DNA of 64,000 bases from assembly GCA_023205875.1 (NCBI GenBank), contig CP060763.1:434001-498000 (forward strand), in the 5' to 3' direction. The position numbers were made by a program, and so were the translations under genes. The notes beneath the pieces were generated by a model, which saw only the letters and a program-made list of their open reading frames with translations, did no database searches and had not been told where the DNA came from. This document shows, in pieces, positions 1 to 64,000 of the stretch (positions are counted from its first letter, which is position 1; each line of letters opens with the position of its first letter). This stretch comes from Chloropicon primus. Lineage: Eukaryota > Chlorophyta > Chloropicophyceae > Chloropicales > Chloropicaceae.

Positions 1-46
1 ACTCCCGGACTTTGTTCGACCGCTCCATTGGCCGTCGTCAGCTTAC

Positions 47-859
47 CTTCTCCGCCAGGTGCCACTCCCAAATCGGCGTGAAGTCGCACTTCTCCAGCGT
101 CTTTATAACGTGGTTCTTCCCCAAGACAGCCTTCATGGCGTTCCAAGCGTTCTTCACAAAAGTTTGTTTCTTGAGGTACTCAGTCTCCCTCATCATCGCG
201 TAAGCCGTCATGACCTCCTCCTGCTCAGGGGTCAGATCGACAGCCTTGTTGTCGTAAAGCATCTTGACTCCGTGCGGCTTGTACTCCGGAGGGAAGAGCA
301 CACCCCAGTGTTGCAGCTTGGTCCACATTTGCTTCTTCCCCTTCCCTTCCGCCCCTTTGCCGTTCGCCCCCTTCGTCGTGGCCATTCTCTTGATCTTCGA
401 CTTGATCCCCTTGCCCTTGACCGTCTTCTTCTTCGCCACCCTCGACGCCGCCGCCGCAGAGGCCTTGAGCTTCTCGTCCTTCCTCTTCTTCTTGATCTTT
501 TCGTTTTTGATCTTTCTCAAAGTCTCGCTCCTTCCGCTGCTGCTGCCGCTGTAAACCGACTTCAACGACTTCTTGTCCGACGGAACCTTCTTCGATTGCT
601 GCGACGGCGGAGCGGGAAGCTTCGCCATCCTCGCAGCAAGCGGAACGTCATCACTATCACTGTCCGAGTCCTCCACCTTCTTGTCCCTTTTCTCTTCTTT
701 TTGGATCGGGATCGGGACAGAACCTTCGCCACCTGCGCTCCTTTTCGCGACAGGAGACGACGACGACGACAACTTTGCCTTCGAATCCACTGCGGTGTCA
801 CGCTCTCTCTTCACGGACACCATCTGTGCCAGCGGCACCTCTTCCGAGCTCGACGACAT
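47..859 (-). CDS. TOP1: DNA topoisomerase I (type IB), 5' exon only; gene runs off the window
   Basis: Nuclear enzyme that relaxes supercoils by nicking one strand. Only the first exon is present. It has a Lys/Ser-rich charged leader with two acidic motifs ending in EEVPLAQM and DDVPLAARM. The start of the conserved TOP1 DNA-binding domain follows: WTKLQHWGVLFPPEYKPHG, then YDNKAVDLTPEQEEV and KNAWNAMKAVL, ending with KCDFTPIWEWHL. This order matches the eukaryotic TOP1 N-terminal domain. The exon ends at 47 on a clean GTAAGC donor, so bases 1-46 are intron. The catalytic Tyr lies outside the window. I start at the ATG at 859. An in-frame ATG at 1027 would add 56 low-complexity residues and is less likely, because the next gene's stop is at 1220. 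Confidence 0.85.
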
Positions 860-1219
860 CCTCTCGCCCCCTCCACCCCCTTCGGTGGTGGCTCTCGCTC
901 TCTCGCTCTCTCTGCTCTGCTGCTCCTCATCGATGGAGGGAATGGAGGGTGGAGGATGGAGGGCGAGGACGGGGGTTGTGAATGGGAAGGGCGGTGCAGG
1001 TGACACACTTGCCTCTTCCTCTTTCATCTTTCGTTGGGCACTTCACTTGGAACGATTTCGTGTGCCATGGTGAGGAGGAAGAGTTGGGTCGTGTGGTGGA
1101 GTGTGGGTGGGCGAACCAAGGAGAAGAAAGTTAAGGTACAAGGAAAGCATATCCTTTTGTAATGATACACTACTAATGGCACAGCAGGGGGGCACCACCC
1201 ATCGCCCTCGGTCCCGGGA

Positions 1220-2121
1220 TCACGATTTTCGGATGGTCCAAACCTGGGTGACGTCCTTCTTCTGATCGGACGAGACCTTGCAGGAGGCGATGCCGTATCC
1301 CGCGGATTTGAGGAGCGCTTTGGTTCCATAAGCGTCAAAGGCTGTGGCCAACGGAAGGTATTTCTTGCTCGAGGAGTCGATCTCCACGTACTCCGTCCCC
1401 CACAGGGTCGCTGCCCCAGTGACACGAACAAGAAACGAGGAGCTCCCATCCAACTTGATGAAGTTATCGGCCAAGTCCGTCTGAACGCGAGGCGGGAGGT
1501 CCGAGACCGAAGCGCGAAGCGCGTAGCCCTTTCCGACCAGGTGATCCAGCCAGGCCTGAACCAACGCCTGGGGTCCAGACGCGGAAGCCACCCTGAGCTT
1601 CTCTGTGAGCGCCGCATCAACGGGAGGCAGGTTGGGCGCCGCAGAGGACTCCGCTTCAGCTTCAGGGGAAGGCGCTGCTCCGCCGCCCTCGTCAAAATCG
1701 ATCAAAGCTTCCGTGTTCACAGGCAAGGCGACCACGGACGAGTCCAAAATTCCAACGCCCAGGCGGGAGAGAATGCCGGAACCCACTCTGTCCTCAAAGT
1801 CAGAGATGAGGCTTTGGGACGCACCGGCCTCGGCCAACGTTTTGGCCGCGACGTGAAACAGACAGAAGCTGATGAAGTCGAGGTAGGAGCTGTTGGTGAG
1901 GTCGCCCACGGATGGCTGAAGGGGCTGAAGCGCGGCGATGTAATCCCCTTGCACCTGCTGCCGATACAGCCAGAACTCTTTCTGGAACGTTTGCATTGAA
2001 ACGAGTTCCAAGTCTTCCACGCTGCTGTACAAGGACCTCATGAAGGACACGGCCACGACATCGTTCACCGTCTTCCGAGGAAACTTCACGGCATCTGAAC
2101 GGAGTCGAGGCGTCAGCAAGG

Positions 2122-2163
<42 letters not shown>

Positions 2164-2376
2164 GTTTGCTTGGGACTCGTCATGGCATTTACCTGGCATC
2201 CTCTTGAACGGAAGTTCCAGGCCCAACGCCTCCGCCTCGGGCAGCCTCGTTGCGAAGGTGAAAGCCGGGAGACCCACGATCGATGTGACGAAGGCCCTCC
2301 TCGACGAACCCGCCGCCCATTGCCTCCGAGGCGGAGCCCCTCGCGGCCAACCTCCCGTCTTCGCCTTGGCTGCCAT
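1220..2376 (-). CDS. Predicted thylakoid-lumen protein of unknown function
   Basis: Two exons, 2193-2376 and 1220-2094, joined in phase 1. The 98-bp intron ends in a CT-rich tract. The N-terminus starts MAAKAKTGGWPRG and is rich in basic residues. It continues with SSRRAFVTSIVGLPAFTFATRLPEAEALG: a twin arginine, a hydrophobic stretch and an Ala-type cleavage site. That layout fits a stromal transit peptide followed by a Tat-type thylakoid signal. The mature part has a helical segment (FPRKTVNDVVAVSFMRSLYS, then SYLDFISFCLFHVAAKTLAEA), an acidic Pro/Ala linker and a C-terminal globular part. I do not recognise the family. Plastid location is inferred from the leader only. Confidence 0.7.
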
Positions 2377-2613
2377 CAGCCACAAAACTAATCTCGAGGG
2401 AGATCCTGGAGAGGAAAGGATCGAGGATTATGTTTTGCTATGTTTGGGGGCAAGGAGGAGTGTAATGTGGGACACGGGACGTCCGTGTGTGATGATGGAT
2501 CCTGTTCTTATTACGACGGGGATGTCGTCTGTCTCTTGCCCCTTTACTTCCGAGGACGAAAGCAAGCATCTGGTTTGAGTCGTTGATTAAGAAATTGTTT
2601 TGATTGATTTTGA

Positions 2614-4653
2614 TTAGGCCGCGACGGGGTCGACGATGTAGGCCAGGACGGCACCGTCGCCGACCTTGGTGTCCTTCTGGAGGCTCAGGCCGCTGATGAC
2701 GCCGTCCTTGCTGGCTCTGATGATGTACTCCATCTTCATGGCCTCAATGGCCAGAATGGCGTCCCCCTTCTTGAGCTCCATGCCGTCCTCGGCGAAGACC
2801 TGCACCACCCTTCCTGGCATGGGGGAGGTGATGGACTTCTTGCCGGACTGGTCCTCCTCCACCGTGTGGTCCACGGCGGGGAAAGCTGCAGCAAAGTGGC
2901 TGCCTCCGGAGAGGAACACGTGGATGGCCTCCTTGCCACTCGCGCCGTCCGCGACCGCAAAATCGCCTCTGTGCTGCTGGCCGTCGATTTCGATCTCGAA
3001 CTTGCTGTCGCTGAGGGTCAGCATGTTGGCGACCTGGCCCTCGACGATGACCTCTCCGCCCTTGCCGTACTCCACCTCCGTGACTACCGCGTCGTCGCCA
3101 TCCAACTCCACCTCGATCTCCCTCCTGTAGGAGATGCCAGTCCCCCTGAAACCGTCGGAGGCTCCCCAAGGGGAAGCCGCGGCAGCGGCGGAGGCACCCT
3201 CGATCTTGCACCTGAGGGCGAGGGCGAGGGCGAGCCAGTGTCGCCTCTCCGCCTCTCCGGCCTTGGCAAAGAGCTCCTTCTCGTGCTTTGGAATGAAGTT
3301 TGTCTCGATGTCCCCCTCCAAGAACTTTTCGTGCTTCATGATGGTCTGCAAGAACCCGACGTTGTTGGGGAGGTCGGCAATCTGCAGCTCGCCCAAAGCC
3401 TTCTGCATGCTGGTGATGGCCTCGGCCCTGTCCTTGCCCTTGGTGATCATCTTGGCGATCATCGGATCGTAGTAGTCCGTCACCGAGTCGCCCTGCCTGA
3501 CCCCGCTGTCCACCCTGACCTTGTCTGTGAGGGCGAACTCTGTCGTCTCCGGGGGAACCTTGAGCCTGAGCAGATCCCCGGTAGCGGGCAAGAAATCGTT
3601 GTAAGGGTTCTCGGCATACAGCCTCACCTCGACGGCATGGCCGTCACACTTCACGTCCTTCTGCTTGAAAGGCATCTCTTCCCCAGAGGCCACCCTGAGC
3701 TGAAGCTCTACCAGGTCGACTCCTGTGACGCTCTCGGAAACGGGGTGCTCGACCTGCAGCCTCGTGTTCATCTCCATGAAGTAGAACTCCCACGTGTCGG
3801 CATCCACGAGGAACTCGACGGTTCCGGCGTTCTCGTAACCCACCGCCCTCGCCGCGTCAATGGCAGCCTTGTGCAGCTGGTTCTGAAAGTCCTTGGTGAT
3901 GCCGAACGCCGGTGCTTCCTCTATGATCTTCTGGTGCCTTCTCTGAACAGAGCAGTCCCTCTCGTAAAAGTGAAGGATGTTGCCGTGGCCATCCGCGAGA
4001 ACCTGCACCTCGATGTGCCTGGGCTGGCCCACGTACTTCTCTAGCAGGACCCTCTGGTCTCCGAAGGAAGACAACGCCTCCCTCTGCGCCGACTGGATCG
4101 CATCGACGCACTCGTCCTCGCTCTGCGCGACCTTCATTCCCTTGCCGCCTCCGCCGAGGGCAGCTTTCACGAGCACGGGGAATCCGATCTTCTTGCACTC
4201 CTCCACCAGAGTCTCCAAAGACTGGTCGGACCCGTGGTACCCTGGGACCAAGGGCACACCCGCTTTCTCCATGATCACTTTGGACTCGATCTTATCGCCC
4301 ATGGCTCGGATTGCCGACGCCGGTGGCCCAACGAACTTGATGCCGTTGCTCGCGCAGTCTTGCGCAAAGTCAGTGTTCTCGGAAAGGAAACCGTACCCGG
4401 GATGGATGTGCGTTGCGCCCGTTCTCAGGGCCACGTCGATGATCCTATCCTTCCTGAGGTAGCTATCCTTGGCGGCAGCACTTCCGATGCAGAAAGCTTC
4501 GTCGGCGTACGTCACGTGCTTGGCCATCTCGTCGACCTTGGAGTAGACCGCGACCGTGGGCACCCCCAGCCTCCTCGCCGTCTTCATCACTCTGCATGCT
4601 ATCTCCCCTCGATTCGCCACGAGGAGCTTCCTCACTGCACCCAACTGGTTCAT
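2614..4653 (-). CDS. MCCC1: Methylcrotonoyl-CoA carboxylase alpha (biotin) subunit
   Basis: Biotin-dependent carboxylase subunit of leucine catabolism; it carboxylates biotin for transfer to 3-methylcrotonyl-CoA. The single exon encodes 679 residues. Seen in order are the biotin carboxylase core (KLLVANRGEIACRVMKTARR, the glycine loop GGGGKGMKVA, the active-site stretch EMNTRLQVEHPVSE) and VDSGVRQGDSVTDYYDPMIAK, which looks more like MCC than propionyl-CoA carboxylase. A C-terminal biotinyl domain has IEAMKMEY, with the biotin Lys near residue 640. PCCA is the main alternative. The ATG at 4653 leaves almost nothing before the catalytic domain, so no mitochondrial presequence is visible. Promoter boxes 90 and 267 bp upstream support this start. 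Confidence 0.88.
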   Translation of the reverse strand: MNQLGAVRKLLVANRGEIACRVMKTARRLGVPTVAVYSKVDEMAKHVTYADEAFCIGSAAAKDSYLRKDRIIDVALRTGATHIHPGYGFLSENTDFAQDCASNGIKFVGPPASAIRAMGDKIESKVIMEKAGVPLVPGYHGSDQSLETLVEECKKIGFPVLVKAALGGGGKGMKVAQSEDECVDAIQSAQREALSSFGDQRVLLEKYVGQPRHIEVQVLADGHGNILHFYERDCSVQRRHQKIIEEAPAFGITKDFQNQLHKAAIDAARAVGYENAGTVEFLVDADTWEFYFMEMNTRLQVEHPVSESVTGVDLVELQLRVASGEEMPFKQKDVKCDGHAVEVRLYAENPYNDFLPATGDLLRLKVPPETTEFALTDKVRVDSGVRQGDSVTDYYDPMIAKMITKGKDRAEAITSMQKALGELQIADLPNNVGFLQTIMKHEKFLEGDIETNFIPKHEKELFAKAGEAERRHWLALALALRCKIEGASAAAAASPWGASDGFRGTGISYRREIEVELDGDDAVVTEVEYGKGGEVIVEGQVANMLTLSDSKFEIEIDGQQHRGDFAVADGASGKEAIHVFLSGGSHFAAAFPAVDHTVEEDQSGKKSITSPMPGRVVQVFAEDGMELKKGDAILAIEAMKMEYIIRASKDGVISGLSLQKDTKVGDGAVLAYIVDPVAA

Positions 4654-4662
4654 CCTGGCCAC

Positions 4663-5467
4663 TAAAGCGTATCCCTCTCCTGGTACTTCGCGCGACCTTT
4701 CCCAGGACTCACGGCGTCAATTCCGTCGAGCGATGCGTCAATCGAAAGATCTAGAAATCTTCTTTCGGATAGAATCCCCCCCAAGCCCTTTGCGTCTCCA
4801 CCCGACCAACACACCCTCCTCCAATGCACCTCCCTCGCCTTGGTGCCGTCACTTTCCCTCCCCTGTCCTCTCTCCCCTCGCTCGCCCCGGACCTCAATTC
4901 CGTCAACCAAGGTATCAATTGAAAGATCTCGACAAGACCTTTCGTTTCGTGTTCTTCTTTGACCTCCACGTGCCGTTCCTCGCGCGGTATCGTCCAAGAC
5001 GCTCCCCCTTTGAACCCCCAAGTGCGTCGAGGTGCTGGCTGAGTTGGCCCTTTTCTCGCGCTGACGTGCCCTGACGCTGCCCCATGCATTTTGACAATTC
5101 CGCGGAGCAGAGACGAAATCCCTTTTCCAAAAGGAGAGAGAGAGGAGAGGAGAGGAGAACCTCGGGGGGGAATCCAATCCATCACAACGACGACGAGGGA
5201 AGGGAGGGGAGTCCAAGCCAGTGACGAGGTAGATTGCTGATTAGCACATCGGAATACGCAACTTTTGCAGCCGCCGGAGGGGAGGAGGATAGACGAAACG
5301 TCACCCCACTTGACATCTTGGACAACAAACCACCCAGGAGAGTAGGTTTGGAGGAGGATAGACGAAACGTCACCCCACTTGACATCTTGGACAACAAAAC
5401 ACCCAGGAGAGTAGGTTTGCACCATCCATCACAACCACAAGAGAGGGGAGTCCAAGCCAGTGACGAG
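4663..5467. promoter_or_regulatory. Divergent promoter region of MCC alpha (-) and ARL2BP (+), with two boxes
   Basis: No convincing coding region. Two copies of the dispersed promoter box read on the plus strand, that is antisense to the MCC gene. Their GAAAG cores lie at 4743 and 4920. Both are preceded by ATTCCGTC and followed by ATCT and a short purine stretch. They lie 90 and 267 bp from the MCC ATG. The right half (5178-5467) holds duplicated DNA that leads into ARL2BP, listed separately. Confidence 0.55.
5282..5419 (+). repeat. 69-bp direct repeat, two copies, in the ARL2BP leader
   Basis: A 69-bp unit beginning GAGGAGGATAGACGAAACG occurs twice head to tail, with starts 69 bp apart at 5282 and 5351, and is nearly identical. 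Because 69 is a multiple of three, the frame that continues into ARL2BP stays open through both copies and would encode a 23-residue repeat. No ATG precedes it in that frame. A flanking segment containing GTCCAAGCCAGTGACGAG occurs both before (near 5210) and after (near 5450) the repeat, so a larger block was duplicated. Confidence 0.85.
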
Positions 5468-6067
5468 ATGGTGATGCTGCCAGAGGAGGTGGAGGGCGAG
5501 ATTTTGGCGGGAGGGGAGGAGGACCTTGTTGTGGATCAAGATCAGGACGAGAGTTTCTTCGAAGTCGTGGACAGTGGGGAGCACCAGAACGAGCAGACGA
5601 ACCTGATTGACGCCGTGGTCGGAAAGCTCGAGGAGATCTTGGTGGACGAGATCTTTGAGACCGCGAGAATGGATTTTTGCCGGAGCAACTGCGGCGTCTT
5701 CGACGAGTCTGAGGAGAACAAGCTGGAGTACACCGCCCTGTTCCGAAACTTCTCCGAGCTGGTGGAGAAGACTTTGGAGGAGAGGCTCAAGGTGGAGTTC
5801 CCGCAATTCACGGTGCCGTGGTTCGTCGACATGTTGAAGGACAAGCCCTGCGACGGCGACGTGTTCGACATGCTCTTTGGTCTCACAGACTTCCAGGAGT
5901 TTAAGGAGATGATGGTGTCCTTCAAGAAGGAGAAAGAGGTCGAATCGGGCGAGCCCTCCAAGGAGATGGCAGTCTGCAGGATGAGGATCTACTCCGAGGA
6001 GCAAGAGGATGGCGACGCGAGGCCTGACCTGGACGACTTGGCTTCTGTCGTCCCCTTGGCGAACTAA
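5468..6067 (+). CDS. ARL2BP: ARL2-binding protein (BART domain)
   Basis: Effector of the small GTPases ARL2/ARL3, linked in animals to cilia and centrosomes. The 199-residue single-exon protein has an acidic N-terminus and then a BART domain at about residues 47-160. It shows LIDAVVGKLEEILVDEIF, SEENKLEYTALFRNF, FTVPWFVDML and GDVFDMLFGLTDFQEFKEMM, matching the human protein motif for motif. I chose the ATG at 5468 because it is the first in frame; the upstream frame is open but lacks an ATG. The tail after residue 160 is acidic and not conserved with the human protein as I recall it. Confidence 0.9.
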   Translation: MVMLPEEVEGEILAGGEEDLVVDQDQDESFFEVVDSGEHQNEQTNLIDAVVGKLEEILVDEIFETARMDFCRSNCGVFDESEENKLEYTALFRNFSELVEKTLEERLKVEFPQFTVPWFVDMLKDKPCDGDVFDMLFGLTDFQEFKEMMVSFKKEKEVESGEPSKEMAVCRMRIYSEEQEDGDARPDLDDLASVVPLAN

Positions 6068-6149
6068 AGACCTGAATCTTCCTCCTCGACAACAAGAAAG
6101 CAAGAATGAGGGAGAGGGAGAGAGGGAGAGAGGGAGAGAGGGAGGTGAG

Positions 6150-6400
6150 TCCCCTCCACATTGTAAACATACGTTAGATGGTCACACCACATTGCCCTGA
6201 TGAAGCAGCATCAACATCACCACCTCAGACTTCTTCACCACCTCATAGCATAGCATCGTCTCTTCCTCTCCTTTGGGACAAGAAGAAAGGAAAAAAAGAG
6301 TGAGAGCGCGACAGCGTGAGAGAGTTGATGACGGGAGAATTCCTCCACACTGCACGCCCAGGTGGTCCCCACATTGTCCCGATCAAGCATCACTCTCACT
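6150..6400 (+). repeat. Diverged tandem duplication with a period of about 185 bp, upstream of the gene at 6556
   Basis: The gap 6068-6555 contains no gene. Two similar stretches lie about 182-189 bp apart. CCTCCACATTG near 6153 matches CCTCCACACTG near 6342, and GATGAAGCAGCATC near 6199 matches GATCAAGCATC near 6381. GA-rich simple sequence precedes each. A weak match to the promoter-box core, CTTTCGTACG, lies at 6479, which is 77 bp before the next ATG. The layout parallels the paired promoter boxes at other genes. Confidence 0.5.
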
Positions 6401-6555
6401 CACTCTCCCTCCCTCCTCCATGAGAAGGAGGAGGAGCATCTTCATTTTTTCTCTCTCTCCAGACGAAGGACGAAGGCCCTTTCGTACGTTTCGGTTTCGG
6501 TTCAGAAGGGGAAGAGGAGGACGCGCGCGGCCAAGGGACGCGAGACGGGAGGATC

Positions 6556-6760
6556 ATGTACATCATCGACGTTGTTTTGATGCTCTTGCAGCCGACGCTG
6601 TACATCTTTTGGGGAGGCTTGACGCTTGCACACTTTCAGATTCTGTATCAGTACGCGTTGCACTGGCTTACGATGGCTTCGAAGAGCGAGTACACGAGCC
6701 CGTTTGCGGTAAGTGGGGCGTCCTTCCCGGATCGACTCTGGACTCTCCACTGACGGATCC

Positions 6761-6791
<31 letters not shown>

Positions 6792-6977
6792 GCTCTGCAG
6801 GTTTACTTTCAGACGATCACGGCCAACTTGGAGAGAGTGATGGGCGCGCCGAATGCGATGAAGTTCAACTTCACTCACGTTCTCCTGGCCTCTTTGCTCA
6901 TCGCGGCCCTCGTGAGCGTGGAGAAGCTGAGGATTATCATCGACAGGAGCATCGCTATGAAGTACAAGACGCAGTGA
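6556..6977 (+). CDS. Small membrane protein of unknown function, 109 residues
   Basis: Two exons, 6556-6708 and 6801-6977, join in phase 0. The 92-bp intron has GTAAGT at the 5' end and a CT run before the 3' CAG. The protein has two hydrophobic stretches, at about residues 5-38 and 78-98. They are separated by a short soluble segment with a Lys/Ser/Glu turn, and the tail is basic. There is no signal peptide. I do not recognise the family. Length and topology would fit a small organelle or endomembrane subunit. Clean splicing and an ATG at a sensible distance from a box-like core support its being real. Confidence 0.6.
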
Positions 6978-7201
6978 AGAGCGCTTGCCTTCCGAGGGAG
7001 GGAGCGAAAGGACTGGGAAGGCAACGTCCTTTGGTGGCGTCTCGCTCGGCTTGGGTGTGAGTCCAGCGGATTCGTGACGACCCTCGAGGGCGTCGGGCCG
7101 TCTGTTCTGCAACAAGAAAGGACTCGTGTAATACAATGTACTCCAGCTGACTGGATAGGTAAAACTGCTGTACAAAAAAAACAAAACAAAACAACTTGGT
7201 T

Positions 7202-7830
7202 TTACAGAAAACCAGCGAGGGAGGACAACGTGTCTTGCCGACAGTCCTGCGTTATCGTCGCTGGGCCCAGGTAGAGGTTCATGAGCTCGCTGTTGAGGGC
7301 CTCCGAGTGGACGGCGTTCTGGCGGCGCGGCCGGAAGAGAAGGAGAAGTCAGTCAGTCAGCCTGGGGTACGGTATGGCATGTAACCCAGCAGCGGCACTC
7401 ACCTTCTTCCTGCCGTCAATGAAAGTGGTCACGGTGCCATTCTTCGACGAGAGAGTAATCACTGTTCCCTTCCTGAACTTTTCGCCCTCGAACGCCTTTG
7501 AGAAGCTCTCAAAGCACTCGCCTTCCCCCCTCCTCCTCAGAGTGTCACCAATCTGGTCGTCTGTGAACGGCGCACGCGGCGGCAAACAGAGACAAGAGAG
7601 TCGGTCAGAAACAAGTCAATAGCGTCTCCCGTGGTCACTCACCCAGAGATTTCGAAATCTGCTTCCCGGTAGCCCTTGGGAACACGACCACAAGCCGGAT
7701 CACGTTCTTCCTGTTGCCGTCCAGCACGCCCTCGAGGAGCTTCTCTGGCGTGTTCTTCTTCTTGTCGCCGAAGACTCCCTTCTTCTGACGAGCGACGTCC
7801 CCCTGGAGACGCGCGATGAAAACGACACAC

Positions 7831-7862
<32 letters not shown>

Positions 7863-8343
7863 CTCAAGTCAGCGAGGGTTCGACCATCGCGAGGGACTGG
7901 ACTGGACTGGACCTCACCTTGTTCAAGTACACCCCAACAGCATACGCCGTGATCGCTGCTATCCCCGCGAGCCTCTTCTTCCGGACTCCGACACCCGCGA
8001 GGTCCACGCAGCTTGATCCTGATCGATCCCCTGCGAGGCAAACCGCCCCCGGGAAGCTCATCCCACTCCTCGGTTCTTTCTTTCCACCCTTCTTGACCTC
8101 CCGAATCACCCCTTTGCTCGTTCTCGCCCTCTCCCCTTTCCACGGCAACGAAGGCATCTTGGACTTCAAGTTCTCGTGGAGCTGGAGGGCTAGGCTCGCG
8201 GGCTTCGTCCTCAGCCACCGCTCCCTGCCTCCCACACCCTCCTCCCCTCCTTGCCCTTCGCCCTCTCCCTCTCGACCGCCCCTTCGCCTCATCCTCTCTG
8301 ACGCGAGATCTGATCTTCCGCAGCGTGGCTTCATCTCCCTCAT
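7202..8343 (-). CDS. Chalcone-isomerase-like protein
   Basis: Four exons: 7918-8343, 7643-7802, 7403-7560 and 7202-7318, 286 residues. All donors are GTGAG-type. The joined core runs from AVCLAGDRSGSSCVDLAGVG through RKKRLAGIAAITAYAVGVYL, then LVVVFPRATGKQISKSL and a C-terminal helix HSEALNSELMNLYLGP. This is the chalcone isomerase fold, as in CHI-like and fatty-acid-binding FAP proteins of plants and algae, and the bacterial-type Chalcone_3 family. Algae lack classical flavonoid synthesis, so fatty-acid binding is the better guess. The first about 95 residues are Gly/Arg/Glu-rich with no clear targeting signal. A later start (8334, or the Met before RRRGG) is possible. Confidence 0.72.
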
Positions 8344-8625
8344 GGCGTGATCTGGTCGAGTGTGATGGGACGTTTCACTTGGTTCCCCTCTCGAGAGGGG
8401 AGAGAGGGTTGGTGTGTGTGTGGGGGGTCATTCGCAGAGGTTTTGTCCAAGCAAGCTCTTCGTGCACCCACGACCGGACGTCCGTTGTAGGACTATTTCT
8501 CCAGGCCGGGAACGCGGCCAAGAGCAAAGGTGGTGTAGCGCATAAGAAGTCCTTGAGTTTGGGGAAAAAAGTAGTAGAATTACATGGATTACTCTGTAGA
8601 CAAAAAAAAAATCACGTTTTTCACT
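8344..8625. other. Gap between two minus-strand genes
   Basis: This holds the 3' end of the PYRP2-like gene and the 5' flank of the chalcone-isomerase-like gene. I see no box, repeat or open frame of note. A short GT-rich stretch lies near 8411 and an A8 run near 8602. Confidence 0.4.
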
Positions 8626-9768
8626 TCACGGGCCGAAGGTTGTGCCTATTCTGGTCGGATTGTACCCGCCCCCACCGTCCTGGGCCTGGGTCTTCAAGTC
8701 CATGAAGTTCTCCCCGTCGCGCGCGAACAGTCGCCTCACGTTGATCAGGGAGAGCTCGTCCATCTTGGAGATGGTGAGGTCGGCGTGGGCCAGGTCGTAA
8801 TGTCTGTAGGTGCCGACCATGCCTACCGCTTTCATCGTGCAGTTGTGGCTCGCCGTGATGAAGGCTGGGCTCCCCGTGAAAGTAACGCACTTTTTCGGAG
8901 GCCTCGCAATCTTGATCGAGGCGGAAAGAAGCTGACTCGCGTGGGTATCCATGTCGTCCTCCGCCGTGACGAGGGCGTCGAAAACCTGGCCCAAGCTCAG
9001 CCTGTCCAGAGCGTTGGTCACAGCGTCCCTCGACATTGTGCTCACGACCGCCTTGGGGATGTTGAACTCGTCCACCTTCTGCAGCCACTCCTCTACTCCT
9101 GGAAGGGCCTGCGAGCTCTCCTCGAACTTCTCAAAGTAGATCTCGTTCAAGCGGTACCCCAGCCTCCTGGCGTACGCAAAGTCCCTCGTCCAGCACAACA
9201 TCTCGGTAATGGCCCTCTCGGGAACGGACTCGTATATAAATGGCCGCTCTATCTCCGGCCACTTGAAGTCTTCTTCCTCTGCGAGCTGCTTCCACGCCTC
9301 CCTCAGGAGGTCCTTCGTGTCCGTGATCACTCCGTCCCAAGTGAATATCAACCCGTGGGCCTCATCCGGCGCGATGCCGCTGTGCCTTATGCGCGTGGCG
9401 CCCTTCACCTCCAAGCGCTCGTTCAGCTTGTCCACGTCGAGGCGGACGTCCCCCGAAAAACGAAAGTCCACAAAACCCGTGTCCCCGTACTCGGCTCCCA
9501 CTTGGTCCCTGGGATCTTCGTCCTCCGACCAACCCTCGCCGTCGAAGGAGCTCCGGCTGAACTCGTCGACGCCCATCGCGCCCACCGCCACCCGGGGCGA
9601 GAACGAGCAAGAGAGGTACCTCCTCGCCCCCCCCCTGTCCTCCCTCCGCACGGACCCTCCGCAAGTCAGCCACCGCCCGGAGCTCGCCCGCCTGCTCGTC
9701 GAGGCCGACACCGCACCTCCCGATCGCGACGACGACGACGACGCCGTCAACACAGACCCACGATTCAT
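8626..9768 (-). CDS. HAD-superfamily protein, plastid PYRP2-like
   Basis: Single exon, 380 residues. Residues 1-60 are rich in Ser, Arg and Ala (MNRGSVLTASSSSSRS), which looks like a direct plastid transit peptide. The rest aligns in order with the plant plastid pyrimidine phosphatase PYRP2 of riboflavin synthesis as I recall it. It shows LIFTWDGVITDTKDLLREAW, AITEMLCWTRD, IPKAVVSTMSRDAVTNAL, VTAEDDMDTHASQLL and LTISKMDELSLINVRRL. The HAD motif I position that normally holds the Asp nucleophile reads Thr (FTWDG), so ordinary phosphatase activity is uncertain. The family in plants also departs from the canonical motif there. Confidence 0.75.
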   Translation of the reverse strand: MNRGSVLTASSSSSRSGGAVSASTSRRASSGRWLTCGGSVRREDRGGARRYLSCSFSPRVAVGAMGVDEFSRSSFDGEGWSEDEDPRDQVGAEYGDTGFVDFRFSGDVRLDVDKLNERLEVKGATRIRHSGIAPDEAHGLIFTWDGVITDTKDLLREAWKQLAEEEDFKWPEIERPFIYESVPERAITEMLCWTRDFAYARRLGYRLNEIYFEKFEESSQALPGVEEWLQKVDEFNIPKAVVSTMSRDAVTNALDRLSLGQVFDALVTAEDDMDTHASQLLSASIKIARPPKKCVTFTGSPAFITASHNCTMKAVGMVGTYRHYDLAHADLTISKMDELSLINVRRLFARDGENFMDLKTQAQDGGGGYNPTRIGTTFGP

Positions 9769-10833
9769 CGCTTCCCTTGTCCTCCCGCTCCCCTCTCCCC
9801 GCTCGAGCAAAAAACACAAAACCCTTTTCGAGAAAGATGTGGAAGAAAGGAGGCTCTCACGGCGAGAAAACGCAAGCGTCCCGTCCCGTTCCTCCGGTCC
9901 TCTGAACTCCTCGGCCGGCTCGCCTCCTCACTCCCCTCCCTTTGCCCCTCCGCGCCCCACTCTTGCAGCAATCCTGGTCCAACCCAAAGCGAGTCGAAAC
10001 AAGTTTCACACGTTCAAGGATCAGTACATCTCCATCCCGAGGTCCCTCCCCTCGAGCGAGAGCTCTTTCGAAAGAAGAGGACAAGACGCTTCGTTTGATT
10101 CGGCCACCTTTCCCTCTCGTTGCCCACTCCTCCTCCCAGTCGCCTCAGAGACTCACCCCTCGCGTTCAAGTCTCCCCTCCTGCGCCTTGATCGCGAAGAT
10201 CTCGTGGTTTGGGGGCCCTGAAAATCAAAATCCGTGGAGAGTAGAAAACACATCTAAGCGTATAACACTTATAAATACACTCTGTACACCTTTCAAGAGC
10301 CTTTCGGGGGCTCTGAAGTCCTCTCAATTATGAAAGGACTCTCCTTCTCTTTCTCTCTCTCTCTCTCTCGTTCCTCCTCCTGTCTTGTTCCTACGCCCTC
10401 GTTTTGGAAAGGTGCTTCCTTTCTCTCTTCCCTTTCCCCTCGGCGCGGAGGAGGAGTGATGTCACGTTAAGTTTCGTTTCGTCTAGTAGTCCAAGTTCCA
10501 AGCCCACTCCTGGAAGTATACTCCAAGATTAGCATCTTTCTCTTGGCTCTGTCACCGGGACCGGGACAGAGAGGGCCTCTGGACTCTCTGTGTTGCGGAG
10601 GAGGACATCGGCACGGAAAGGACGCCTATTCCACCGGAATTGGACCAGGACTCGTTCCAATCGCACTACCTCATCTCATCTTGACGACCAGAGCTCCAAC
10701 CATCAAGAGAGAGACAGAGAGAGACAGAGACCTGACCTTTGTCCAGGTCAGTCCAAGCCAAGCCAGCATGGCAGCCTAGTCCAGAAGATCTCTGCGTGCG
10801 TGCGTCGTTAGGAAGATCGACCGACATCGAGAC
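9769..10833. promoter_or_regulatory. Divergent promoter region of the PYRP2-like gene (-) and the FG-GAP gene (+)
   Basis: About 1.07 kb with no supportable gene. One clear subtype II promoter box lies at 10051-10080, with GAGCTCTTTCGAAAG and core at 10069. It reads on the plus strand, 301 bp from the PYRP2-like ATG. A weaker variant, CTTTTCGAGAAAG, lies 61 bp from that ATG. A CT run sits near 10346-10370. No box is seen near the FG-GAP gene start. Confidence 0.45.
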
Positions 10834-13486
10834 ATGCGACGACGGGAGCGACAACATTCCGTGTGCCTCTCGCTCCTCGCTGCTTGCCTCGCGGGCTTGC
10901 TGCTTTCGACGTCCAATGCAGCAGGTGCTGCTGCTTCGGTGTCAGACTTGCCTTCGGGGAAGCCTATCGAGGTCGCCAGCGAATCGTACCTAGGTGAGTA
11001 CAACGAGACCATTCTCTTGCTCGGTCCCAGACTCGTCGAAACTGGATCATCTTTCACCTTTCCTGTCCTTCCCAGTGATTGATTGATGGATGGATGGATG
11101 GATTGACACATCCACATCGCACAACAACAACACAGACAAGGTTCAAGGGGTGGCCTCGCCAAGCCTCTCGGCAGGGGTTGTGACCAAGCCGGTCGGTTAC
11201 GGCAACGTCTTCGGGGGCAAGCTGCCGGACCTCTTCCTCGCCAACTCGGACGAGAGCACCCACCCCGGGCTCTTCTTGTACCAGTACCTGTCTACGGACG
11301 GTGAGGGGGCCCCAAAGTTCAGGAGGAGGCTCCAGGTAACGCATCCCTTCAAGGGTCTCCTCCCTCCACCGGGCCACGTGGTGGAGCATAACGGGACCAT
11401 CCACGGGTTTTGGATCGTCGAGGGCAACATCGTGGCCCACACTCGCTACGACAGGGCGATTCACGGCTTTGTGGATAGACGGGAGATGCACGTCTTGGGC
11501 CTCCCTCGACCGCCGACCTCGGTGCTGTACCTCCCCGAAGGAGAGGAAAGGGGTGAGCTCGTTTTCGAGGTTCCTGACCGGGAGACTCCCGGGGTGCTGA
11601 GCGCCTTGGATGCAGAGGGGGACCGATTCAGGAGGATGCCGTACAATCCCAAGGACGGGCTCGAGGGGAACTACCCGAGGGACAGCACCGGCATGTGGAG
11701 GGTGCGTCCCGTCTACAGCAGCCTCTTCGGGGTTCACATCAGCCAGTTCACTGCTTCCCCTTCGCACAGCGCGAGGAAGCTCACTCAAACGGATCATGAT
11801 ATGGAGTACGGCTATACCGGCATTTCAGGATTCGTGACGGAGGAGGAGGAGGGGAGGAGGACGTCCATCGTCGCCGGCTCACATTACGGAGGACTGTACT
11901 TGTTTCAGGGGCACATCAGCGCGAGCAGCTTTTCTGTGCTGCCGCGGCAGCCTCTCAAGTCCGCAGCCAGGAGCAACGTGTACTCCAGAGCTCTGAAGAG
12001 CCCTTCCCCGCTGCCCGTGCCGATGGCTTACCCGAGCAAGAGAGGGTACACCAACATGCTGGTGGGAGGAGAGGGAAGCCTGCAGTTCTACAAGTTCCTC
12101 GGCTTCAGTAAGGACACCTTCATGCCCCTTTACTCCCAGCCCAAGCCTGTCGTGGAGGCCGAGGCGATGATTTACGGTGGCAGCCACCCTGCCGTGAACG
12201 TGGTGGACTGGGACAGGGACGGGAGAAAAGACATTGTCGCAGGAAATGCCGAGGGGCGGATCCTTTTCTTCAAGAACGCTGGGACGGACGTTGCCCCAAG
12301 GTTCCTCGCGGGGATCCCCCTGCTGTCCTGCGTCGTGGAGGTCAAGAGCAGCAGAGCCAAAGTCCACCGAGGCCTCCTGAGAGAGGTTCGCGCCAAGGCA
12401 GGGTACCAGGCGCTCAACGGGCCTGCAGAGTCGGCTTACGGGTACGCGACCCCCTCGGTGGTTGACTGGGACAATGATGGATTCCCGGACATCATCATGA
12501 CAGACGCTCTGGGGACACATACCCTCCACCTCAACGCGGGTTTCACGGGAAGAGTCCCCATCCTGCAGCCTGGCATCAAGATTTTCTGCAACGACAAGGA
12601 GATGCAAGGGCCCTGGAGGGTCAAGCCAGGGGTGGCGAAATACCAGCGCAGGCTGATGTACGTTGCCATCGACGCGGCGAACCACTTGCACGCATACTAC
12701 AAGATGGACAACCAAAACTTGAAGGACGCGGGGAAACTGAAGCTCGCGGATGGGAAGTTCATCAACACGCACTACCTCTTGGGATCTGCGGTGGGAAGGA
12801 TCCACATCAACTTGGTAGACTTTGATGCGGACGGCGTGCTGGACCTCATCCTCGCCGTGCCAGCTCATGCTTCTGTGCCCGAGGCGAACGAAGGCATCCC
12901 ACAGTCCCTGGGACTTCCAGGAGGAGCGGTCCTCTTCCTGAAGGGAAGGCAGCAGCCTGATTCGAGGGGGCCTCCGGTATTCTCCTTCCCCGAGGTCGTA
13001 CACCACGACGGCCACCCCCTCTTTATAGGCAGGGAAGATGGCAGTGTGGCCGTTACCGATATTGGGAAGACAGCAGGGCCCCACCTGCTGGTTGGCGAAG
13101 AGGGCGGGAGGATCGTGTTCTATGACAGGATGCACTTGTCTTGTAAGACCTATGACAGGTTTCCTGTACGCTCCAGCACGGCAAGTGACGTGGAATCGCA
13201 GACCGCGATGTCGAGAAAGGAATTAGAGTCTTACCTGCGGCCCGAGTGGGAGAGCCTCAAAGACCTGGACATTTCTCTCGTCCCCGAGCTCCTCCAGGGA
13301 TCGTCCAGTAGTCCCGAGGAGGAGGACTTCTTGGATCCCCGCGGCAGAAGGGGTTTCGGAACTTTCCTCGGGCACAGCATCAAAGGCGTCGACGTGCTCT
13401 TGTTTGCCGGCGTTCTGGCGGGTGTGTATTTCGGCATCACCTCAAGGATGAGGCACGCCCTCAGAAGGGAAGAAAGAAGCTTGTGA
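10834..13486 (+). CDS. Type I membrane protein with FG-GAP/VCBS repeats
   Basis: Two exons, 10834-10993 and 11136-13486, 836 residues. A signal peptide is clear (SVCLSLLAACLAGLLLSTSNA). The long lumenal or extracellular part has several FG-GAP/VCBS blades. Each carries a calcium-type loop: DWDRDGRKD, DWDNDGFPD and DFDADGVLD, followed by hydrophobic strands. These repeats form a beta-propeller. A single TM helix near the C-terminus (VDVLLFAGVLAGVYFGI) is followed by a short basic tail, RMRHALRREERSL. Such architecture suggests a secretory-pathway or surface receptor. I cannot name an ortholog. Confidence 0.8.
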
Positions 13487-13536
13487 AGTATTGTTTTGGG
13501 AACTAGATCATTGTACAACAGCATAGAGACCTCCCC

Positions 13537-14949
13537 TTAACCCTGCTCCCTGTTCTTCTCCTTTTGGTAAAACTCAAGCGCTTCACTCAAGCGCTTCACC
13601 CCGATCTCCATCTCCTCGGCAGAATAAAACGCGAAGGAGAGCCTTGCAGTGTTTGGGGCGCCCAAGCACCGGGCCCCCGGGGTGTACGCGACACTGAACT
13701 TGGATCTGGCGATCTCGACCAGCTCGGTCGCGTTCACGTCCTCCGGGAACCTCAGCAATATGAAGTACCCTCCCTCAGGGACGTGAAATGTCGCTCCCGG
13801 CAGATGCTTGTTGATCGCAGAGACCAGTGCCTTGCTCTTCATCGACAGAGTCGGGCAGACCTCGTTCAGCAAGAGCTTGTCCATTAACCTCTCGTCCAGG
13901 GCCGAGGCCATGATGGCGCCTACGACGGGATTCAGGCCCCCCCCGCTGGAAAGGACGCCGTTGTTCCTGAACTTCTGGCAGACCTCCGGGGCAGCCAGGC
14001 ACCACCCCAGCCTCAATCCAGGCCCGCAGATCTTGCTGAAGCTGCCGAGGGACACCACAGTGCTGTCCCTGCAAAGCTCTCGGAAGGGAGGAGAATCCAC
14101 GCTCCTTGGACCAAAGTTCAAGAGCTCGTAGACCTCGTCCGCCAAAATGGTGATTTCCCACTCTTTGCAGAACTTTATGATCCCCGCTTTCTCCTCTCTC
14201 GTCTTGCACAGCGCACTCGGATTGCTATGCACGGGCACCACGTACAGGAGTCGCGCCCTTTTGCCCTGCTGCTTCAGAGCCTCCAACTCCACCGAAAGGG
14301 CCGCCAAGTCGATGGACCCGTCCGGGCTCATGGGAGACGGCAAGGTCTCAAGACCCAGGGAGGTGAAGATGTTCCTGACGAGGAAGTAAGTTGGCTGCTC
14401 CACTATTGCGACATCCCCGGGGGACGCCAGGCTGGTGCACATCATCTCAATACCGCCAGAGATGCCCGTCGTCAAGATCACTTCCTCCGCGCTTGTTTGA
14501 CTCTCCGTCTGCCTCGAGTAGAAGTCAGCAACGGCCTGCCGATACTGCTGGGGCCCGAACACGGCGCCGTACTGCATCAGGAATGGCGAGTTCCTCGCGT
14601 CCTCAAAGGCAGCCGCGCTCGCTGCCTTGATCATGTCAAAGGCCTTCTGCAGGAGCTCGGGACCCGGCTGGCCAACGCCAAAATTGAAGCAATCGTCCAA
14701 AACCTGCGTCTGGATGAGGGGCGAGACCTGCTCCGTCAGATTTGGCGTCCTCATCCTTCCAGGAACAGTGGACCCGATCGCAATCAGACTCTCTCTGCTT
14801 CCACCCTCCAACGACCCTACGTCTCTCTTGTGGATGCTGAACAAGTTTCGTTGATGATGATGATGATGATGATGTTGTTGTTGTTGTTGAAGATGATGAA
14901 GAAGATTCTTCCTCGAACCTAAGGATGCACCACCGCCACAACCCGTCAT
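13537..14949 (-). CDS. PLP-dependent aminotransferase, class I/II (2-aminoadipate-type)
   Basis: Single exon, 470 residues, fold type I. Visible landmarks are GQPGPELLQKAF, the glycine-rich TTGISGGIEMM, ADEVY with the Asp that pairs with the PLP pyridine nitrogen (residue 271), and SLGSFSKICGPGLRLGW with the Schiff-base Lys at about 306. The family covers 2-aminoadipate, kynurenine and branched-chain type aminotransferases; the exact substrate cannot be read from sequence. The N-terminus carries a Q5H7 run encoded by GTT and ATG microsatellites on the plus strand, then basic residues that could be a mitochondrial leader. The stop lies only 50 bp from that of the convergent FG-GAP gene. Confidence 0.85.
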   Translation of the reverse strand: MTGCGGGASLGSRKNLLHHLQQQQQHHHHHHHQRNLFSIHKRDVGSLEGGSRESLIAIGSTVPGRMRTPNLTEQVSPLIQTQVLDDCFNFGVGQPGPELLQKAFDMIKAASAAAFEDARNSPFLMQYGAVFGPQQYRQAVADFYSRQTESQTSAEEVILTTGISGGIEMMCTSLASPGDVAIVEQPTYFLVRNIFTSLGLETLPSPMSPDGSIDLAALSVELEALKQQGKRARLLYVVPVHSNPSALCKTREEKAGIIKFCKEWEITILADEVYELLNFGPRSVDSPPFRELCRDSTVVSLGSFSKICGPGLRLGWCLAAPEVCQKFRNNGVLSSGGGLNPVVGAIMASALDERLMDKLLLNEVCPTLSMKSKALVSAINKHLPGATFHVPEGGYFILLRFPEDVNATELVEIARSKFSVAYTPGARCLGAPNTARLSFAFYSAEEMEIGVKRLSEALEFYQKEKNREQG

Positions 14950-15691
14950 GAAACGCAGGGCTCAGGGTGCTTGCGCGATCCCTCGCGACGATCCGTGCGG
15001 AACGAACGAACCCCTCCCCGCTTCAACTCAAGCGCTGCTGTGAAGAACAGAGGAGATGAGAGAGATGGACACAGAATTGGGTTTCGAATCCTCACCAGAG
15101 CGGCACTCGCTACGACGAGACCCTCTTTCGAAAGACCGCGAGACGACGGTTCCTTCTGTCGTATGTATCCGTGCCTCACCACGTCAAGCCGTCCTCCGTT
15201 CGCGACCCAAACAACGAGGCCGAACCCAAACAAGGCGCCAGGCCTCAGGCTGATTTGTGGCCGAGATCCTCATCTTTTTTTTTGCAATCCTGGAGGAGGA
15301 AGGGGAAGGGTTGGGAGGGGACCTACCTTGGATTGGGATTGGGAATGGCTTTCATGGACGCACTCACTCTCATTGTCCTCCATCTCCATCTCGGCTTGGA
15401 TTTCATGCAGCGGCACAAGAGAGAGAGAGAGAGAGAGAGAGAGGGAAGGGAAAGGGGCCAGAGAATCTACGACCCAAGGAAGGACTCTTGCTTGCTCTCC
15501 ACTGCTTTCCATGGACCAAGAAATGAATTGAATTCCGCTTGCTTGCTTTGTAACGTTCGCGGCAGTCTCGTGTCGGCGTCGATGATGATGATGAGAAAGG
15601 ACTTGTCAGGGCAAAGACACTGAAGAGTGATGACATTTGTAACTACATTTTGCTTATACAGCTTGCTTGCTCTACCCTAAACTCTCCCACC
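14950..15691. promoter_or_regulatory. 5' flank of the aminotransferase gene, with one promoter box
   Basis: About 740 bp without a supportable gene. One box at 15123-15155 reads on the plus strand (CTCTTTCGAAAGACCGCGAG, core 15129), 180 bp from the aminotransferase ATG and antisense to it. A GA run at 15419-15442 and a CATGGA-rich patch follow. The right end is the 3' flank of the HARE-HTH gene. Confidence 0.45.
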
Positions 15692-17161
15692 TCACTCTTC
15701 CTGCTTGACCTTGACAATGGAAGGGGCCGTCTTGCTTCGTCTTCTCTTCGAAGGACGAGGAGCCTTGCAGAGCCCGACCTCTTCGAGGTATTCTCTCTTC
15801 ACAATGCATTGTTCCTTGTCGCTCAGCATAAGAGATGCGTCCGCAAAGATGATCCTCAACGCCTCGTTGTAGTCCGCGATCTCTCTCTTCTTCTCCGGGG
15901 ACTTGCTGTCGTAACGCTGGGCCTCCTGCACGGCTTCGGCGTACTCCTCCTCCGTCATCAGGCCGGACTCGAGAGCCTCTCTCAAATCCAAAGCATAGGG
16001 AGAAGGAGAAGGAGATCTCGTCGTCTTCATGTTGTTGGTGGTGGTGGCGTTGGAATTCTGCTCATTGAGGTTGTCGGCGGATGATTGATTCAAGTATTCC
16101 TTGGCAATTGCATATATTCCGCGTTCAGTGCGAACAAAGCGGGGGCTCTGTGCACAAGCAGATCTGACAGTTTTCCGCATTCTCTTCGGATCAGTACAGA
16201 CAGAACCATCTTTTCGCTTGAACACATACAACTTCTTGGCCCGGATCCGACCAAAGATCTCCTTCACGTGCAAGCTCCCTCCCGCATCTTGAAGAACGCG
16301 GTAGATGGCATCCCGAAGTGGTGAGGTGCTGACAGCACCTTGAGTATTGGACCCATTCAAGTATTTCTTGGCAATGGCATATATTCCACGTTCAGTGCGA
16401 ACAAAGCGGGGGCTCTGTGCACAAGCAGATCTGACAGTTTTCCGCATTCTCTTCGGATCAGTACAGACAGAACCATCTTTTCGCTTGAACACATACAACT
16501 TCTTGGCCCGGATCCGACCAAAGATCTCCTTCACGTGCAAGCTCCCTCCCGCATCTTGAAGAACGCGGTAGATGGCATTCCGAAGCGGTGAGGTGCTGAC
16601 AGCATCTTGAGTATTGAACCCATTCAAGTATTCCTTGGCAATGGCATATGTTCCATGTGCAGTGCGAACAAAGAAGGGGCTCTGTGTACAAGCAGCACTG
16701 ACACAGTCCCGCATTCTCTTCAGATCAGTAGAAACAGAACCATCCATACGCTTGAAAACATACAATTTCTTCGCCTGGATCCGGCCAAGGATCTCTTTGA
16801 CACGCAAGCTCTCTCCCGCTTCTTGAAGAACGAGATAGACGGCAGTCACAAGAGTTCTCTTTCCATTGCGAGTCCTGAAAGGACGTGCGTTGTCTCTCAT
16901 CATAGTCACCTGCGCTGTCTCAGGTTGGCAGGACGAATCCGCACCACCACTATCCTCCTCACTGTCGCTCTCCTCTTCGATGATCGTCGTAGAGCCCGTC
17001 GAGAAGCTCGCCAAATACTCTCCGTCCACGTCCATGTCCATGGCACCTGGGGACAACCCTCCCTTGTCGTCATCACCACCGGCGACGGCCCTCGCCGCCG
17101 CGATCATCGCCGCCGTCGACCTGGTGCGTGTCCAGCGTCTCTGTCTCGTGGGACGCCTCAT
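15692..17161 (-). CDS. Nuclear protein with three tandem HARE-HTH domains
   Basis: Single exon, 489 residues. Three copies of an 89-residue winged-helix unit sit at about residues 104-192, 193-281 and 282-368. Each shows an AIYRVLQDAGGSLHVKEI-type helix pair, then RIRAKKLYVFKRKDGSV, a turn with DPKRMRK, and FVRTERGIYAIAKKYLN. The pattern is that of the HARE-HTH domain (ASXL proteins, RNA polymerase delta, restriction factors), which is thought to bind DNA or sense chromatin. Before it lies an acidic Ser/Glu stretch and after it a basic nuclear-localisation-like stretch (PSKRRRSKTAP). The protein ends in VKVKQEE, which contains a SUMO-type VKQE site. The start is the ATG at 17161; the 10 residues upstream in frame lack an ATG. 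Confidence 0.78.
   Translation of the reverse strand: MRRPTRQRRWTRTRSTAAMIAAARAVAGGDDDKGGLSPGAMDMDVDGEYLASFSTGSTTIIEEESDSEEDSGGADSSCQPETAQVTMMRDNARPFRTRNGKRTLVTAVYLVLQEAGESLRVKEILGRIQAKKLYVFKRMDGSVSTDLKRMRDCVSAACTQSPFFVRTAHGTYAIAKEYLNGFNTQDAVSTSPLRNAIYRVLQDAGGSLHVKEIFGRIRAKKLYVFKRKDGSVCTDPKRMRKTVRSACAQSPRFVRTERGIYAIAKKYLNGSNTQGAVSTSPLRDAIYRVLQDAGGSLHVKEIFGRIRAKKLYVFKRKDGSVCTDPKRMRKTVRSACAQSPRFVRTERGIYAIAKEYLNQSSADNLNEQNSNATTTNNMKTTRSPSPSPYALDLREALESGLMTEEEYAEAVQEAQRYDSKSPEKKREIADYNEALRIIFADASLMLSDKEQCIVKREYLEEVGLCKAPRPSKRRRSKTAPSIVKVKQEE
16084..16885 (-). repeat. Three in-frame 267-bp repeats inside the HARE-HTH gene
   Basis: Equivalent positions recur exactly 267 bp apart, for example the ATTCAAGTATT block at 16087, 16354 and 16621. 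By eye, the copy encoding domain 3 and the copy encoding domain 2 differ at only about seven of 267 bases. The copy encoding domain 1 is clearly more diverged. This implies a recent duplication or gene conversion of the last two units. Confidence 0.92.
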
Positions 17162-17740
17162 GATGAAATACAACACCGCACAACACTGCACAGCTCCACG
17201 AAGACTGCCCTTCTCTTCCTCTTCACGAACCGAGCCAACAACTCACAAAACAAACTTCGAGGCAGCGTCCTCCTGTAACGCCTGTCGTAGCAAAGAGAGC
17301 GAGCGAGCGAGAGGGCCACTCCTCTTCGTCAAAACCTTCAGCCGAGGTATCAATCGAAAGCCCTTGAGACGCGCTTCCGTTCTTTCAACACCTCCTCCCC
17401 TTCGCCGTCCCCGTCCGTGCACAAAGTCCTCGACAAACAAAGCCCCTCTGCCCCGGTGACCCGCCGACAAATCGAGAGAGCGTTATGAACCCTCAATTCC
17501 ATTTTCCGTTTCCCTTGTGTTGGGAGGAGGGTTTCGACAGACAGACGATTGGAAAGCAAAGCGTCTGCGTTGGACAAAGGGAGCGGGACGGAGGGGTGGG
17601 GGAGGGTGGCAAGCGAAGCTACGCACCGAGGCCTTCCGATTGATACCCTGGTTTGAAGCGTTTCGACCTTTCGGTGCGAGAAAGAGAGAGAGGGATTGGT
17701 GTGGTGTGGTGTCAGCTTGACTTGAGAGAGGGGGGACGGG
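17162..17740. promoter_or_regulatory. Divergent promoter region, HARE-HTH gene (-) and V-ATPase d (+), with facing boxes
   Basis: No gene in about 580 bp. Two subtype I boxes face each other. One reads on the plus strand (GAGGTATCAATCGAAAG, core 17355), 194 bp from the HARE-HTH ATG. One reads on the minus strand (CTTCCGATTGATACCCTGG, from 17633), 108 bp from the V-ATPase ATG. Each is antisense to the gene it adjoins. Confidence 0.55.
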
Positions 17741-18781
17741 ATGGAGATGGCTACGTTCAACTTGAGGGATGGGTACCCGGAGGCCATCGTTCGGGGGTAT
17801 AAGGGAGCCCTGTTGAGCTCCGGGGATTACGCTTTGCTTTGCCAATGCGAGAATCTGGACGACGTGAAGATGCACCTCGCCACAACGGGGTACGGGAACC
17901 TGACGGGGGAGGTGGAGAGCCGGAACACGACGACGGCGCTGGTGGAAGCGTGCACGAAAAAGCTCGTGGAGGAGTTCGAGTACCTCCAATGCCAGTCGGA
18001 GGGTCCCTTGTATGCGTTTCTTGAGATGTGCAGGATACCCCATATGATCGACAACGTCGTGCTCATCGTATCGGGCTGCCTCCACAACCAGCACACGCCG
18101 GAGCTGCTGGACAAGTGCCACCCCCTCGGCATGTTCGATTCCATCGCTTCGCTGGCGGTGGCCTCGAACATGCAGGAGCTCTACCAGCTGGTGCTGATCG
18201 ACACGCCCCTCGCCAAGTACTTCGAGGGCAGTCTGTCGAGGGAGGACCTCACCGAGATGCACTTGGAGATCATGAGAAACATGCTGTACAAGTGCTGGAT
18301 CGAGGACTTTCACTCGTTTTGCGCCAAGGTGGGGGGAACGACGAGGGAGGTGATGTCCACATTCTTGTCCTTCGAGGCGGACAGGAGGGCCATCGCGATT
18401 ACCCTCAACAGCGTGGGCACCGAGCTCACTCGGGATGACAAGAGGAGCCTGTACTGCAACTTCGGATCTCTTTATCCTTACGGGCAGAAGGACCTGGCGC
18501 CCGCCGAGGATTCGGACCAGGTGCTTAAGGTGCTCTCTCAGTTTCCGCCGTACAACCAAATTTTGAGCGTCGCGAGCGCGGACGACGACCAGGCCATCGA
18601 CGAGCTCCTCTCGAACCACGAGCTGGGGCTTTGCAAGGAGTGCTTCACCCAGCAGTTCCACTACGGAGTGTTCTGGGCTTACATCAAGATGAAAGAGCAG
18701 GAGGTCAGGAACATCATGTGGATCGCCGAGTGCATCGTCCAGGAGATGCCCAACAGGATCCATGACGGGGTCAAGTATTGA
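17741..18781 (+). CDS. V-type proton ATPase subunit d
   Basis: Single exon, 346 residues against about 350 in other eukaryotes. Subunit d couples the rotor of the vacuolar ATPase (V0 ring) to the central stalk. The start [20 protein letters not shown], then [20 protein letters not shown] and [12 protein letters not shown], is the family signature. Further conserved blocks are [31 protein letters not shown] and [19 protein letters not shown]. The C-terminus [19 protein letters not shown] is the usual end. It shares a promoter region with the HARE-HTH gene and is convergent with NAD kinase, with 102 bp between stops. Confidence 0.95.
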
Positions 18782-18883
18782 GACCGCCAGTCGGCTTCAG
18801 AGCAAAAGAAAAAGGAATCAGTTAAAAAGAATAGCCCGCCCCTTTAAAGCAAATTCGTTCCCTGCGCCGCTCGAGGATTCGCC

Positions 18884-20341
18884 TTAGGGAAGAGTGTAGG
18901 TCGACCCTTCCTCCTCCTCGTCGCCAAACGGGGTCTGTTCCAGCCTCTCGTTCCACCTCAAGCACCTCACCAAACTCTTGAACCAGTCGTCCGTCTCGTC
19001 CGTCTTGTTGATGCTTGGCATCGGGTAGTCGCTCATCCTCACCGTGATGGAGTCGCCCTGGAGCAGCTCCTCCTTGTTCTTCCCGTCGAAACTCACCCAG
19101 GCGGTGCTCCTGGCCCGCTCCGGCACCTTGAGCTCGAGCTCCGCGCTGTCTGGCAAAAGCACGGGTCGGAAGGACAGGGAGTGCGGGCAAACCGGAGTGA
19201 ACAGGATTGCCGGGACGCTGGGGTGCACGATAGACCCCCCCGCTGACACGGAGTAGGCCGTGCTTCCTGTCGGCGTGGACAACAAGACCCCGTCCCCTTG
19301 GACTTTTGTGATCAACCTGTTCCTCTCGTAGCATTCGATCATGCACAGGTACGAATTCGACCCCCTGTCCACGCACACCTCGTTCAGGACCTCGAACTTC
19401 TTGCCCGGGACCGGAACCCCCTTCCTCAGCACCTGCACGCTCAACCTCATCCGGAGCGTGACGAAAACGCCACTCAGGGGGGTCGGGTAGCAGCTGTTGC
19501 ACATATTCGACAAGTCAAGCTGGTGATCCTCGTGCTTGTGGTTGGTCAGAAACCCGAGGGACCCCAAGTGGAAGCTTATGACGGGGGGCATGGCCTTGGG
19601 AAACAAGTTCGAGGCGTGGAGGACCACGCCGTCTCCCCCGAGGCACACGATAAAGTCAACGAATTCGTGCAGCTTGGCGACGTCGCGCTCGTCAAAAGTC
19701 TCGAAAAAGTCTAAATCCGGATGCAAGCTCTCTAACTCGCCGGCCACCTCAGGCTCCACCACGACTTGCAGGTTCTGTTCGTACCACAGGTGCCTTGCGA
19801 CCTCCGTCAGCTTGGGAAGCAGCGCGGTCCCCCTCTTCTTCAGCACCAGGACCGTCTTCGGACACGACTTCCACACGAGCATGTGATTCTGCGTCGCGGG
19901 GCCATCGAACTTGACGAACGAGCCCTCTGCGACGTGCTGTGACTCGGTCTCGCACGTGAACCCATCCGTCCGACACAGCTGGAACTTTGCCTTCTCCTGA
20001 AACTTTCTCTTCTCCACACCTCCCAGGCCGTTGCTGCTGGGCGTGGGCGACAGGCTGCTGCTGCACGAGACGTGGTGGCGCCGCGTCCTGCACGACCCGG
20101 ACCAAGAACCCCTCCCACTCCCTTCACAACGCTCGCCATGCGTGAGGTGGCTCCTCCTCGCCTTCCACAGACTCCTCGCCTCGCCTCGCCTCTGAGACGC
20201 GTCCCCGGAAGCCGAGGACGAAGCCGGTGATGAGGAAGGGCACGGCCAGCGACGAGTCATCGTCCAGACCATCTCGCTCACCCCGCAAGCTCCTCCCCTT
20301 TCGAGCTTCTTCTCTCCCGAGCCAAACAAAAAGACCTTCAT
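18884..20341 (-). CDS. NAD kinase, NADK2 (plastid) type
   Basis: Phosphorylates NAD to NADP. Single exon, 485 residues. Catalytic landmarks are FIVCLGGDGVVLHASNLFP, ISFHLGSLGFLTNH, the NEVCVDRGSNSYLCMIECY block, and GDGVLLSTPTGSTAYSVSAG followed by GGSIVHPSVPAILFTPVCPH. A Val after GGDG is what I recall for plant chloroplast NADK2; other NAD kinases have Thr. The N-terminal 110 residues are Ser/Arg-rich and could carry a transit peptide. The long calmodulin-binding region of land-plant NADK2 is absent. The start at 20341 is the first ATG; MVWTMTRRW further in is an alternative. Confidence 0.85.
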   Translation of the reverse strand: MKVFLFGSGEKKLERGGACGVSEMVWTMTRRWPCPSSSPASSSASGDASQRRGEARSLWKARRSHLTHGERCEGSGRGSWSGSCRTRRHHVSCSSSLSPTPSSNGLGGVEKRKFQEKAKFQLCRTDGFTCETESQHVAEGSFVKFDGPATQNHMLVWKSCPKTVLVLKKRGTALLPKLTEVARHLWYEQNLQVVVEPEVAGELESLHPDLDFFETFDERDVAKLHEFVDFIVCLGGDGVVLHASNLFPKAMPPVISFHLGSLGFLTNHKHEDHQLDLSNMCNSCYPTPLSGVFVTLRMRLSVQVLRKGVPVPGKKFEVLNEVCVDRGSNSYLCMIECYERNRLITKVQGDGVLLSTPTGSTAYSVSAGGSIVHPSVPAILFTPVCPHSLSFRPVLLPDSAELELKVPERARSTAWVSFDGKNKEELLQGDSITVRMSDYPMPSINKTDETDDWFKSLVRCLRWNERLEQTPFGDEEEEGSTYTLP

Positions 20342-20929
20342 TCAGTCGATTACATCCTCCAAAGGACGCCATTCCTCTCGATCGAGGGCTCTTTCGAAAG
20401 ATCGCGAGACGGTGCTTCCGCCTGTTGCGTCCACACTCTTCGCCTCCCTCCCCCTCGCACGCCCTACCCGCCGTTCACTCACCTCTTCGCCTCGCCGAGC
20501 CCAAGCCACGAACTAGCAGCCACTGATGAGAGCTCTTGGCGAGTGATCGATCGAGTCGAGTGATCGAGTGAGTGCGAGTTGTTTTGGACGGAATTGCGGA
20601 CGGTAAACGGAACGAGGGGCGGCGAAGGTGTGGACCACGCGAAATCACGTCTCGCGGGCTTTCTGTCGGTACCTTGGTTGACCCGTGGAGTGGAAGAGAG
20701 CGAGAGGGAGACTCTGTCATTCCTCGAGCAACTACCTGGCGGCGATTGAAAGGGAAAGGGTCGACTTGGAGCGCGACTTTGAGAAGGTTAGCGACGGAGG
20801 CGAGGAGCTAGAGTTGCGTCAAACGAAAGATCATTTCACGGTCTTTCTGTCGGTACCTTGGTTGACTCGTTTCGACGGAGAGAGGCATCCGTTCGAGGTT
20901 TGTGTGTGTCTGTGTGAAAGCCAACGAGC
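20342..20929. promoter_or_regulatory. Divergent promoter region of NAD kinase (-) and mitochondrial S18 (+), with three boxes
   Basis: No gene. A subtype II box reads on the plus strand at 20379-20420 (GGGCTCTTTCGAAAGATCG, core 20395), 54 bp from the NAD kinase ATG. Two subtype I boxes read on the minus strand, each with CTTTCTGTCGGTACCTTGG, at 20659 and 20843. These are 271 and 87 bp from the S18 ATG. Sequence before the two S18 boxes is also loosely similar, as if a unit of about 184 bp had been duplicated. Confidence 0.6.
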
Positions 20930-21280
20930 ATGTCTCTCCTTCGTCGACTGGGGAGTCTGGTGAGGACGGAGGGGCGGTGCCTGAGGACGGCGTGGGCGAT
21001 GATGGCTCCTGCGACGAGGACTTCCGGTGCGGAAGGAGACAGCGTCCAGGGGGAAAGGGATTTGTGGAAGAGCCAAGCTGCTTGTCCTCCATGGCATGGC
21101 ATGGGAGCGAGGGGTTTTACCACCGGCGGTGACGACGACAAGGAGAAGGGGAAGCCAAGGAGGGAGGCTGGCCAAGGCGGAAAGAAAGAGAATGCTGCGA
21201 GTGGGAACAACCGCGAGTGGAGAGACTGGATCAACAAAAGGGTATCAGGTAAGAAGCGAGCTCCAACAAGAGGAAAGCTT

Positions 21281-21318
<38 letters not shown>

Positions 21319-22129
21319 CCGTCTTCGTTCCAGGGTTGGTGGTTGCTCCACAGCAGAGTGTTCTGACAAAGCGTGCCTTTCCTTTCGAGCAGAATTGGAG
21401 GAGGAAGGCGTGCTGACGAAGGGCGACTACGAGAAGGGCTCCGGTAAGGGGAACCGGAGTCCACAAAGGCAGCACCGGGGGCCCGGCCAGCAGCAGAAAG
21501 CGAACAAGTCCGCGCTGCACTTGGCCATCTTGGAGGAGCTCAAGAAGCTCCCTTCCCCGGACCCTTACTCGGGTTTTGGAAAGCTGGGGGAGAGAGAGGA
21601 AGCCGAGGAGGCGGCGGCCGAGCTGCTGGCGGAGCTGGCCGCGGCGGCCGAGAACGCGGACCCTGCCGGAGACGAGGAGCAGGATGCCGCCAAGGTTGGA
21701 GGGGTCGACGGGGCGCAGAAGGGACGGGGTCCGGCGAAATCCTTCTCTTCGGACGACAAAAAGGCCAAGGCGGGAAGGATCAACCCCAACAGGCTCTTCT
21801 TTCCTGGACAGACCTACGAGCTCGAGGACCTCGACCCTTTCTCCAACCAGCCAAGGACCAGGGCCTTCCAGCCCTTCCGAAGGAAGAGGCAGCTCTTCGA
21901 TGACGAGGTCAGCGACTCGGACGACTTGTTCCTCAGAAGTTTGCACTTTTTGAACTACGACTTGCTCAGCCGGTACGTGACCGAGCAGGGCAAGATCCTG
22001 CCAAGAAGGAAAACTAGGTTGCAGAAGAAAGTGCAGAGGAAGCTGGTGAGGACGATTAAAACGGCGAGACAGATGGCAATCCTGCCCATCAACAGCAGAG
22101 TCAGGGAGGACGACTTTTATGATGTTTAA
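20930..22129 (+). CDS. Mitochondrial small-subunit ribosomal protein bS18m
   Basis: Exons 20930-21248 and 21393-22129 join in phase 1, 351 residues. The N-terminus MSLLRRLGSLVRTEGRCLRT is a good mitochondrial presequence, with a possible cleavage near ARGFTTG. The S18 core is at the C-terminal end (about residues 255-345): HFLNYDLLSRYVTEQGKILP, RRKTRLQKKVQRKLVR and TIKTARQMAILP. The long low-complexity middle (acidic and Ala-rich) is an extension typical of mitoribosomal proteins in protists. The intron carries a CT run at 21283-21314. The start is supported by boxes 87 and 271 bp upstream. Confidence 0.85.
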
Positions 22130-22254
22130 GCGAACCCATCATTTATTTTCCACCCGAATTATTTATTAGTCCAAAGGTTCCCTTCTTCCCAGCACGCAAG
22201 AAAACAGGTTCTCATTCGTGCACTTCGGCAAAGGCGCCCCCTCCCCTCAAGCCG

Positions 22255-23100
22255 TTACTCGCTGATTATCTTGAACTCCTCCACCTCATCAATGTCCTTC
22301 TCCGGGTCTTCCTCGTCGTCGTCGTCGCCCCCCTCCCTGTCGTGGCGCTCCTCCAGGTAGTCGAGCACCTCCTTTTGACTTCGAAGGAGGGCCTCGTCGA
22401 ACGGTGTCTTGCCAGCCTTGTTGCAAGCGCTCAGCTTCGCACCCTTGTCTAATAAATAATCTACAATACCAACGTGGCCGTTCAGGCAAGCCCAGTGAAG
22501 AGGAGTGCTCCCCTCGGCGTTCTCGGTCCCCACGTCTGCACCAGCCTCCACCAAAAGCTTCACAATCTCGACGTGACCATTCGCTGCTGCCATGTGGATC
22601 CCGTTCCTGCCGAACTCATCCACTGAGTTCGGGGACACTGACTTGAGGGCTGCACCATTCCATTCCATCCACCAAGTCCAAAGGAACATCATCGAGGGGT
22701 ACCAGCCGACACACACACAACACAAGAGAGAGAGAGAGAGAGAAGAGAGAGAGGCGCTTCGTTTAGTACAGGTGGAGGACGAGGACGAGGACGAGGGTAA
22801 AGGAGGCCTCCGCGGAGGTCACCTCGATGTGACCGGCCGCCACGAGTCGAGAACTCTTCTTCGGTCAAGTCCCTAGCCCTATGGGTTCCAGTCCAAGCTC
22901 CATTCGCAGGGTGTTCGTGTTCTCCCATCATTTTGTCCATTCTTGGAGCCGTCGCACAGGTTTTGGAGTTGGAGAGTGTCGTGGTGCGTCGTTTGGGACC
23001 GAATCTTACCTGTGCAAACGTCCTCCCTGTCACCATACCGACAACCGTCCACCAGTAACGCAATTCCCTCACTCATTGCCTCTTCGCCGCTTCCTGCCAT
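22255..23100 (-). CDS. Small ankyrin-repeat protein, YAR1-like
   Basis: Exons 23010-23100 and 22255-22649 join in phase 1 across a 360-bp intron, 161 residues. After a short N-terminal cap (LLVDGCRYGDREDV) come ankyrin repeats: DEFGRNGIHMAAANGHVEIV, ENAEGSTPLHWACLNGHVGI and NKAGKTPFDEALLRSQKEVL. The C-terminus is very acidic, ending DIDEVEEFKIISE. Yeast Yar1, a chaperone of ribosomal protein Rps3, has the same size, repeat number and acidic tail. The match is architectural, so the function is only suggested. Confidence 0.7.
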
Positions 23101-23829
23101 CTTTCTTTCTCTTTCTCTGCTGCTGATTTCATTTTCACTGATTGAGAGAGAGAGAGAGGAGGTGGATGGTGATGGTGATGGAGGCAAGGGGTTGGTGCCA
23201 GTGATAGGTGGTGGAAGCAGTGTGATGTCCTCCTCCTCCTCCTCCTCCTCCTCCTTGCTCTTTCCAAAGAGAGGAGCGCTCGATCGAGAAGAAAAGAATG
23301 AGGAGAAGGGAAGGGTGGAGGCGTGGGAAGGGCTCCAGGTTTGATCCTCTCCTTTGATGTTCCACTACGGGTGACGAGAGTCCTAGAGGCAGTGTGTGTA
23401 TGTGTGTGTGTGCGTGCGTGTGTGCGTTGTGGAAGTGGAAGACAAGGCCATCATGCCCAGCCCCGATGGCGATGCATCACTTCCATGGCAATCAACAGCG
23501 TGGCACCGATCCCCTCCGTCTCCATATTCCCTTGGCCAAGAGGCGGAGATGGAGACGGAGACGTGGCCTGCATGCGTGGATACAACGAACGTCCTCGCTC
23601 CACGCTTCTTCCCCCTTCTTCGAGCCTCGTGCTTCCTATGACGTTATCCAAGCAACGCCTCCTCTGTCGCCAAGGATTAAGAGTATCCTTGGTCGCTTTG
23701 GACTTTTCCGACCGAAGAGGAGGTCCCCTTCCTCTCTTCTCTCTTGGACGACGGCGCCCAAGAGGAATCAGCTAATCGTTAGAAGAGCTCGGCGCCCAAG
23801 GACGACCGGACTCCGCTTCTAGACCCAAG
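23101..23829. other. Divergent gap between the ankyrin gene (-) and the tandem cathepsin (+)
   Basis: About 730 bp, no supportable gene. It contains a TCC run (23228-23254) and a GT/GCGT run (23391-23427). No promoter box of the family described here is found. A short repeated purine-pyrimidine stretch with GGCGCCCAAGAGG and GGCGCCCAAGGACG lies near 23751 and 23790, just before the cathepsin ATG. Confidence 0.4.
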
Positions 23830-25884
23830 ATGACCATGAAGAAAGCTATCATGGCCTTGATTGTCTTCGCGACGATCTTGGCCGCGGCTGACGCCGTGCA
23901 CACCAACATGAGAAAGGGTGGTTCGGTACGTGACCCCAAGAGAACTTCACTCACTCGGTCGTGCTCTTCTTTCCTTTTTTTTTTGGTTTGGCCATCTTGG
24001 CATGGCCATGAGCATCCTCACCATGCGACCTCAAAAATTTTCTCAAGGGGAAAGGATCATGCGGTGGAATCATTGAGCTGACTCTCTTTCTTCTCCTACA
24101 TACTCTCTGCTCTCCCTTGCTTTGGGTTGCTTTGTTCTCAACAGTTGAACAAAGGTTGTGCCTTTGGAACCGACTTCAAGAACGGAGAGAAGATCATCCG
24201 TCCAAGGCCACAGGAGCTCATGTCTGTGACTGACGTCCCTACCAACTTCTTCTGGGGCAACGTGAACGGAACGAACTTCTTGACCGAGACCAGGAACCAG
24301 CACATTCCACAGTACTGTGGTTCTTGCTGGGCCATGGGAACGACGTCTTCCTTGTCCGACCGTATCAAGATTGCCCAGAAGGGAGGATACCCTGAGGTGA
24401 TCCTTTCCCCTCAGGTCATGGTGAACTGCCGTTATGGCGGATCTTGCGAGGGCGGCGACCCCTACGAGGCGTACGAGAGCATCGCTCAGTACGGTATCCC
24501 TGACGAGACTTGCCAGAACTACGAGGCTGTTGATGGAGAGTGTCACCCTTACGGAATCTGCGAGACCTGCGACCCAGGTGCTCCACCAAAGCCATTCTTG
24601 CCAGGAACTTGCACCCCAGTCAAGAACTACACCAGCTGGACGGTTGACTCTTACGGACACGTCCTTTCCGGACCTAACAAGGATGTCAAGGGCAACTTGT
24701 TGAGCAAGCAGGACCAGCTCAAGATGGAGATCGTGGAGGGAGGACCCATCTCTTGCGGTATTCACGTCACTGACAAGTTCGAGGCTTACAACGGAGGAAT
24801 CTTCTCTGAGCACAACCTCTTCAACATCCCAAACCATATCTTGGCCATCGTCGGTTGGGGCGTTGACCAGCAGAGCGGAACCGAGTACTGGATCGGAAGA
24901 AACTCTTGGGGAACTTACTGGGGCGAGAAGGGATTCTTCAGAATCGAGATGTACAAGGACAACCTTGGAATCGAGAACAGCTGCAGTTGGGCCACCCCAT
25001 CTGTGATGAGAAAGGTTGAGACCGCCGAGCCAGAGAAGGAGGAGTCCGTTGTCGGAAGGTACCACAACAAGGACCAGCCATGCCTCAAGCAGGACGGCAA
25101 GAAGACCAGCGTCGTCAAGTCTGCCCTTCCCCACACCTACCTCAAGACCGAGGACTTGCCTACCACCTACGACATCAGAAACTTGAACGGAGTCAACTAC
25201 GCCACCATTGACAGGAACCAGCACATCCCTCAGTACTGCGGATCTTGCTGGACCCACGGAACCAGCTCTGCCCTCAGCGACCGCATTGCCTTGATGAGGA
25301 ACGGAGCCTGGCCTGAGATCGACTTGGCCCCACAGGTTCTCGTGAACTGCGTGACTGGAGGCGAGAGCAAGGGTTGCTCTGGTGGAAGCCCAACTGCTGC
25401 TTACGAGTGGATCTACAACAACGGGCTCCCAGACGAGACTTGCCAGAACTACCAGGCCAAGGACAACACTTGCACTGCCATTAACACCTGCAGGAACTGC
25501 TCCCCAAGCAAGGGCTGCTGGGCCATGGCCAACAACACCTACACGACCTACCACATCTCTGAGTACGGACAGGTTCAGGGTGAGGACAAGATGATGGCCG
25601 AGATCGCTGCCAGAGGACCTATCGCTTGCGGACTCTGCGTCACCCCAGACTTCGAGACCTACAAGGGAGGCATCTTCAACGACCAGACCGGTTGCAAGGA
25701 CCAGGACCACGAGATCAGTATCGCTGGATACGGCCAGACCGCCGACGGAACCAAGTACTGGATCGGAAGAAACTCCTGGGGAACCTACTGGGGCGAGAAC
25801 GGATGGTTCAGAATCATCAGGGGTGTCGACAACCTCGGAGTTGAGGACGCCTGTGATTGGGCCGTCCCAGCCCCACTCCACTAA
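23830..25884 (+). CDS. Secreted protein with two tandem cathepsin Z (papain C1A) domains
   Basis: Exons 23830-23925 and 24145-25884, 611 residues. Signal peptide: MKKAIMALIVFATILAAADA. Two complete cathepsin Z-type domains follow. Domain 1 has NQHIPQYCGSCWAMG, CEGG, GIPDETCQNY, NHILAIVGWG and GRNSWGTYWGE. Domain 2 has NQHIPQYCGSCWTHG, CSGG, GLPDETCQNY, DHEISIAGYG and the same Asn motif. The catalytic Cys, His and Asn are present in both. The HIP stretch before the active-site Cys marks cathepsin Z/X, a carboxypeptidase-type lysosomal protease. No long propeptide is visible. Codon use is strongly biased to GGA, CCA, AAG and ACC, unlike neighbours, suggesting very high expression. The second ATG (23836) is an alternative start. 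Confidence 0.92.
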
Positions 25885-25886
25885 GG

Positions 25887-25890
<4 letters not shown>

Positions 25891-25917
<27 letters not shown>
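25891..25917 (+). repeat. GA microsatellite just after the cathepsin stop
   Basis: A GA run begins 7 bp after the stop codon and so lies in the 3' UTR. The rest of 25885-26032 is AT-rich, with TATTGTGATATTG and an A/T stretch that may carry the poly(A) signals of the two convergent genes. Confidence 0.8.
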
Positions 25918-26032
25918 TCGCGTTGACGGAATTTCGATACAAACTATGATAATGATATTGTGATATTGAAATTATATATTTTTTTCTTTCCATTTCTTTT
26001 GTCTACAAAGGTACACGATTCGTAGCGCGACG

Positions 26033-27085
26033 TCAGTGCCCCGGGAGTCCCTCTCCGTTCCTCAACCTGTTGGTGAGAGCTACGATGATCTTCTCTTGCC
26101 TCAGGATCTGTTCTTGCTGTTGTTTGAGCGTGGAGTCTTGCCCCAAGATCGTCACGACCCTCTTGTTCGTTTTCTTCGGGCTTCTCTTCTCCATGTCGGC
26201 GTTCTCCGACTTCTCCCTGAAGAATTGCAGCTCCCTCTTCAACGCGTCGATGAGCTTGTCATCGTTCTCGCTCTTCGTCAGAAGCACCCCGAGCTTCTGC
26301 CTCAGGTCCCTGTTTTCCGTCTCTATGATTTTCTTCCTCGACTGGTTCGCTTCGTACTTCATACGGAGCGACCGGTACTCCTCCGTCGTCGCGCTCAGCT
26401 CCTTGGCCAAGGTGTCCTTCTCCTTCCTTCTCGTCTCCTCCAGCATCTGCAAGTTCTTTCTGTTCTGGAGCTCGTGCCTCCCCGTGTGGTTGCTCGTGCC
26501 GCCGTGGCCAAGCTCCTTCTTAAGCTCCTTCACCTTGTTCTTCAGAAGGATGATCTGCTGAGCCCGGCCTCGCCAGTCGGAGCCGTCCTCCATGATTTTC
26601 CCCAGGCTCACCTCCTCGCCCACCTCCTTCTGGAGCACCCGGTGCAAGCGGTCCCTCTCGACCTTGAAAGCCGTCGCCTTGGTCTGAACCTCAGCAATCT
26701 TCTTCATGGCGTCCGAGTACTTCTCCTTCCACGACGCGATCTCCCTGGACGATATCTGCAGATGCTGCGTGAGGCCCAAGTCATCCTTGCCGCTATCTTT
26801 GGCACTCTTGCTGACCCTCCTCGGAGACGTAGACTTCCGTATGCTCTCTATCTCGGATTGGAGCTTCACAACCCGGCTCTTCTCCCGCTCGATGGCTACG
26901 TTCAAAGCTCTGTTCTTCTTGGCCAGCTCCAAGATCTTGCCTTCCCTCGCTTCCGACGTTTGTATTTTTGACAAGTAGTTCTGAACTTCCCGCAACTCCC
27001 TGTCCTTGGCGTCGAGCTGAAGAAGCAGGTTCTGATTCTGTTCCTGGAGCTCGCCCACAATCTGAAAGTCGTCCCAACTGGACAT
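26033..27085 (-). CDS. Coiled-coil protein, CCDC13-like
   Basis: Single exon, 350 residues, almost entirely heptad-type coiled coil with a few breaks. The segment VLQKEVGEEVSLGKIMEDGS followed by DWRGRAQQIILLKNKVKELK is what I remember as the most conserved part of CCDC13. That protein is a centriolar-satellite and ciliary protein. It begins MSSWDDFQIVGELQEQNQNL. Shorter than human CCDC13 (about 715 residues), so either compact or only part of the domain set. A ciliary role fits the other ciliary genes here, but the assignment rests on one motif. Confidence 0.6.
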   Translation of the reverse strand: MSSWDDFQIVGELQEQNQNLLLQLDAKDRELREVQNYLSKIQTSEAREGKILELAKKNRALNVAIEREKSRVVKLQSEIESIRKSTSPRRVSKSAKDSGKDDLGLTQHLQISSREIASWKEKYSDAMKKIAEVQTKATAFKVERDRLHRVLQKEVGEEVSLGKIMEDGSDWRGRAQQIILLKNKVKELKKELGHGGTSNHTGRHELQNRKNLQMLEETRRKEKDTLAKELSATTEEYRSLRMKYEANQSRKKIIETENRDLRQKLGVLLTKSENDDKLIDALKRELQFFREKSENADMEKRSPKKTNKRVVTILGQDSTLKQQQEQILRQEKIIVALTNRLRNGEGLPGH

Positions 27086-28297
27086 GATGCCTTAAAAGCA
27101 CTCTTCACTTCCTCTCTTGACACGAGTACAGGTTCTCTGGCTTGCTTATGTTTCACTTCAGGTCTTCTTCAAGTCTTGTTGTTGTTCGCTTCGAGGGCAA
27201 AAGCAAACGCACACAGACACACACGAGGACCAAAGCCAGGTGCTTCACGCAAGCAAGGTCGTCACCATCGGTTGTCCTCGTGTCCAAAGACGCTTCAAAC
27301 CCAAACCCACACCCCCCGTCGAGAGCCCGAGAGAACTTGGGAGTATACTCGAAAAAGTATCCGATGGGCTCGCAGAATCCTCTTCCCTCAAAACCTAACA
27401 ACCTTTTACGATCTTTCCCTTCGGTTCACGAGCGACAGTTGCCTTAAGGACAAGCAAGAGGATCCTTTTCCCCAACCCCAAAGGTTCAAGACTCGTTCTT
27501 CTTGGCTTTCCTTTCCTTTGCTTTCCTTCGCTTTGCTTTGCTTCGGTTCACGAGCGACAGTTGCCTTAAGGACAAGCAAGAGGATCCTTTTCCCCAACCC
27601 CAAAGGTTCAAGACTCGTTCTTCTTGGCTTTCCTTTCCTTTGCTTTCCTTCGCTTTGCTTTGCTTCGGTTCACGAGCGACAGTTGCCTTAAGGACAAGCA
27701 AGAGGATCCTTTTCCCCAACCCCAAAGGTTCAAGACTCGTTCTTCTTGGCTTTCCTTTCCTTTGCTTTCCTTCGCTTTGCTTTGCTTCGGTTCACGAGCG
27801 ACAGTTGCCTTAAGGACAAGCAAGAGGATCCTTTTCCCCAACCCCAAAGGCTCAAGACTCGTTCTTCTTCTTCTTGTGTCTTGTGTCTTGTTCTTCTGTC
27901 GTCGCCTTGGTGTCCTTGTGTCCTTGTCCTTGTCCTTTCGTGTTCGTGTTTCCGACTCCATTCAGACATACGCAGCAGCAGCAGGAGGAGGGGAAGCACG
28001 AGACCGAGCCCGGAGAGACCAGACCGTTGGTGTGGGGAAGAGTTTGGACAGTCGGTTGTGTCCAACGGTCCAAGAGGAGGGGAAAGAACCAAGAGGCAAG
28101 GATGAGATAAGACCACCAAGAGCCGAGCCAGGCCCTGTGTGTGTGTGTGTGAACCGACTGGGACCGCCGTGCTTTGTGTTCGTTGCCGTGGCCTTGGGAA
28201 GAAGAAGAAAGAAACCAAGAGACCTTGGCCAAGAGACCTTGGCCTTTGGGTTGTCGGGAGACCTGAAGAGGTTGTTGTGAACCTTTGGAGCAAAGAG
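27086..28297. other. Divergent gap, CCDC13-like (-) and PH protein (+)
   Basis: About 1.2 kb. It holds the four-copy 122-bp repeat (27423-27870), CTTGT-rich simple sequence near 27870-27950 and a (GT)n stretch at 28137-28151. The frames open through it owe their length to the repeat. No promoter box of the family is seen. Confidence 0.5.
27423..27870 (+). repeat. 122-bp tandem repeat, about 3.7 copies
   Basis: Unit starts at 27423, 27545, 27667 and 27789, each beginning GGTTCACGAGCGACAGTTGC, spaced exactly 122 bp. The copies look almost identical. The last copy diverges after about 80 bp into TTC and CTTGT repeats. The unit contains CTTTCCTTTGCTTTCC-type pyrimidine stretches and a BamHI-like GGATCC. 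As 122 is not a multiple of three, it is not a protein repeat. It sits about 430-870 bp upstream of the PH-protein ATG. Confidence 0.95.
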
Positions 28298-29482
28298 ATG
28301 ATGAGATCACGAGGATTTATTCAAGAGGAGTACGAGGCTCTTGCGAAGGATATGGCAGCCAAGCAAGCGAAGAGCGCGCCTGGGGGCGAGAGTACGCCTC
28401 TAAGCCAGGGAAAGGTAGAAGGGTGCATGAAGAAGAAGAACAGGAAGCATGGCATCCTGGGAAGCAAGTGGAACAAGAGGTGGTTCGTGCTGGAGAATGG
28501 GATACTGACATACGCCAAGAACAGGCAGGAGATAGTCAAGGGGGAGATCCAAGTGTTCTCGATGCACGAGTTGGAGTACGTGAACCAAAGGAAGGAGAGG
28601 CTCGAGTTCGAGCTCAAGTTCCCGGAGCGCGTGCTGCACCTGCAGACCCTCTGCAAGGACGACCTGAAGAAGTGGCTTGCAGCCTTTGAGAGCGCCAAGA
28701 GGGTGGGGCCCATAAGGGCCAACCAGCACTCGCCGACGTCCCCTCTGGACGTGGACTGCGCGGACTTGCCGGGGTACAGGTCCCACTCGCAGAAGTCGAG
28801 CCTAAGAGACTGCAAGAGCGCCGGGGGGACGAGCAGCGCGAAGAAGGACGTTAGCCCAAGGTCGCTCCTTGCCAACCCAGCGAACGGCAGGAGGTGCTTC
28901 GGGAACTACTTTGACGACTTTGAGACGGACATGCAGTCTTCCGGCTACGTCACCAACCTGGAGGCCCAGCGCTTGGGCAGGAACCAGGACACCAAGATAG
29001 AAGAGTTCTCCCTTGGCGGGTGCGAGTCGCCCGTGCCGATGTTGGCTGGCGTGGAGACACCAGCGCAGCAGCAGCAACAACGGGACCTGAACTTCGACTT
29101 TGCCAAGCCCTTTGGTGGCCTGAGCATGGACGAGAATTCTGACGAGGGCTGGCTCGAGGAGGACTGGGATGACGAGGACAACGACAAGGACGAAAAGTCT
29201 CGCCAGGGAGGCGAGAAGAGCACCACCCCAGTTGTCTTCCTCAGCAGCCCAAAGGTGGGGTCGGCGAGCAAGTCCGGCACCATCAGCTCGAAGGATGGTC
29301 TGCTGGAGTGTGACATGAAGGCTGTCAAGTACGACTCACAGATCACTCTGCCCGACATCGAGCCTGCGAGCCCTGGGGACTCCCACCACCCGATGGACTT
29401 TTGCGGCGGGAAGGAGGTGAACGTTCTTGACGACATCAACCCCGACGAGGACTGGCTCAACGACGAGTGGGACAGCGAGTAA
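28298..29482 (+). CDS. PH-domain protein with acidic-tryptophan motifs at the C-terminus
   Basis: Single exon, 394 residues. A PH domain spans about residues 38-136: GKVEGCMKKKNRKHGILGSK, WNKRWFVLENGILTYAKN, and the closing helix with the invariant Trp in DDLKKWLAAF. The middle is Ser-rich and disordered. Two acidic Trp motifs close the protein: DEGWLEEDWDDED (about 285-300) and DEDWLNDEWDSE at the very end. Acidic ends with a lone Trp are known from WASP-family activators of the Arp2/3 complex. A link from membrane lipid to actin is therefore a fair guess, not shown. Upstream in-frame codons lack an ATG. Confidence 0.78.
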   Translation: MMRSRGFIQEEYEALAKDMAAKQAKSAPGGESTPLSQGKVEGCMKKKNRKHGILGSKWNKRWFVLENGILTYAKNRQEIVKGEIQVFSMHELEYVNQRKERLEFELKFPERVLHLQTLCKDDLKKWLAAFESAKRVGPIRANQHSPTSPLDVDCADLPGYRSHSQKSSLRDCKSAGGTSSAKKDVSPRSLLANPANGRRCFGNYFDDFETDMQSSGYVTNLEAQRLGRNQDTKIEEFSLGGCESPVPMLAGVETPAQQQQQRDLNFDFAKPFGGLSMDENSDEGWLEEDWDDEDNDKDEKSRQGGEKSTTPVVFLSSPKVGSASKSGTISSKDGLLECDMKAVKYDSQITLPDIEPASPGDSHHPMDFCGGKEVNVLDDINPDEDWLNDEWDSE

Positions 29483-29570
29483 GAGGACGATTTATGAAAG
29501 GAGTATTACCAGAAGAAGAAAAAAATATTATAAACAAAACAACCCGATATATGATTAGCGATACCTACTT

Positions 29571-31274
29571 TTACGTGCTGTCCTTGATGAAGGGGTGGAC
29601 GAGGGCGTTGTTCACCGTGATCCTTCTGTCCGGATCCAGCATGAACATCTGACCCAGAAAGTCCGCAAACTGGTGCAGCTTCTTCCTGTCCGTGGTCTTG
29701 ACCGCCTTTTTCTCGAGCTCCTTGTACAAATCCCTCGTCACCTTCGGGTGGTTGATGGCCGTTCTCATGGGCTGCTTCGTCACCGGATCCGTCTCCACCA
29801 GGAAGAAGGTCATGTTCACGTCGCTGCCAAAGTGCCTCTCCACGAAGATCCCCCGCCTCAGCATCTTTTTCGGGAAGCCGCCCTTCAAGTCCATCATCAG
29901 CTTCAGCATCTGGTTGTTGGAGTTCCCAGGAAAGGCGATCTTCCCCGTGAACAGCTCGTACACCACGCAGCCCAGGCTCCACATGTCCATGGCGTAGCTG
30001 TAGGGGAGCCCGAGGACCACCTCGGGGGACCTGTAGAACCTCGAGACCAGGTACGGAGTGAGCTCGTTGTTCCCGGCGTACATCGCGCTCCCAAGGTCGC
30101 AGAGCTTGACGGAGGAGTGGGAGCTGTTGACGAGGATGTTGTCGGGCTTGATGTCCGCGTGGAAGATGCCGCAGGTCCTCAAGAGCTTGAGAGCGACCAG
30201 GAGCTGGTACGCGTACGTCCTCACGGCCTTCAAGTTGATCCCCACCTCCCTGCCGAACTTCTTCACCACTTCCCTCAGATTCATGTCCATCGCCTCGAAG
30301 ACCATGCACACGTGGTTCCTGTACTCAAAGGTCTCGAGCAAGCGAATGCAGTGCCTCTTCCCCTCCGGATCCGCCCCGCCCAGCTTGCGAAGGATGTTGA
30401 TCTCTTGCTCGGCCGCCTTGTGCATGACCTCGTTCGCCCTGACGACCTTGACGGCGTACTCGACCGGCTTGGCGTCGCTCGCACCCTCCGAACCTTGCTG
30501 GGCCTGCCACCCGTGGTCCCTCGCCCTCAACACGGTGCTGAACACCCCCTGCCCGCAGTTGGAGTACACCTCGTACTTCCTCGTCGGGCTGTGGAGAACC
30601 TCCCCCACCCTGAAATTGTAGTACCCCTCCTCGTCGTCCCAGTCGTCGGCGAGGCCCTTCCCCCGGATGGCCTCCGGCTCCGCGTTCGTCGCCGGCCCGG
30701 CGAGCTTGGCCTCGACGCCGCCCTTGGCCCCTCCCGCCTCGGCCGGACCGCCCTCCGGCGCGTCCTCATCGTCCCCGAACATGTCGTCGTCGCCGGAGGC
30801 AAACATGTCGTCGTCGCCATTGTCGTCGCCGCCGCCGCCCGTACAAGCTGCTGCGGAGGAAAGGTTGCGTTCGGAGTTATCAGTGACGGGATGTTCCGGC
30901 TCGGAAGAAGGGACGTCGTCGTTGTTCACTGCTGCTGCTGCAGCATCACCCGCCAAAGGAACTCTTTCCGGTGGTTCTTCTAACCTCGTGGTGGTGGCGT
31001 CGGTGGCAGTTCGTCCCGCGCTCTCCCCCTCGGCCTTTCTGTGCTTCTCCAGGATCGCCTTCCTCTCCCTCCTCCGTCGCTGGATGAGCTCCTCCTCCCT
31101 CCTCTGCCTCTCCTCCTCCCCGAGGAACTCGGCGTCGTCGTCCTCCGACGCGGACGGCGTCAGCTCCCCGGCCTCCCTCTCGACCTCTTCGCGACGACGA
31201 GAAGGAGACCGAGACCGAGACCGGTGGTATCCGACGAAGATTCCCCTGCCTCGCTGCTGCTCGGTGCCAACCAT
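29571..31274 (-). CDS. PRPF4B: PRP4-type protein kinase (PRPF4B)
   Basis: Nuclear dual-specificity-like kinase that phosphorylates spliceosome components. Single exon, 567 residues. An SR-like start (GYHRSRSRSPSRRREE) and a long acidic region are followed by the kinase domain (about 240-565). Diagnostic for PRP4 are FHADIKPDNILVN in place of HRD, CDLGSAMYAGNNELTPYLVS in place of DFG, and RFYRSPEVVLGLPYSYAMDM. The kinase ends with MLDPDRRITVNNALVHPFI. I start at the ATG of MVGTEQQRG (31274). Boxes 77 and 268 bp upstream agree with that start. Confidence 0.92.
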   Translation of the reverse strand: MVGTEQQRGRGIFVGYHRSRSRSPSRRREEVEREAGELTPSASEDDDAEFLGEEERQRREEELIQRRRRERKAILEKHRKAEGESAGRTATDATTTRLEEPPERVPLAGDAAAAAVNNDDVPSSEPEHPVTDNSERNLSSAAACTGGGGDDNGDDDMFASGDDDMFGDDEDAPEGGPAEAGGAKGGVEAKLAGPATNAEPEAIRGKGLADDWDDEEGYYNFRVGEVLHSPTRKYEVYSNCGQGVFSTVLRARDHGWQAQQGSEGASDAKPVEYAVKVVRANEVMHKAAEQEINILRKLGGADPEGKRHCIRLLETFEYRNHVCMVFEAMDMNLREVVKKFGREVGINLKAVRTYAYQLLVALKLLRTCGIFHADIKPDNILVNSSHSSVKLCDLGSAMYAGNNELTPYLVSRFYRSPEVVLGLPYSYAMDMWSLGCVVYELFTGKIAFPGNSNNQMLKLMMDLKGGFPKKMLRRGIFVERHFGSDVNMTFFLVETDPVTKQPMRTAINHPKVTRDLYKELEKKAVKTTDRKKLHQFADFLGQMFMLDPDRRITVNNALVHPFIKDST

Positions 31275-32215
31275 GCCGCTGCTGTTCAGTAGACAACGCC
31301 AACAGAGGAAGAAGAAAACAAATAAGAACGAGTCAAGCGAGGGATCCAATCGAAAGAGAAAGGTACGAGGTTTCGGTGTCCTCCTCCCCTCCTGCCCTCG
31401 CCCTCGTCCTCCACAAGAGTGTGCTGCTGCTCCTCCCTCGCTTGCCTTGCTTCACGAGATCCAGCACAATTGGTTGGTTCGTTCGTTCGTTCCAGTCTTC
31501 CCGATCACTCAGGACGCCACTCGGGTCGATCAAGGTATCGACGGAAAGACCGTGAGACGTACTACCGACACCCCTCGCCCTCCTTCCCTCCTTCCCTCGC
31601 CCTCGTCCTCCCCTTGGCTCCACAAAAGGTTACGTTCCTCCTCTCTCGCTCGCGCTCGACTCCCCGACTTTTTCCTTCTCTCGCGTTGTGGACGCTGTAC
31701 ACGCCATTCTCGTCAAGATCTGGTTACACCCAATTCTAGCCAAAGATCTGATCTGTTTCAAACACGTGCGGTTGTCGTAACGCTTCGTCGGTTACGGCTG
31801 GTCGAGACAGAATTGAGAGCAAGGCCGAGGCGATTGCGTTCCCTTTCCCTTTCGAAAGGCAGGCTTCTTCGGACGTGCGACGTGTTGCGAGGAGTGAGGG
31901 GTTTGGAGACCTCCCTGTGTCGTGTCTTTGGCTTGGCTTTGGATTGAGGGGTCGCACCGAGGGGGAGGATCCGTGGGGAGGCCGTGGACCGAGCACAAGG
32001 CCAGAGGGCGGAGAAGGGTTGAGTCGAGGGACGGGGGGAGAGGACTGGGGTGTGTGGCGTTTGGAAGCTCGCCTTTTGTCTGCGCTCGCATCTGTCTTTT
32101 CTTTGGGCATTCTTGTTGGAGTGATCGCGGATCGAGATCCGCGAGAAGTCGGGCGTGACCGGGCACAAGGCTGCGGGGGAGAGGGAAGGTTGGTCGGTTC
32201 GGTCGGTTCGGCGAG
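31275..32215. promoter_or_regulatory. Divergent promoter region of PRP4 kinase (-) and the RETICULATA gene (+)
   Basis: About 940 bp without a supportable gene. Two subtype I boxes read on the plus strand, with cores at 31351 (GGGATCCAATCGAAAGAG) and 31542 (CAAGGTATCGACGGAAAGAC). They are 77 and 268 bp from the PRP4 ATG. A CTTTCGAAAGG core at about 31849 lies 365 bp before the RETICULATA ATG. A 9-bp perfect inverted repeat around GA (32125-32144) lies about 72-91 bp before the same ATG. Confidence 0.55.
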
Positions 32216-33355
32216 ATGGCGTGCGGGACCAGTGTGGCCGGGAGTGTGATGCGGTGCGTCGGCGCCCTGCCTCGCAGAGGGGCGTTGCCGGCCGGGGGGA
32301 GGCGGGGGAGGCGAGAGAGGACGGCCGTCAGGAGGTGCACGCCGTACGCGAGGATCGAGACCTCGGGCTCGGGGTACGCTGAGGCCGAGGCCGGGGGGGG
32401 CTCGGGGGGAGGGGGCGACAAGGGGAAGCCCGGCACCGGTGGCGACGGCGGCGGGGGGGGCGGGGACGGCGAGGCGGGGAAGTACTGGGGCGAGGTTGGT
32501 CCGTTCCTCGCCGGCCTCGGCCAGACCCTCGAGCGCTTCCCGGCCGAGTTCAGGAAGGACGTCGCCGCCGGCCTGGTTCCCCTGGCTTTCGTCCAGAGGT
32601 ACATCGAGCTCCAGGCGAGCCTCGTGATGCGGGCCCTGATGAAGATCCCGGGGTTCAGGAACAAGCTCCTGGCGGATCCGAACTTGGCGTTCAAGCTCGG
32701 GATTGAGATCGGGATCGGGATCCTGACCAAGTGCAGCGCCGAGTACCAGAAGCGCAAGCCGAACTTCCGGAAGGAGATCGACTTTGCCTTCGCCAACCTG
32801 CTCATGGCGCTTATCGCGGACTGGATGCTCGTGTACCTGCCCGCCCCAACCATGGTTTTCAACGTCGCCAAGGCCAGGAAGACGGGGGTATTGGCCTCCG
32901 CCTTTCCGTTCGTGCGGACCCTGCCGAAGAACGCGTTCCAGAAGGTCCCCGTCATGATGAAGCCTTTCACGGTGACGCAGAGGGTTGGGGCCCTGGGGGT
33001 GAACGGCGTCAAGCTCTTCACGGTGGGCACGTTCGCGTCCTTCGTCGGCGTGGCCCTGACCAACATTCTGACGGAGGTGAGGCAGAGGCTGAACCCGGAC
33101 GCCCCGAAACTGAACAAGCCCCAGAACGTGGTGAAGGCGAGCCTGCTTTACGGCTCTTACATGGGGATCAACAGCAACCTGAGGTACCAGCTCCTCGCTG
33201 GAATAGAGGAGCGGTACCTCTCCGCGCTTTTCACCAACCCGGGCAACTTTGCCTTGGTTTCGGGAGCCGTGAGGGTGGCGAACACCTACCTGGGAAGCCT
33301 GATGTGGGTCGACACCCTTCGCCTGGTCGGAATGCAGCCCCAGAAGAAGGGCTGA
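32216..33355 (+). CDS. RETICULATA / RETICULATA-RELATED family protein (DUF3411)
   Basis: Plastid inner-envelope protein family of plants and algae, involved in plastid and leaf-cell development and possibly transport. Single exon, 379 residues. The N-terminus (about 1-45) is basic with no acidic residues, fitting a transit peptide. A Gly-rich linker follows. The family core then shows GLVPLAFVQRYIELQASLVM, IPGFRNKLLADPNLAFKLGI, EIGIGILTKCSAEYQKR, IADWMLVYLPAPTM and NAFQKVPVMM. The end has SLLYGSYMGINSNLRYQLL. Several hydrophobic helices fit a membrane location. The presence of this family argues for a plastid-bearing organism. Confidence 0.9.
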   Translation: MACGTSVAGSVMRCVGALPRRGALPAGGRRGRRERTAVRRCTPYARIETSGSGYAEAEAGGGSGGGGDKGKPGTGGDGGGGGGDGEAGKYWGEVGPFLAGLGQTLERFPAEFRKDVAAGLVPLAFVQRYIELQASLVMRALMKIPGFRNKLLADPNLAFKLGIEIGIGILTKCSAEYQKRKPNFRKEIDFAFANLLMALIADWMLVYLPAPTMVFNVAKARKTGVLASAFPFVRTLPKNAFQKVPVMMKPFTVTQRVGALGVNGVKLFTVGTFASFVGVALTNILTEVRQRLNPDAPKLNKPQNVVKASLLYGSYMGINSNLRYQLLAGIEERYLSALFTNPGNFALVSGAVRVANTYLGSLMWVDTLRLVGMQPQKKG

Positions 33356-33614
33356 GCAGCCACACGCACGCGCGCGCGCGCGCGCCTTCCCGCTCCATTT
33401 TTTTTATGCTGTTGTTTGATTCATTCGCGACTCGCGGCCTACCACCATTTCTTGGTCGCCGCGCCTCGGTAGAGAGTTTAGTTTTCTTCTGGTTCGATAA
33501 AAAAAAGTTCTCACTTTATTCACTTTCGTTTCTGTAATAAAAATTAGAAAACACACGCTCGCGAGAGGGCTCCGCTCCTTCCGCCGAGGGGGGCCTCCTC
33601 GGCGGCGCGCCCTC
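33356..33614. other. Convergent 3' gap with a CG/CA dinucleotide run
   Basis: About 260 bp between the RETICULATA and Tim17/22/23 stops. A CACGCACGCGCGCG run lies at 33361-33385 and a T8 run near 33397. No gene or box. Confidence 0.5.
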
Positions 33615-34542
33615 TTAGTGCATGACCGCCCCCCGGCCGAAGGGCAGGATGCTCTTGCCCATCACCAGCGCCAGCGCTGCCATGCCCCCCATCGCGCTTC
33701 CCACCGCGATGGACCTCGGCCCAGCGGCTCCTCTGTAGAGCCCTCCCGTCACCATGCCCGCCAGGATCGACGAGAGTTCGTCCGGCACGGTGTGATCCAA
33801 GTAGTTCTGCGCCATGGTCTCCGTCACCGCGTAGAAGAGCCCGAGAATACCAAACGTGTTCCCGAACATTTTTCCCCTGTGCATCGTCGCGTTGATCAGC
33901 CTGTTCAGCCTCAGCTTGTTTGTGTCCAAGCTCGCCTGCGGCGCCTTGGCCCTCGTCCCCTCGACCCCTCCGTAAAGTCCTCCGCACAGAGTCCCCCCGA
34001 GGTAACCCAACCCGGTGTAGTACGACACGTTCTCCCCCCAGCTCCTCTTGTGCCTCGTGGCCTCCTCACTGAAAAGGTGCTCCGGGGCGTCAGGCAGTCG
34101 GATGCTTCCCAAGATCTTCGGGTCCAGCGACGCGTGAAGCCCATCGTACGGGTTGTACAGCTTGCCAAGATTGGAAGACACTCCTCCGCTCGCCGACGCA
34201 CCTCCTCCGCTCAGTGTGTTCACACTGCATGTATCCCATACCCACGGCCACAGCAGCAAAAGCAGCAGAGAGAAGAGAGAGAGACAAGAGAGAGAGACAA
34301 GAGAGAGAGAGAGAGGCCGAGAAGACGTCAGACGAGAGGCGAGCACCAAAAAAGTCTTCGAAGACCTTCTCTCGTGTCGTGTCGTGTCGTGTCGTGTTGT
34401 GTTGTGTCGTGTTGTGTTGTGTTTGGACTTACCTTCCATCCGTTTGGTTGGACTTGGCGAGCTCTCCGTCGAGGGACTCTCCGTCCTTGTCTCCAGCCTT
34501 GCTCCCGGAGGACCTCCCTCTCAACGCGTCCAGAAGTCCCAT
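33615..34542 (-). CDS. Tim17/Tim22/Tim23-family mitochondrial translocase, Tim23-like
   Basis: Exons 34433-34542 and 33615-34224 join in phase 2, 239 residues. After a polar N-terminus comes the linker LYNPYDGLHASLDPKILGS, which resembles Tim23. The four-helix Tim17/22/23 domain follows: YYTGLGYLGGTLCGGLYGG, FGNTFGILGLFYAVTETMAQ, then DELSSILAGMVTGGLYRG and SAMGGMAALALVMGKSI. The small-residue helix faces are typical. Tim23 conducts presequence proteins across the inner membrane. The 208-bp intron has a GTCGT/GTTGT pentamer run at 34373-34422. Confidence 0.87.
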
Positions 34543-35210
34543 CCCTCTCCTCTCTTCTCCTCTTCTCTTCTCTTCTCTTCTCCTCTTCTCTTCTCTTCTC
34601 TTCTCTCTCTGCTCCTTCGCCGCCGATACGCGACGATCTGCGCGCTTCGCCTCCACAGACTTGGCGACTTCGAGAGAGAACCTCTTACGTAGAAGGACGA
34701 AATAGATATTCTACGGAGGACGATACTCAAACAACGAACAAGGAGAATCTCTTATGTAGAATAATGCTACATAATTCTTCTGGTGACGATAAAATAATAT
34801 CAAAATAGAAGTAGTTTTCAACTGTTTCTTGAATAACATTCTCTTATCTTCAGAGAGAAAAAAGAAGTAGTTCTGATCTGTTTCTTTAGTGACGTTATTT
34901 TAACATTAGAGTGGGAAAAGGCCCTTGGGGGTTCTCTGACTTTCAAGAGTGAGTTGAAGTGGATTGGATTGGGAGTCCAGCCATTGGAGAGGTGAGTGTT
35001 GGAGTGGGTTTGAGGGAGAGGGGACCGCGTTCGAAGGGAAGGTCTCGACGCAACGCGATTCTTTGTCTCTTCCTCTTTCGAGAGAACCTTCTTTTGAGGA
35101 AAATGGTGGACGGGATAGGACTGAACGGACTCTTCCTTTTTCTTTTTTCTTTTTTCTTTTGCAATGGCCAAGAGTGAAAATACTTGGAGAGTACTTGGCG
35201 GACGAGAAAG
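34543..35210. other. Divergent gap with TCTTC-type repeats and an upstream ORF
   Basis: About 670 bp. A TCTCTTCTCCTC run (34550-34607) leads out of the Tim23-like gene. An AT-rich stretch (34730-34900) contains two similar segments, each with AGTAG, TCTGTTTCTT and GTGACG, about 75 bp apart. An ATG at 35164 opens a 19-codon ORF that overlaps the start of the next gene. A variant box core, CTCTTTCGAGAGAA, lies near 35080. Confidence 0.45.
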
Positions 35211-35444
35211 ATGGCGGCGATGAATGCTCCGGTGAACTTCATGAGGACGAATTTGCTCCGGTACTGGGAGAACTACTTCTTGAAGAAGCCCTTTCGACCC
35301 GTTGTGCACGGTAAGACACAAACACAAACACACTCGCATTCATTCAATCATTTCATTCCCTTCCCTTGCAGAGGGCTCCTCGAAGTGGAATGGTTCTTTC
35401 CGACATTCTGACTCTCGCCCTTCCTCCTCCTCCTCCTCTCTCTT

Positions 35445-35497
<53 letters not shown>

Positions 35498-35948
35498 TGT
35501 TCAGTCATGTGGACGATTGGCATAGCTGGAGCCTGGTATGAGGGGTACCACCACAGGAAGCTGGAAAAGCTGCACATGAAGCACGCAGAGGTCAAGAGGG
35601 TCGAGCTCAAGGAGAAGCACGGCTTTGGTAAGTCCTTGAAGGGCAGCATTCTAGTTCAATCCACCCGTGCGGTGTCTGACCCTCTCTCCTTATCACCTTA
35701 ATATCTCTCTTTCTCTCTCTGTCTCTCTGCGTGTGTGTGTGTCTTCTTCCCCAGCCATGAAAGCCTTGGAGGACCACAGCAAGCAGTTGGTAGAGGCGGA
35801 AGAGTTCATCGAGATATCAAAGGCGGCGATCGAGGGAGCGAAGCACCATATTAACGACCTTCAGAAGCAGAAGAAGGACTTGGAGAAGGCCGCGGAGGAC
35901 GCAAAGCACGCGTTTGAGAACTATAAGCCGGCACCGTTCGGACACTAG
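35211..35948 (+). CDS. Small one-TM protein with a coiled-coil tail, unknown function
   Basis: Exons 35211-35310, 35505-35627 and 35755-35948, 138 residues; all joins keep frame (phase 1). The order is a short N-terminus (NLLRYWENYFLKKPFRPVV), one hydrophobic segment (VMWTIGIAGAWYEGY), a basic stretch (HHRKLEKLHMKHAEVKR) and a helical tail rich in Lys, Glu and Ala. Size and layout resemble small membrane subunits of mitochondrial ATP synthase or respiratory complexes, but I recognise no family. Introns carry long CT and GT runs. A short upstream ORF (35164-35223) overlaps the start in another frame and could damp translation. Confidence 0.68.
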
Positions 35949-36066
35949 GCACGGAATTTACCAGTAACTTTGGTGACTTCATAAAATTATCTTTCGACGA
36001 CGACGACCGGCATTGGTAGATTTGTTTGTGGACGCCTGCCACAACACCGAGTCTCTCCGTCTCTCT

Positions 36067-37729
36067 CTAGGACGAGAGGAGGTCAAAGGGGTTGGAAGCT
36101 TGCGTTGGCTTGGAGCCGCCCTTTCCCTTCCCTCCCTTGTTCGACGACTTTGTGGTCCACCCGTCGTCGTTGCCCCCGCCACCAGAAGGCTTTGCCTTGG
36201 GTTTCGATTTCTTCCCTTCCGCGCTCGGCATCATGTCCTCCAGGGAAGCCTTGCAGTCATGAAAAAGAAGGACAGGTAGAGTCAGTCAAACGTTCCGGCG
36301 GAAGACCAAGCAAAGGGGACTTCTTGCCACCCACCTTCGTCTCAAACCAGCCGATATTGTCCTGCATCAGGTCGTCAAGCTCGTCTTGAAGGTCCTGCTT
36401 CTGCCCAATTTTTTTGACGGTCGAAACGTCCATCAGCTGCTTGCCTCCAGCCCTCTCGAGCTTTTCGATCGCGTTGAGTTCCCTCCTCAAACGCTTGATT
36501 TGCCCCTCGTGCTTGATCGAGTACACTAACAAAAGCAGGAAAGGAGCGAAAGCGGGTCAGCAACGCGAATTCGTGGAAACAGAGGAACGAAGGCGATGGA
36601 CCCTTACCCATGGGCTTGATGTCCGCGAGGCCGTCCCTCCTCGCCTCCATCTTCTCGATGGCCTCCTGGATCTTGGACACTTTCTTGGCCTTGCCATCGG
36701 CCTTCGCCTTCTCCGCTTCTCCCTCGAGCACCTTGATCTTGTCCGAGAGCTGGGCCCACACCAACCGCACCTCTCCCCTCGTCAACTTTCCGTTCGACAC
36801 CATGTCCTCCATCAGACCCGTGATCAGCTCAACCTTCTCAGGAAGCTCCACGCAATTGTTGTACCGCTCGTCCTCCTTGGCCGTCAAAGGCTGCTCCATC
36901 ATTCGAGCTTCAGGTCACCGCAAGCAAGGAGAAAGCGGAACACGAGTCAGACAAGACAAGCCGACGGGCCGACGCCGTGCGCCTTCCACCCAAACCCACC
37001 ACACTCTCCCTTACCTTCAAGCTCCTGAAACTCTTTCACGAAGCCCTTGATGGTCTGAAGAAGCACGCGCTTCTGTGAGAACTTCTTCACGTTGGCCTTG
37101 ACCAGATCCTTCAACTCCCAAACGGTGACACGGCGACAGACCTCGGAGGGAGAGTCCTCGTCCTCGTCCCAAAACTCCTCGTCGTCGCCGCTGACACTGG
37201 ACTCCCTCAGAGGGGTCACGTGAGGAAATACGTGCAAGAACTTGAGATCCTTGTCCGTGTCGTGCTGGTACTTGAAGTTGCCGCAGCACTCCATGCATGC
37301 ACTGGCACCGCGGTCCTCCTCAAACCCAAGGCTTGTCAGAGCCCCTATGAGGTCTTTCGGCAAGCTCGGCGTATACTTTTGCCTCCCTTTCTTCCCCGCA
37401 CCCACGACGAAACTTATCTTCACCGGCTCGTGACACGGCAGAGGCTTCCCGAACGCATCTTTCACCAGCTCCTGGACCTCTACCCTCCGCAACAACAATC
37501 CACCAACAAGTCGTGAAGGTGAAGCCACGATCATCGTTGGTCATCCCATCCAACAGAGAACAATAGAAAAACAATTCAGTCAGCGACAACTCCGCCTTGT
37601 TTGGAACCGAAACCGATTGCATGTGAAAGTAATTAACGCACGGGCTTGATCGTATCCTCCCAAGTCGTGGAGGTCCACGGGGTCGTCCGGATTCACCGAA
37701 CGCAACGTTCCAGCCAAACCGCTCGCCAT
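36067..37729 (-). CDS. Conserved-looking protein of unknown function, five exons
   Basis: Exons 37642-37729, 37015-37479, 36608-36907, 36335-36525 and 36067-36249 give 408 residues with every junction in phase. The N-terminal half has a compact domain around KISFVVGAGKKGRQKYTP, IGALTSLGFEEDRGASACME and FKYQHDTDKDLKFLHVFPHV, then an acidic DDEEFWDEDEDS stretch. The second half is helical, possibly coiled coil (LPEKVELITGLMEDM, IQEAIEKMEARRDGL). It ends in a Lys/Gly-rich tail with NDDGWTTKSS. I cannot name it. The dense conserved-looking motifs suggest an old eukaryotic family. An intron in the 5' UTR is likely, because a CT-rich tract and CAG sit 22-30 bp before the ATG. Confidence 0.7.
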
Positions 37730-37761
37730 CGCCTTCGCCTTCTTGGGTTTCGCTGCTCTGC

Positions 37762-37826
<65 letters not shown>

Positions 37827-38157
37827 GAGTGTTGAACGAGGGAGGAGAGGGAGGTGAGGAGCACGGTACGGGAATCTTCACGTTCTGGTCTTTCGAAAGA
37901 GCCCTCGCTCGAAAGATTTGGTGGAGGCATTGGTTTGTAGGACAAAAAACTGACACGAAGAGGAACACTTTCTGCTTGCAGCAGAGGAGGAGGAGAGGGA
38001 GAGAGGGAGAGAGGGAGACGGACGGGTGCTTGAGAGGAAGGACAGAGGAGGAATCGAGACTCTACGCGTCGCTCTCTTTCGATTGACGCCAAAAATAGGG
38101 TTTCGTTTGGGGGTGAGGAGTGGCATTCAGTCCGAATATCGATTGATCCAGAAGAAG
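37730..38157. promoter_or_regulatory. Divergent promoter region of the unknown gene (-) and prolidase (+), with two boxes
   Basis: Two boxes read on the minus strand. The subtype II core CTTTCGAAAGAGCCCTCGC is at 37890, and the subtype I core CTTTCGATTGACGCC is at 38076. They lie 268 and 82 bp before the prolidase ATG. No gene is present. Confidence 0.55.
37764..37824 (+). repeat. GA microsatellite, about 60 bp
   Basis: Nearly pure GA run. On the minus strand it is a CT tract directly before a CTGCAG acceptor-like site, in the presumed 5' UTR intron of the five-exon gene. It is the longest dinucleotide run I see in the window. Confidence 0.92.
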
Positions 38158-39725
38158 ATGGCTGCAACGTACGACGGGAAGAACTTGTATTATCGCGGGC
38201 CGGGGACGCTTGGGATAAGCCCCCGGCTGCACAGGGCGAATCGCGAGAAAGCCATGCGAAAAGTGAGGCAGATAAGCGGCAGCGGCGAGGGGGTGTGTCT
38301 TCTCAAGGGAGGTTCGGACACTTGCAGGCACAATACCGACCACGAGGACTTGTTCCGCCAAGAGAGCTTCTTTCACTATCTCTTCGGCGTGGAAGAGCCC
38401 GACTGCTCTGGCCTCATTGACGTTGAGACGTGTCACACGACGCTCTTCGTTCCAAGGTAGGGAACTGAATTTTCTCTCTGGTGTTTTCGAGCTGCTTCCT
38501 CAGCTCAGCGCGCTGACCTCCGGCTTGCTCTACCCGTTCGTTTCGTGCCCCTCGTCGAAGGTTGCCAGAGGAATTCGCGGTGTGGCTCGGAACGATCCCG
38601 AGCTTGGAAACCTTCAAGTCCAAGTATGGCGTCGACCAGGTTTTGTACTCGGACACCATTGGCAGCGAATTGAAGCGCCTGGAGGGAAAGCGAGTCCACC
38701 TCCTCGAAGGGACCAACTCCGACAGCGGCGTTGCCATGAAGGCGCCAACTTCGTTCGACCTTGACGCGGGCAAGCACGAGATCGTTGTTGACGCCCTTTA
38801 CGAGGCGCTTTGCGACAGCAGGTGCAAGAAAACGCCAGAGGAGATTGAAGTGATGCGCTACGTGAGCAAAATCAGTTCGGATGCGCACGTGGAGGTGATG
38901 AAGGCTTGCAAGCCCGGCATGATGGAGTACCAGCTCGAATCCACCTTTATGCACCAGTGCTACTTTAACGGGGGCTGCAGGTTCTCCCCTTACACTTGCA
39001 TCATTGGCGCCGGGGAGCACGGGGCCTTCCTGCATTATGGTCATTCGGGAGCCCCGAACGCTGGCCAGATTCCTGACAACAGCCTGGTCCTGTGCGACAT
39101 GGGCGGGGAGTACCACGGCTACGCGGCCGACATCACCTGCACTTTCCCGTCTTCCGGAAAGTTCACCGAGGAGCAGAAGATCGTGTACAACGCCGTGTTG
39201 GCGGCGCACACTCGAGTGATCTCGGAGATGAAGCCGGGGGTGTCGTGGCTCGATATGCACACCCTGGCGGAGATGACGATCTTGGAAGGCCTGCTCGCTG
39301 GAAATTTTCTCAAGGGAGACGTCGAGAAGATGATGCAGAACAACTTGGGATCTGTGTTCATGCCGCACGGCCTTGGGCACCTCATCGGCATCGACACCCA
39401 TGACGTGGGGGGCTACGGGGCCAAGCACCCCGCAAGACCCAACAGAGCTGGAGCGAACAAGCTGAGGACTGCCAGAGCGCTCGAGGAGGGCATGGTGATC
39501 ACGGTCGAGCCGGGGTGCTATTTTAACAGGTACCTCCTCAACAAAGCGTTCTCTGACGACAACATCAGCGAATTCCTCAACAGGGAAAAGTTGGAGGCCA
39601 ACATGGAGCTCGGAGGGGTGAGAATTGAGGATAACGTGCTGATAACCGCGGACGGGAGAGAGAGCTTCACGAAGGTTCCGAGGACAGTCGAGGAGATCGA
39701 GGCCACGATGAATCGAGAAAATTGA
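38158..39725 (+). CDS. PEPD: Xaa-Pro dipeptidase (prolidase)
   Basis: Cytosolic metallopeptidase that splits dipeptides ending in proline. Exons 38158-38456 and 38561-39725 join in phase 2, 487 residues against 493 in human. The pita-bread domain shows the metal ligands in context: LVLCDMGGEYHGYAADITCT (two Asp), HGLGHLIGIDTHDVGGYG (His), EEGMVITVEPGCYF (Glu) and ELGGVRIEDNVLIT (Glu). The N-terminal domain has QESFFHYLFGVEEPDC. The start is supported by boxes at -82 and -268. Stops of this gene and IFT172 are 48 bp apart. Confidence 0.95.
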
Positions 39726-39773
39726 ACGCGTGGGCAACAAAAGTTGAGCTTACACACACACACACACATCATA

Positions 39774-42700
39774 TTAATATATCGGATTCTGATTTGATCC
39801 CGTCCATGGACACTTCTTGAACTTGAGGATGTACGTGTTCCAATCCTCCTTCTGAGCCGGCTGTCCTGTTGGCGACACTTTCTCGCCCAGAGGGATAGGG
39901 TATCCCGTGATGATGCAAGCTTCCACTGGAGAGCCACAGGAGTGGCACTTCAGGGAGGCGGCATAGGTATCGATGCCGCAGTTTGCACACGTCCTCAGAG
40001 AGAGGCTCTGGTCCACTTGCTGATCCATGCTGACGGTCAAGACCCAGTCCCTCACCTCTTCCCGCTTGACTTCATCCAAGAAGTGCCCGCTCGGGAGATG
40101 GAAGTCGTAGGGAATGTCAGTGTTCACAAAGTCCCCATTGTCCAGCACCTGGTCCCCAGTCTGCTCCGCCGCGTCGTCCATCGCTTCGGTTAGATCCAAG
40201 TACCTGTTCAAGAACACGAATGCCATGTTCAGCTCCCCGGCCTCCTTCATGCAGGTGCCCGCCTCGTAGAAGGCCTTGTCCGCAGGGATGGCCCCGATGT
40301 AACGCAGCAAGGACGTCGCTTGCTTCGCCGCAAGTTGGTGCAACCCAGCTTGCCTGCACTCGCCCATCACCTTCGTGTAGTGAGCCGCCTCCAAGAGCTT
40401 TGAGAACTCGTCCTTCACGCTCGCTTCCATCGCTGGGCTGGCGCCTTCAACGATCCTGAAGAGCAACGTGAACAAACCATCCTCTCCCCTCTTGTCGTGC
40501 TTCGGCGAGGCCAGAACCTCGAGGGCGACTTGCCTGTACAGCTCCAGAAGATCCAAATCATCCAGATTGACCTCAAACTTGGACAAGATGAAAGCGGCGT
40601 CTGCGTGCAGCCCTTGCTGCAGCTTTGTCTGCGCGTGCTGGGCCGCCAGCCCGGCCAGCAGCTGCGGGTCGTTGCTCTGGGCAGCCAACTCTTCTACCTT
40701 CTTCCAGTCCTCCTTGTTCATGCAGAGCTCCAGCTGTCCATACAAGTCACCAGACGAGCCTATGCTTCCAGCACTTGGCTTGAACTGATCTCCCGGCATT
40801 CCTTGCCCACTGTCTTGGCTTCTCTTGTGGTGCTCCACGTAGTCCACGAGATCCGGCCCGATCGTAGACGCCAGGCCCAGAGCTTTGTTCCACAAGCCGC
40901 AGGACATGTACATGTCACACGCCCTTTCGTGCCTGGAGATTTCCATGAGCCTGCTCGCCACGATGTCGACCACCTCATAGGATTTCTGAGGGACGTGGGT
41001 CTGCGCCAGACTCACCGCCTTCGTCCAGAGCTGCTCGATCTTACTGAGGTCCGGGCTTGCATCCGTGGGGACATCCAGGTAGATCTCAATGGCCTCGATG
41101 AACTGCCCGGACCTCTCCAGCATCTGCCCTTGGGAAATGAGCGACTGGAGCTGCACGCCCGCGTTGCTCTTCGTCATCACAGATGATTTGAGCTCGCGCT
41201 GCAATTCGCTCACCCTGTTTGGCGCGTGAATTTCTGCGACCCTGATGGCGTCTTCCCACAAGCCCACCTCCCTGTACATCTGCATGGCGAGCTCCGGATC
41301 CTTGCCCTTCAAGAACATCGCCTCTGCGTTCGCAAAGTCCTTCTGCTCGGCCAGGACTCTGCCGTTGGCCACAAAGATTTCAGGCACGCTGTGCATGTCA
41401 AAGTTCTCCGCCACCCGCATCGCTGCGCCCCATTCGTGCTGGTGCAGGTACATGTCAATGGCTTCCCTCGGCTTCTCTGCCTTGAGGAATTCGTCCTCGG
41501 CCTCCTTGAACCTCCCTTCGTCTTCCAAGAACATCGCGTACTTCAGGTGCACCTCAAGCAACTTTTGGCTCGTCCTGGAGTTGTGAGCGAGGTCGAAAGC
41601 GTGCTCGAAGGCTCCGTTCTCGAGGGCGTAATCGATCGCCTGCTCGACAAGGCCGAATTTCTGCAGGAGCTTCGTGCCCTCGTCGCCCCCGAGGTGCACT
41701 GCCCAAGCAAAGGCCACCTGCTTCGAGGCACTGGATCCTCCGTGCAACTTTGCGACTCGAATCGCATCGTCCCACATTCCCCGCGCCCGATACATCTGCA
41801 CGGCGTTCTTCCAGAACTTGCCCTCCACGAAGTGGTGCTCCGCTTGCTTGAGCATGCCCTCAGCTTCCCTCTCCTGGGCGAGATGCTTGTGGGTCTCAGC
41901 AAGGTCTTCCTTCTTATACACAGAGACCAACCGGATCATCTGCTCGAACATGCTGTTCGATTTATACATATCGATCGCAAGCTCGGGCGCCTTCGATGCC
42001 AGGTACATCTTCTCCGCTTCCTTGAACTTGGAGGCCGCCTCCAGCTCCCTGCCCCTCTTTGCATACAACTCCTGCACTTCAGACTTGGACATGTAGCCTG
42101 CAGCAATCCTGTGCGCTGCTTCCCAGTGATTTGCGCTCGCATACATGTCCACGGCCTCTTGGGCGACGCCCGCTTGTACAAAGAACTTCTCGGCCTCCGT
42201 GTAGTTCCTGCAGGACTCGTAGTGCTTGGCAATCTTGTAGTAATAATCCCTGGCAACTTCTCTGTCCAGTGAGTAGGCAATCTCCGCGACCCTTGACCAT
42301 TGCCTGCTTGCGAGCGCGGCTTCGATGGCCTTCTTCGCCTGGCCAGCTTCAATGAAGTGGTTCACGGCAGAATCCGACTGTCTTTGCTTCACGAGCCAGT
42401 CGCCCCACTCCTCCTCCAGCCTCACGACGTCGGACGGGAATTCCCTCCTGCAGAGGTCAGTGGCTCTTTTGTAGGCGTGGCCCTCACGGTAGGCGTTCAG
42501 AGCTCTGTCAAAGTGTCCGAAGTGCTCGAGGAACTGGCCGATCTTCTCGTGCAGGCCCAGCCTCTGCAATCCGTCCAGAATGTTCTCAAAGACTCCTTGA
42601 TCGTACTGCCCAGGGTAACGGCTGTTGTACATTTTCTTGAACGCATTCGCGGCTCGGGTTGGAGCGTCCCCGTTCAAATAAATGTTGATGGCCGCGAGGT

Positions 42701-45127
42701 GATCCCCTTCCTTTTCCTTAAAGTCCCCGGCCTCGATCTCTTGCCCCGTCTGCAGGAGCCACTGGTAGAAGTTCTCCTTCAACGAGTCGTGCTCTGGGTG
42801 GTTCGTTCTCTCGGACAGAGACAGGGCTTCCTGCCACTTGTGAATGTCCGTGTACAGCTGAATCGCGTCGTCAAACTTTCCTTGGTCCAGGTAAAGGGAC
42901 TCGCAGGTCTGCCACTGCTGGTTCAAGGCTGCCAGCTGCACTCTGACGAGGAACTCGCTGCCCGTACCATCGTCGTCTGGGTCCTTGTTCTCCTTCATCA
43001 GTTTGTTCACCTTGTGAAGGTAACGGCTCTTTGCGACATTACCAAGAATGGCGTAGCACTGCTCGGCGATCTCAAACTGCTGCTCCTGCAAAGCGAGGGC
43101 GGACAGCTGCTGCCACATGGTCTGAGTCTCCCCCGTGAGCTGCAAGGGGCTCAAGATGCTTATGGCTTTCTGGTAGTCTTTCCTTTGGATCGCGTAGCCA
43201 AAACCTATCAGCGCCTCGTCGAGGGCGTAGGACACCGTGTTCATTCCCTCGTTCACGATCACCTCCGTCTTTCCTTCAGATCTCTCGATGTCCTCGATCT
43301 CCCCCTTGATGGGGAACGTCGTCACCTTCTCAGGCGTGTCAATGGCGTACCAAACGCAAAGAGTGTCCCTGCCCTGGGCGACAACGACGTCGCTGTCCGG
43401 AACCCACTGGGCGTACTTGCAGAACTCCAGCATCGTGGTCAGCTGCTGGGTCTCGACCTTGTACAAATGCAACCTACACTTCTTGTTCCTGAACAAGAGG
43501 TGGGTGCCCTGGGGGTTTAGTTCCAGCCAGTCAATCTTGTGCTCGTGCTGAATGGTGGCCAATGTGACCCCAGTGTTGAGGTCGAGTATGCAGATCGTCT
43601 GCAAGTCGATGAGATAGGCTATCGTCCTCTTGTACTGAGCAGCGCTCTCGTTCAGGCGGACGCTAATCAGGTGAGGGGTGATGTGCTCTGTTCTGCAGAC
43701 CCCAAGAATGTCGTTTTTCCCGTACTCGACCATGTTCAACTCCCCTGCGTTGTACACCATGCACACCGTGGGGTTCTCGAAGATGAACTTCTCGTTGCCG
43801 GTGCCCCCTCTCCAAGGAATCTCACTCAGTTTGCAGGACTCCATGTCCCCCAAAAGCAGCGTCTCCGCCGTGTAAGCCGTGAGGTACTGGTCGTCCTTGA
43901 TGTTTATCCTGAGTATTTCGAGGCCGAAGCTGCTCGTCAAAGTGATTCGTGTTCCGGTTGAAAGCCTCTTGACGATGACCTGGCTGAGAGACACGTAAGT
44001 GAACTCGAACTTCCCCTTGTACTTGATCCTCTTGATGCAGGCGTCGTAGAGATCCACGTTGCCGCAAAGGCCTCCCACGGAGAGCTTCGACCCGTCGGGC
44101 TTCCAAGCCAGCTTGGTAATGGTGTACATGTTGTCAATGTTCTTGGAAGCGTGCTCCTCCCACAGCCCACGCTGCCTGTTCAGCCTGTAAATGTAGAACT
44201 TGTTGTAGGAGCCCACAACGACGGTCTCCCCAGTCGGGTTGAAGGAAGCCGAGGAGAACTCGTGCAGGTTCTCGTCCCCCGAGTGGTCGAAGAACTGCAG
44301 CGTGTTTCCCGCCGTGTCATAGAAGACGACCTTGTAGTCGCCGCCCGCGGCAACGATGGATTCCCCCCACGCAATCGCCGTCGGCACGCAAGAGTGCTGG
44401 GCCAGCTTGCCTTGGCTCCCGTTCCCGTCGAAGCTGAAGTAGTACAGGGAGCCGTCGAGGTGGCCGGAGAGCACTGCGTTCCCCCTGGCAGCCGCTGTGA
44501 GGGAGACGACGCTAGAGGAGTTCGGGTGCTCGTAAAGAGTGGCCGACTTGTTGTTCCTCAGCTGTCCCAGCCTGACCTTGCCGTCCAGGAGCCCAAAGAC
44601 GCATTCTTGGTGGCGCCTCCCTGGCCAGCACAAAGAAGTGACCCTGCTGCTTTGCATGAATTTGTTACAGATGCTCTTCTTCTCCCCCCAGTCTGCCCCG
44701 AGCTTGTACACAAACACTATGCTGTCGCTCTGAGCGATGGCAAGCTTGGTGGAGTCCGGGGAAAACGCCATGCCACGCACCTGGTAAGCGACTCCGGCGG
44801 CAGAATCACCAGCCTTGGTCGAGAACTTGTCCTTCCTCTCTCCGTTCTCATCGTACACGTACACGACCTTATCCTGACCCGACACGGCCAACTTTTTGCT
44901 GCAAGCAAAACAAGAACAGGAGAAGAGCCCACGCGTTGGCGTTCGTCCGTCAGTCCGCGTACTCCGCCTAGGAAGGAAGGACGAAGGGAGAAGCAGAGGA
45001 GGAGTCCTCCACCGGGGGGGGTTCAAGTTTTGAGTCCCACTTACCAGTTGGGCGACCACGCCAACCCATTGATCTTGTTCACGCCTTCGACGGGCGAAGT
45101 GACTTGCTTGAGGAACTTGAGCTGCAT
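39774..45127 (-). CDS. IFT172: Intraflagellar transport protein 172
   Basis: Subunit of IFT-B, which carries cargo to the ciliary tip and helps turnaround. Exons 45045-45127 and 39774-44898 join in phase 2, 1,735 residues against 1,749 in human. The start MQLKFLKQVTSPVEGVNKIN and SGQDKVVYVYDENGERKDKF are near-identical in style to animal IFT172. WD40 repeats fill about residues 1-600, then TPR-like helical repeats run to the end, with a Cys-containing C-terminal patch (CANCGIDTYAASLKCHSC). The end is KKCPWTGSNQNPIY. It proves that the organism builds cilia or did recently. Confidence 0.97.
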
Positions 45128-45853
45128 GATGTTCCAAAAGACTTATTGGAGAGAATAGGTTCTCGAGAGTATCTCCACTCAACCACCGCGCCTCGACCTC
45201 TCAAGCCTGAGGACGACTTGACCTCCCGGGGAAAGAGGATAAGAAGGAAGGAAAGGGGGTGAAAAAAAGGAGGTGTTGACGTCTGGAGAAGGTCCAGGTC
45301 CAAGGCACGGCTTGTCTCACCGAGGCCTGCGATCTTCCAAGGGGAAGAGAACCCAACAGACGCTACCCAACCCCGATCGATGGATCTGTTGTTTTGTGCC
45401 TCTCCCCTCGCTCGCTCTCCTGAGTTTCTTTCAAAATCGCGGTATTCTCTCTAAAACGTTACAGATTTTGGTCCCACACGATGGTCCCATGTGGTAATTC
45501 TACTCGGAGATCTTCTCGATGGGTAACGTCGTACGATGCAAATTCAAACAATCGCCTTTACACTCGTCTTGGAAGCTTACGATTTTGACCGAGGCCAGGA
45601 GCAAGCGGAGGATTGTCAAGCCATTGTCCATCGCATTGGTCCATTGAAGTCGTCGTCCCCTCCTCCTCGGTCGGGTGAACGCCTTGCCTTGCCTTGCCTT
45701 TGCTTCCATATCTTTTGTCTTGAACCACGCAAAGCATTGCATATTGCATTGCATTGCATTGGTTCGACGGGACGGACGGAGTGAGTCCCTTTAGGAGAGA
45801 GACTAGTGGATACTCGGTTGTTGCAGCATCGAGAGCAGCAGTGTGTGTTGACC
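45128..45853. other. Divergent gap, IFT172 (-) and LRR gene (+)
   Basis: About 725 bp. No gene and no copy of the dispersed promoter box. A GCATT/ATTGC pentamer run lies at about 45735-45762 (CATTGCATATTGCATTGC), about 95 bp before the LRR gene ATG. Confidence 0.4.
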
Positions 45854-46984
45854 ATGACGAGGACGGACAAGGAAGAGTATGCGGCCAAGTGCGAGGAGTT
45901 CAAGTGCGAGCCCCTGCTGAGCGTCATGCAGCAGATAGACGAGGCGGCACTGAGGGGAGAGGTGGTGTCGTCGCTGAACCTGAGAGGCATAAGCAAAACC
46001 AAGTTGAACGAGAAGGTCACGAACGTTAAACTCAGAGCGGTGGCGGAGGCGTTCACGAGGGAGCTGAAGCACCTGGACGTGTCGTACAACTTCGTGGACG
46101 ACTCGAGCTGCCAGCCCCTGATCAAGCTGCTGGAGACGAGCACGAGCCTGAAGGAGCTGGACCTCGGCGGGAACGACTTGTGCGTCCACGGCAGTCTTCT
46201 GCTGGCACAAGCCCTTTCGGACAAGGACAAGCCGCCCGTGCTGGAGGCTCTGAGCTTGCAGGGCAACCCTTTGGGGGACGAGGGCGGGTACGCGATCTCC
46301 GACTCGATGAGGAAGAACGTCAACCTGAGAGAGCTGAACTTGAATGACACTGGCATTGGGATCTCCAGCCTCATCAACGTCGCAGACGCCTTGACGAGCG
46401 ACAACCGGACGATTGAGGTGATCGAGATCGGAAACCCCAAGCTCTCGACCCTGGAGGGGGAGCACGTCCTTTACGTGGCCCGGATGCTGGCGTGCAACCC
46501 CAAGATCAGGGCCCTGAACTTGAAGAAGCACCCCCTGAGGGACACGAGCTTCACCGTCCTCCTGGAGTGCGGCTTGATGAGGAACAAGACCCTGGAGACG
46601 CTGTGCCTCAGCTGCTGCCAGATCACGTCGACGTCCGCCCCGAACATCGAGAAGCTCCTGTCCCAGAACACGTCCCTCCGGCACCTCGACCTCAGCAACA
46701 ACCCCCTGACCGACGAGGTCGCCCTGGGAATCGCCCGAGGCCTCGGGGAGGACAAGAGCCTGGAGATGATCAACTTGCAGAACTGCCGCCTCACGAATAA
46801 GGGACTCCTTGCGCTGGCGAGTGCTGCGGAAGGCGCCGAGACCCTGGCGCACATAAAGCTTTGGGGCAACCACTTTGGCCAGGAGTCCGGGGCCGCCTGG
46901 GCCAAGGTGCTGGAGGCCAAGGGGATGAAGAGCGACTTCACCACCTACGTCGTCGACGGCACCGTCCACGTCGCTGCCTGCTGA
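45854..46984 (+). CDS. Leucine-rich-repeat protein, ribonuclease-inhibitor type (LRRC34-like)
   Basis: Single exon, 376 residues. About nine RNI-type LRR units are seen, for example VVSSLNLRGISKTKLNEK, LKHLDVSYNFVDDSSCQPL, LKELDLGGNDLCVHGSLLL, LEALSLQGNPLGDEGGYAI, LRELNLNDTGIGISSLINV and LRHLDLSNNPLTDEVALGI. The short capping N-terminus KCEEFKCEPLLSVMQQID resembles LRRC34. No signal peptide, TM or extra domain. It sits head to head with IFT172, and LRRC34 is cilium- and testis-linked in animals. This is suggestive only. Confidence 0.75.
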   Translation: MTRTDKEEYAAKCEEFKCEPLLSVMQQIDEAALRGEVVSSLNLRGISKTKLNEKVTNVKLRAVAEAFTRELKHLDVSYNFVDDSSCQPLIKLLETSTSLKELDLGGNDLCVHGSLLLAQALSDKDKPPVLEALSLQGNPLGDEGGYAISDSMRKNVNLRELNLNDTGIGISSLINVADALTSDNRTIEVIEIGNPKLSTLEGEHVLYVARMLACNPKIRALNLKKHPLRDTSFTVLLECGLMRNKTLETLCLSCCQITSTSAPNIEKLLSQNTSLRHLDLSNNPLTDEVALGIARGLGEDKSLEMINLQNCRLTNKGLLALASAAEGAETLAHIKLWGNHFGQESGAAWAKVLEAKGMKSDFTTYVVDGTVHVAAC

Positions 46985-47795
46985 CGCGATAAAAGTAGCA
47001 AGCAAGCCGTGCTGGATCTTTGCCTGTCTGTCTGTCTGTTGTAATCCAAAAAAGTGTATTCTCGGTCCTGTTGTTCTGATTCCATTCCCCGCGTCATTTA
47101 TTGTCACTCACGATCGAGAAGACCGTCGTGGACTTGCTCGATGAACGAATGATCCAACACCACCACCACCAGATTGTGATGAAGCCTTCCTTCCCCTTCC
47201 TTCCTGCAAGCGTTTGGTGCCGACCCGTCATTGTCCGATCCTTCCCCTTCCTGCAAGCGTCGACCCTTCATTGTCCGATCCTTCCCCTCAGGGCTCTCTC
47301 TCTTCTCTCCGTTCTCGTTTTGTTCGACGAGAGACCGAGCGATGGGTGTCCTAAACAAGTTTCCCAAATTTACATTCTAACTCCTCAACAACTGAAATCC
47401 TGTTTTTTAGTGTACTTCAAATCCGAAGTAGTGAAACATTTCCGCCTCAAGGGGATGACGTCTCTGATCGATCGATCCATTTTCCATTTCCAGCCAACAA
47501 GGGATTTGTACACGAACGAAAAGGGCTTTCCGACCGAAGAAGAAGAAGAGAAGAAGAGAGAGCGAAGACGCCGAAGAAGAAGGAACAAGAGAGGAAGGGG
47601 AGAACCACGAACACACCGAGGTCGCTGTGGCCTAGACCCTTCGAGTACCTTGACCAGGCGCCGGGTGGAACCGTCGGCCGGTTGGGTTTGAAACGTTGTG
47701 ACGTCTTAAGCGTCGTGTGTTCGTTTCAGCTTCCTTCTTCTTCTTCATCCTTTTTTTTTTTTTTTTTTTTTTGGGTTTGGGTTTGACGCGTCGTC
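46985..47795. other. Intergenic stretch before the F-box gene, with a short direct repeat and poly-T
   Basis: About 810 bp between two plus-strand genes. A direct repeat of about 50-65 bp with CTTCCTGCAAGCGT and TCATTGTCCGATCCTTCCCC occurs at about 47195-47245 and 47248-47290. A T21 run (47752-47772) lies 24 bp before the F-box ATG. A 196-codon frame (47101-47691) is low-complexity and I do not call it. Confidence 0.45.
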
Positions 47796-48786
47796 ATGGC
47801 GACGGGGAGTGTTTCGGACAGGGCGTTCTCGACGCGTGCGAAGATAGACGTGTCGGGGAGGTCGTTCCCAAGCGTCCCTGCTTTCTCGGAGGAAGTCATC
47901 TCGGAGAAGAACCCGAGACACTGGTGTGATTTGCCCGAGCACCTTCTCCTCCGTATCTTCGACTTTTTGACGCAGGACGACGAGAAGGGGAGAGACTGGG
48001 TGAGTCCGACGGAAATCGTCGCCTCGTTGCTTTTTTCTTCTTCTCTTTTTTTCTGCGCTCGAGTCTGACGCGTTCGTTCGTTCGTTCGTTGTTCTTCTCG
48101 TCCCTTCCTTCTTGCGAATAATCCTCTTTCATCATCCTCATCCTCATCCTCATCAACATCGTCTTCTCCTCCAGCTGAGCCGGGCGGGAAGGGTCTGCAA
48201 GGCTTGGCGCAGGGTCTCCAAGGACCTGCTGCTGGGAGACACGGCGGCGTCGCGACCCAAGGGAGTCCAGATGATCGCGTCCGAGGTCCACGACAACAAG
48301 ACGACCTTGGCGACGAAGGGAGACTTGGTGGAGGAGTCTGTGGTGAACTCTGCGAGTGAAGTGGAGGCGTGCAGCAAGAGGCAGAGGATAGACTCGTCCT
48401 CCCTCCACTTCCCGGCGTTCTCCGACGCGGCGGACGGAAACGCGAACTCCGGCAGGGAGGGGGGCCAGCAGGCTCACCTGCAGGACCACCTCACGGAGGT
48501 GGGTTCGCTTGCCGTCGGCTCGCTGGACGCCTCCCCGGGGCAAGCCCCGAACGCCTCCGTCTCGCAGGTGGACCCCTCGCCACAAATTTTGCAGACGGCC
48601 GTCTCCGTGGAGGTCGGCACAGGAGACAACCTGGAGGACGACCACGCCGGTGGCTGCCCTTCCAGCAACGAGGGAAAGTGCAGGAGCAGCTACCTGGGAG
48701 GGGTGAACTTCTTGAACAACATCAACAGCATCGTCAAGAACTTCAACATGGGTTCCGCCATACACCAAGTCAGTGACAGCAAGTGA
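47796..48786 (+). CDS. F-box protein
   Basis: Exons 47796-47999 and 48175-48786 join in phase 0, 271 residues. The F-box is WCDLPEHLLLRIFDFLTQDD followed by LSRAGRVCKAWRRVSKDLL, split by the intron, at about residues 43-90. F-box proteins bring substrates to SCF ubiquitin ligases via SKP1. The remainder is Ser/Ala/Asp-rich with no WD40 or LRR repeats, ending in SYLGGVNFLNNINSIVKNFN. The substrate domain is unrecognised. The donor is GTGAGT, and the acceptor follows a CATCCTC-rich tract. Confidence 0.82.
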
Positions 48787-48927
48787 TTGACGGGGGCGTG
48801 GGTTGCGAGAGGACGCGTACAAAACGACCTTGTCTATTGTACCATAGAGACCAGGGAGAGAGAAAAAAAAAAAACCTATGTATAAGTTATAAGCCCTTTT
48901 TGTGAAGCCATCTCTGGCTTGGCTGCG

Positions 48928-49503
48928 TCAGAGCTCCGTCTTCTGAGACGCGCCCTCTCGGCACTGGGGAGCCACCAGCCCCAGGAAGGCGGCCACGAAA
49001 CCCCCTTTCTGCTTGTTTCCCACCCAATCCTCCCCCTTGAGGAGGTCTGTGATGCTGTCCTCGTGGTCGTCCACGATCGCGAAACAGTGGTTGCCCAATA
49101 CCGTCGCCATCTCCTCCTTGGCGTGCTTGTGGGGAAACTGCTTCTCCGCGAGGTCCTCGTACTCCGGACTCCGGCCCACCACGACCCAGCTTGGCTCCCC
49201 GTCCTCCCTCCTGAGAGGCAGAGCCACCGGTAGCTTCTCACAAAAGTCCTCCAGGAGCTCGACGTACCTCAACTCGCTGTCCTTGTAAGCTATCTTCCGC
49301 CCAAGCCTCCCCCCTTTGCTGTCCAACCGATGCGTCAGGTCAAGCTCCTTGGTGCCTGTCTCAGCCTCTAGCCTCGACCAAAGCTTCTCCGCAATAATCG
49401 CATTTGCTGAGCACTTTGACTCTATCCCAAGAGCAACGCCTAATCCAGCGAGCAGCAGGAGGAGAACCAAGGAACCCCCCTGGATCCGACATCCCGCACT
49501 CAT
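48928..49503 (-). CDS. Canopy-family ER protein (DUF3456, saposin-like)
   Basis: Single exon, 191 residues. A signal peptide (GGSLVLLLLLAGLGVALG) is followed by the canopy domain: KCSANAIIAEKLWSRLEAE, KELDLTHRLDSKGGRLGRKI and AYKDSELRYVELLEDFCEKL. Cys residues are spaced for the saposin-like disulfides, though the first is not in a CxxC pair. Canopy proteins assist folding of secreted and surface receptors in the ER. The C-terminus QKTEL resembles a KTEL/KDEL-type retention signal. I start at the ATG at 49503; the upstream in-frame GTG is not used. Confidence 0.8.
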   Translation of the reverse strand: MSAGCRIQGGSLVLLLLLAGLGVALGIESKCSANAIIAEKLWSRLEAETGTKELDLTHRLDSKGGRLGRKIAYKDSELRYVELLEDFCEKLPVALPLRREDGEPSWVVVGRSPEYEDLAEKQFPHKHAKEEMATVLGNHCFAIVDDHEDSITDLLKGEDWVGNKQKGGFVAAFLGLVAPQCREGASQKTEL

Positions 49504-50246
49504 GACTCCCTTCCTCGAGGAGTGGTTCCCCTCAACCACTTCCTGCGCCGGGCGACCCCGTATGAAGTGAAATGAAGTGAAGTGAAGTGAAGTGTCCTTT
49601 CACAGGCTCTCAGCAGCTTGCAACTTTTGTCCACCTTTCTGGCCACTCAGAACGTCAGTGTCGACAAATGAGGGATCACACGAAAGATCTCGAGACCTAG
49701 TTTTGTGTTATGATAATGCTCGCTCGTGATTGTGCCCCTCTCGTCGTCCACCTCCTCGTCGTCGGTCCTTCCTGCTGGCCTTGAGCTGCTCCGAGGTGCA
49801 GGGATCCCAGGGACAATCTCCATCGAATCGAAATGGTCGAGCAAAGGCGGTGGCTGCAGGAGCAAGGTGGTGAGTCATCGATTGGTCCAGGTGCCAACGA
49901 CGAGGAATGAGACCGAGCAGGAGGTCGTCACAATCGTTGTCGTCGTCTCAAGCTCTTTCGAAAGTGCCCGGACTTGAAAGGAATGACGTGATGGTGAGGA
50001 TTGGGTCGAAGCCTAATACCCCTGTTTCCTTTGTTTGATTGGACGAGCAGTGTGTTGTAGGCGAGAGAAGGAGGCGAGAGAAGGAAGCAAGTCGCCGGCA
50101 TCGTCCACGTGCAAGGCATTTGCATCTGGGTGAGCTGCGAGGAGAGTCCCTGCCGCACAAGGAGGCGTGGAAGTATGCAGGTCCGGCGGTGATTGAAGAG
50201 GGAAGGGAACAGACAATATCAGTCGGTGCGAGGACTACTGAACGCC
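49504..50246. promoter_or_regulatory. Divergent promoter region of canopy (-) and the GT29 gene (+), with two boxes
   Basis: About 740 bp without a gene. One box reads on the plus strand (CGAAAGATCTCGAGACC, core 49681), 178 bp from the canopy ATG. One reads on the minus strand (AGCTCTTTCGAAAGTGCCC, core 49964), 283 bp from the GT29 ATG. A GTGAA/ATGAA pentamer run lies at 49564-49593. Confidence 0.5.
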
Positions 50247-51923
50247 ATGGACATGGATTCGAGGAAGGAGATGGAGGAGCGGATCAAGATCCTGGAGGAT
50301 GCGGTGAGAAAGTCGAATGAGGAAGGCAAAGCGAGGTGGTCCTCCATGCTGAAGGTTGCAGCGGTCTGTGTCGTTCTCATCATCATTGTCCTGATACTCC
50401 TAGGTCCGCTCCTGCCAGCGGTGTACACCTTGGAGTATGTCGCCAAGGGAGGCGCATTCAAAGACCAAGGGGTGGTTCCCGGTGCAGCAGCAAAGATGCC
50501 AGGGAGTGGTCATGGGTCCCCACCGGCGGAAGCGTCCCCGCCACTGGTGGAGCCACAACCTGCGCCACCGAAGAAGGGCGGCAAGCGCAAGGGAGGGAAG
50601 GCGAAGGCGAGCCAGGTGGCTGGCTCGGCAGAAACTCGAGGCGGTCCTGCCAATGCACAGAAGGAGGCGGCCATCGGTGGGGGAGACGGTGGAGCTGGTG
50701 ATTCCGCAAAGCCAGCGCCTGAGCTCAAAGAGGGCCAGCAGGAGGAGGTCAGTGACCGCCTGAAGCAACAAAGGGAAGTTTGCCTCGGTGCCCCATACCC
50801 GGTGATCTTCGGAGACGGCGGAGCGACGAGAGATATCGCGTTCAAGGCGTACGCCAGCACGAGGAGCTCGAGGGGCTACTTGAGAAACAACAAGCTCGAT
50901 CCGGTCTTGGTCGCCGTGGAGAACGAGAAGAAGGGGGGAGGCAGGGGGTTGCAGGGAAAGGCAGACAGCTTGCCCCTGAGGCCATTCTGCGGCAGGAGAA
51001 GGAGGCCGGTCACGGGGAATTTGGAGGAGCTCACCGAGTGCCTCATGACCCCGGACAAGTGCACGCCTGCCAAGCAGGCCAACGCCACGGTGCAGCTGAA
51101 CAAGGTCAGCGCGATCAAGCAGTACCTTCCGCAGAAGGGGCTCCCCAAGTGCCTCACCGTGAACAAGGCTTGCGGGGTGAGGCCGAGAGACTTGACGTCG
51201 GCGAAGGAGAGCGGCAAAAAGATCGGACCCAAGGCGGGGGAGAGGATAGTGAGGAAGCAGCCCGACGAGGACATCAGCAGAAGCATGAAGACGTGCGCCA
51301 TCGTCGCCAACGGCCCTGGCTTGTACGCGGGGGGGATCGGGGAGGCCATTGATGCCCACGACGTAGTCATCAAGATGAACCTGTACCACCTCGGGCAGCG
51401 GCCCGGGAAGTTCCAGGAGCTGGACAAGAGCGCCAGCCTCTACTCGGGGACGAAGAGCTCGATCCGGATGTTCAACGCCAAGAGGGCGGAGGACGCCCTC
51501 AAGTACACGATGATGCCCTCTGCGAACGAGACTTGGATCTACTGGCACTACAGGACGGCAATGTCGCTCGACGCGCTGATCAAGGTGAACCCCAACTCGA
51601 GGTTCTTGTCCCCGCAGCACTTGGACCGCATGATCGAGCTCTACTTTGCGTTCAGGACTCTGGTGATCCAAATCGCGAAAATCAGGAGGACCAAGTGCCC
51701 GATCAACCTGTCCACCGGCATCCACTCCGTCCTCACGTACATCCACACCTGCGACCGAGTCAACCTTTTCGGCTTCAGCACGAGGTGGAGCGACATGACC
51801 GGGAGGGGCAGAAGGGACGAGGTCATCAGCTCGAGAATGAGCAGGTCCCACGACTGGAACGTGGACGTCATGATCCTCAACCTGCTGGCCATCTCCGGCA
51901 AGATCAACTTCTGCACGCAGTGA
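50247..51923 (+). CDS. Sialyltransferase-like glycosyltransferase, family GT29
   Basis: Type II Golgi protein, single exon, 558 residues. A short cytosolic coiled segment (KEMEERIKILEDAVRKSNEE) is followed by one TM helix (VAAVCVVLIIIVLILLGPLL), a Pro/Lys/Gly-rich stem and the catalytic domain. Sialylmotif L is seen as CAIVANGPGLYAGGIGEAID then AHDVVIKMNLY. Motif S is seen as INLSTGIHSVLTYIHTCDRV then NLFGFST. A VS-type His lies in RSHDWNVDVMI. The donor need not be sialic acid; plant members of GT29 appear to use other donors such as Kdo. I start at ATG 50247. Confidence 0.87.
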   Translation: MDMDSRKEMEERIKILEDAVRKSNEEGKARWSSMLKVAAVCVVLIIIVLILLGPLLPAVYTLEYVAKGGAFKDQGVVPGAAAKMPGSGHGSPPAEASPPLVEPQPAPPKKGGKRKGGKAKASQVAGSAETRGGPANAQKEAAIGGGDGGAGDSAKPAPELKEGQQEEVSDRLKQQREVCLGAPYPVIFGDGGATRDIAFKAYASTRSSRGYLRNNKLDPVLVAVENEKKGGGRGLQGKADSLPLRPFCGRRRRPVTGNLEELTECLMTPDKCTPAKQANATVQLNKVSAIKQYLPQKGLPKCLTVNKACGVRPRDLTSAKESGKKIGPKAGERIVRKQPDEDISRSMKTCAIVANGPGLYAGGIGEAIDAHDVVIKMNLYHLGQRPGKFQELDKSASLYSGTKSSIRMFNAKRAEDALKYTMMPSANETWIYWHYRTAMSLDALIKVNPNSRFLSPQHLDRMIELYFAFRTLVIQIAKIRRTKCPINLSTGIHSVLTYIHTCDRVNLFGFSTRWSDMTGRGRRDEVISSRMSRSHDWNVDVMILNLLAISGKINFCTQ

Positions 51924-52232
51924 TCGACCCCCACCCGACTATAGAACTGACTTGCCTTGCCTTTTGTACGAGTACTAATGAACGAATGAATATATTATAT
52001 TTTTTTTTTCGGGGTTTAGCTTTGAGAAACCCCTCCCCCTCGCCGGTACCGGTTGCCCAGCCACTTCTCTCTCTCTCTCTCTCCCGCCCCAGAGCGCCCC
52101 ATTCAAATTCCGCGGAGGCGTTACACGAGGCGTTGACTCTCGCTCTCGACGGCGGTTGTTGAGCGAAAGGGAGGGAAGCGGAGGGAAGAGCACGCGCGCA
52201 GGTGGGAGAGAGCACGCACGCGCGTCGTCAAC
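51924..52232. other. Gap between GT29 and tetraspanin genes
   Basis: About 310 bp between two plus-strand genes. An AT-rich stretch at 51975-52010 with T10 may hold the GT29 poly(A) region. A CT run lies at 52067-52084. No box of the dispersed family. Confidence 0.4.
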
Positions 52233-53093
52233 ATGGTTTGCTGCATCGACAAGTTTTGCTGCGAGTGGATCTTGCGCGTGCTGAATCTGATAGCGGCGCT
52301 GGCCGGGCTGTTCCTTTTGGGATGCGGTCTCTATCTCGAGTTCGGGGGGGCGACGAGCTCGAGCGAGCTCTTGGAGTTTCTCAAGCTTCACGACATCCAG
52401 GAGGTGTTCCGCGTGGCAGCCCGGTATCCGATCTGGATGATAGTGCTGGGCGCGGTCATCTTCGTCGTGGCGCTCGTTTCCGTGTTCTGCACCGGGGCGA
52501 GTTGCTCGAACTGCTATTACTGCGTGTACTCGCCGGTGCTCATGCTCTGCTCCGCCGCGATCATTTTCGGAGCCGTCATCCTGCACTTGGCCGCGAAGAC
52601 GACGGCGTCCTCCGATTTCCAGGAGATCAAGATACTCGGCTACGACTTGAACGAGAGGCTCGTGCTGCTCTGGGCCCAGGGGGTGATGGAAGATACGCAG
52701 ACGATGTGCGAGCTCCAGGAAGTCGTCCAATGCAGCGGGTTTTACGATGGCCAGTGCCTGGTGCCGCCGACGAATTTCACGGAGGTGCAAGTCATCACGG
52801 GATGCCCCGCCCAGAGGGAGCTGCACAAGGCCACAGGGTCGCTTCAGACTCCATCGACGATCACCAACCAGACGATGGAAGCGATAAGCGAAGAGGTTGG
52901 GTACAACGTTGGAAAGTGCCTCTACTACGAAACCAGCAACGTTGAATTCGGGTGCCTTAGGACGCTCGCAGAAATACTGTACCAGGTTGGCAACGTTCTC
53001 TTCATCCCCGGTCTCGTCATTGGCGGGTACTGCTTCGTCCTCTCACTAGTCGCCTCTTATCTCACTTGCTGCACGCTCTGCGGCAAAGTTTGA
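52233..53093 (+). CDS. Tetraspanin-like four-TM protein
   Basis: Single exon, 286 residues. TM1 is about VLNLIAALAGLFLLGCGLYL, TM2 IWMIVLGAVIFVVALVSVF, TM3 VLMLCSAAIIFGAVILHLA and TM4 VLFIPGLVIGGYCFVLSLVA. Between TM3 and TM4 lies a large loop with several Cys and a VVQCSGF motif in place of the canonical CCG. Cysteines flank the TMs near the cytosol (MVCCIDKFCCEW and LTCCTLC), fitting palmitoylation. Topology and loop sizes match tetraspanins, which organise membrane microdomains. The missing CCG makes it a divergent member. Confidence 0.72.
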   Translation: MVCCIDKFCCEWILRVLNLIAALAGLFLLGCGLYLEFGGATSSSELLEFLKLHDIQEVFRVAARYPIWMIVLGAVIFVVALVSVFCTGASCSNCYYCVYSPVLMLCSAAIIFGAVILHLAAKTTASSDFQEIKILGYDLNERLVLLWAQGVMEDTQTMCELQEVVQCSGFYDGQCLVPPTNFTEVQVITGCPAQRELHKATGSLQTPSTITNQTMEAISEEVGYNVGKCLYYETSNVEFGCLRTLAEILYQVGNVLFIPGLVIGGYCFVLSLVASYLTCCTLCGKV

Positions 53094-53178
53094 AGCAAGG
53101 AACTTATAAAATATACGGCAAATACATTACATAATAGATTGGTGGTACACACTGTTGAACAAGATAATTTCACATCGT

Positions 53179-55656
53179 TTACATGACTCCGCCGTAGTTT
53201 TGCTCGACGCTTTTCTGGATCAGCACTTCCGCCGCCTCCAGTTCGCTGCCTACCATCTTGACCTGGTACGCTCCGGGATTCCTCCTCACGAGCCGAATGG
53301 CTTTCAGCAGCCTCCCCAGCTTCTCGAGGTCTCCCTCAGCCCTTTCCGAGACGTATCGAACCAAGGCTTTCTCCTCCGCTGCCGCCGCTGAAATGATTTC
53401 ACAGACCTCAAAGACGTACCTCGCCGAATCTATCGATCGGTGGAGCTTCCGCTCAGCCTCTGAAACAGGAGGCGGCAGGTCAGGACCTGGATCTGGCCGG
53501 GGCTCGTTGCCACTGCCTCCGGCCTGCCTTGTGTGCTTCCTTTGACGCCCGGAGTGACCTCCCGACGCTTGCGCAAAAAACAACTTCCTCTTCGATTGCT
53601 CACGCTCCCTCGCCTTGATCATTGAGAGGATGTACTTTTGCTCGTTGATGTCAATATCAGAAAGCCTGACGTTTTCGTCGGGAGCAATTTCTTTCAAGCG
53701 CGGCTCCCTCTTTCTGCTCGCTTGCTTGAGACTTTCTTGAACATCCGGCTGGATCGTCCTCTTCCTGGCCCCCATCTGAACCTCATCCAACTTTGTGATT
53801 TGGATGCCAATACCCCTGATCTCGCGTGGGTCCACCCCCAGTTTGAACAGAAGGCCGACGGCCTCCTTCGCAATGACGGCGTTGTCGTCAACAGAGCAGG
53901 CCAGCGTGATGCTCCTGCTGATGTTATCGCACCAGCCGTGTCCCAAAAATTTCGACGGAGGTGGCGCATTGGGCTTCCTGAGCTTCAGCTTCAGAGTGAT
54001 GGACCGACCCTTCGTGTGGCTCTGCTCCAAACGCCTCTGAACTTCTTCAGAAAGCTTCTCCAAGGTCTTGATGGCGTCTTGGTTGCTGGTGAAGCGAATC
54101 CCCCAATTGATTTCTGCTCCAACCGTCTGCCGTTTCGCTTCTGACTTCACGGCCCTCGAGTCTCTCCCGTGAGAATACTCCCAAATCAGCTCACCCGTCT
54201 TTGAGCCAAAAGCTTGTTGCAGGATCTGCTTGGACCGCAGCCACACGTCTGAGCAGTGGAGCATGCCCATCTCTGCGAGCTTCTTGCTGGACTTGTACCC
54301 CACGCCTGGAATCTCCTTCACGGGCAGCTCTTTCATGAATTCCTTGGAGGTCTCCACCCGGATGAAGAACGTCCCATCCGGCTTTGCTTGGTTCGTAGCG
54401 ATCTTTGCGAGCAGCATGTTGTGAGACGCTCCCGTGGAGACCCTCAACCCAGTCTCCTTGTGGAACTGACTCCTGATCCTATCGCAGATCGAAAGGGAGT
54501 CGCCGAGCCCACTGATGTCCGCGTACGCCTCGTCGATGGACACGGGCTGCACACAGGCAGAGTACTGCAGCAAGATCCGATACAGGACGGCCGAAGCGCC
54601 CTGGTACTTTTCAAAGTAGTATGGAGCATGGACCAGGCCCGGGCACAGCTCTTTCGCGGCGCTGAAGTACATCCCAGCTTTCACTCCAAACTTCCTGGCC
54701 TCGTACGAGCACGAAGAGATCTCAGCAGTTCCCTTTGAGGAGTCGGAGTGGCACACGGCCACCGGCTTCCCTTCGAGGGACGGGTCGACGCTGACAGCGA
54801 CGGAAGCAAAGAAGCAATCGATGTCAACGTGAATGATCTGCCTCTCCGTGCTCTGGACCCTCTTTGGCCTCGGAGGATTCAGCGCAGCTGCTGCAGACAT
54901 CACCGCGTCAATGTTCGCCTTCCAGGACCCGATAAAGTGCAGCCTGCTGTTTTTGAAGAAGCTGTCCACGTTATTCAGCAGGTCCCTCTCCCTCTTCCCG
55001 GGGGAGGGACGACCCTCCACTTGAGCGCTACAGCTTGGCTTGCCCCCCTGCCGATCACCCACCGCGCCCCTCGGCCGCCTTGGCAGCTGCAGAACCTTCT
55101 GGTTTGGTTCCAACCGTATCCTTTGAAGCACAAAGCCAGAAAAATCAAGCAAACGTTTCGCTCGTATTGACTCCATGATCCAGTCCGGGTGGACAACGGG
55201 AACGGGGTTTCTCTCCTTCTGGTACTGCTTCAGCTTCGCATCCGTAAGGTTGCTGCAGATGATGTGCGTCACCCTGGTGTTCGAAAAGTAGTTCTCAAAA
55301 CCTCCACCCCACTGGATCATCAGCTCCTTCAGCTCCGTGTGCGAAGGCTTCGTGTACCCGTTGACGTGAATCGTCACCCCCTTGAAGATTCCCCCCTCGC
55401 CACCGACCTTCCGCCTCTCGAACTGCACCCTAAGCTTCTCTTGCTTGGCATTCATGTAAGCCCTGAAGCTCCCGTTGTGCTCAGGTATAACCCAGTCTCT
55501 TGTGTTGTCCTTCAGTTCCATCTTCTTCCGTCCTTGGTCGCTTCCTTCTTCTGATCGAGACAAGTACGACGAAAGGGGCAGAGGAGGAGGGAGAGACCAG
55601 TCGCCCTCCTCCTCCCTCCCCTCCTCCTCCTCCTCCTCGCCACCGCCGAGGCTCAT
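53179..55656 (-). CDS. REV1: DNA repair protein REV1 (Y-family dCMP transferase)
   Basis: Translesion synthesis scaffold and deoxycytidyl transferase. Single exon, 825 residues. A BRCT domain lies at about 95-185 (GGIFKGVTIHVNGYTKPSHT, THIICSNLTDAKLKQYQKER, VVHPDWIMESIRAKRLLDFS). The REV1-specific N-digit region precedes IHVDIDCFFASVAVSVDPSL. The second catalytic motif is CVQPVSIDEAYADISGL, followed by GASHNMLLAKIATNQAKPDG. The little finger has KGRSITLKLKLRKP. A helical C-terminal region with VCEIISAAAAEEKALVRYVS may be the protein-interaction domain. The ATG at 55656 adds an acidic leader; the Met of MELKDNTRD is an alternative. Confidence 0.93.
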   Translation of the reverse strand: MSLGGGEEEEEEGREEEGDWSLPPPLPLSSYLSRSEEGSDQGRKKMELKDNTRDWVIPEHNGSFRAYMNAKQEKLRVQFERRKVGGEGGIFKGVTIHVNGYTKPSHTELKELMIQWGGGFENYFSNTRVTHIICSNLTDAKLKQYQKERNPVPVVHPDWIMESIRAKRLLDFSGFVLQRIRLEPNQKVLQLPRRPRGAVGDRQGGKPSCSAQVEGRPSPGKRERDLLNNVDSFFKNSRLHFIGSWKANIDAVMSAAAALNPPRPKRVQSTERQIIHVDIDCFFASVAVSVDPSLEGKPVAVCHSDSSKGTAEISSCSYEARKFGVKAGMYFSAAKELCPGLVHAPYYFEKYQGASAVLYRILLQYSACVQPVSIDEAYADISGLGDSLSICDRIRSQFHKETGLRVSTGASHNMLLAKIATNQAKPDGTFFIRVETSKEFMKELPVKEIPGVGYKSSKKLAEMGMLHCSDVWLRSKQILQQAFGSKTGELIWEYSHGRDSRAVKSEAKRQTVGAEINWGIRFTSNQDAIKTLEKLSEEVQRRLEQSHTKGRSITLKLKLRKPNAPPPSKFLGHGWCDNISRSITLACSVDDNAVIAKEAVGLLFKLGVDPREIRGIGIQITKLDEVQMGARKRTIQPDVQESLKQASRKREPRLKEIAPDENVRLSDIDINEQKYILSMIKAREREQSKRKLFFAQASGGHSGRQRKHTRQAGGSGNEPRPDPGPDLPPPVSEAERKLHRSIDSARYVFEVCEIISAAAAEEKALVRYVSERAEGDLEKLGRLLKAIRLVRRNPGAYQVKMVGSELEAAEVLIQKSVEQNYGGVM

Positions 55657-56126
55657 CCAAGAGTGACGACTCCCCTCTCTCTCTCTCTTGAGGCGACCCT
55701 TTGCTCTTTCTCTTCTGGTGGATTTCTCCCTTCCGCTGAATCATAACGGGCGAGCACGAGGGCGAACGAGCACGAGAGAGAGAGAAAAGAAGAGGACGGG
55801 AACGCGCAGCGGAGAAAGAGGGAGAGACAGGGGACAGGTCAGACAGAAGTGTCGCACCTTGCGCTTTCGAAAGAGCCGTCGCTCGAAAGAAACAACGCAG
55901 TGGTGAGGATCTGAGGACGCGAAACGGGACAGAGGCAGAAAGAGATCGAGGAGTAGATCACCGAGGAAGGGAGGCGACTACGAGGGCAGGAGTTTGTGCC
56001 GGACGTTTCTCTCTGGTGACGCGCTGACGAAATGATTGTCTCTCGCTCATTCGAACGAGCCCTCGCGCGACAAGAAGGACCCAGTGGTGGGGATCATCTG
56101 AGGAGCACGGACACAAGGACGTGAAG
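55657..56126. promoter_or_regulatory. Orphan pair of promoter boxes between the REV1 and MFS genes
   Basis: Between the REV1 start and the MFS stop, two boxes read on the minus strand: GCGCTTTCGAAAGAGCCGTC (core 55864) and a relative, CTCATTCGAACGAGCCCTCG (core 56048), 184 bp apart. Flanks are duplicated too: CAGTGGTGAGGATCTGAGGA near 55898 matches CAGTGGTGGGGATC and CTGAGGAGCACGG near 56081. Minus-reading boxes elsewhere precede plus-strand genes, yet the annotated neighbours here are both minus-strand. They point at the ATG at 56127. Confidence 0.5.
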
Positions 56127-56219
56127 ATGGCGGTGACAAGGAGAGCGAGAAAGAGGCAGACGATTGAGCCCAAAGACGCGCTGATAGTATTACAGTTACG
56201 ATGTTTCGGAAAAACTTAA
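56127..56219 (+). CDS. Possible small ORF downstream of an orphan promoter pair
   Basis: A 30-codon frame begins MAVTRRARKRQTIEPKDALI and ends with LRCFGKT, closing 8 bp before the MFS stop on the other strand. Its ATG is 79 and 263 bp from the two boxes, the same distances as in five recognised genes. The composition is reminiscent of a histone-fold helix with a basic start, but this is too short to assign. It may be a true micro-gene, the first exon of something lost, or chance. Confidence 0.25.
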   Translation: MAVTRRARKRQTIEPKDALIVLQLRCFGKT

Positions 56220-56227
56220 AACTTTTA

Positions 56228-58133
56228 TTACAATTGTTTGAAAGCCTTTGGAAGGGGCTTGAGCAGCAAACAGCACACTGCACCCACGCAGGAAATGAGG
56301 CACGCCAGAATGTTATAGAAAAAGTTCTCTCCCGTGAGCTTGTTCAAGAAAGGCAGGAGATTTGGAAAAACCAATGCCGATGCCGCCGTGGACGTCAGGA
56401 TCAACCCGTACACCTGGCCCGAGTTGATAGGGGCGAAGAGCTCCCTCGACAACGCGGCAATCAGGACATTGCAACCGCCAAAGATAACCACGATGACCGT
56501 GATGAGAAAGAGAGAGAGGTACTCGTCCGTCACAAAAGCACTCGCCAGGAGGCCAGCCATCTGAACGCAGTGAAATAGAAGAAAGAGCGACCTGCTGCCA
56601 GATCCGAAGATCTTCCATTGAGACATGTTCCACCTGTCTGCAATGTACCCGGCAGGCAGGCGACCAAAAATTGTTGCTATCAGATTCACGAGGATGACCC
56701 AGTTTGCCGCAACCCTTTTTGGCATACCAAGGCTAGTCGTGAATATTCCACCCAAATTCGCAAAGAGGGCGTACCCTGGGCCCACTGCAGTAAAAGCTGA
56801 GACCCAGAAAAGGGCGAACTCAGATGACTTAACAATCTCCCCCGCGGTGAGCTCGATCCCCAGGCCGCTCCTTGTGGATGAATCAAGCTTGCTCCGATGG
56901 GAGACCAGCAAGTCTTTTGTGTGTCCCGAGCTCAGGTCTGGCATCTTCAAGAACAAGCCTCCACCTGCCTGCAGCCCAAAGAGGGTCAGTGACAGGATCG
57001 TCAATGACGAATAGATGCCGTACTTGTCGATGCAGACCTCGATCATCGTCGCCATGGCCACCGACCCAAGCCCACCAAACGCCATCCCAATGGAGGATGC
57101 CAGCGCCGGACTTTTTGGTAGCCAGAACTGCATGTGAATAATGGCAGACAGGAACGATGGGCCGACCCCAAAGCCCGTCAGAGCGAAGCTCAGTTGGAGC
57201 AGCCACGCCTCGTCACCACGCAGGGCAGCCGTGGATAGCAACAAGGCCAAAACTAAAGGTGATGTGAGCAGCACCGACACTCTGGGACCCTCGACATACT
57301 TCATGAGAAAGGAACCATGAAAGATGCAGCCGAGCGTGAAAGAACAGATGAACAGGCTTATGGCGGACGCCACTGTGTTCTGGCCCAGGTGTTTCAGGTG
57401 AGGCATGAACTGGCTGAGGGCATACTGCACGCCGTTGCTCGACACAACAACGCAGGAAGCAGCAACCCTCAGCCACTTTGCATCCTTTACCTTGGAGGGC
57501 AAAGGAGGTTCCGGAGGATACAGCGGCTGCCTCTCCATCACGGTTGCCACGCTGGAGAGCAAGCTGGTATTCAAGTTCCCCGTCGTCGAGGTAGCCTGGG
57601 AGAACAGCAACGTCGAACCGCCGTCAAAGTCCTCCTCGTCGTCGTCTCCAAACAATACAGACCCCTCCGTGAAACTCTCTCTCCGACCAAGCCCAGCAAA
57701 AAGCGCGTCCCTTTCCTGATCCTCCCCGTCGCTGTCCACGCCGCCCAATATCTCAAGCCTCCGCTGCAACGTCCGCTTCCTGCGAGGACCACCACACGAT
57801 GAACCCAAACGAGAACCAGCTCCATCCGAGGGTCAGAGAGAGCACGAAGCGAGCGAGGTCGAAGTCGACGACGGGCGAGACCGCGCAAGCGGCGAGGACA
57901 AACAACCCAAAAGCTGTTGACCCGCGAAGAGGCCCCTCCTCCTCCTCCTTCGTGGTCCGTTCCAACACGAAACGTAACGCATCCTTGGGTACCAAAAACC
58001 ATCCATCGCCGCAGAAAAGAGAACCGGACGACGAACGACGCAACGATCGCGTCGAGGATTCAGCGTCATTGCGTTGTGAGAAAGGACTCGATCCTTACCT
58101 GAAGATGTGCGGCAACCCTTCCGTCAAGCTCAT
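56228..58133 (-). CDS. Major facilitator superfamily transporter
   Basis: Exons 58099-58133 (35 bp) and 56228-57779 join in phase 2, 528 residues. After a polar N-terminus of about 120 residues with an acidic DGEDQERD and DDDEEDFDGG stretch come about twelve TM helices. Examples are VRVAASCVVVSSNGVQYALS-type TM1, ISLFICSFTLGCIFHGSFLM, VSVLLTSPLVLALLLS, LSFALTGFGVGPSFLSAII and IFGRLPAGYIADRWN. The pattern suggests an oxalate/formate- or nodulin-like MFS clade; the substrate cannot be predicted. The main ORF lacks an ATG before residue 90 of the exon, so the tiny first exon is needed. It is inferred from an ATG, a GTAAGG donor and matching phase. Confidence 0.75.
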
Positions 58134-58598
58134 AGGCTCGACCTGACCGAGGGTTTGGCTTCCTTCCAGCCTCTCCTCTCCTCTGCCGCTTTCTGCTGAT
58201 TACGAAAAGGTTTTCACAACAGACGGGGAGGAGATCCGCGTGGGGCGGGAAGGAACAACGTGGCGACGGTAGAGGAGAGGAGGAGAGGAGGAGGAGGACC
58301 TTCAGACGGAAGCTTCGTCTCGCGAGCTTTCCATTGGTACCTTGGTTGAAGGCATTGGCAAAGGAATGACTGAGGAGGCGCCGTCTGAACGAGATTGATT
58401 CCTTAAGAGGGAAGTCAGGAGGAGTGGAAAGCAATCAGCGAGGAAGTTGACGACGGCGACGACAGAGGGAGGTTTGAAATACAGGATCGTCGGACGGAAG
58501 CTTTGTCTCGCGAGCTTTCGATTGGTGCCTTGGTTGACGAGAGGAAAGAGGGGGTGAAGCAGAGATGAGCAGCTCGAGCACATCATAAAGGCTTGTTG
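58134..58598. promoter_or_regulatory. Divergent promoter region of MFS (-) and OXA1-like (+), with two boxes
   Basis: Two subtype I boxes read on the minus strand, each with GTCTCGCGAGCTTTC, then ATTGGTACCTTGGTTGA or ATTGGTGCCTTGGTTGA. Cores are at 58327 and 58515, 188 bp apart, and 272 and 84 bp from the OXA1-like ATG. The bases before each box (GGACGGAAGCTT or AGACGGAAGCTT) also match, so a longer stretch was duplicated. Confidence 0.65.
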
Positions 58599-60034
58599 AT
58601 GATGATGGTCCTGGGGGCGTTGAGGAGGTCGAGCCGGGCGGGGAGGTCGACGATGCGTGAGGTGGTCGCGCTGTCAAACATTCAAGCGACCTTGGCGAAG
58701 GAGAATGCGGCTGTTTGTGAGCAGAAGAGAGGCATCTTCCAGGAAGCTGCGCTCGCTGGAGGGGAGGCTCTGTCGGCGTACCACGAGGCCACTGGACTGC
58801 CGTGGTGGGCGACGATCTCGAGCGCGACTGTGGGCCTCCGACTTGCCCTGCTGCCCCTGCAGATGAAGCAGAGGAAAGCCATGGCCGCCTTGCAGATGGC
58901 GAGAAGGGAGGTCAAGGAGGCTCAGGACTCGCAGGAGGGGGGCTCGACGGACTCTGTCGAGCTGTGGAAGAAAGCCATGTCAAGCTGGGTGCAGCGCTCG
59001 CGCGTCCGGGACAACAAAGTGACCGGCCCGCTGTGGCTCTTCACCCCAGTTTTTGCTCACCTTCCCTGCTTCATCACAATGATGATGACTGTGAGGTACA
59101 TGGCTTCCTCGCCCGATTTCTCTTTCCAGACGGGTGGTTTGCTGTGGTTCCGGGACCTCACCCTCCCTGCCTTTGATTTTGCCTCCCTGACTGCACCCAT
59201 GGGACCCGTAGGGGTAGTCTTGCCCGGCACGCTGGTGCTCCTGTACCACTACAGCATTCACCAGAACTTTGGGTCAGGTGACAACAAGGCTCTTCGCCTC
59301 TTCCTCGAGTGGCTGACGATCCCGATGCTGCTGGTGGGTCTCCAAGTTCCTCACGGAGTGTTCTGCTACTGGCTGACTTCCAGCGCGTTCAACAACGTGC
59401 AGGCTCCTGTCCTAGCGGCGATTGCAGCGAGGACGGCCACGGAAGGACCGGTGGCCTCCACCTCATCTCCGAGCGAGTCGCTCTTCGCCAAGGCCAAGGA
59501 GTTGTCGGAGAGCGGCAGGGGGGAAGCCGCGGTCGTTCTCGATGAGAAGGGCATCGAAGCGCTGAGCCATCAGGAGTGCATGGCGTTCGCAAAGACTCTG
59601 GCGCAAAAGAAAGATTGGAAGCAGGCGCACAAGCTGTTCCTCGTGGCAGCAACGAAGACGGAGAGTCTTGAATCTCCTGACTACGTACAGGCAATTTTTT
59701 GGGCCGGCATGTCTTCTGCTCGGCTGGGCTTGCACGAGAACGCTTTGGACTTGTTCGGCAAAGTGGTGGAAAGAGATCCAAAGAACACAGAGTCGATGCT
59801 CGCGTTGGCTAGTATACACAAAAAGGTGAGGGAAACGTTTTATTTTGTCGGCTGGTCTTGGACAAGGACTGACGACCTCCTTCTCTCTCTCTCTCTTTCT
59901 CTCCCTCTTTCCCTTCCCTCCGCCAGAATGGACGCATCGAGGAGGCTCGGGAGTGGCTCGTGGAAGCCGCAGAGATCGACTCAAAGGTCCGTGAGCAATT
60001 TCTGGACCCGTTCGACAAGGAGAACCCTCGGTGA
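58599..60034 (+). CDS. OXA1/YidC-family insertase with C-terminal TPR repeats
   Basis: Exons 58599-59825 and 59927-60034 join in phase 0, 444 residues. It inserts proteins into the mitochondrial inner membrane (the plant OXA2 class has the same TPR tail). Residues 1-60 are basic and Ala/Ser-rich, fitting a presequence. The YidC/Oxa1 core shows LPWWATISSATVGLRLALLP, LQMKQRKAMAALQM, LFTPVFAHLPCFITMMMTV, LPGTLVLLYHYSIHQ and VPHGVFCYWLTSSAFNNVQ. TPR units follow: DWKQAHKLFLVAATKT, IFWAGMSSARLGLHENALDL and GRIEEAREWLVEAAEID. Any of the ATGs at 58599-58605 may start. Stop codons of this gene and the next are 9 bp apart. Confidence 0.87.
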
Positions 60035-60043
60035 TTTCCGTCA

Positions 60044-61678
60044 TCACGTGTTGCTCATCACCGTCCTCTGGAGCGCTTTCAAGGTCGCCGGTGCGAACAG
60101 GAGCCTGGGCTCACCTGCGGGAGCTGTGCTTGGATTTGGGTCCAGTGCCTCGCTCTTGATGCTGTTCCAACAAATGTTGGCGAGCCTCGGCTCTCCATTT
60201 TGCATCATGTACTTGTACAAGAATTCGTTCAGAGCGTTGCTCTTGATGCTGCAACCTATCAGGACTGCGGCTTCGTACCTTCCGGCGGCGAGGAAATCCA
60301 GGGCGATTCTGTGGAGGGCCTCCCCACTGGCGCGGGCCTTGCCCCTCTTGCCCGAATCGAGCTTGGCGATGTGACGGAACAGGAAGGAGAAGACTTTCCA
60401 AGAGGAGACATCGGCGATGGCATTCGTTTTGGAGATGTCCTCGACCACCTTCATCAGGTCGCGCAGATCGGATGTCTTCAGATAAGCCACCTCGAGGAGA
60501 GCCCTCATTGCTTCCCACTGCTTGGACCTCAGGTAACTCAGCACCACGCGACCGGAGGTCCCAAAATCAAAATCTGAGGGCTTTCCGCCTTGGCCTGCAG
60601 CACTCAGGTTGAGGAGGATCGTTTCCTCTTCGGACGTGATGCTGGCCTCGCCGTCGGCTTCGGAGTCCCACGACAGGACCGCGCTGTCACCGACGCCTCC
60701 CTGGGCGCGAAACAGGTCCGTGTTCTTAATCTCACTCCGCCACGACTGTAATTTATCATGCCACGTAATGGGCTGGAGGGCTTGGTCGAGCGCGAAGATG
60801 CTCCTGTCAGAGATGCACAGGATCAACCCCTTGTTCCTGTGCCAGGAGACGCTCTTCAATGCGCCCGAGCTCGGAGTGCCGGGGCGCGAGCAGATCGCCC
60901 CGAGAGAGGCGTCCAACATGCAGAAGCTGCTGTCTCGTGCCGCCACCAGTGCCTGCATTCCCACGCCCTTTGCACCGTCGCAACATATTGAGGCGTGGGC
61001 AAGGTCGCTGACCTTGAATGATGCTTTGTGCGAGCCGACCTCCGCGCAGGTGAGGTCTGGGATGCTGTAAGTCTTGAAAGTGAACCCCTTTTGCGGAGAG
61101 TGGGACAGAGAGGCCAAGCAGCTGCCATCTCCAGCGAACTCGCAGGCAAGCATGTTCTCGTCCCTCAGGTACGCCCTCGAGGACAAGGTGTACTTTTTGC
61201 ACAGCCTCTTGCCCTGCGTCCCGGAGACCCTGTACGTTTGCAGCGAGCTCGGCGTCCACAGGGTGACCACGCTGCAGTCTGAGTTGTACGAGACCCTCAG
61301 CTGTTGCCCCAGGGAGTCCTTCTCCGTCCTGGCCCTCACGAGCGGGACGTAGCCTATCGATATCAACTCCTTGTATTCTATGATAGCGAGCTGCGCGTCA
61401 GACTTTGCCTTGAGCAGTAGAACGTAAGGCTCCCTGTCCTTCCCGTGCCGGCACACACCCACGACCTTCCACGCTTTCCCTTGGAGATACCCGTTCCTGC
61501 TCAGGAATATCCTGTTCTTCGTGGCCAAACCCAGTCCGCCGCGGAAGGGGAAGTGACCGCCCACTTCCTCAAGAAACTCCTCGAGTGTCTTCGGCTTGCT
61601 CGTCGACGTCTTGTTGGAGAACCTCCTGCACTCGTAAGCCAGACAACCTTCCTTCCCATCTTGCACAAGGTTGGACAT
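60044..61678 (-). CDS. WD40-like plus helical protein, possible WDPCP/Fritz
   Basis: Single exon, 544 residues. The N-terminal two-thirds is beta-rich, with loosely repeated strands such as LKSVSWHRNKGLILCISDRS followed by IFALDQALQPI. The C-terminal third is helical, with ALDFLAAGRYEAAVLIGCSI and EFLYKYMMQNGEPRLANICW. Human WDPCP has the parallel pair GELQIFDMALSPI and FEKAFLLAVDVGARDLF, as I recall it. WDPCP (Fritz) belongs to the CPLANE group that recruits IFT-A machinery to the cilium base. This is a remote match made by eye. It lies next to a TMEM237-like gene, also ciliary. Confidence 0.5.
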   Translation of the reverse strand: MSNLVQDGKEGCLAYECRRFSNKTSTSKPKTLEEFLEEVGGHFPFRGGLGLATKNRIFLSRNGYLQGKAWKVVGVCRHGKDREPYVLLLKAKSDAQLAIIEYKELISIGYVPLVRARTEKDSLGQQLRVSYNSDCSVVTLWTPSSLQTYRVSGTQGKRLCKKYTLSSRAYLRDENMLACEFAGDGSCLASLSHSPQKGFTFKTYSIPDLTCAEVGSHKASFKVSDLAHASICCDGAKGVGMQALVAARDSSFCMLDASLGAICSRPGTPSSGALKSVSWHRNKGLILCISDRSIFALDQALQPITWHDKLQSWRSEIKNTDLFRAQGGVGDSAVLSWDSEADGEASITSEEETILLNLSAAGQGGKPSDFDFGTSGRVVLSYLRSKQWEAMRALLEVAYLKTSDLRDLMKVVEDISKTNAIADVSSWKVFSFLFRHIAKLDSGKRGKARASGEALHRIALDFLAAGRYEAAVLIGCSIKSNALNEFLYKYMMQNGEPRLANICWNSIKSEALDPNPSTAPAGEPRLLFAPATLKALQRTVMSNT

Positions 61679-62122
61679 CTTCGGAGAGGAACAAAGATAT
61701 ATGTATGTATGTATGTATGTGTATGCAAAGCAAGCAAAGGAAGGAGAAGGAGAAGGAGGAGGAGTGGCGTGTCTCCGTTGCCCTCCTATGCCTCAAGGTC
61801 CCTGACCTCGCTGCTTGCCACGCTGGGACACAAACTCTCTGCTCTCTCTCTCTGCCCTCTCTCTCTCTCTCAATCGCCAAAGTACTTTGAGACTGACAGA
61901 TGCCAAAATTTTTTAACAATTTTGAAACGGCTCCTAGGGGGGAAGGAGGAGGGGAGAGAGGGGGGGAAAGGAACCTCCGAAACGGGGCCACGAGGTCAGT
62001 GTGCTCGTCCCTAGGAGCCGGTCCACGATCCTCCACCAAACTGCAGTGAGGTTGAAAGAGGGATCCTTGGCGAGGATGATGGAAGGTTTTTGATAGTGTT
62101 ACAGGTTGGGTTTTGTTGGAAT
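61679..62122. other. Gap with a 12-bp inverted repeat, between two minus-strand genes
   Basis: About 440 bp. CGGCTCCTAGGG at 61928-61939 and its exact reverse complement at 62009-62020 are 69 bp apart. An ATGT run (61698-61722) and CT runs (61845-61873) lie closer to the WDPCP-like gene. No box of the dispersed family. Confidence 0.55.
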
Positions 62123-63702
62123 TTACTTGGGCCTGAGCTCAAACGACACCAAGGCCCAAGACAGGGAACAGCACATGAGCTTTATCATGGTGAGGGCGTA
62201 CCACATGCTGTATCCGTTCTTGAAGTCGCTCGAGAGCTCCAACTCGTACCAATCGGGCACCCTGCGATAGGAGTAGTGCATCAAGTCGTCATAACCAGTA
62301 TTGATGACGCTGCAGAGGAGCGAGACCAAGTAAAGCACGAGAAGGCAAATGTCGATGGTCCTCTGGGACGGGCCAACCGGCTCGAAGTTGAGAGTCCAGT
62401 CCTTGTGAAACTTGTCGTACGCTCCCAAGATGCTCATCACGATGAGAGTGAAAAAAGTTCTCGAGAAGGCCATGGACAGGGGCGAGTAGAACCTCATGAA
62501 GGCCCCGTTCGGGGTCGATCCGTCCAGAAGCATGAACATGTAAAGCGAGATGAGGGACATCCCCCCAAGCACCCCTTGCAAGAACAAGTAACAGACGCCA
62601 AAGATGTTGCTCGTTGTGTCGTACATGAGCTTCAGGGACAAGGGATTTCCCCCCATCCTGATCTTTTTGGCCTTGCCCCAAGCTCGCTTTGGCAGGCTAG
62701 CCTTGCCGGTGACTTTCTGAAACGTCCCGGTGATCGCATCCTCGACGTATCTCGTCTTTGGCCCCGGGCTGCCTGTCCCTTCCTTTTCCCTCAGCGTCTT
62801 CAACGTGCCCGTGTTCTCGTCCCAGATGTAGATCATGTCATGCGGGATCGAAGGCTTGGCCGAGGCTTCCTTCTCCTTTGCGGGTTCCACGCCGAACTTC
62901 ACGCTGATCTGCGTGCTCGAACCAGCCTCGGACACCCCCTGGCCCCCCTTGCTGCTCTCGTCAAACTTGAGGGCCCTGCACCGGAACCGGAGCGGAGAGA
63001 GAAAGAAAGGAGTGTGTGCGTGTGAAACGAAGTCAGAACCGATCCACGAAGTTTTTGCTCGCCGTGCCGTGCGCCAGAGACGAGACTCACCTCTTGATCA
63101 CCGTTGGTTTGGGAGAGGGGGCTTCGACTGGAGGAAGCTCGTGCGGAGGTGCCGACTCGACGTCTACTGGAGGTCTCTCCTCCACGGCTACTGGCTTTGG
63201 CTCGGGTCGTCGGGCCACGGGGACTCGCCTTGCCGCGGGAACCGCGACCTCGCTTGCGGCCTCCTCCTCGATCATCGAGGGTTTCTCCGGAATTGTGGCC
63301 CCCTCCTTCGCCTGGTGCTGCTTTGCTTCGTTCCTCTTCGCCCGGAGCTTGGCGATCCTCGCCGAGAACCTTCGTGCCCCGAGAGAGTCCGACTGGGGCA
63401 CAGCCTCCTCCGGCATCGTCGCCTTCCCTGCGAGGGACGCAAGGGGCGTCTCGATCCTCTGCGCAGGAGGCTGTTGCTTCAAGACAAGAGCAAAGTCTTT
63501 CAGTCAGAACAAACTCAAACGCAAACGCAATACAACTCCACGAAGAAGAAGAGGAACAGGAAGAGGAAGAAGAAGCTCCGGTGGGTCAACCTACCTTGAC
63601 CGGCTCGAGCTCCGTCCGAAGCGCCGGTAGCTTCCTGGGCGAGACCGGTGCGGTTTCCCTCCTCTGTTCGCTCGTGGATGCGATGGGCTCCTCCTCCTCC
63701 AT
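62123..63702 (-). CDS. TMEM237-like ciliary transition-zone membrane protein
   Basis: Exons 63595-63702, 63091-63476 and 62123-62975 give 448 residues, all in phase. The first 200 or so residues are disordered, with Pro/Glu/Lys-rich stretches. Four TM helices follow in the TMEM237 pattern, for example IFGVCYLFLQGVLGGMSLIS, FSRTFFTLIVMSILGAYDKF, ICLLVLYLVSLLCSVI and YALTMIKLMCCSLSWAL. TMEM237 (JBTS14 in human, 408 residues) acts at the ciliary transition zone. The TM layout, length and long polar N-terminus agree. The sequence match is by eye. Confidence 0.65.
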
Positions 63703-64000
63703 GGCGCTTCTCGCTTTTCTCATCCTCTGTCCTCTTCAAACCACCCTCGTTTCCCGCTTCACGCGACCGATGGATTTCCTTAAGTAAACGCCAAGATGGG
63801 ACCGTTTTTCGAGTGAAGTGAATTAACCTCAACCAATCTTTGCTTTGGAACCAATCTTTGTACGATTGCCAAAGGAGAGCGCGGAGAGAGGAAAGGGGGC
63901 GCCAGGGGGAGGGGAGAAGGGGAGGGGGGAGGACCCACAGCATCGTGGCCCGTGGCCCTGACCTCCCCCTCTCCCCATCACCAATCCTTCTCTCTCTCTC
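63703..64000. other. 5' flank of the TMEM237-like gene, to the window edge
   Basis: About 300 bp. It contains two copies of AACCAATCTTTG (63832 and 63849) and a GA/GGGGA-rich stretch. I see no box core and no gene. Confidence 0.35.

What the first reader, a model, noticed from the sequence alone, without database searches (positions are those of the whole stretch)
4720..58530. A dispersed 45-bp box in 5' flanks that always reads antisense to the gene it precedes
About 20 copies lie in this window. Subtype I reads TCAACCAAGGTATCAATCG then AAAG; subtype II reads CGAGGGCTCTTTCGAAAG. Both then share a GCGAGAC and GCTTCCG tail. Core positions: plus-reading 4743, 4920, 10069, 15129, 17355, 20395, 31351, 31542, 49681; minus-reading 17633, 20659, 20843, 37890, 38076, 49964, 55864, 56048, 58327, 58515. 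The core near 31849 is ambiguous in orientation. Every plus-reading copy sits 5' of a minus-strand gene and every minus-reading copy 5' of a plus-strand gene, apart from the orphan pair near 56 kb. I found none in exons, introns or convergent 3' gaps. Genes served range from MCC to PRP4 kinase, so this looks like a general promoter element, with no match I know.
Basis: partly seen in the sequence, partly recalled or inferred. Interest (0 to 1): 0.88.

Follow-up and report, generated by a model that had tools for sequence, protein, structure and literature searches.

The report
Nucleosome-spaced directional promoter box in Chloropicon
A tiny marine green alga carries some two thousand copies of a 41-letter DNA signal upstream of genes, nearly always pointing the same way relative to the gene and, where repeated, at steps of about 179 letters, close to the size of a DNA packaging unit; the copies are unevenly spread over its chromosomes.

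Summary
The box is real. The core is about 41 bp. Genome-wide one pattern finds 1,332 places against 0 for its reversed control; I estimate 2,000-2,700 copies. In the window 0 of 20 lie in coding segments or in the 11 convergent gaps; 17 lie in 9 of 11 divergent gaps. Orientation holds for 13 of 14 groups here and 30 of 33 assignable groups elsewhere. New: among 527 listed sites, same-strand neighbours are 169-193 bp apart in 47 of 48 gaps (mean 178.7), also where the flanking DNA has diverged to shuffled level; adjacent opposite-strand neighbours within 1 kb are tail-to-tail in 26 of 27. It is not general: 0 copies in 220 kb sampled elsewhere, and 80% of listed sites fall in about 0.5 Mb of C1, C2 and C4 (C3 not clearly). 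Best reading (inferred): a directional site for an unknown DNA-binding protein that sits in linkers and phases promoter nucleosomes. Two cases of promoter-limited copying suggest spread by ectopic recombination. I had no nucleosome, TSS or binding data.

The parts
4726..4766 (+). box, 92 bp from ATG of MCC-alpha-like gene (2614-4653 -)
   Evidence: PWM; ATG
4903..4943 (+). box, distal copy, 177 bp further out
10052..10092 (+). box, 303 bp from ATG of HAD-hydrolase gene (-)
15112..15152 (+). box, 182 bp from ATG of aminotransferase gene (-)
17338..17378 (+). box, 196 bp from ATG of HARE-HTH gene (-)
17615..17655 (-). box, 105 bp from ATG of V-ATPase AC39 gene (+); tail-to-tail with 17357 at 279 bp
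20378..20418 (+). box, 56 bp from ATG of NAD kinase gene (-)
20641..20681 (-). box, distal copy for S18 gene; tail-to-tail with 20397 at 265 bp
20825..20865 (-). box, 84 bp from ATG of ribosomal S18 gene (+)
31334..31374 (+). box, 79 bp from ATG of protein kinase gene (-)
31526..31566 (+). box, distal copy, 192 bp further out
37872..37912 (-). box, distal copy for M24 peptidase gene (+)
38058..38098 (-). box, degenerate proximal copy (leave-one-out score 10.5)
49664..49704 (+). box, 180 bp from ATG of DUF3456 gene (-)
49937..49977 (-). box, 289 bp from ATG of GT29 gene (+); tail-to-tail with 49683 at 275 bp
55846..55886 (-). orphan box: between two minus genes (REV1-like and MFS), head towards the 3' end of the MFS gene
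56030..56070 (-). orphan box, 184 bp from the previous
58309..58349 (-). box, distal copy, 188 bp further out
58497..58537 (-). box, 81 bp from ATG of Oxa1/Alb3-like TPR gene (+)

Best explanation
Each box is the asymmetric recognition site of an unidentified DNA-binding protein (or complex) of C. primus. Its head points to the gene it serves, most often 56-117 bp before the predicted ATG, and extra copies stand further out in steps of about 179 bp, each leaving about 138 bp between conserved cores. The protein would occupy linkers, act as a barrier that phases the upstream nucleosomes and keeps the promoter open, and by its asymmetry give the promoter direction; at divergent promoters two arrays face tail-to-tail across a central stretch of about 225 bp. 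Shown: the motif, its orientation, the spacing, and that box and spacing persist in pairs whose flanks have diverged. Inferred: that a protein binds, that nucleosomes lie between boxes, and any effect on transcription.
For: High information content (about 43 bits over -25..+25, 57 sites, not corrected for sample size). Same-strand neighbours within 250 bp among 527 listed sites: 47 of 48 gaps, in 41 arrays, at 169-193 bp (mean of 48: 178.7, SD 6.2). Adjacent opposite-strand neighbours within 1 kb: 26 of 27 tail-to-tail, 18 of these at 252-300, 6 at 444-483, 2 at 545-565. In four of six window pairs and in L034, L041 and L043 the 125 bp on the tail side of the two boxes are no more alike than shuffled sequence (z 1.7 or less), e.g. 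58330/58518 with 89% box identity, 62% against 60% shuffled. Orientation 13 of 14 groups in the window and 30 of 33 assignable elsewhere. First in-frame ATG at 56-117 bp from the nearest box in 20 of 41 genes (6 of 11 in the window; 14 of 30 elsewhere). Precedent for a sequence-bound protein as barrier from which remodelers space nucleosomes: Reb1 in yeast (PMC8163753, abstract and section headings seen).
Against: No nucleosome, TSS, expression or binding data for this organism were available. Some arrays are recent tandem duplicates (C16, C18, C1 loci), so part of the period is duplication of a unit; two of six window pairs and L026, L036 keep some flank likeness (z 2.6-5.6), and the orphan pair does on the head side (z 3.7). 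Exceptions to the step: 157 bp on C8 and 151 bp in L034. One heads-facing pair, C3 at 1251105/1251307, 202 bp. The tail-to-tail distance is not a whole multiple of 179. Three of 33 groups outside and one of 14 inside break the orientation rule; 11 of 44 groups outside had no callable gene, and some head-side genes are far (up to 2.4 kb). The ATG distance is spread in the other 21 of 41 genes: 8 at 127-196, 7 at 259-332, 5 at 403-2035 and one ATG 36 bp on the far side of the box; the rule of taking the most upstream in-frame ATG favours short distances. ATGs are not clearly depleted between box and start codon (5.0 against 6.5 per kb), so the TSS could not be located. The nucleosome repeat length of C. 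primus is not known to me.
Confidence: 0.48

Rival explanations
1. Ordinary upstream activating or core-promoter site for a transcription factor; the ~179-bp repeats come only from tandem duplication of a promoter unit of that length, without a nucleosome role.
For: Fixed orientation to the gene and the frequent 56-117 bp to the ATG suit a core-promoter element; several arrays are recent duplicates (C16 array of seven).
Against: In four of six window pairs and in L034, L041 and L043 the tail-side flanks are at shuffled-level identity, yet the spacing is 177-188 apart from one 151-bp gap. Separate arrays share one period (41 arrays, SD 6.2); unconstrained indels should have spread it.
Confidence: 0.24
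2. A spreading sequence: boxes are copied between promoters by ectopic gene conversion or a transposition-like process, biased to nearby or nuclear-clustered regions, with function secondary or absent.
For: On C10, two places 5.76 kb apart share 246 bp (98.8%), starting at the box head and ending 44 bp past the second AAAG; on C17 two promoters share 301 bp (98.3%); the 60-70 bp read beyond these edges show no likeness. Uneven chromosomal distribution.
Against: Orientation to genes, absence from the 11 convergent gaps of the window, and persistence of the box where flanks have decayed need selection or an extraordinary insertion rule. No target-site duplication was evident at the edges read, though I did not search systematically.
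Confidence: 0.15
3. Promoter or 5' part of an antisense or divergent noncoding RNA that runs upstream from each gene.
For: The box reads antisense to the gene, and the orphan pair (55867/56051) and L027 have no coding gene in the expected direction on the head side.
Against: No Rfam match at gathering score and no tRNA in the window. No conserved transcript-like body beyond the core: the flank is mainly pyrimidine-rich. The CTTTCGAAAG palindrome of subtype II is absent from subtype I, so no common hairpin there. Tail-to-tail RNAs would collide in a short space.
Confidence: 0.08

Closest known systems
General regulatory factor / barrier sites that phase nucleosomes (yeast Reb1, Abf1, Rap1)
   Same: Promoter sites for a sequence-specific protein; arrays of nucleosomes are aligned to them (PMC8163753, abstract and headings); such factors can restrict divergent transcription (PMC9481977, start of abstract).
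   Different: Here the site is about 41 bp, has one orientation to the gene and is itself repeated at about nucleosome spacing; unevenly spread over the genome. No protein known. Yeast details beyond the abstracts are recalled.
CENP-B box in ~171-bp alpha satellite (recalled)
   Same: A short conserved protein-binding box repeated once per nucleosome-length unit; one array here (C16) has seven units of ~170 bp.
   Different: Here the boxes are in gene promoters, mostly single or paired, oriented to genes; the units between boxes are often unrelated.
CTCF-type insulator sites (recalled)
   Same: Long, asymmetric, orientation-bearing site; facing pairs.
   Different: Facing distance here is mostly 252-300 bp, not long-range; location is close to gene starts; no zinc-finger protein identified.
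Introner elements of prasinophytes (PMC9860276 listing and start of abstract seen; nucleosome-sized length recalled)
   Same: Many dispersed copies, nucleosome-sized step, picoalgal genomes.
   Different: In the window boxes are not within predicted coding genes, and they have no conserved full-length body.
Plant pyrimidine-patch / GA core promoter elements (recalled)
   Same: The box flank is pyrimidine-rich on the box strand.
   Different: The box itself is a complex sequence, not a composition patch.

Membership tests
Nucleosome-phasing barrier site (GRF site) | recurrent sequence-specific motif in promoters | tested here: met
Nucleosome-phasing barrier site (GRF site) | nucleosomes phased from the site in vivo | not testable with these tools
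   no MNase or ATAC data; only the ~179-bp step is suggestive
Nucleosome-phasing barrier site (GRF site) | bound by an identified protein | not testable with these tools
   no binding data
CENP-B box satellite | long head-to-tail arrays of homologous units | tested here: not met
   48 gaps in 41 arrays among 527 listed sites, so most listed copies are single or paired; flanks often at shuffled-level identity
CENP-B box satellite | location at centromeres | not testable with these tools
   no centromere map; one reverse-transcriptase match only, so no retroelement cluster as marker
Dispersed transposable element / MITE | conserved full-length body or terminal repeats | tested here: not met
   outside about -19..+21 only composition bias and a weak A run at -26..-24 remain; inverted repeats were not searched systematically
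Dispersed transposable element / MITE | insertion in either orientation to genes | tested here: not met
   13 of 14 and 30 of 33 groups in one orientation
Structured RNA gene | match to a known RNA family | tested here: not met
   Rfam gathering search and ARAGORN of the window: 0 matches
Introner element | lies within introns of coding genes | tested here: not met
   0 of 20 in coding segments merged over gaps under 250 bp; 1 of 70 in a weak coding segment elsewhere; introns in 5' UTRs not excluded
Core promoter element | fixed distance to the TSS | tested here: inconclusive
   TSS unknown; first in-frame ATG at 56-117 bp in 20 of 41 genes, spread in the rest

The most novel reading that the evidence does not exclude
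The genome writes its promoter nucleosome array into DNA: a directional 41-bp site repeated once per nucleosome defines promoter position and polarity in one class of chromosomal domain, roughly half a megabase on large chromosomes and perhaps centred on the centromere, while the rest of the genome uses shorter box-less promoters. The lattice spreads and is kept uniform by gene conversion between promoters that meet in the nucleus. That would be a domain-specific, DNA-encoded chromatin code for promoters.
Probability: 0.2. Interest if true: 0.9.

Novelty: new variant of a known kind. Interest (0 to 1): 0.72.

Why it matters
Whether nucleosome positions at promoters are encoded in DNA or imposed by proteins and remodelers is a long-standing question. 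A site repeated at a nearly constant ~179 bp, kept in pairs whose flanks have decayed, and tied in orientation to the gene, would be a natural ruler on which that question can be tested. The uneven chromosomal distribution also suggests two classes of promoter architecture within one small genome, and gives a handle on possible centromere or nuclear-domain structure in Chloropicon, whose two genome papers do not use the words promoter or nucleosome (word counts 0) or centromere in the held main texts.

Tried and rejected
Search for the motif strings in papers: 72 papers hold one, 20 listed, titles and abstract starts seen; none of the 20 concerns such a promoter element; the other 52 were not seen. 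Viral contigs: 0 exact matches to the 23-mer and 11 to a shorter pattern. The best full-box PWM scores among those 119 and 11 loci were 21.7 and 18.3, below most real boxes. Alternative box in box-free regions: after a low-complexity filter, no 11-mer with more than four occurrences in the C1 or C2 noncoding samples. Reverse-transcriptase clusters as centromere markers: one match only. GC3 difference between window and C1/C2 is not consistent (p 0.67 and 0.0096; both together 0.08). ATG depletion to locate the TSS: inconclusive. Distal boxes score higher than proximal ones in 17 of 23 pairs (p 0.035; hand-entered scores), not used as a main argument. My first ATG-distance count (19 of 30) used 11 of 13 obeying window groups and 19 hand-picked groups of 30 outside, and allowed for the latter only ATGs on the gene side of the box; redone on all 30 outside groups without that limit it is 14 of 30 there, 20 of 41 with the window; taking instead the ATG nearest the coding segment, 12 of 30 lie at 38-130 bp. 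My first lattice count (41 of 41 and 18 of 18) had no exception; adding the lists brought in one 157-bp gap and one heads-facing pair; two palindromic places read on both strands (C1 937478/937497, C2 807306/807325) were dropped before that count. The block idea was tested on newly listed sites: 19 of 35 fell in blocks fixed beforehand that cover 32% of C1-C4 (p 0.005), but an earlier small test gave 5 of 7 (p 0.09), C2 alone gave 5 of 11 and C3 1 of 4, and C3 is not clearly uneven in the later lists (KS p 0.24). 'One block per chromosome' is a tendency, clear on C1, C2 and C4 only; on 13 of the 14 contigs C7-C20 the departure from uniform was not significant. Three divergent gaps of 1 bp in the C2 sample were dropped before the gap-length test.
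Full report
ORGANISM. The window lies at C10:434001-498000 of a genome of 17,584,162 bases in 20 contigs. The longest contig is 1,855,637 bases. These numbers equal those given for Chloropicon primus strain RCC138 in Table 1 of PMC12301720 (passages seen), a picoplanktonic green alga (Chloropicophyceae).

THE BOX. A position weight matrix from the listed sites finds 20 copies in the window. Left-out scores are 20.9-48.0 for 19 of 20; the best hit in three order-2 Markov shuffles (one each of the window, C1 and C2 samples) was 16.8. Site 38079 scores 10.5 when left out and rests partly on its position. Across 57 sites from the window and fetched loci the conserved core spans about -19 to +21 around the AAAG, with about 43 bits over -25..+25, uncorrected for sample size. 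Consensus: TCAAgCGAGGtaTCAATCGAAAGAtCg.GAgACGA.gtTTC. The two subtypes are real but hybrids exist.

GENOME-WIDE NUMBER. A 35-place pattern with up to three mismatches finds 1,332 places (676 forward, 656 reverse) and 0 for the reversed pattern; a 23-place pattern finds 1,343, control 3. The first pattern catches 15 of 20 window copies, 44 of 65 boxes in loci L025-L048 and 10 of the 20 of these that no search had listed. From the last two rates I estimate 2,000-2,700 copies.

PLACE AND ORIENTATION. With a codon-usage segment predictor trained on long ORFs, the window has 0 of 20 copies in coding segments (39.8 kb) or in 11 convergent gaps, 17 in 9 of 11 divergent gaps and 3 in 2 of 8 tandem gaps. 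Pfam matches support the strand of the served genes named in the parts list. In 13 of 14 groups the head of the box faces the 5' end of the nearest gene; the exception is the pair at 55867/56051 between a REV1-like and an MFS gene, both on the minus strand. Outside the window, 44 groups in 27 loci were examined: 30 of 33 assignable groups obey, 3 do not (L027; L035 with a weak gene call; one group in L044 beside a weak minus-strand call), and 11 had no callable gene. Some obeying genes are far from the box (up to 2.4 kb), and groups in duplicated stretches (L044, L047, L048) are not independent. Nineteen of these loci were fetched around listed sites before their sequence was seen.

THE LATTICE. 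From 752 listed entries (527 distinct sites in eight searches, six of whose lists were capped at 100 places) same-strand neighbours within 250 bp lie 169-193 bp apart in 47 of 48 gaps, the other being 157; 41 arrays, mean 178.7, SD 6.2. Larger same-strand distances up to 1 kb are mostly about two to five times this, one being 650. Adjacent opposite-strand neighbours within 1 kb are tail-to-tail in 26 of 27: 18 at 252-300, 6 at 444-483, 2 at 545-565; one pair on C3 (1251105/1251307) faces head to head (after dropping two palindromic places read on both strands). In the window and fetched loci, which overlap these lists, same-strand steps are 169-193 with one of 151, and tail-to-tail distances are 240-279 (6), 344-359 (3) and 452 (1).

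DISTANCE TO THE ATG. Taking the first in-frame ATG after the last in-frame stop, the AAAG of the nearest box lies 56-117 bp before it in 20 of 41 genes (6 of 11 in the window; 14 of 30 elsewhere), 127-196 in 8, 259-332 in 7, 403-2035 in 5, and in one the ATG lies 36 bp on the other side. That rule favours short distances. The distal window copies at 4922, 20662, 31545 and 58330 lie 268-271 bp from the ATG, so the 259-332 class fits promoters that keep only a distal copy; this is an inference.

CONSERVATION. In several pairs the 125 bp on the tail side of the two boxes are no more alike than shuffled sequence although the boxes are alike and the step is kept: 58330/58518 (box 89%, flank 62% against 60% shuffled), 20662/20846 (79%; 63% against 60%), 4745/4922 (68%; 59% against 58%), 55867/56051 (64%; 62% against 60%, though its head side keeps some likeness, z 3.7). 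Others (31353/31545, 37893/38079, L026, L036) show weak remaining likeness, and the C16, C18 and C1 arrays are recent tandem duplicates. This is the main evidence that both the box and its spacing are under selection.

COPYING BETWEEN PROMOTERS. Two places on C10, 5.76 kb apart, share 246 bp at 98.8%; the shared stretch starts at the box head and ends 44 bp past the AAAG of the second box, and the 60-70 bp read beyond each edge show no likeness. On C17 two promoters share 301 bp at 98.3%, likewise. A divergent promoter on C8 recurs 2.4 kb away at 77% over 658 aligned bp. This suggests ectopic gene conversion or short duplication limited to promoters.

UNEVEN DISTRIBUTION. The 200 kb sampled on C1 and C2 (200-300 kb of each) hold none, where the genome mean would give about 15 by the less sensitive pattern; 10 kb each at 1.0 Mb of C3 and C4, chosen as predicted box-free, hold none. 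Combining the earlier lists, copies depart from uniform on each of C1-C6 (KS p from 7e-6 to 0.03), not on 13 of the 14 contigs C7-C20, and 2 of 346 lie within 30 kb of a chromosome end where 25.5 are expected. In two later lists complete for C1-C4, 80% of sites fall in 549 kb of C1 (1.86 Mb), 532 kb of C2 and 481 kb of C4; C3 is not clearly uneven there (p 0.24). Of 35 newly listed sites, 19 lie in blocks fixed beforehand that make up 32% of C1-C4 (p 0.005); a smaller earlier test gave 5 of 7 (p 0.09). An arbitrary 11-mer shows no such preference (8 of 15 on C1-C6, p 0.30). Divergent gaps are longer in the window (median 976 bp, 11) than in the C1 and C2 samples (465, 17; 512, 21), p 1e-4 after dropping three 1-bp gaps; this compares one region with two.

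INTERPRETATION. The period of ~179 bp leaves ~138 bp between conserved cores, close to one nucleosome core. In prasinophytes DNA marks are arrayed between nucleosomes (PMC12695648, passages seen, for Micromonas and Ostreococcus). I therefore propose that an unknown protein binds boxes in linkers and phases promoter nucleosomes, with asymmetry giving direction. That step is inferred. The tail-to-tail distance of ~265 bp is not a whole multiple of the step, so the centre of a divergent promoter must be organised differently, perhaps as a wide nucleosome-poor region.

WHAT IS KNOWN. The two Chloropicon genome papers use neither promoter nor nucleosome nor centromere in the held main texts. Searches for the motif strings (20 of 72 papers listed) and for Chloropicon with promoter, motif and transcription start (one work, on Auxenochlorella, listing seen) showed no description. 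I know of no described element with this combination, but most subscription papers are not in that library.

Noticed in passing
window 27419-27869: Tandem repeat of a 122-bp unit, 3.7 copies at 99%, in a divergent gap that has no box.
   Followed up: no
window 16088-16844: Tandem repeat of a 267-bp unit, 2.8 copies at 91%, inside the coding segment of the HARE-HTH gene.
   Followed up: no
window 5281-5419: 69-bp direct repeat, two copies at 98%, in the 5' flank of the plus gene whose first ATG is at 5468.
   Followed up: no
window 50247-51920: Glycosyltransferase family 29 (sialyltransferase-like) gene; PMC6731263 mentions 59 sialyltransferase genes in this species.
   Followed up: no
L040 (C16:317601-320600): Array of seven boxes at ~170 bp; in five of six neighbour comparisons the 125 bp beside the boxes are 85-100% identical (80% in the sixth): a young tandem expansion of a promoter.
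   Followed up: partly
L047 (C13:81801-86800): Three tandem units of about 1.4-1.6 kb: second and third 94% identical, first and second 70%; each has one minus-reading box, and a plus-reading box stands before the first.
   Followed up: no
own genome G000: Only one reverse-transcriptase (PF00078) match found in the whole genome, at C6:907829-907978.
   Followed up: no
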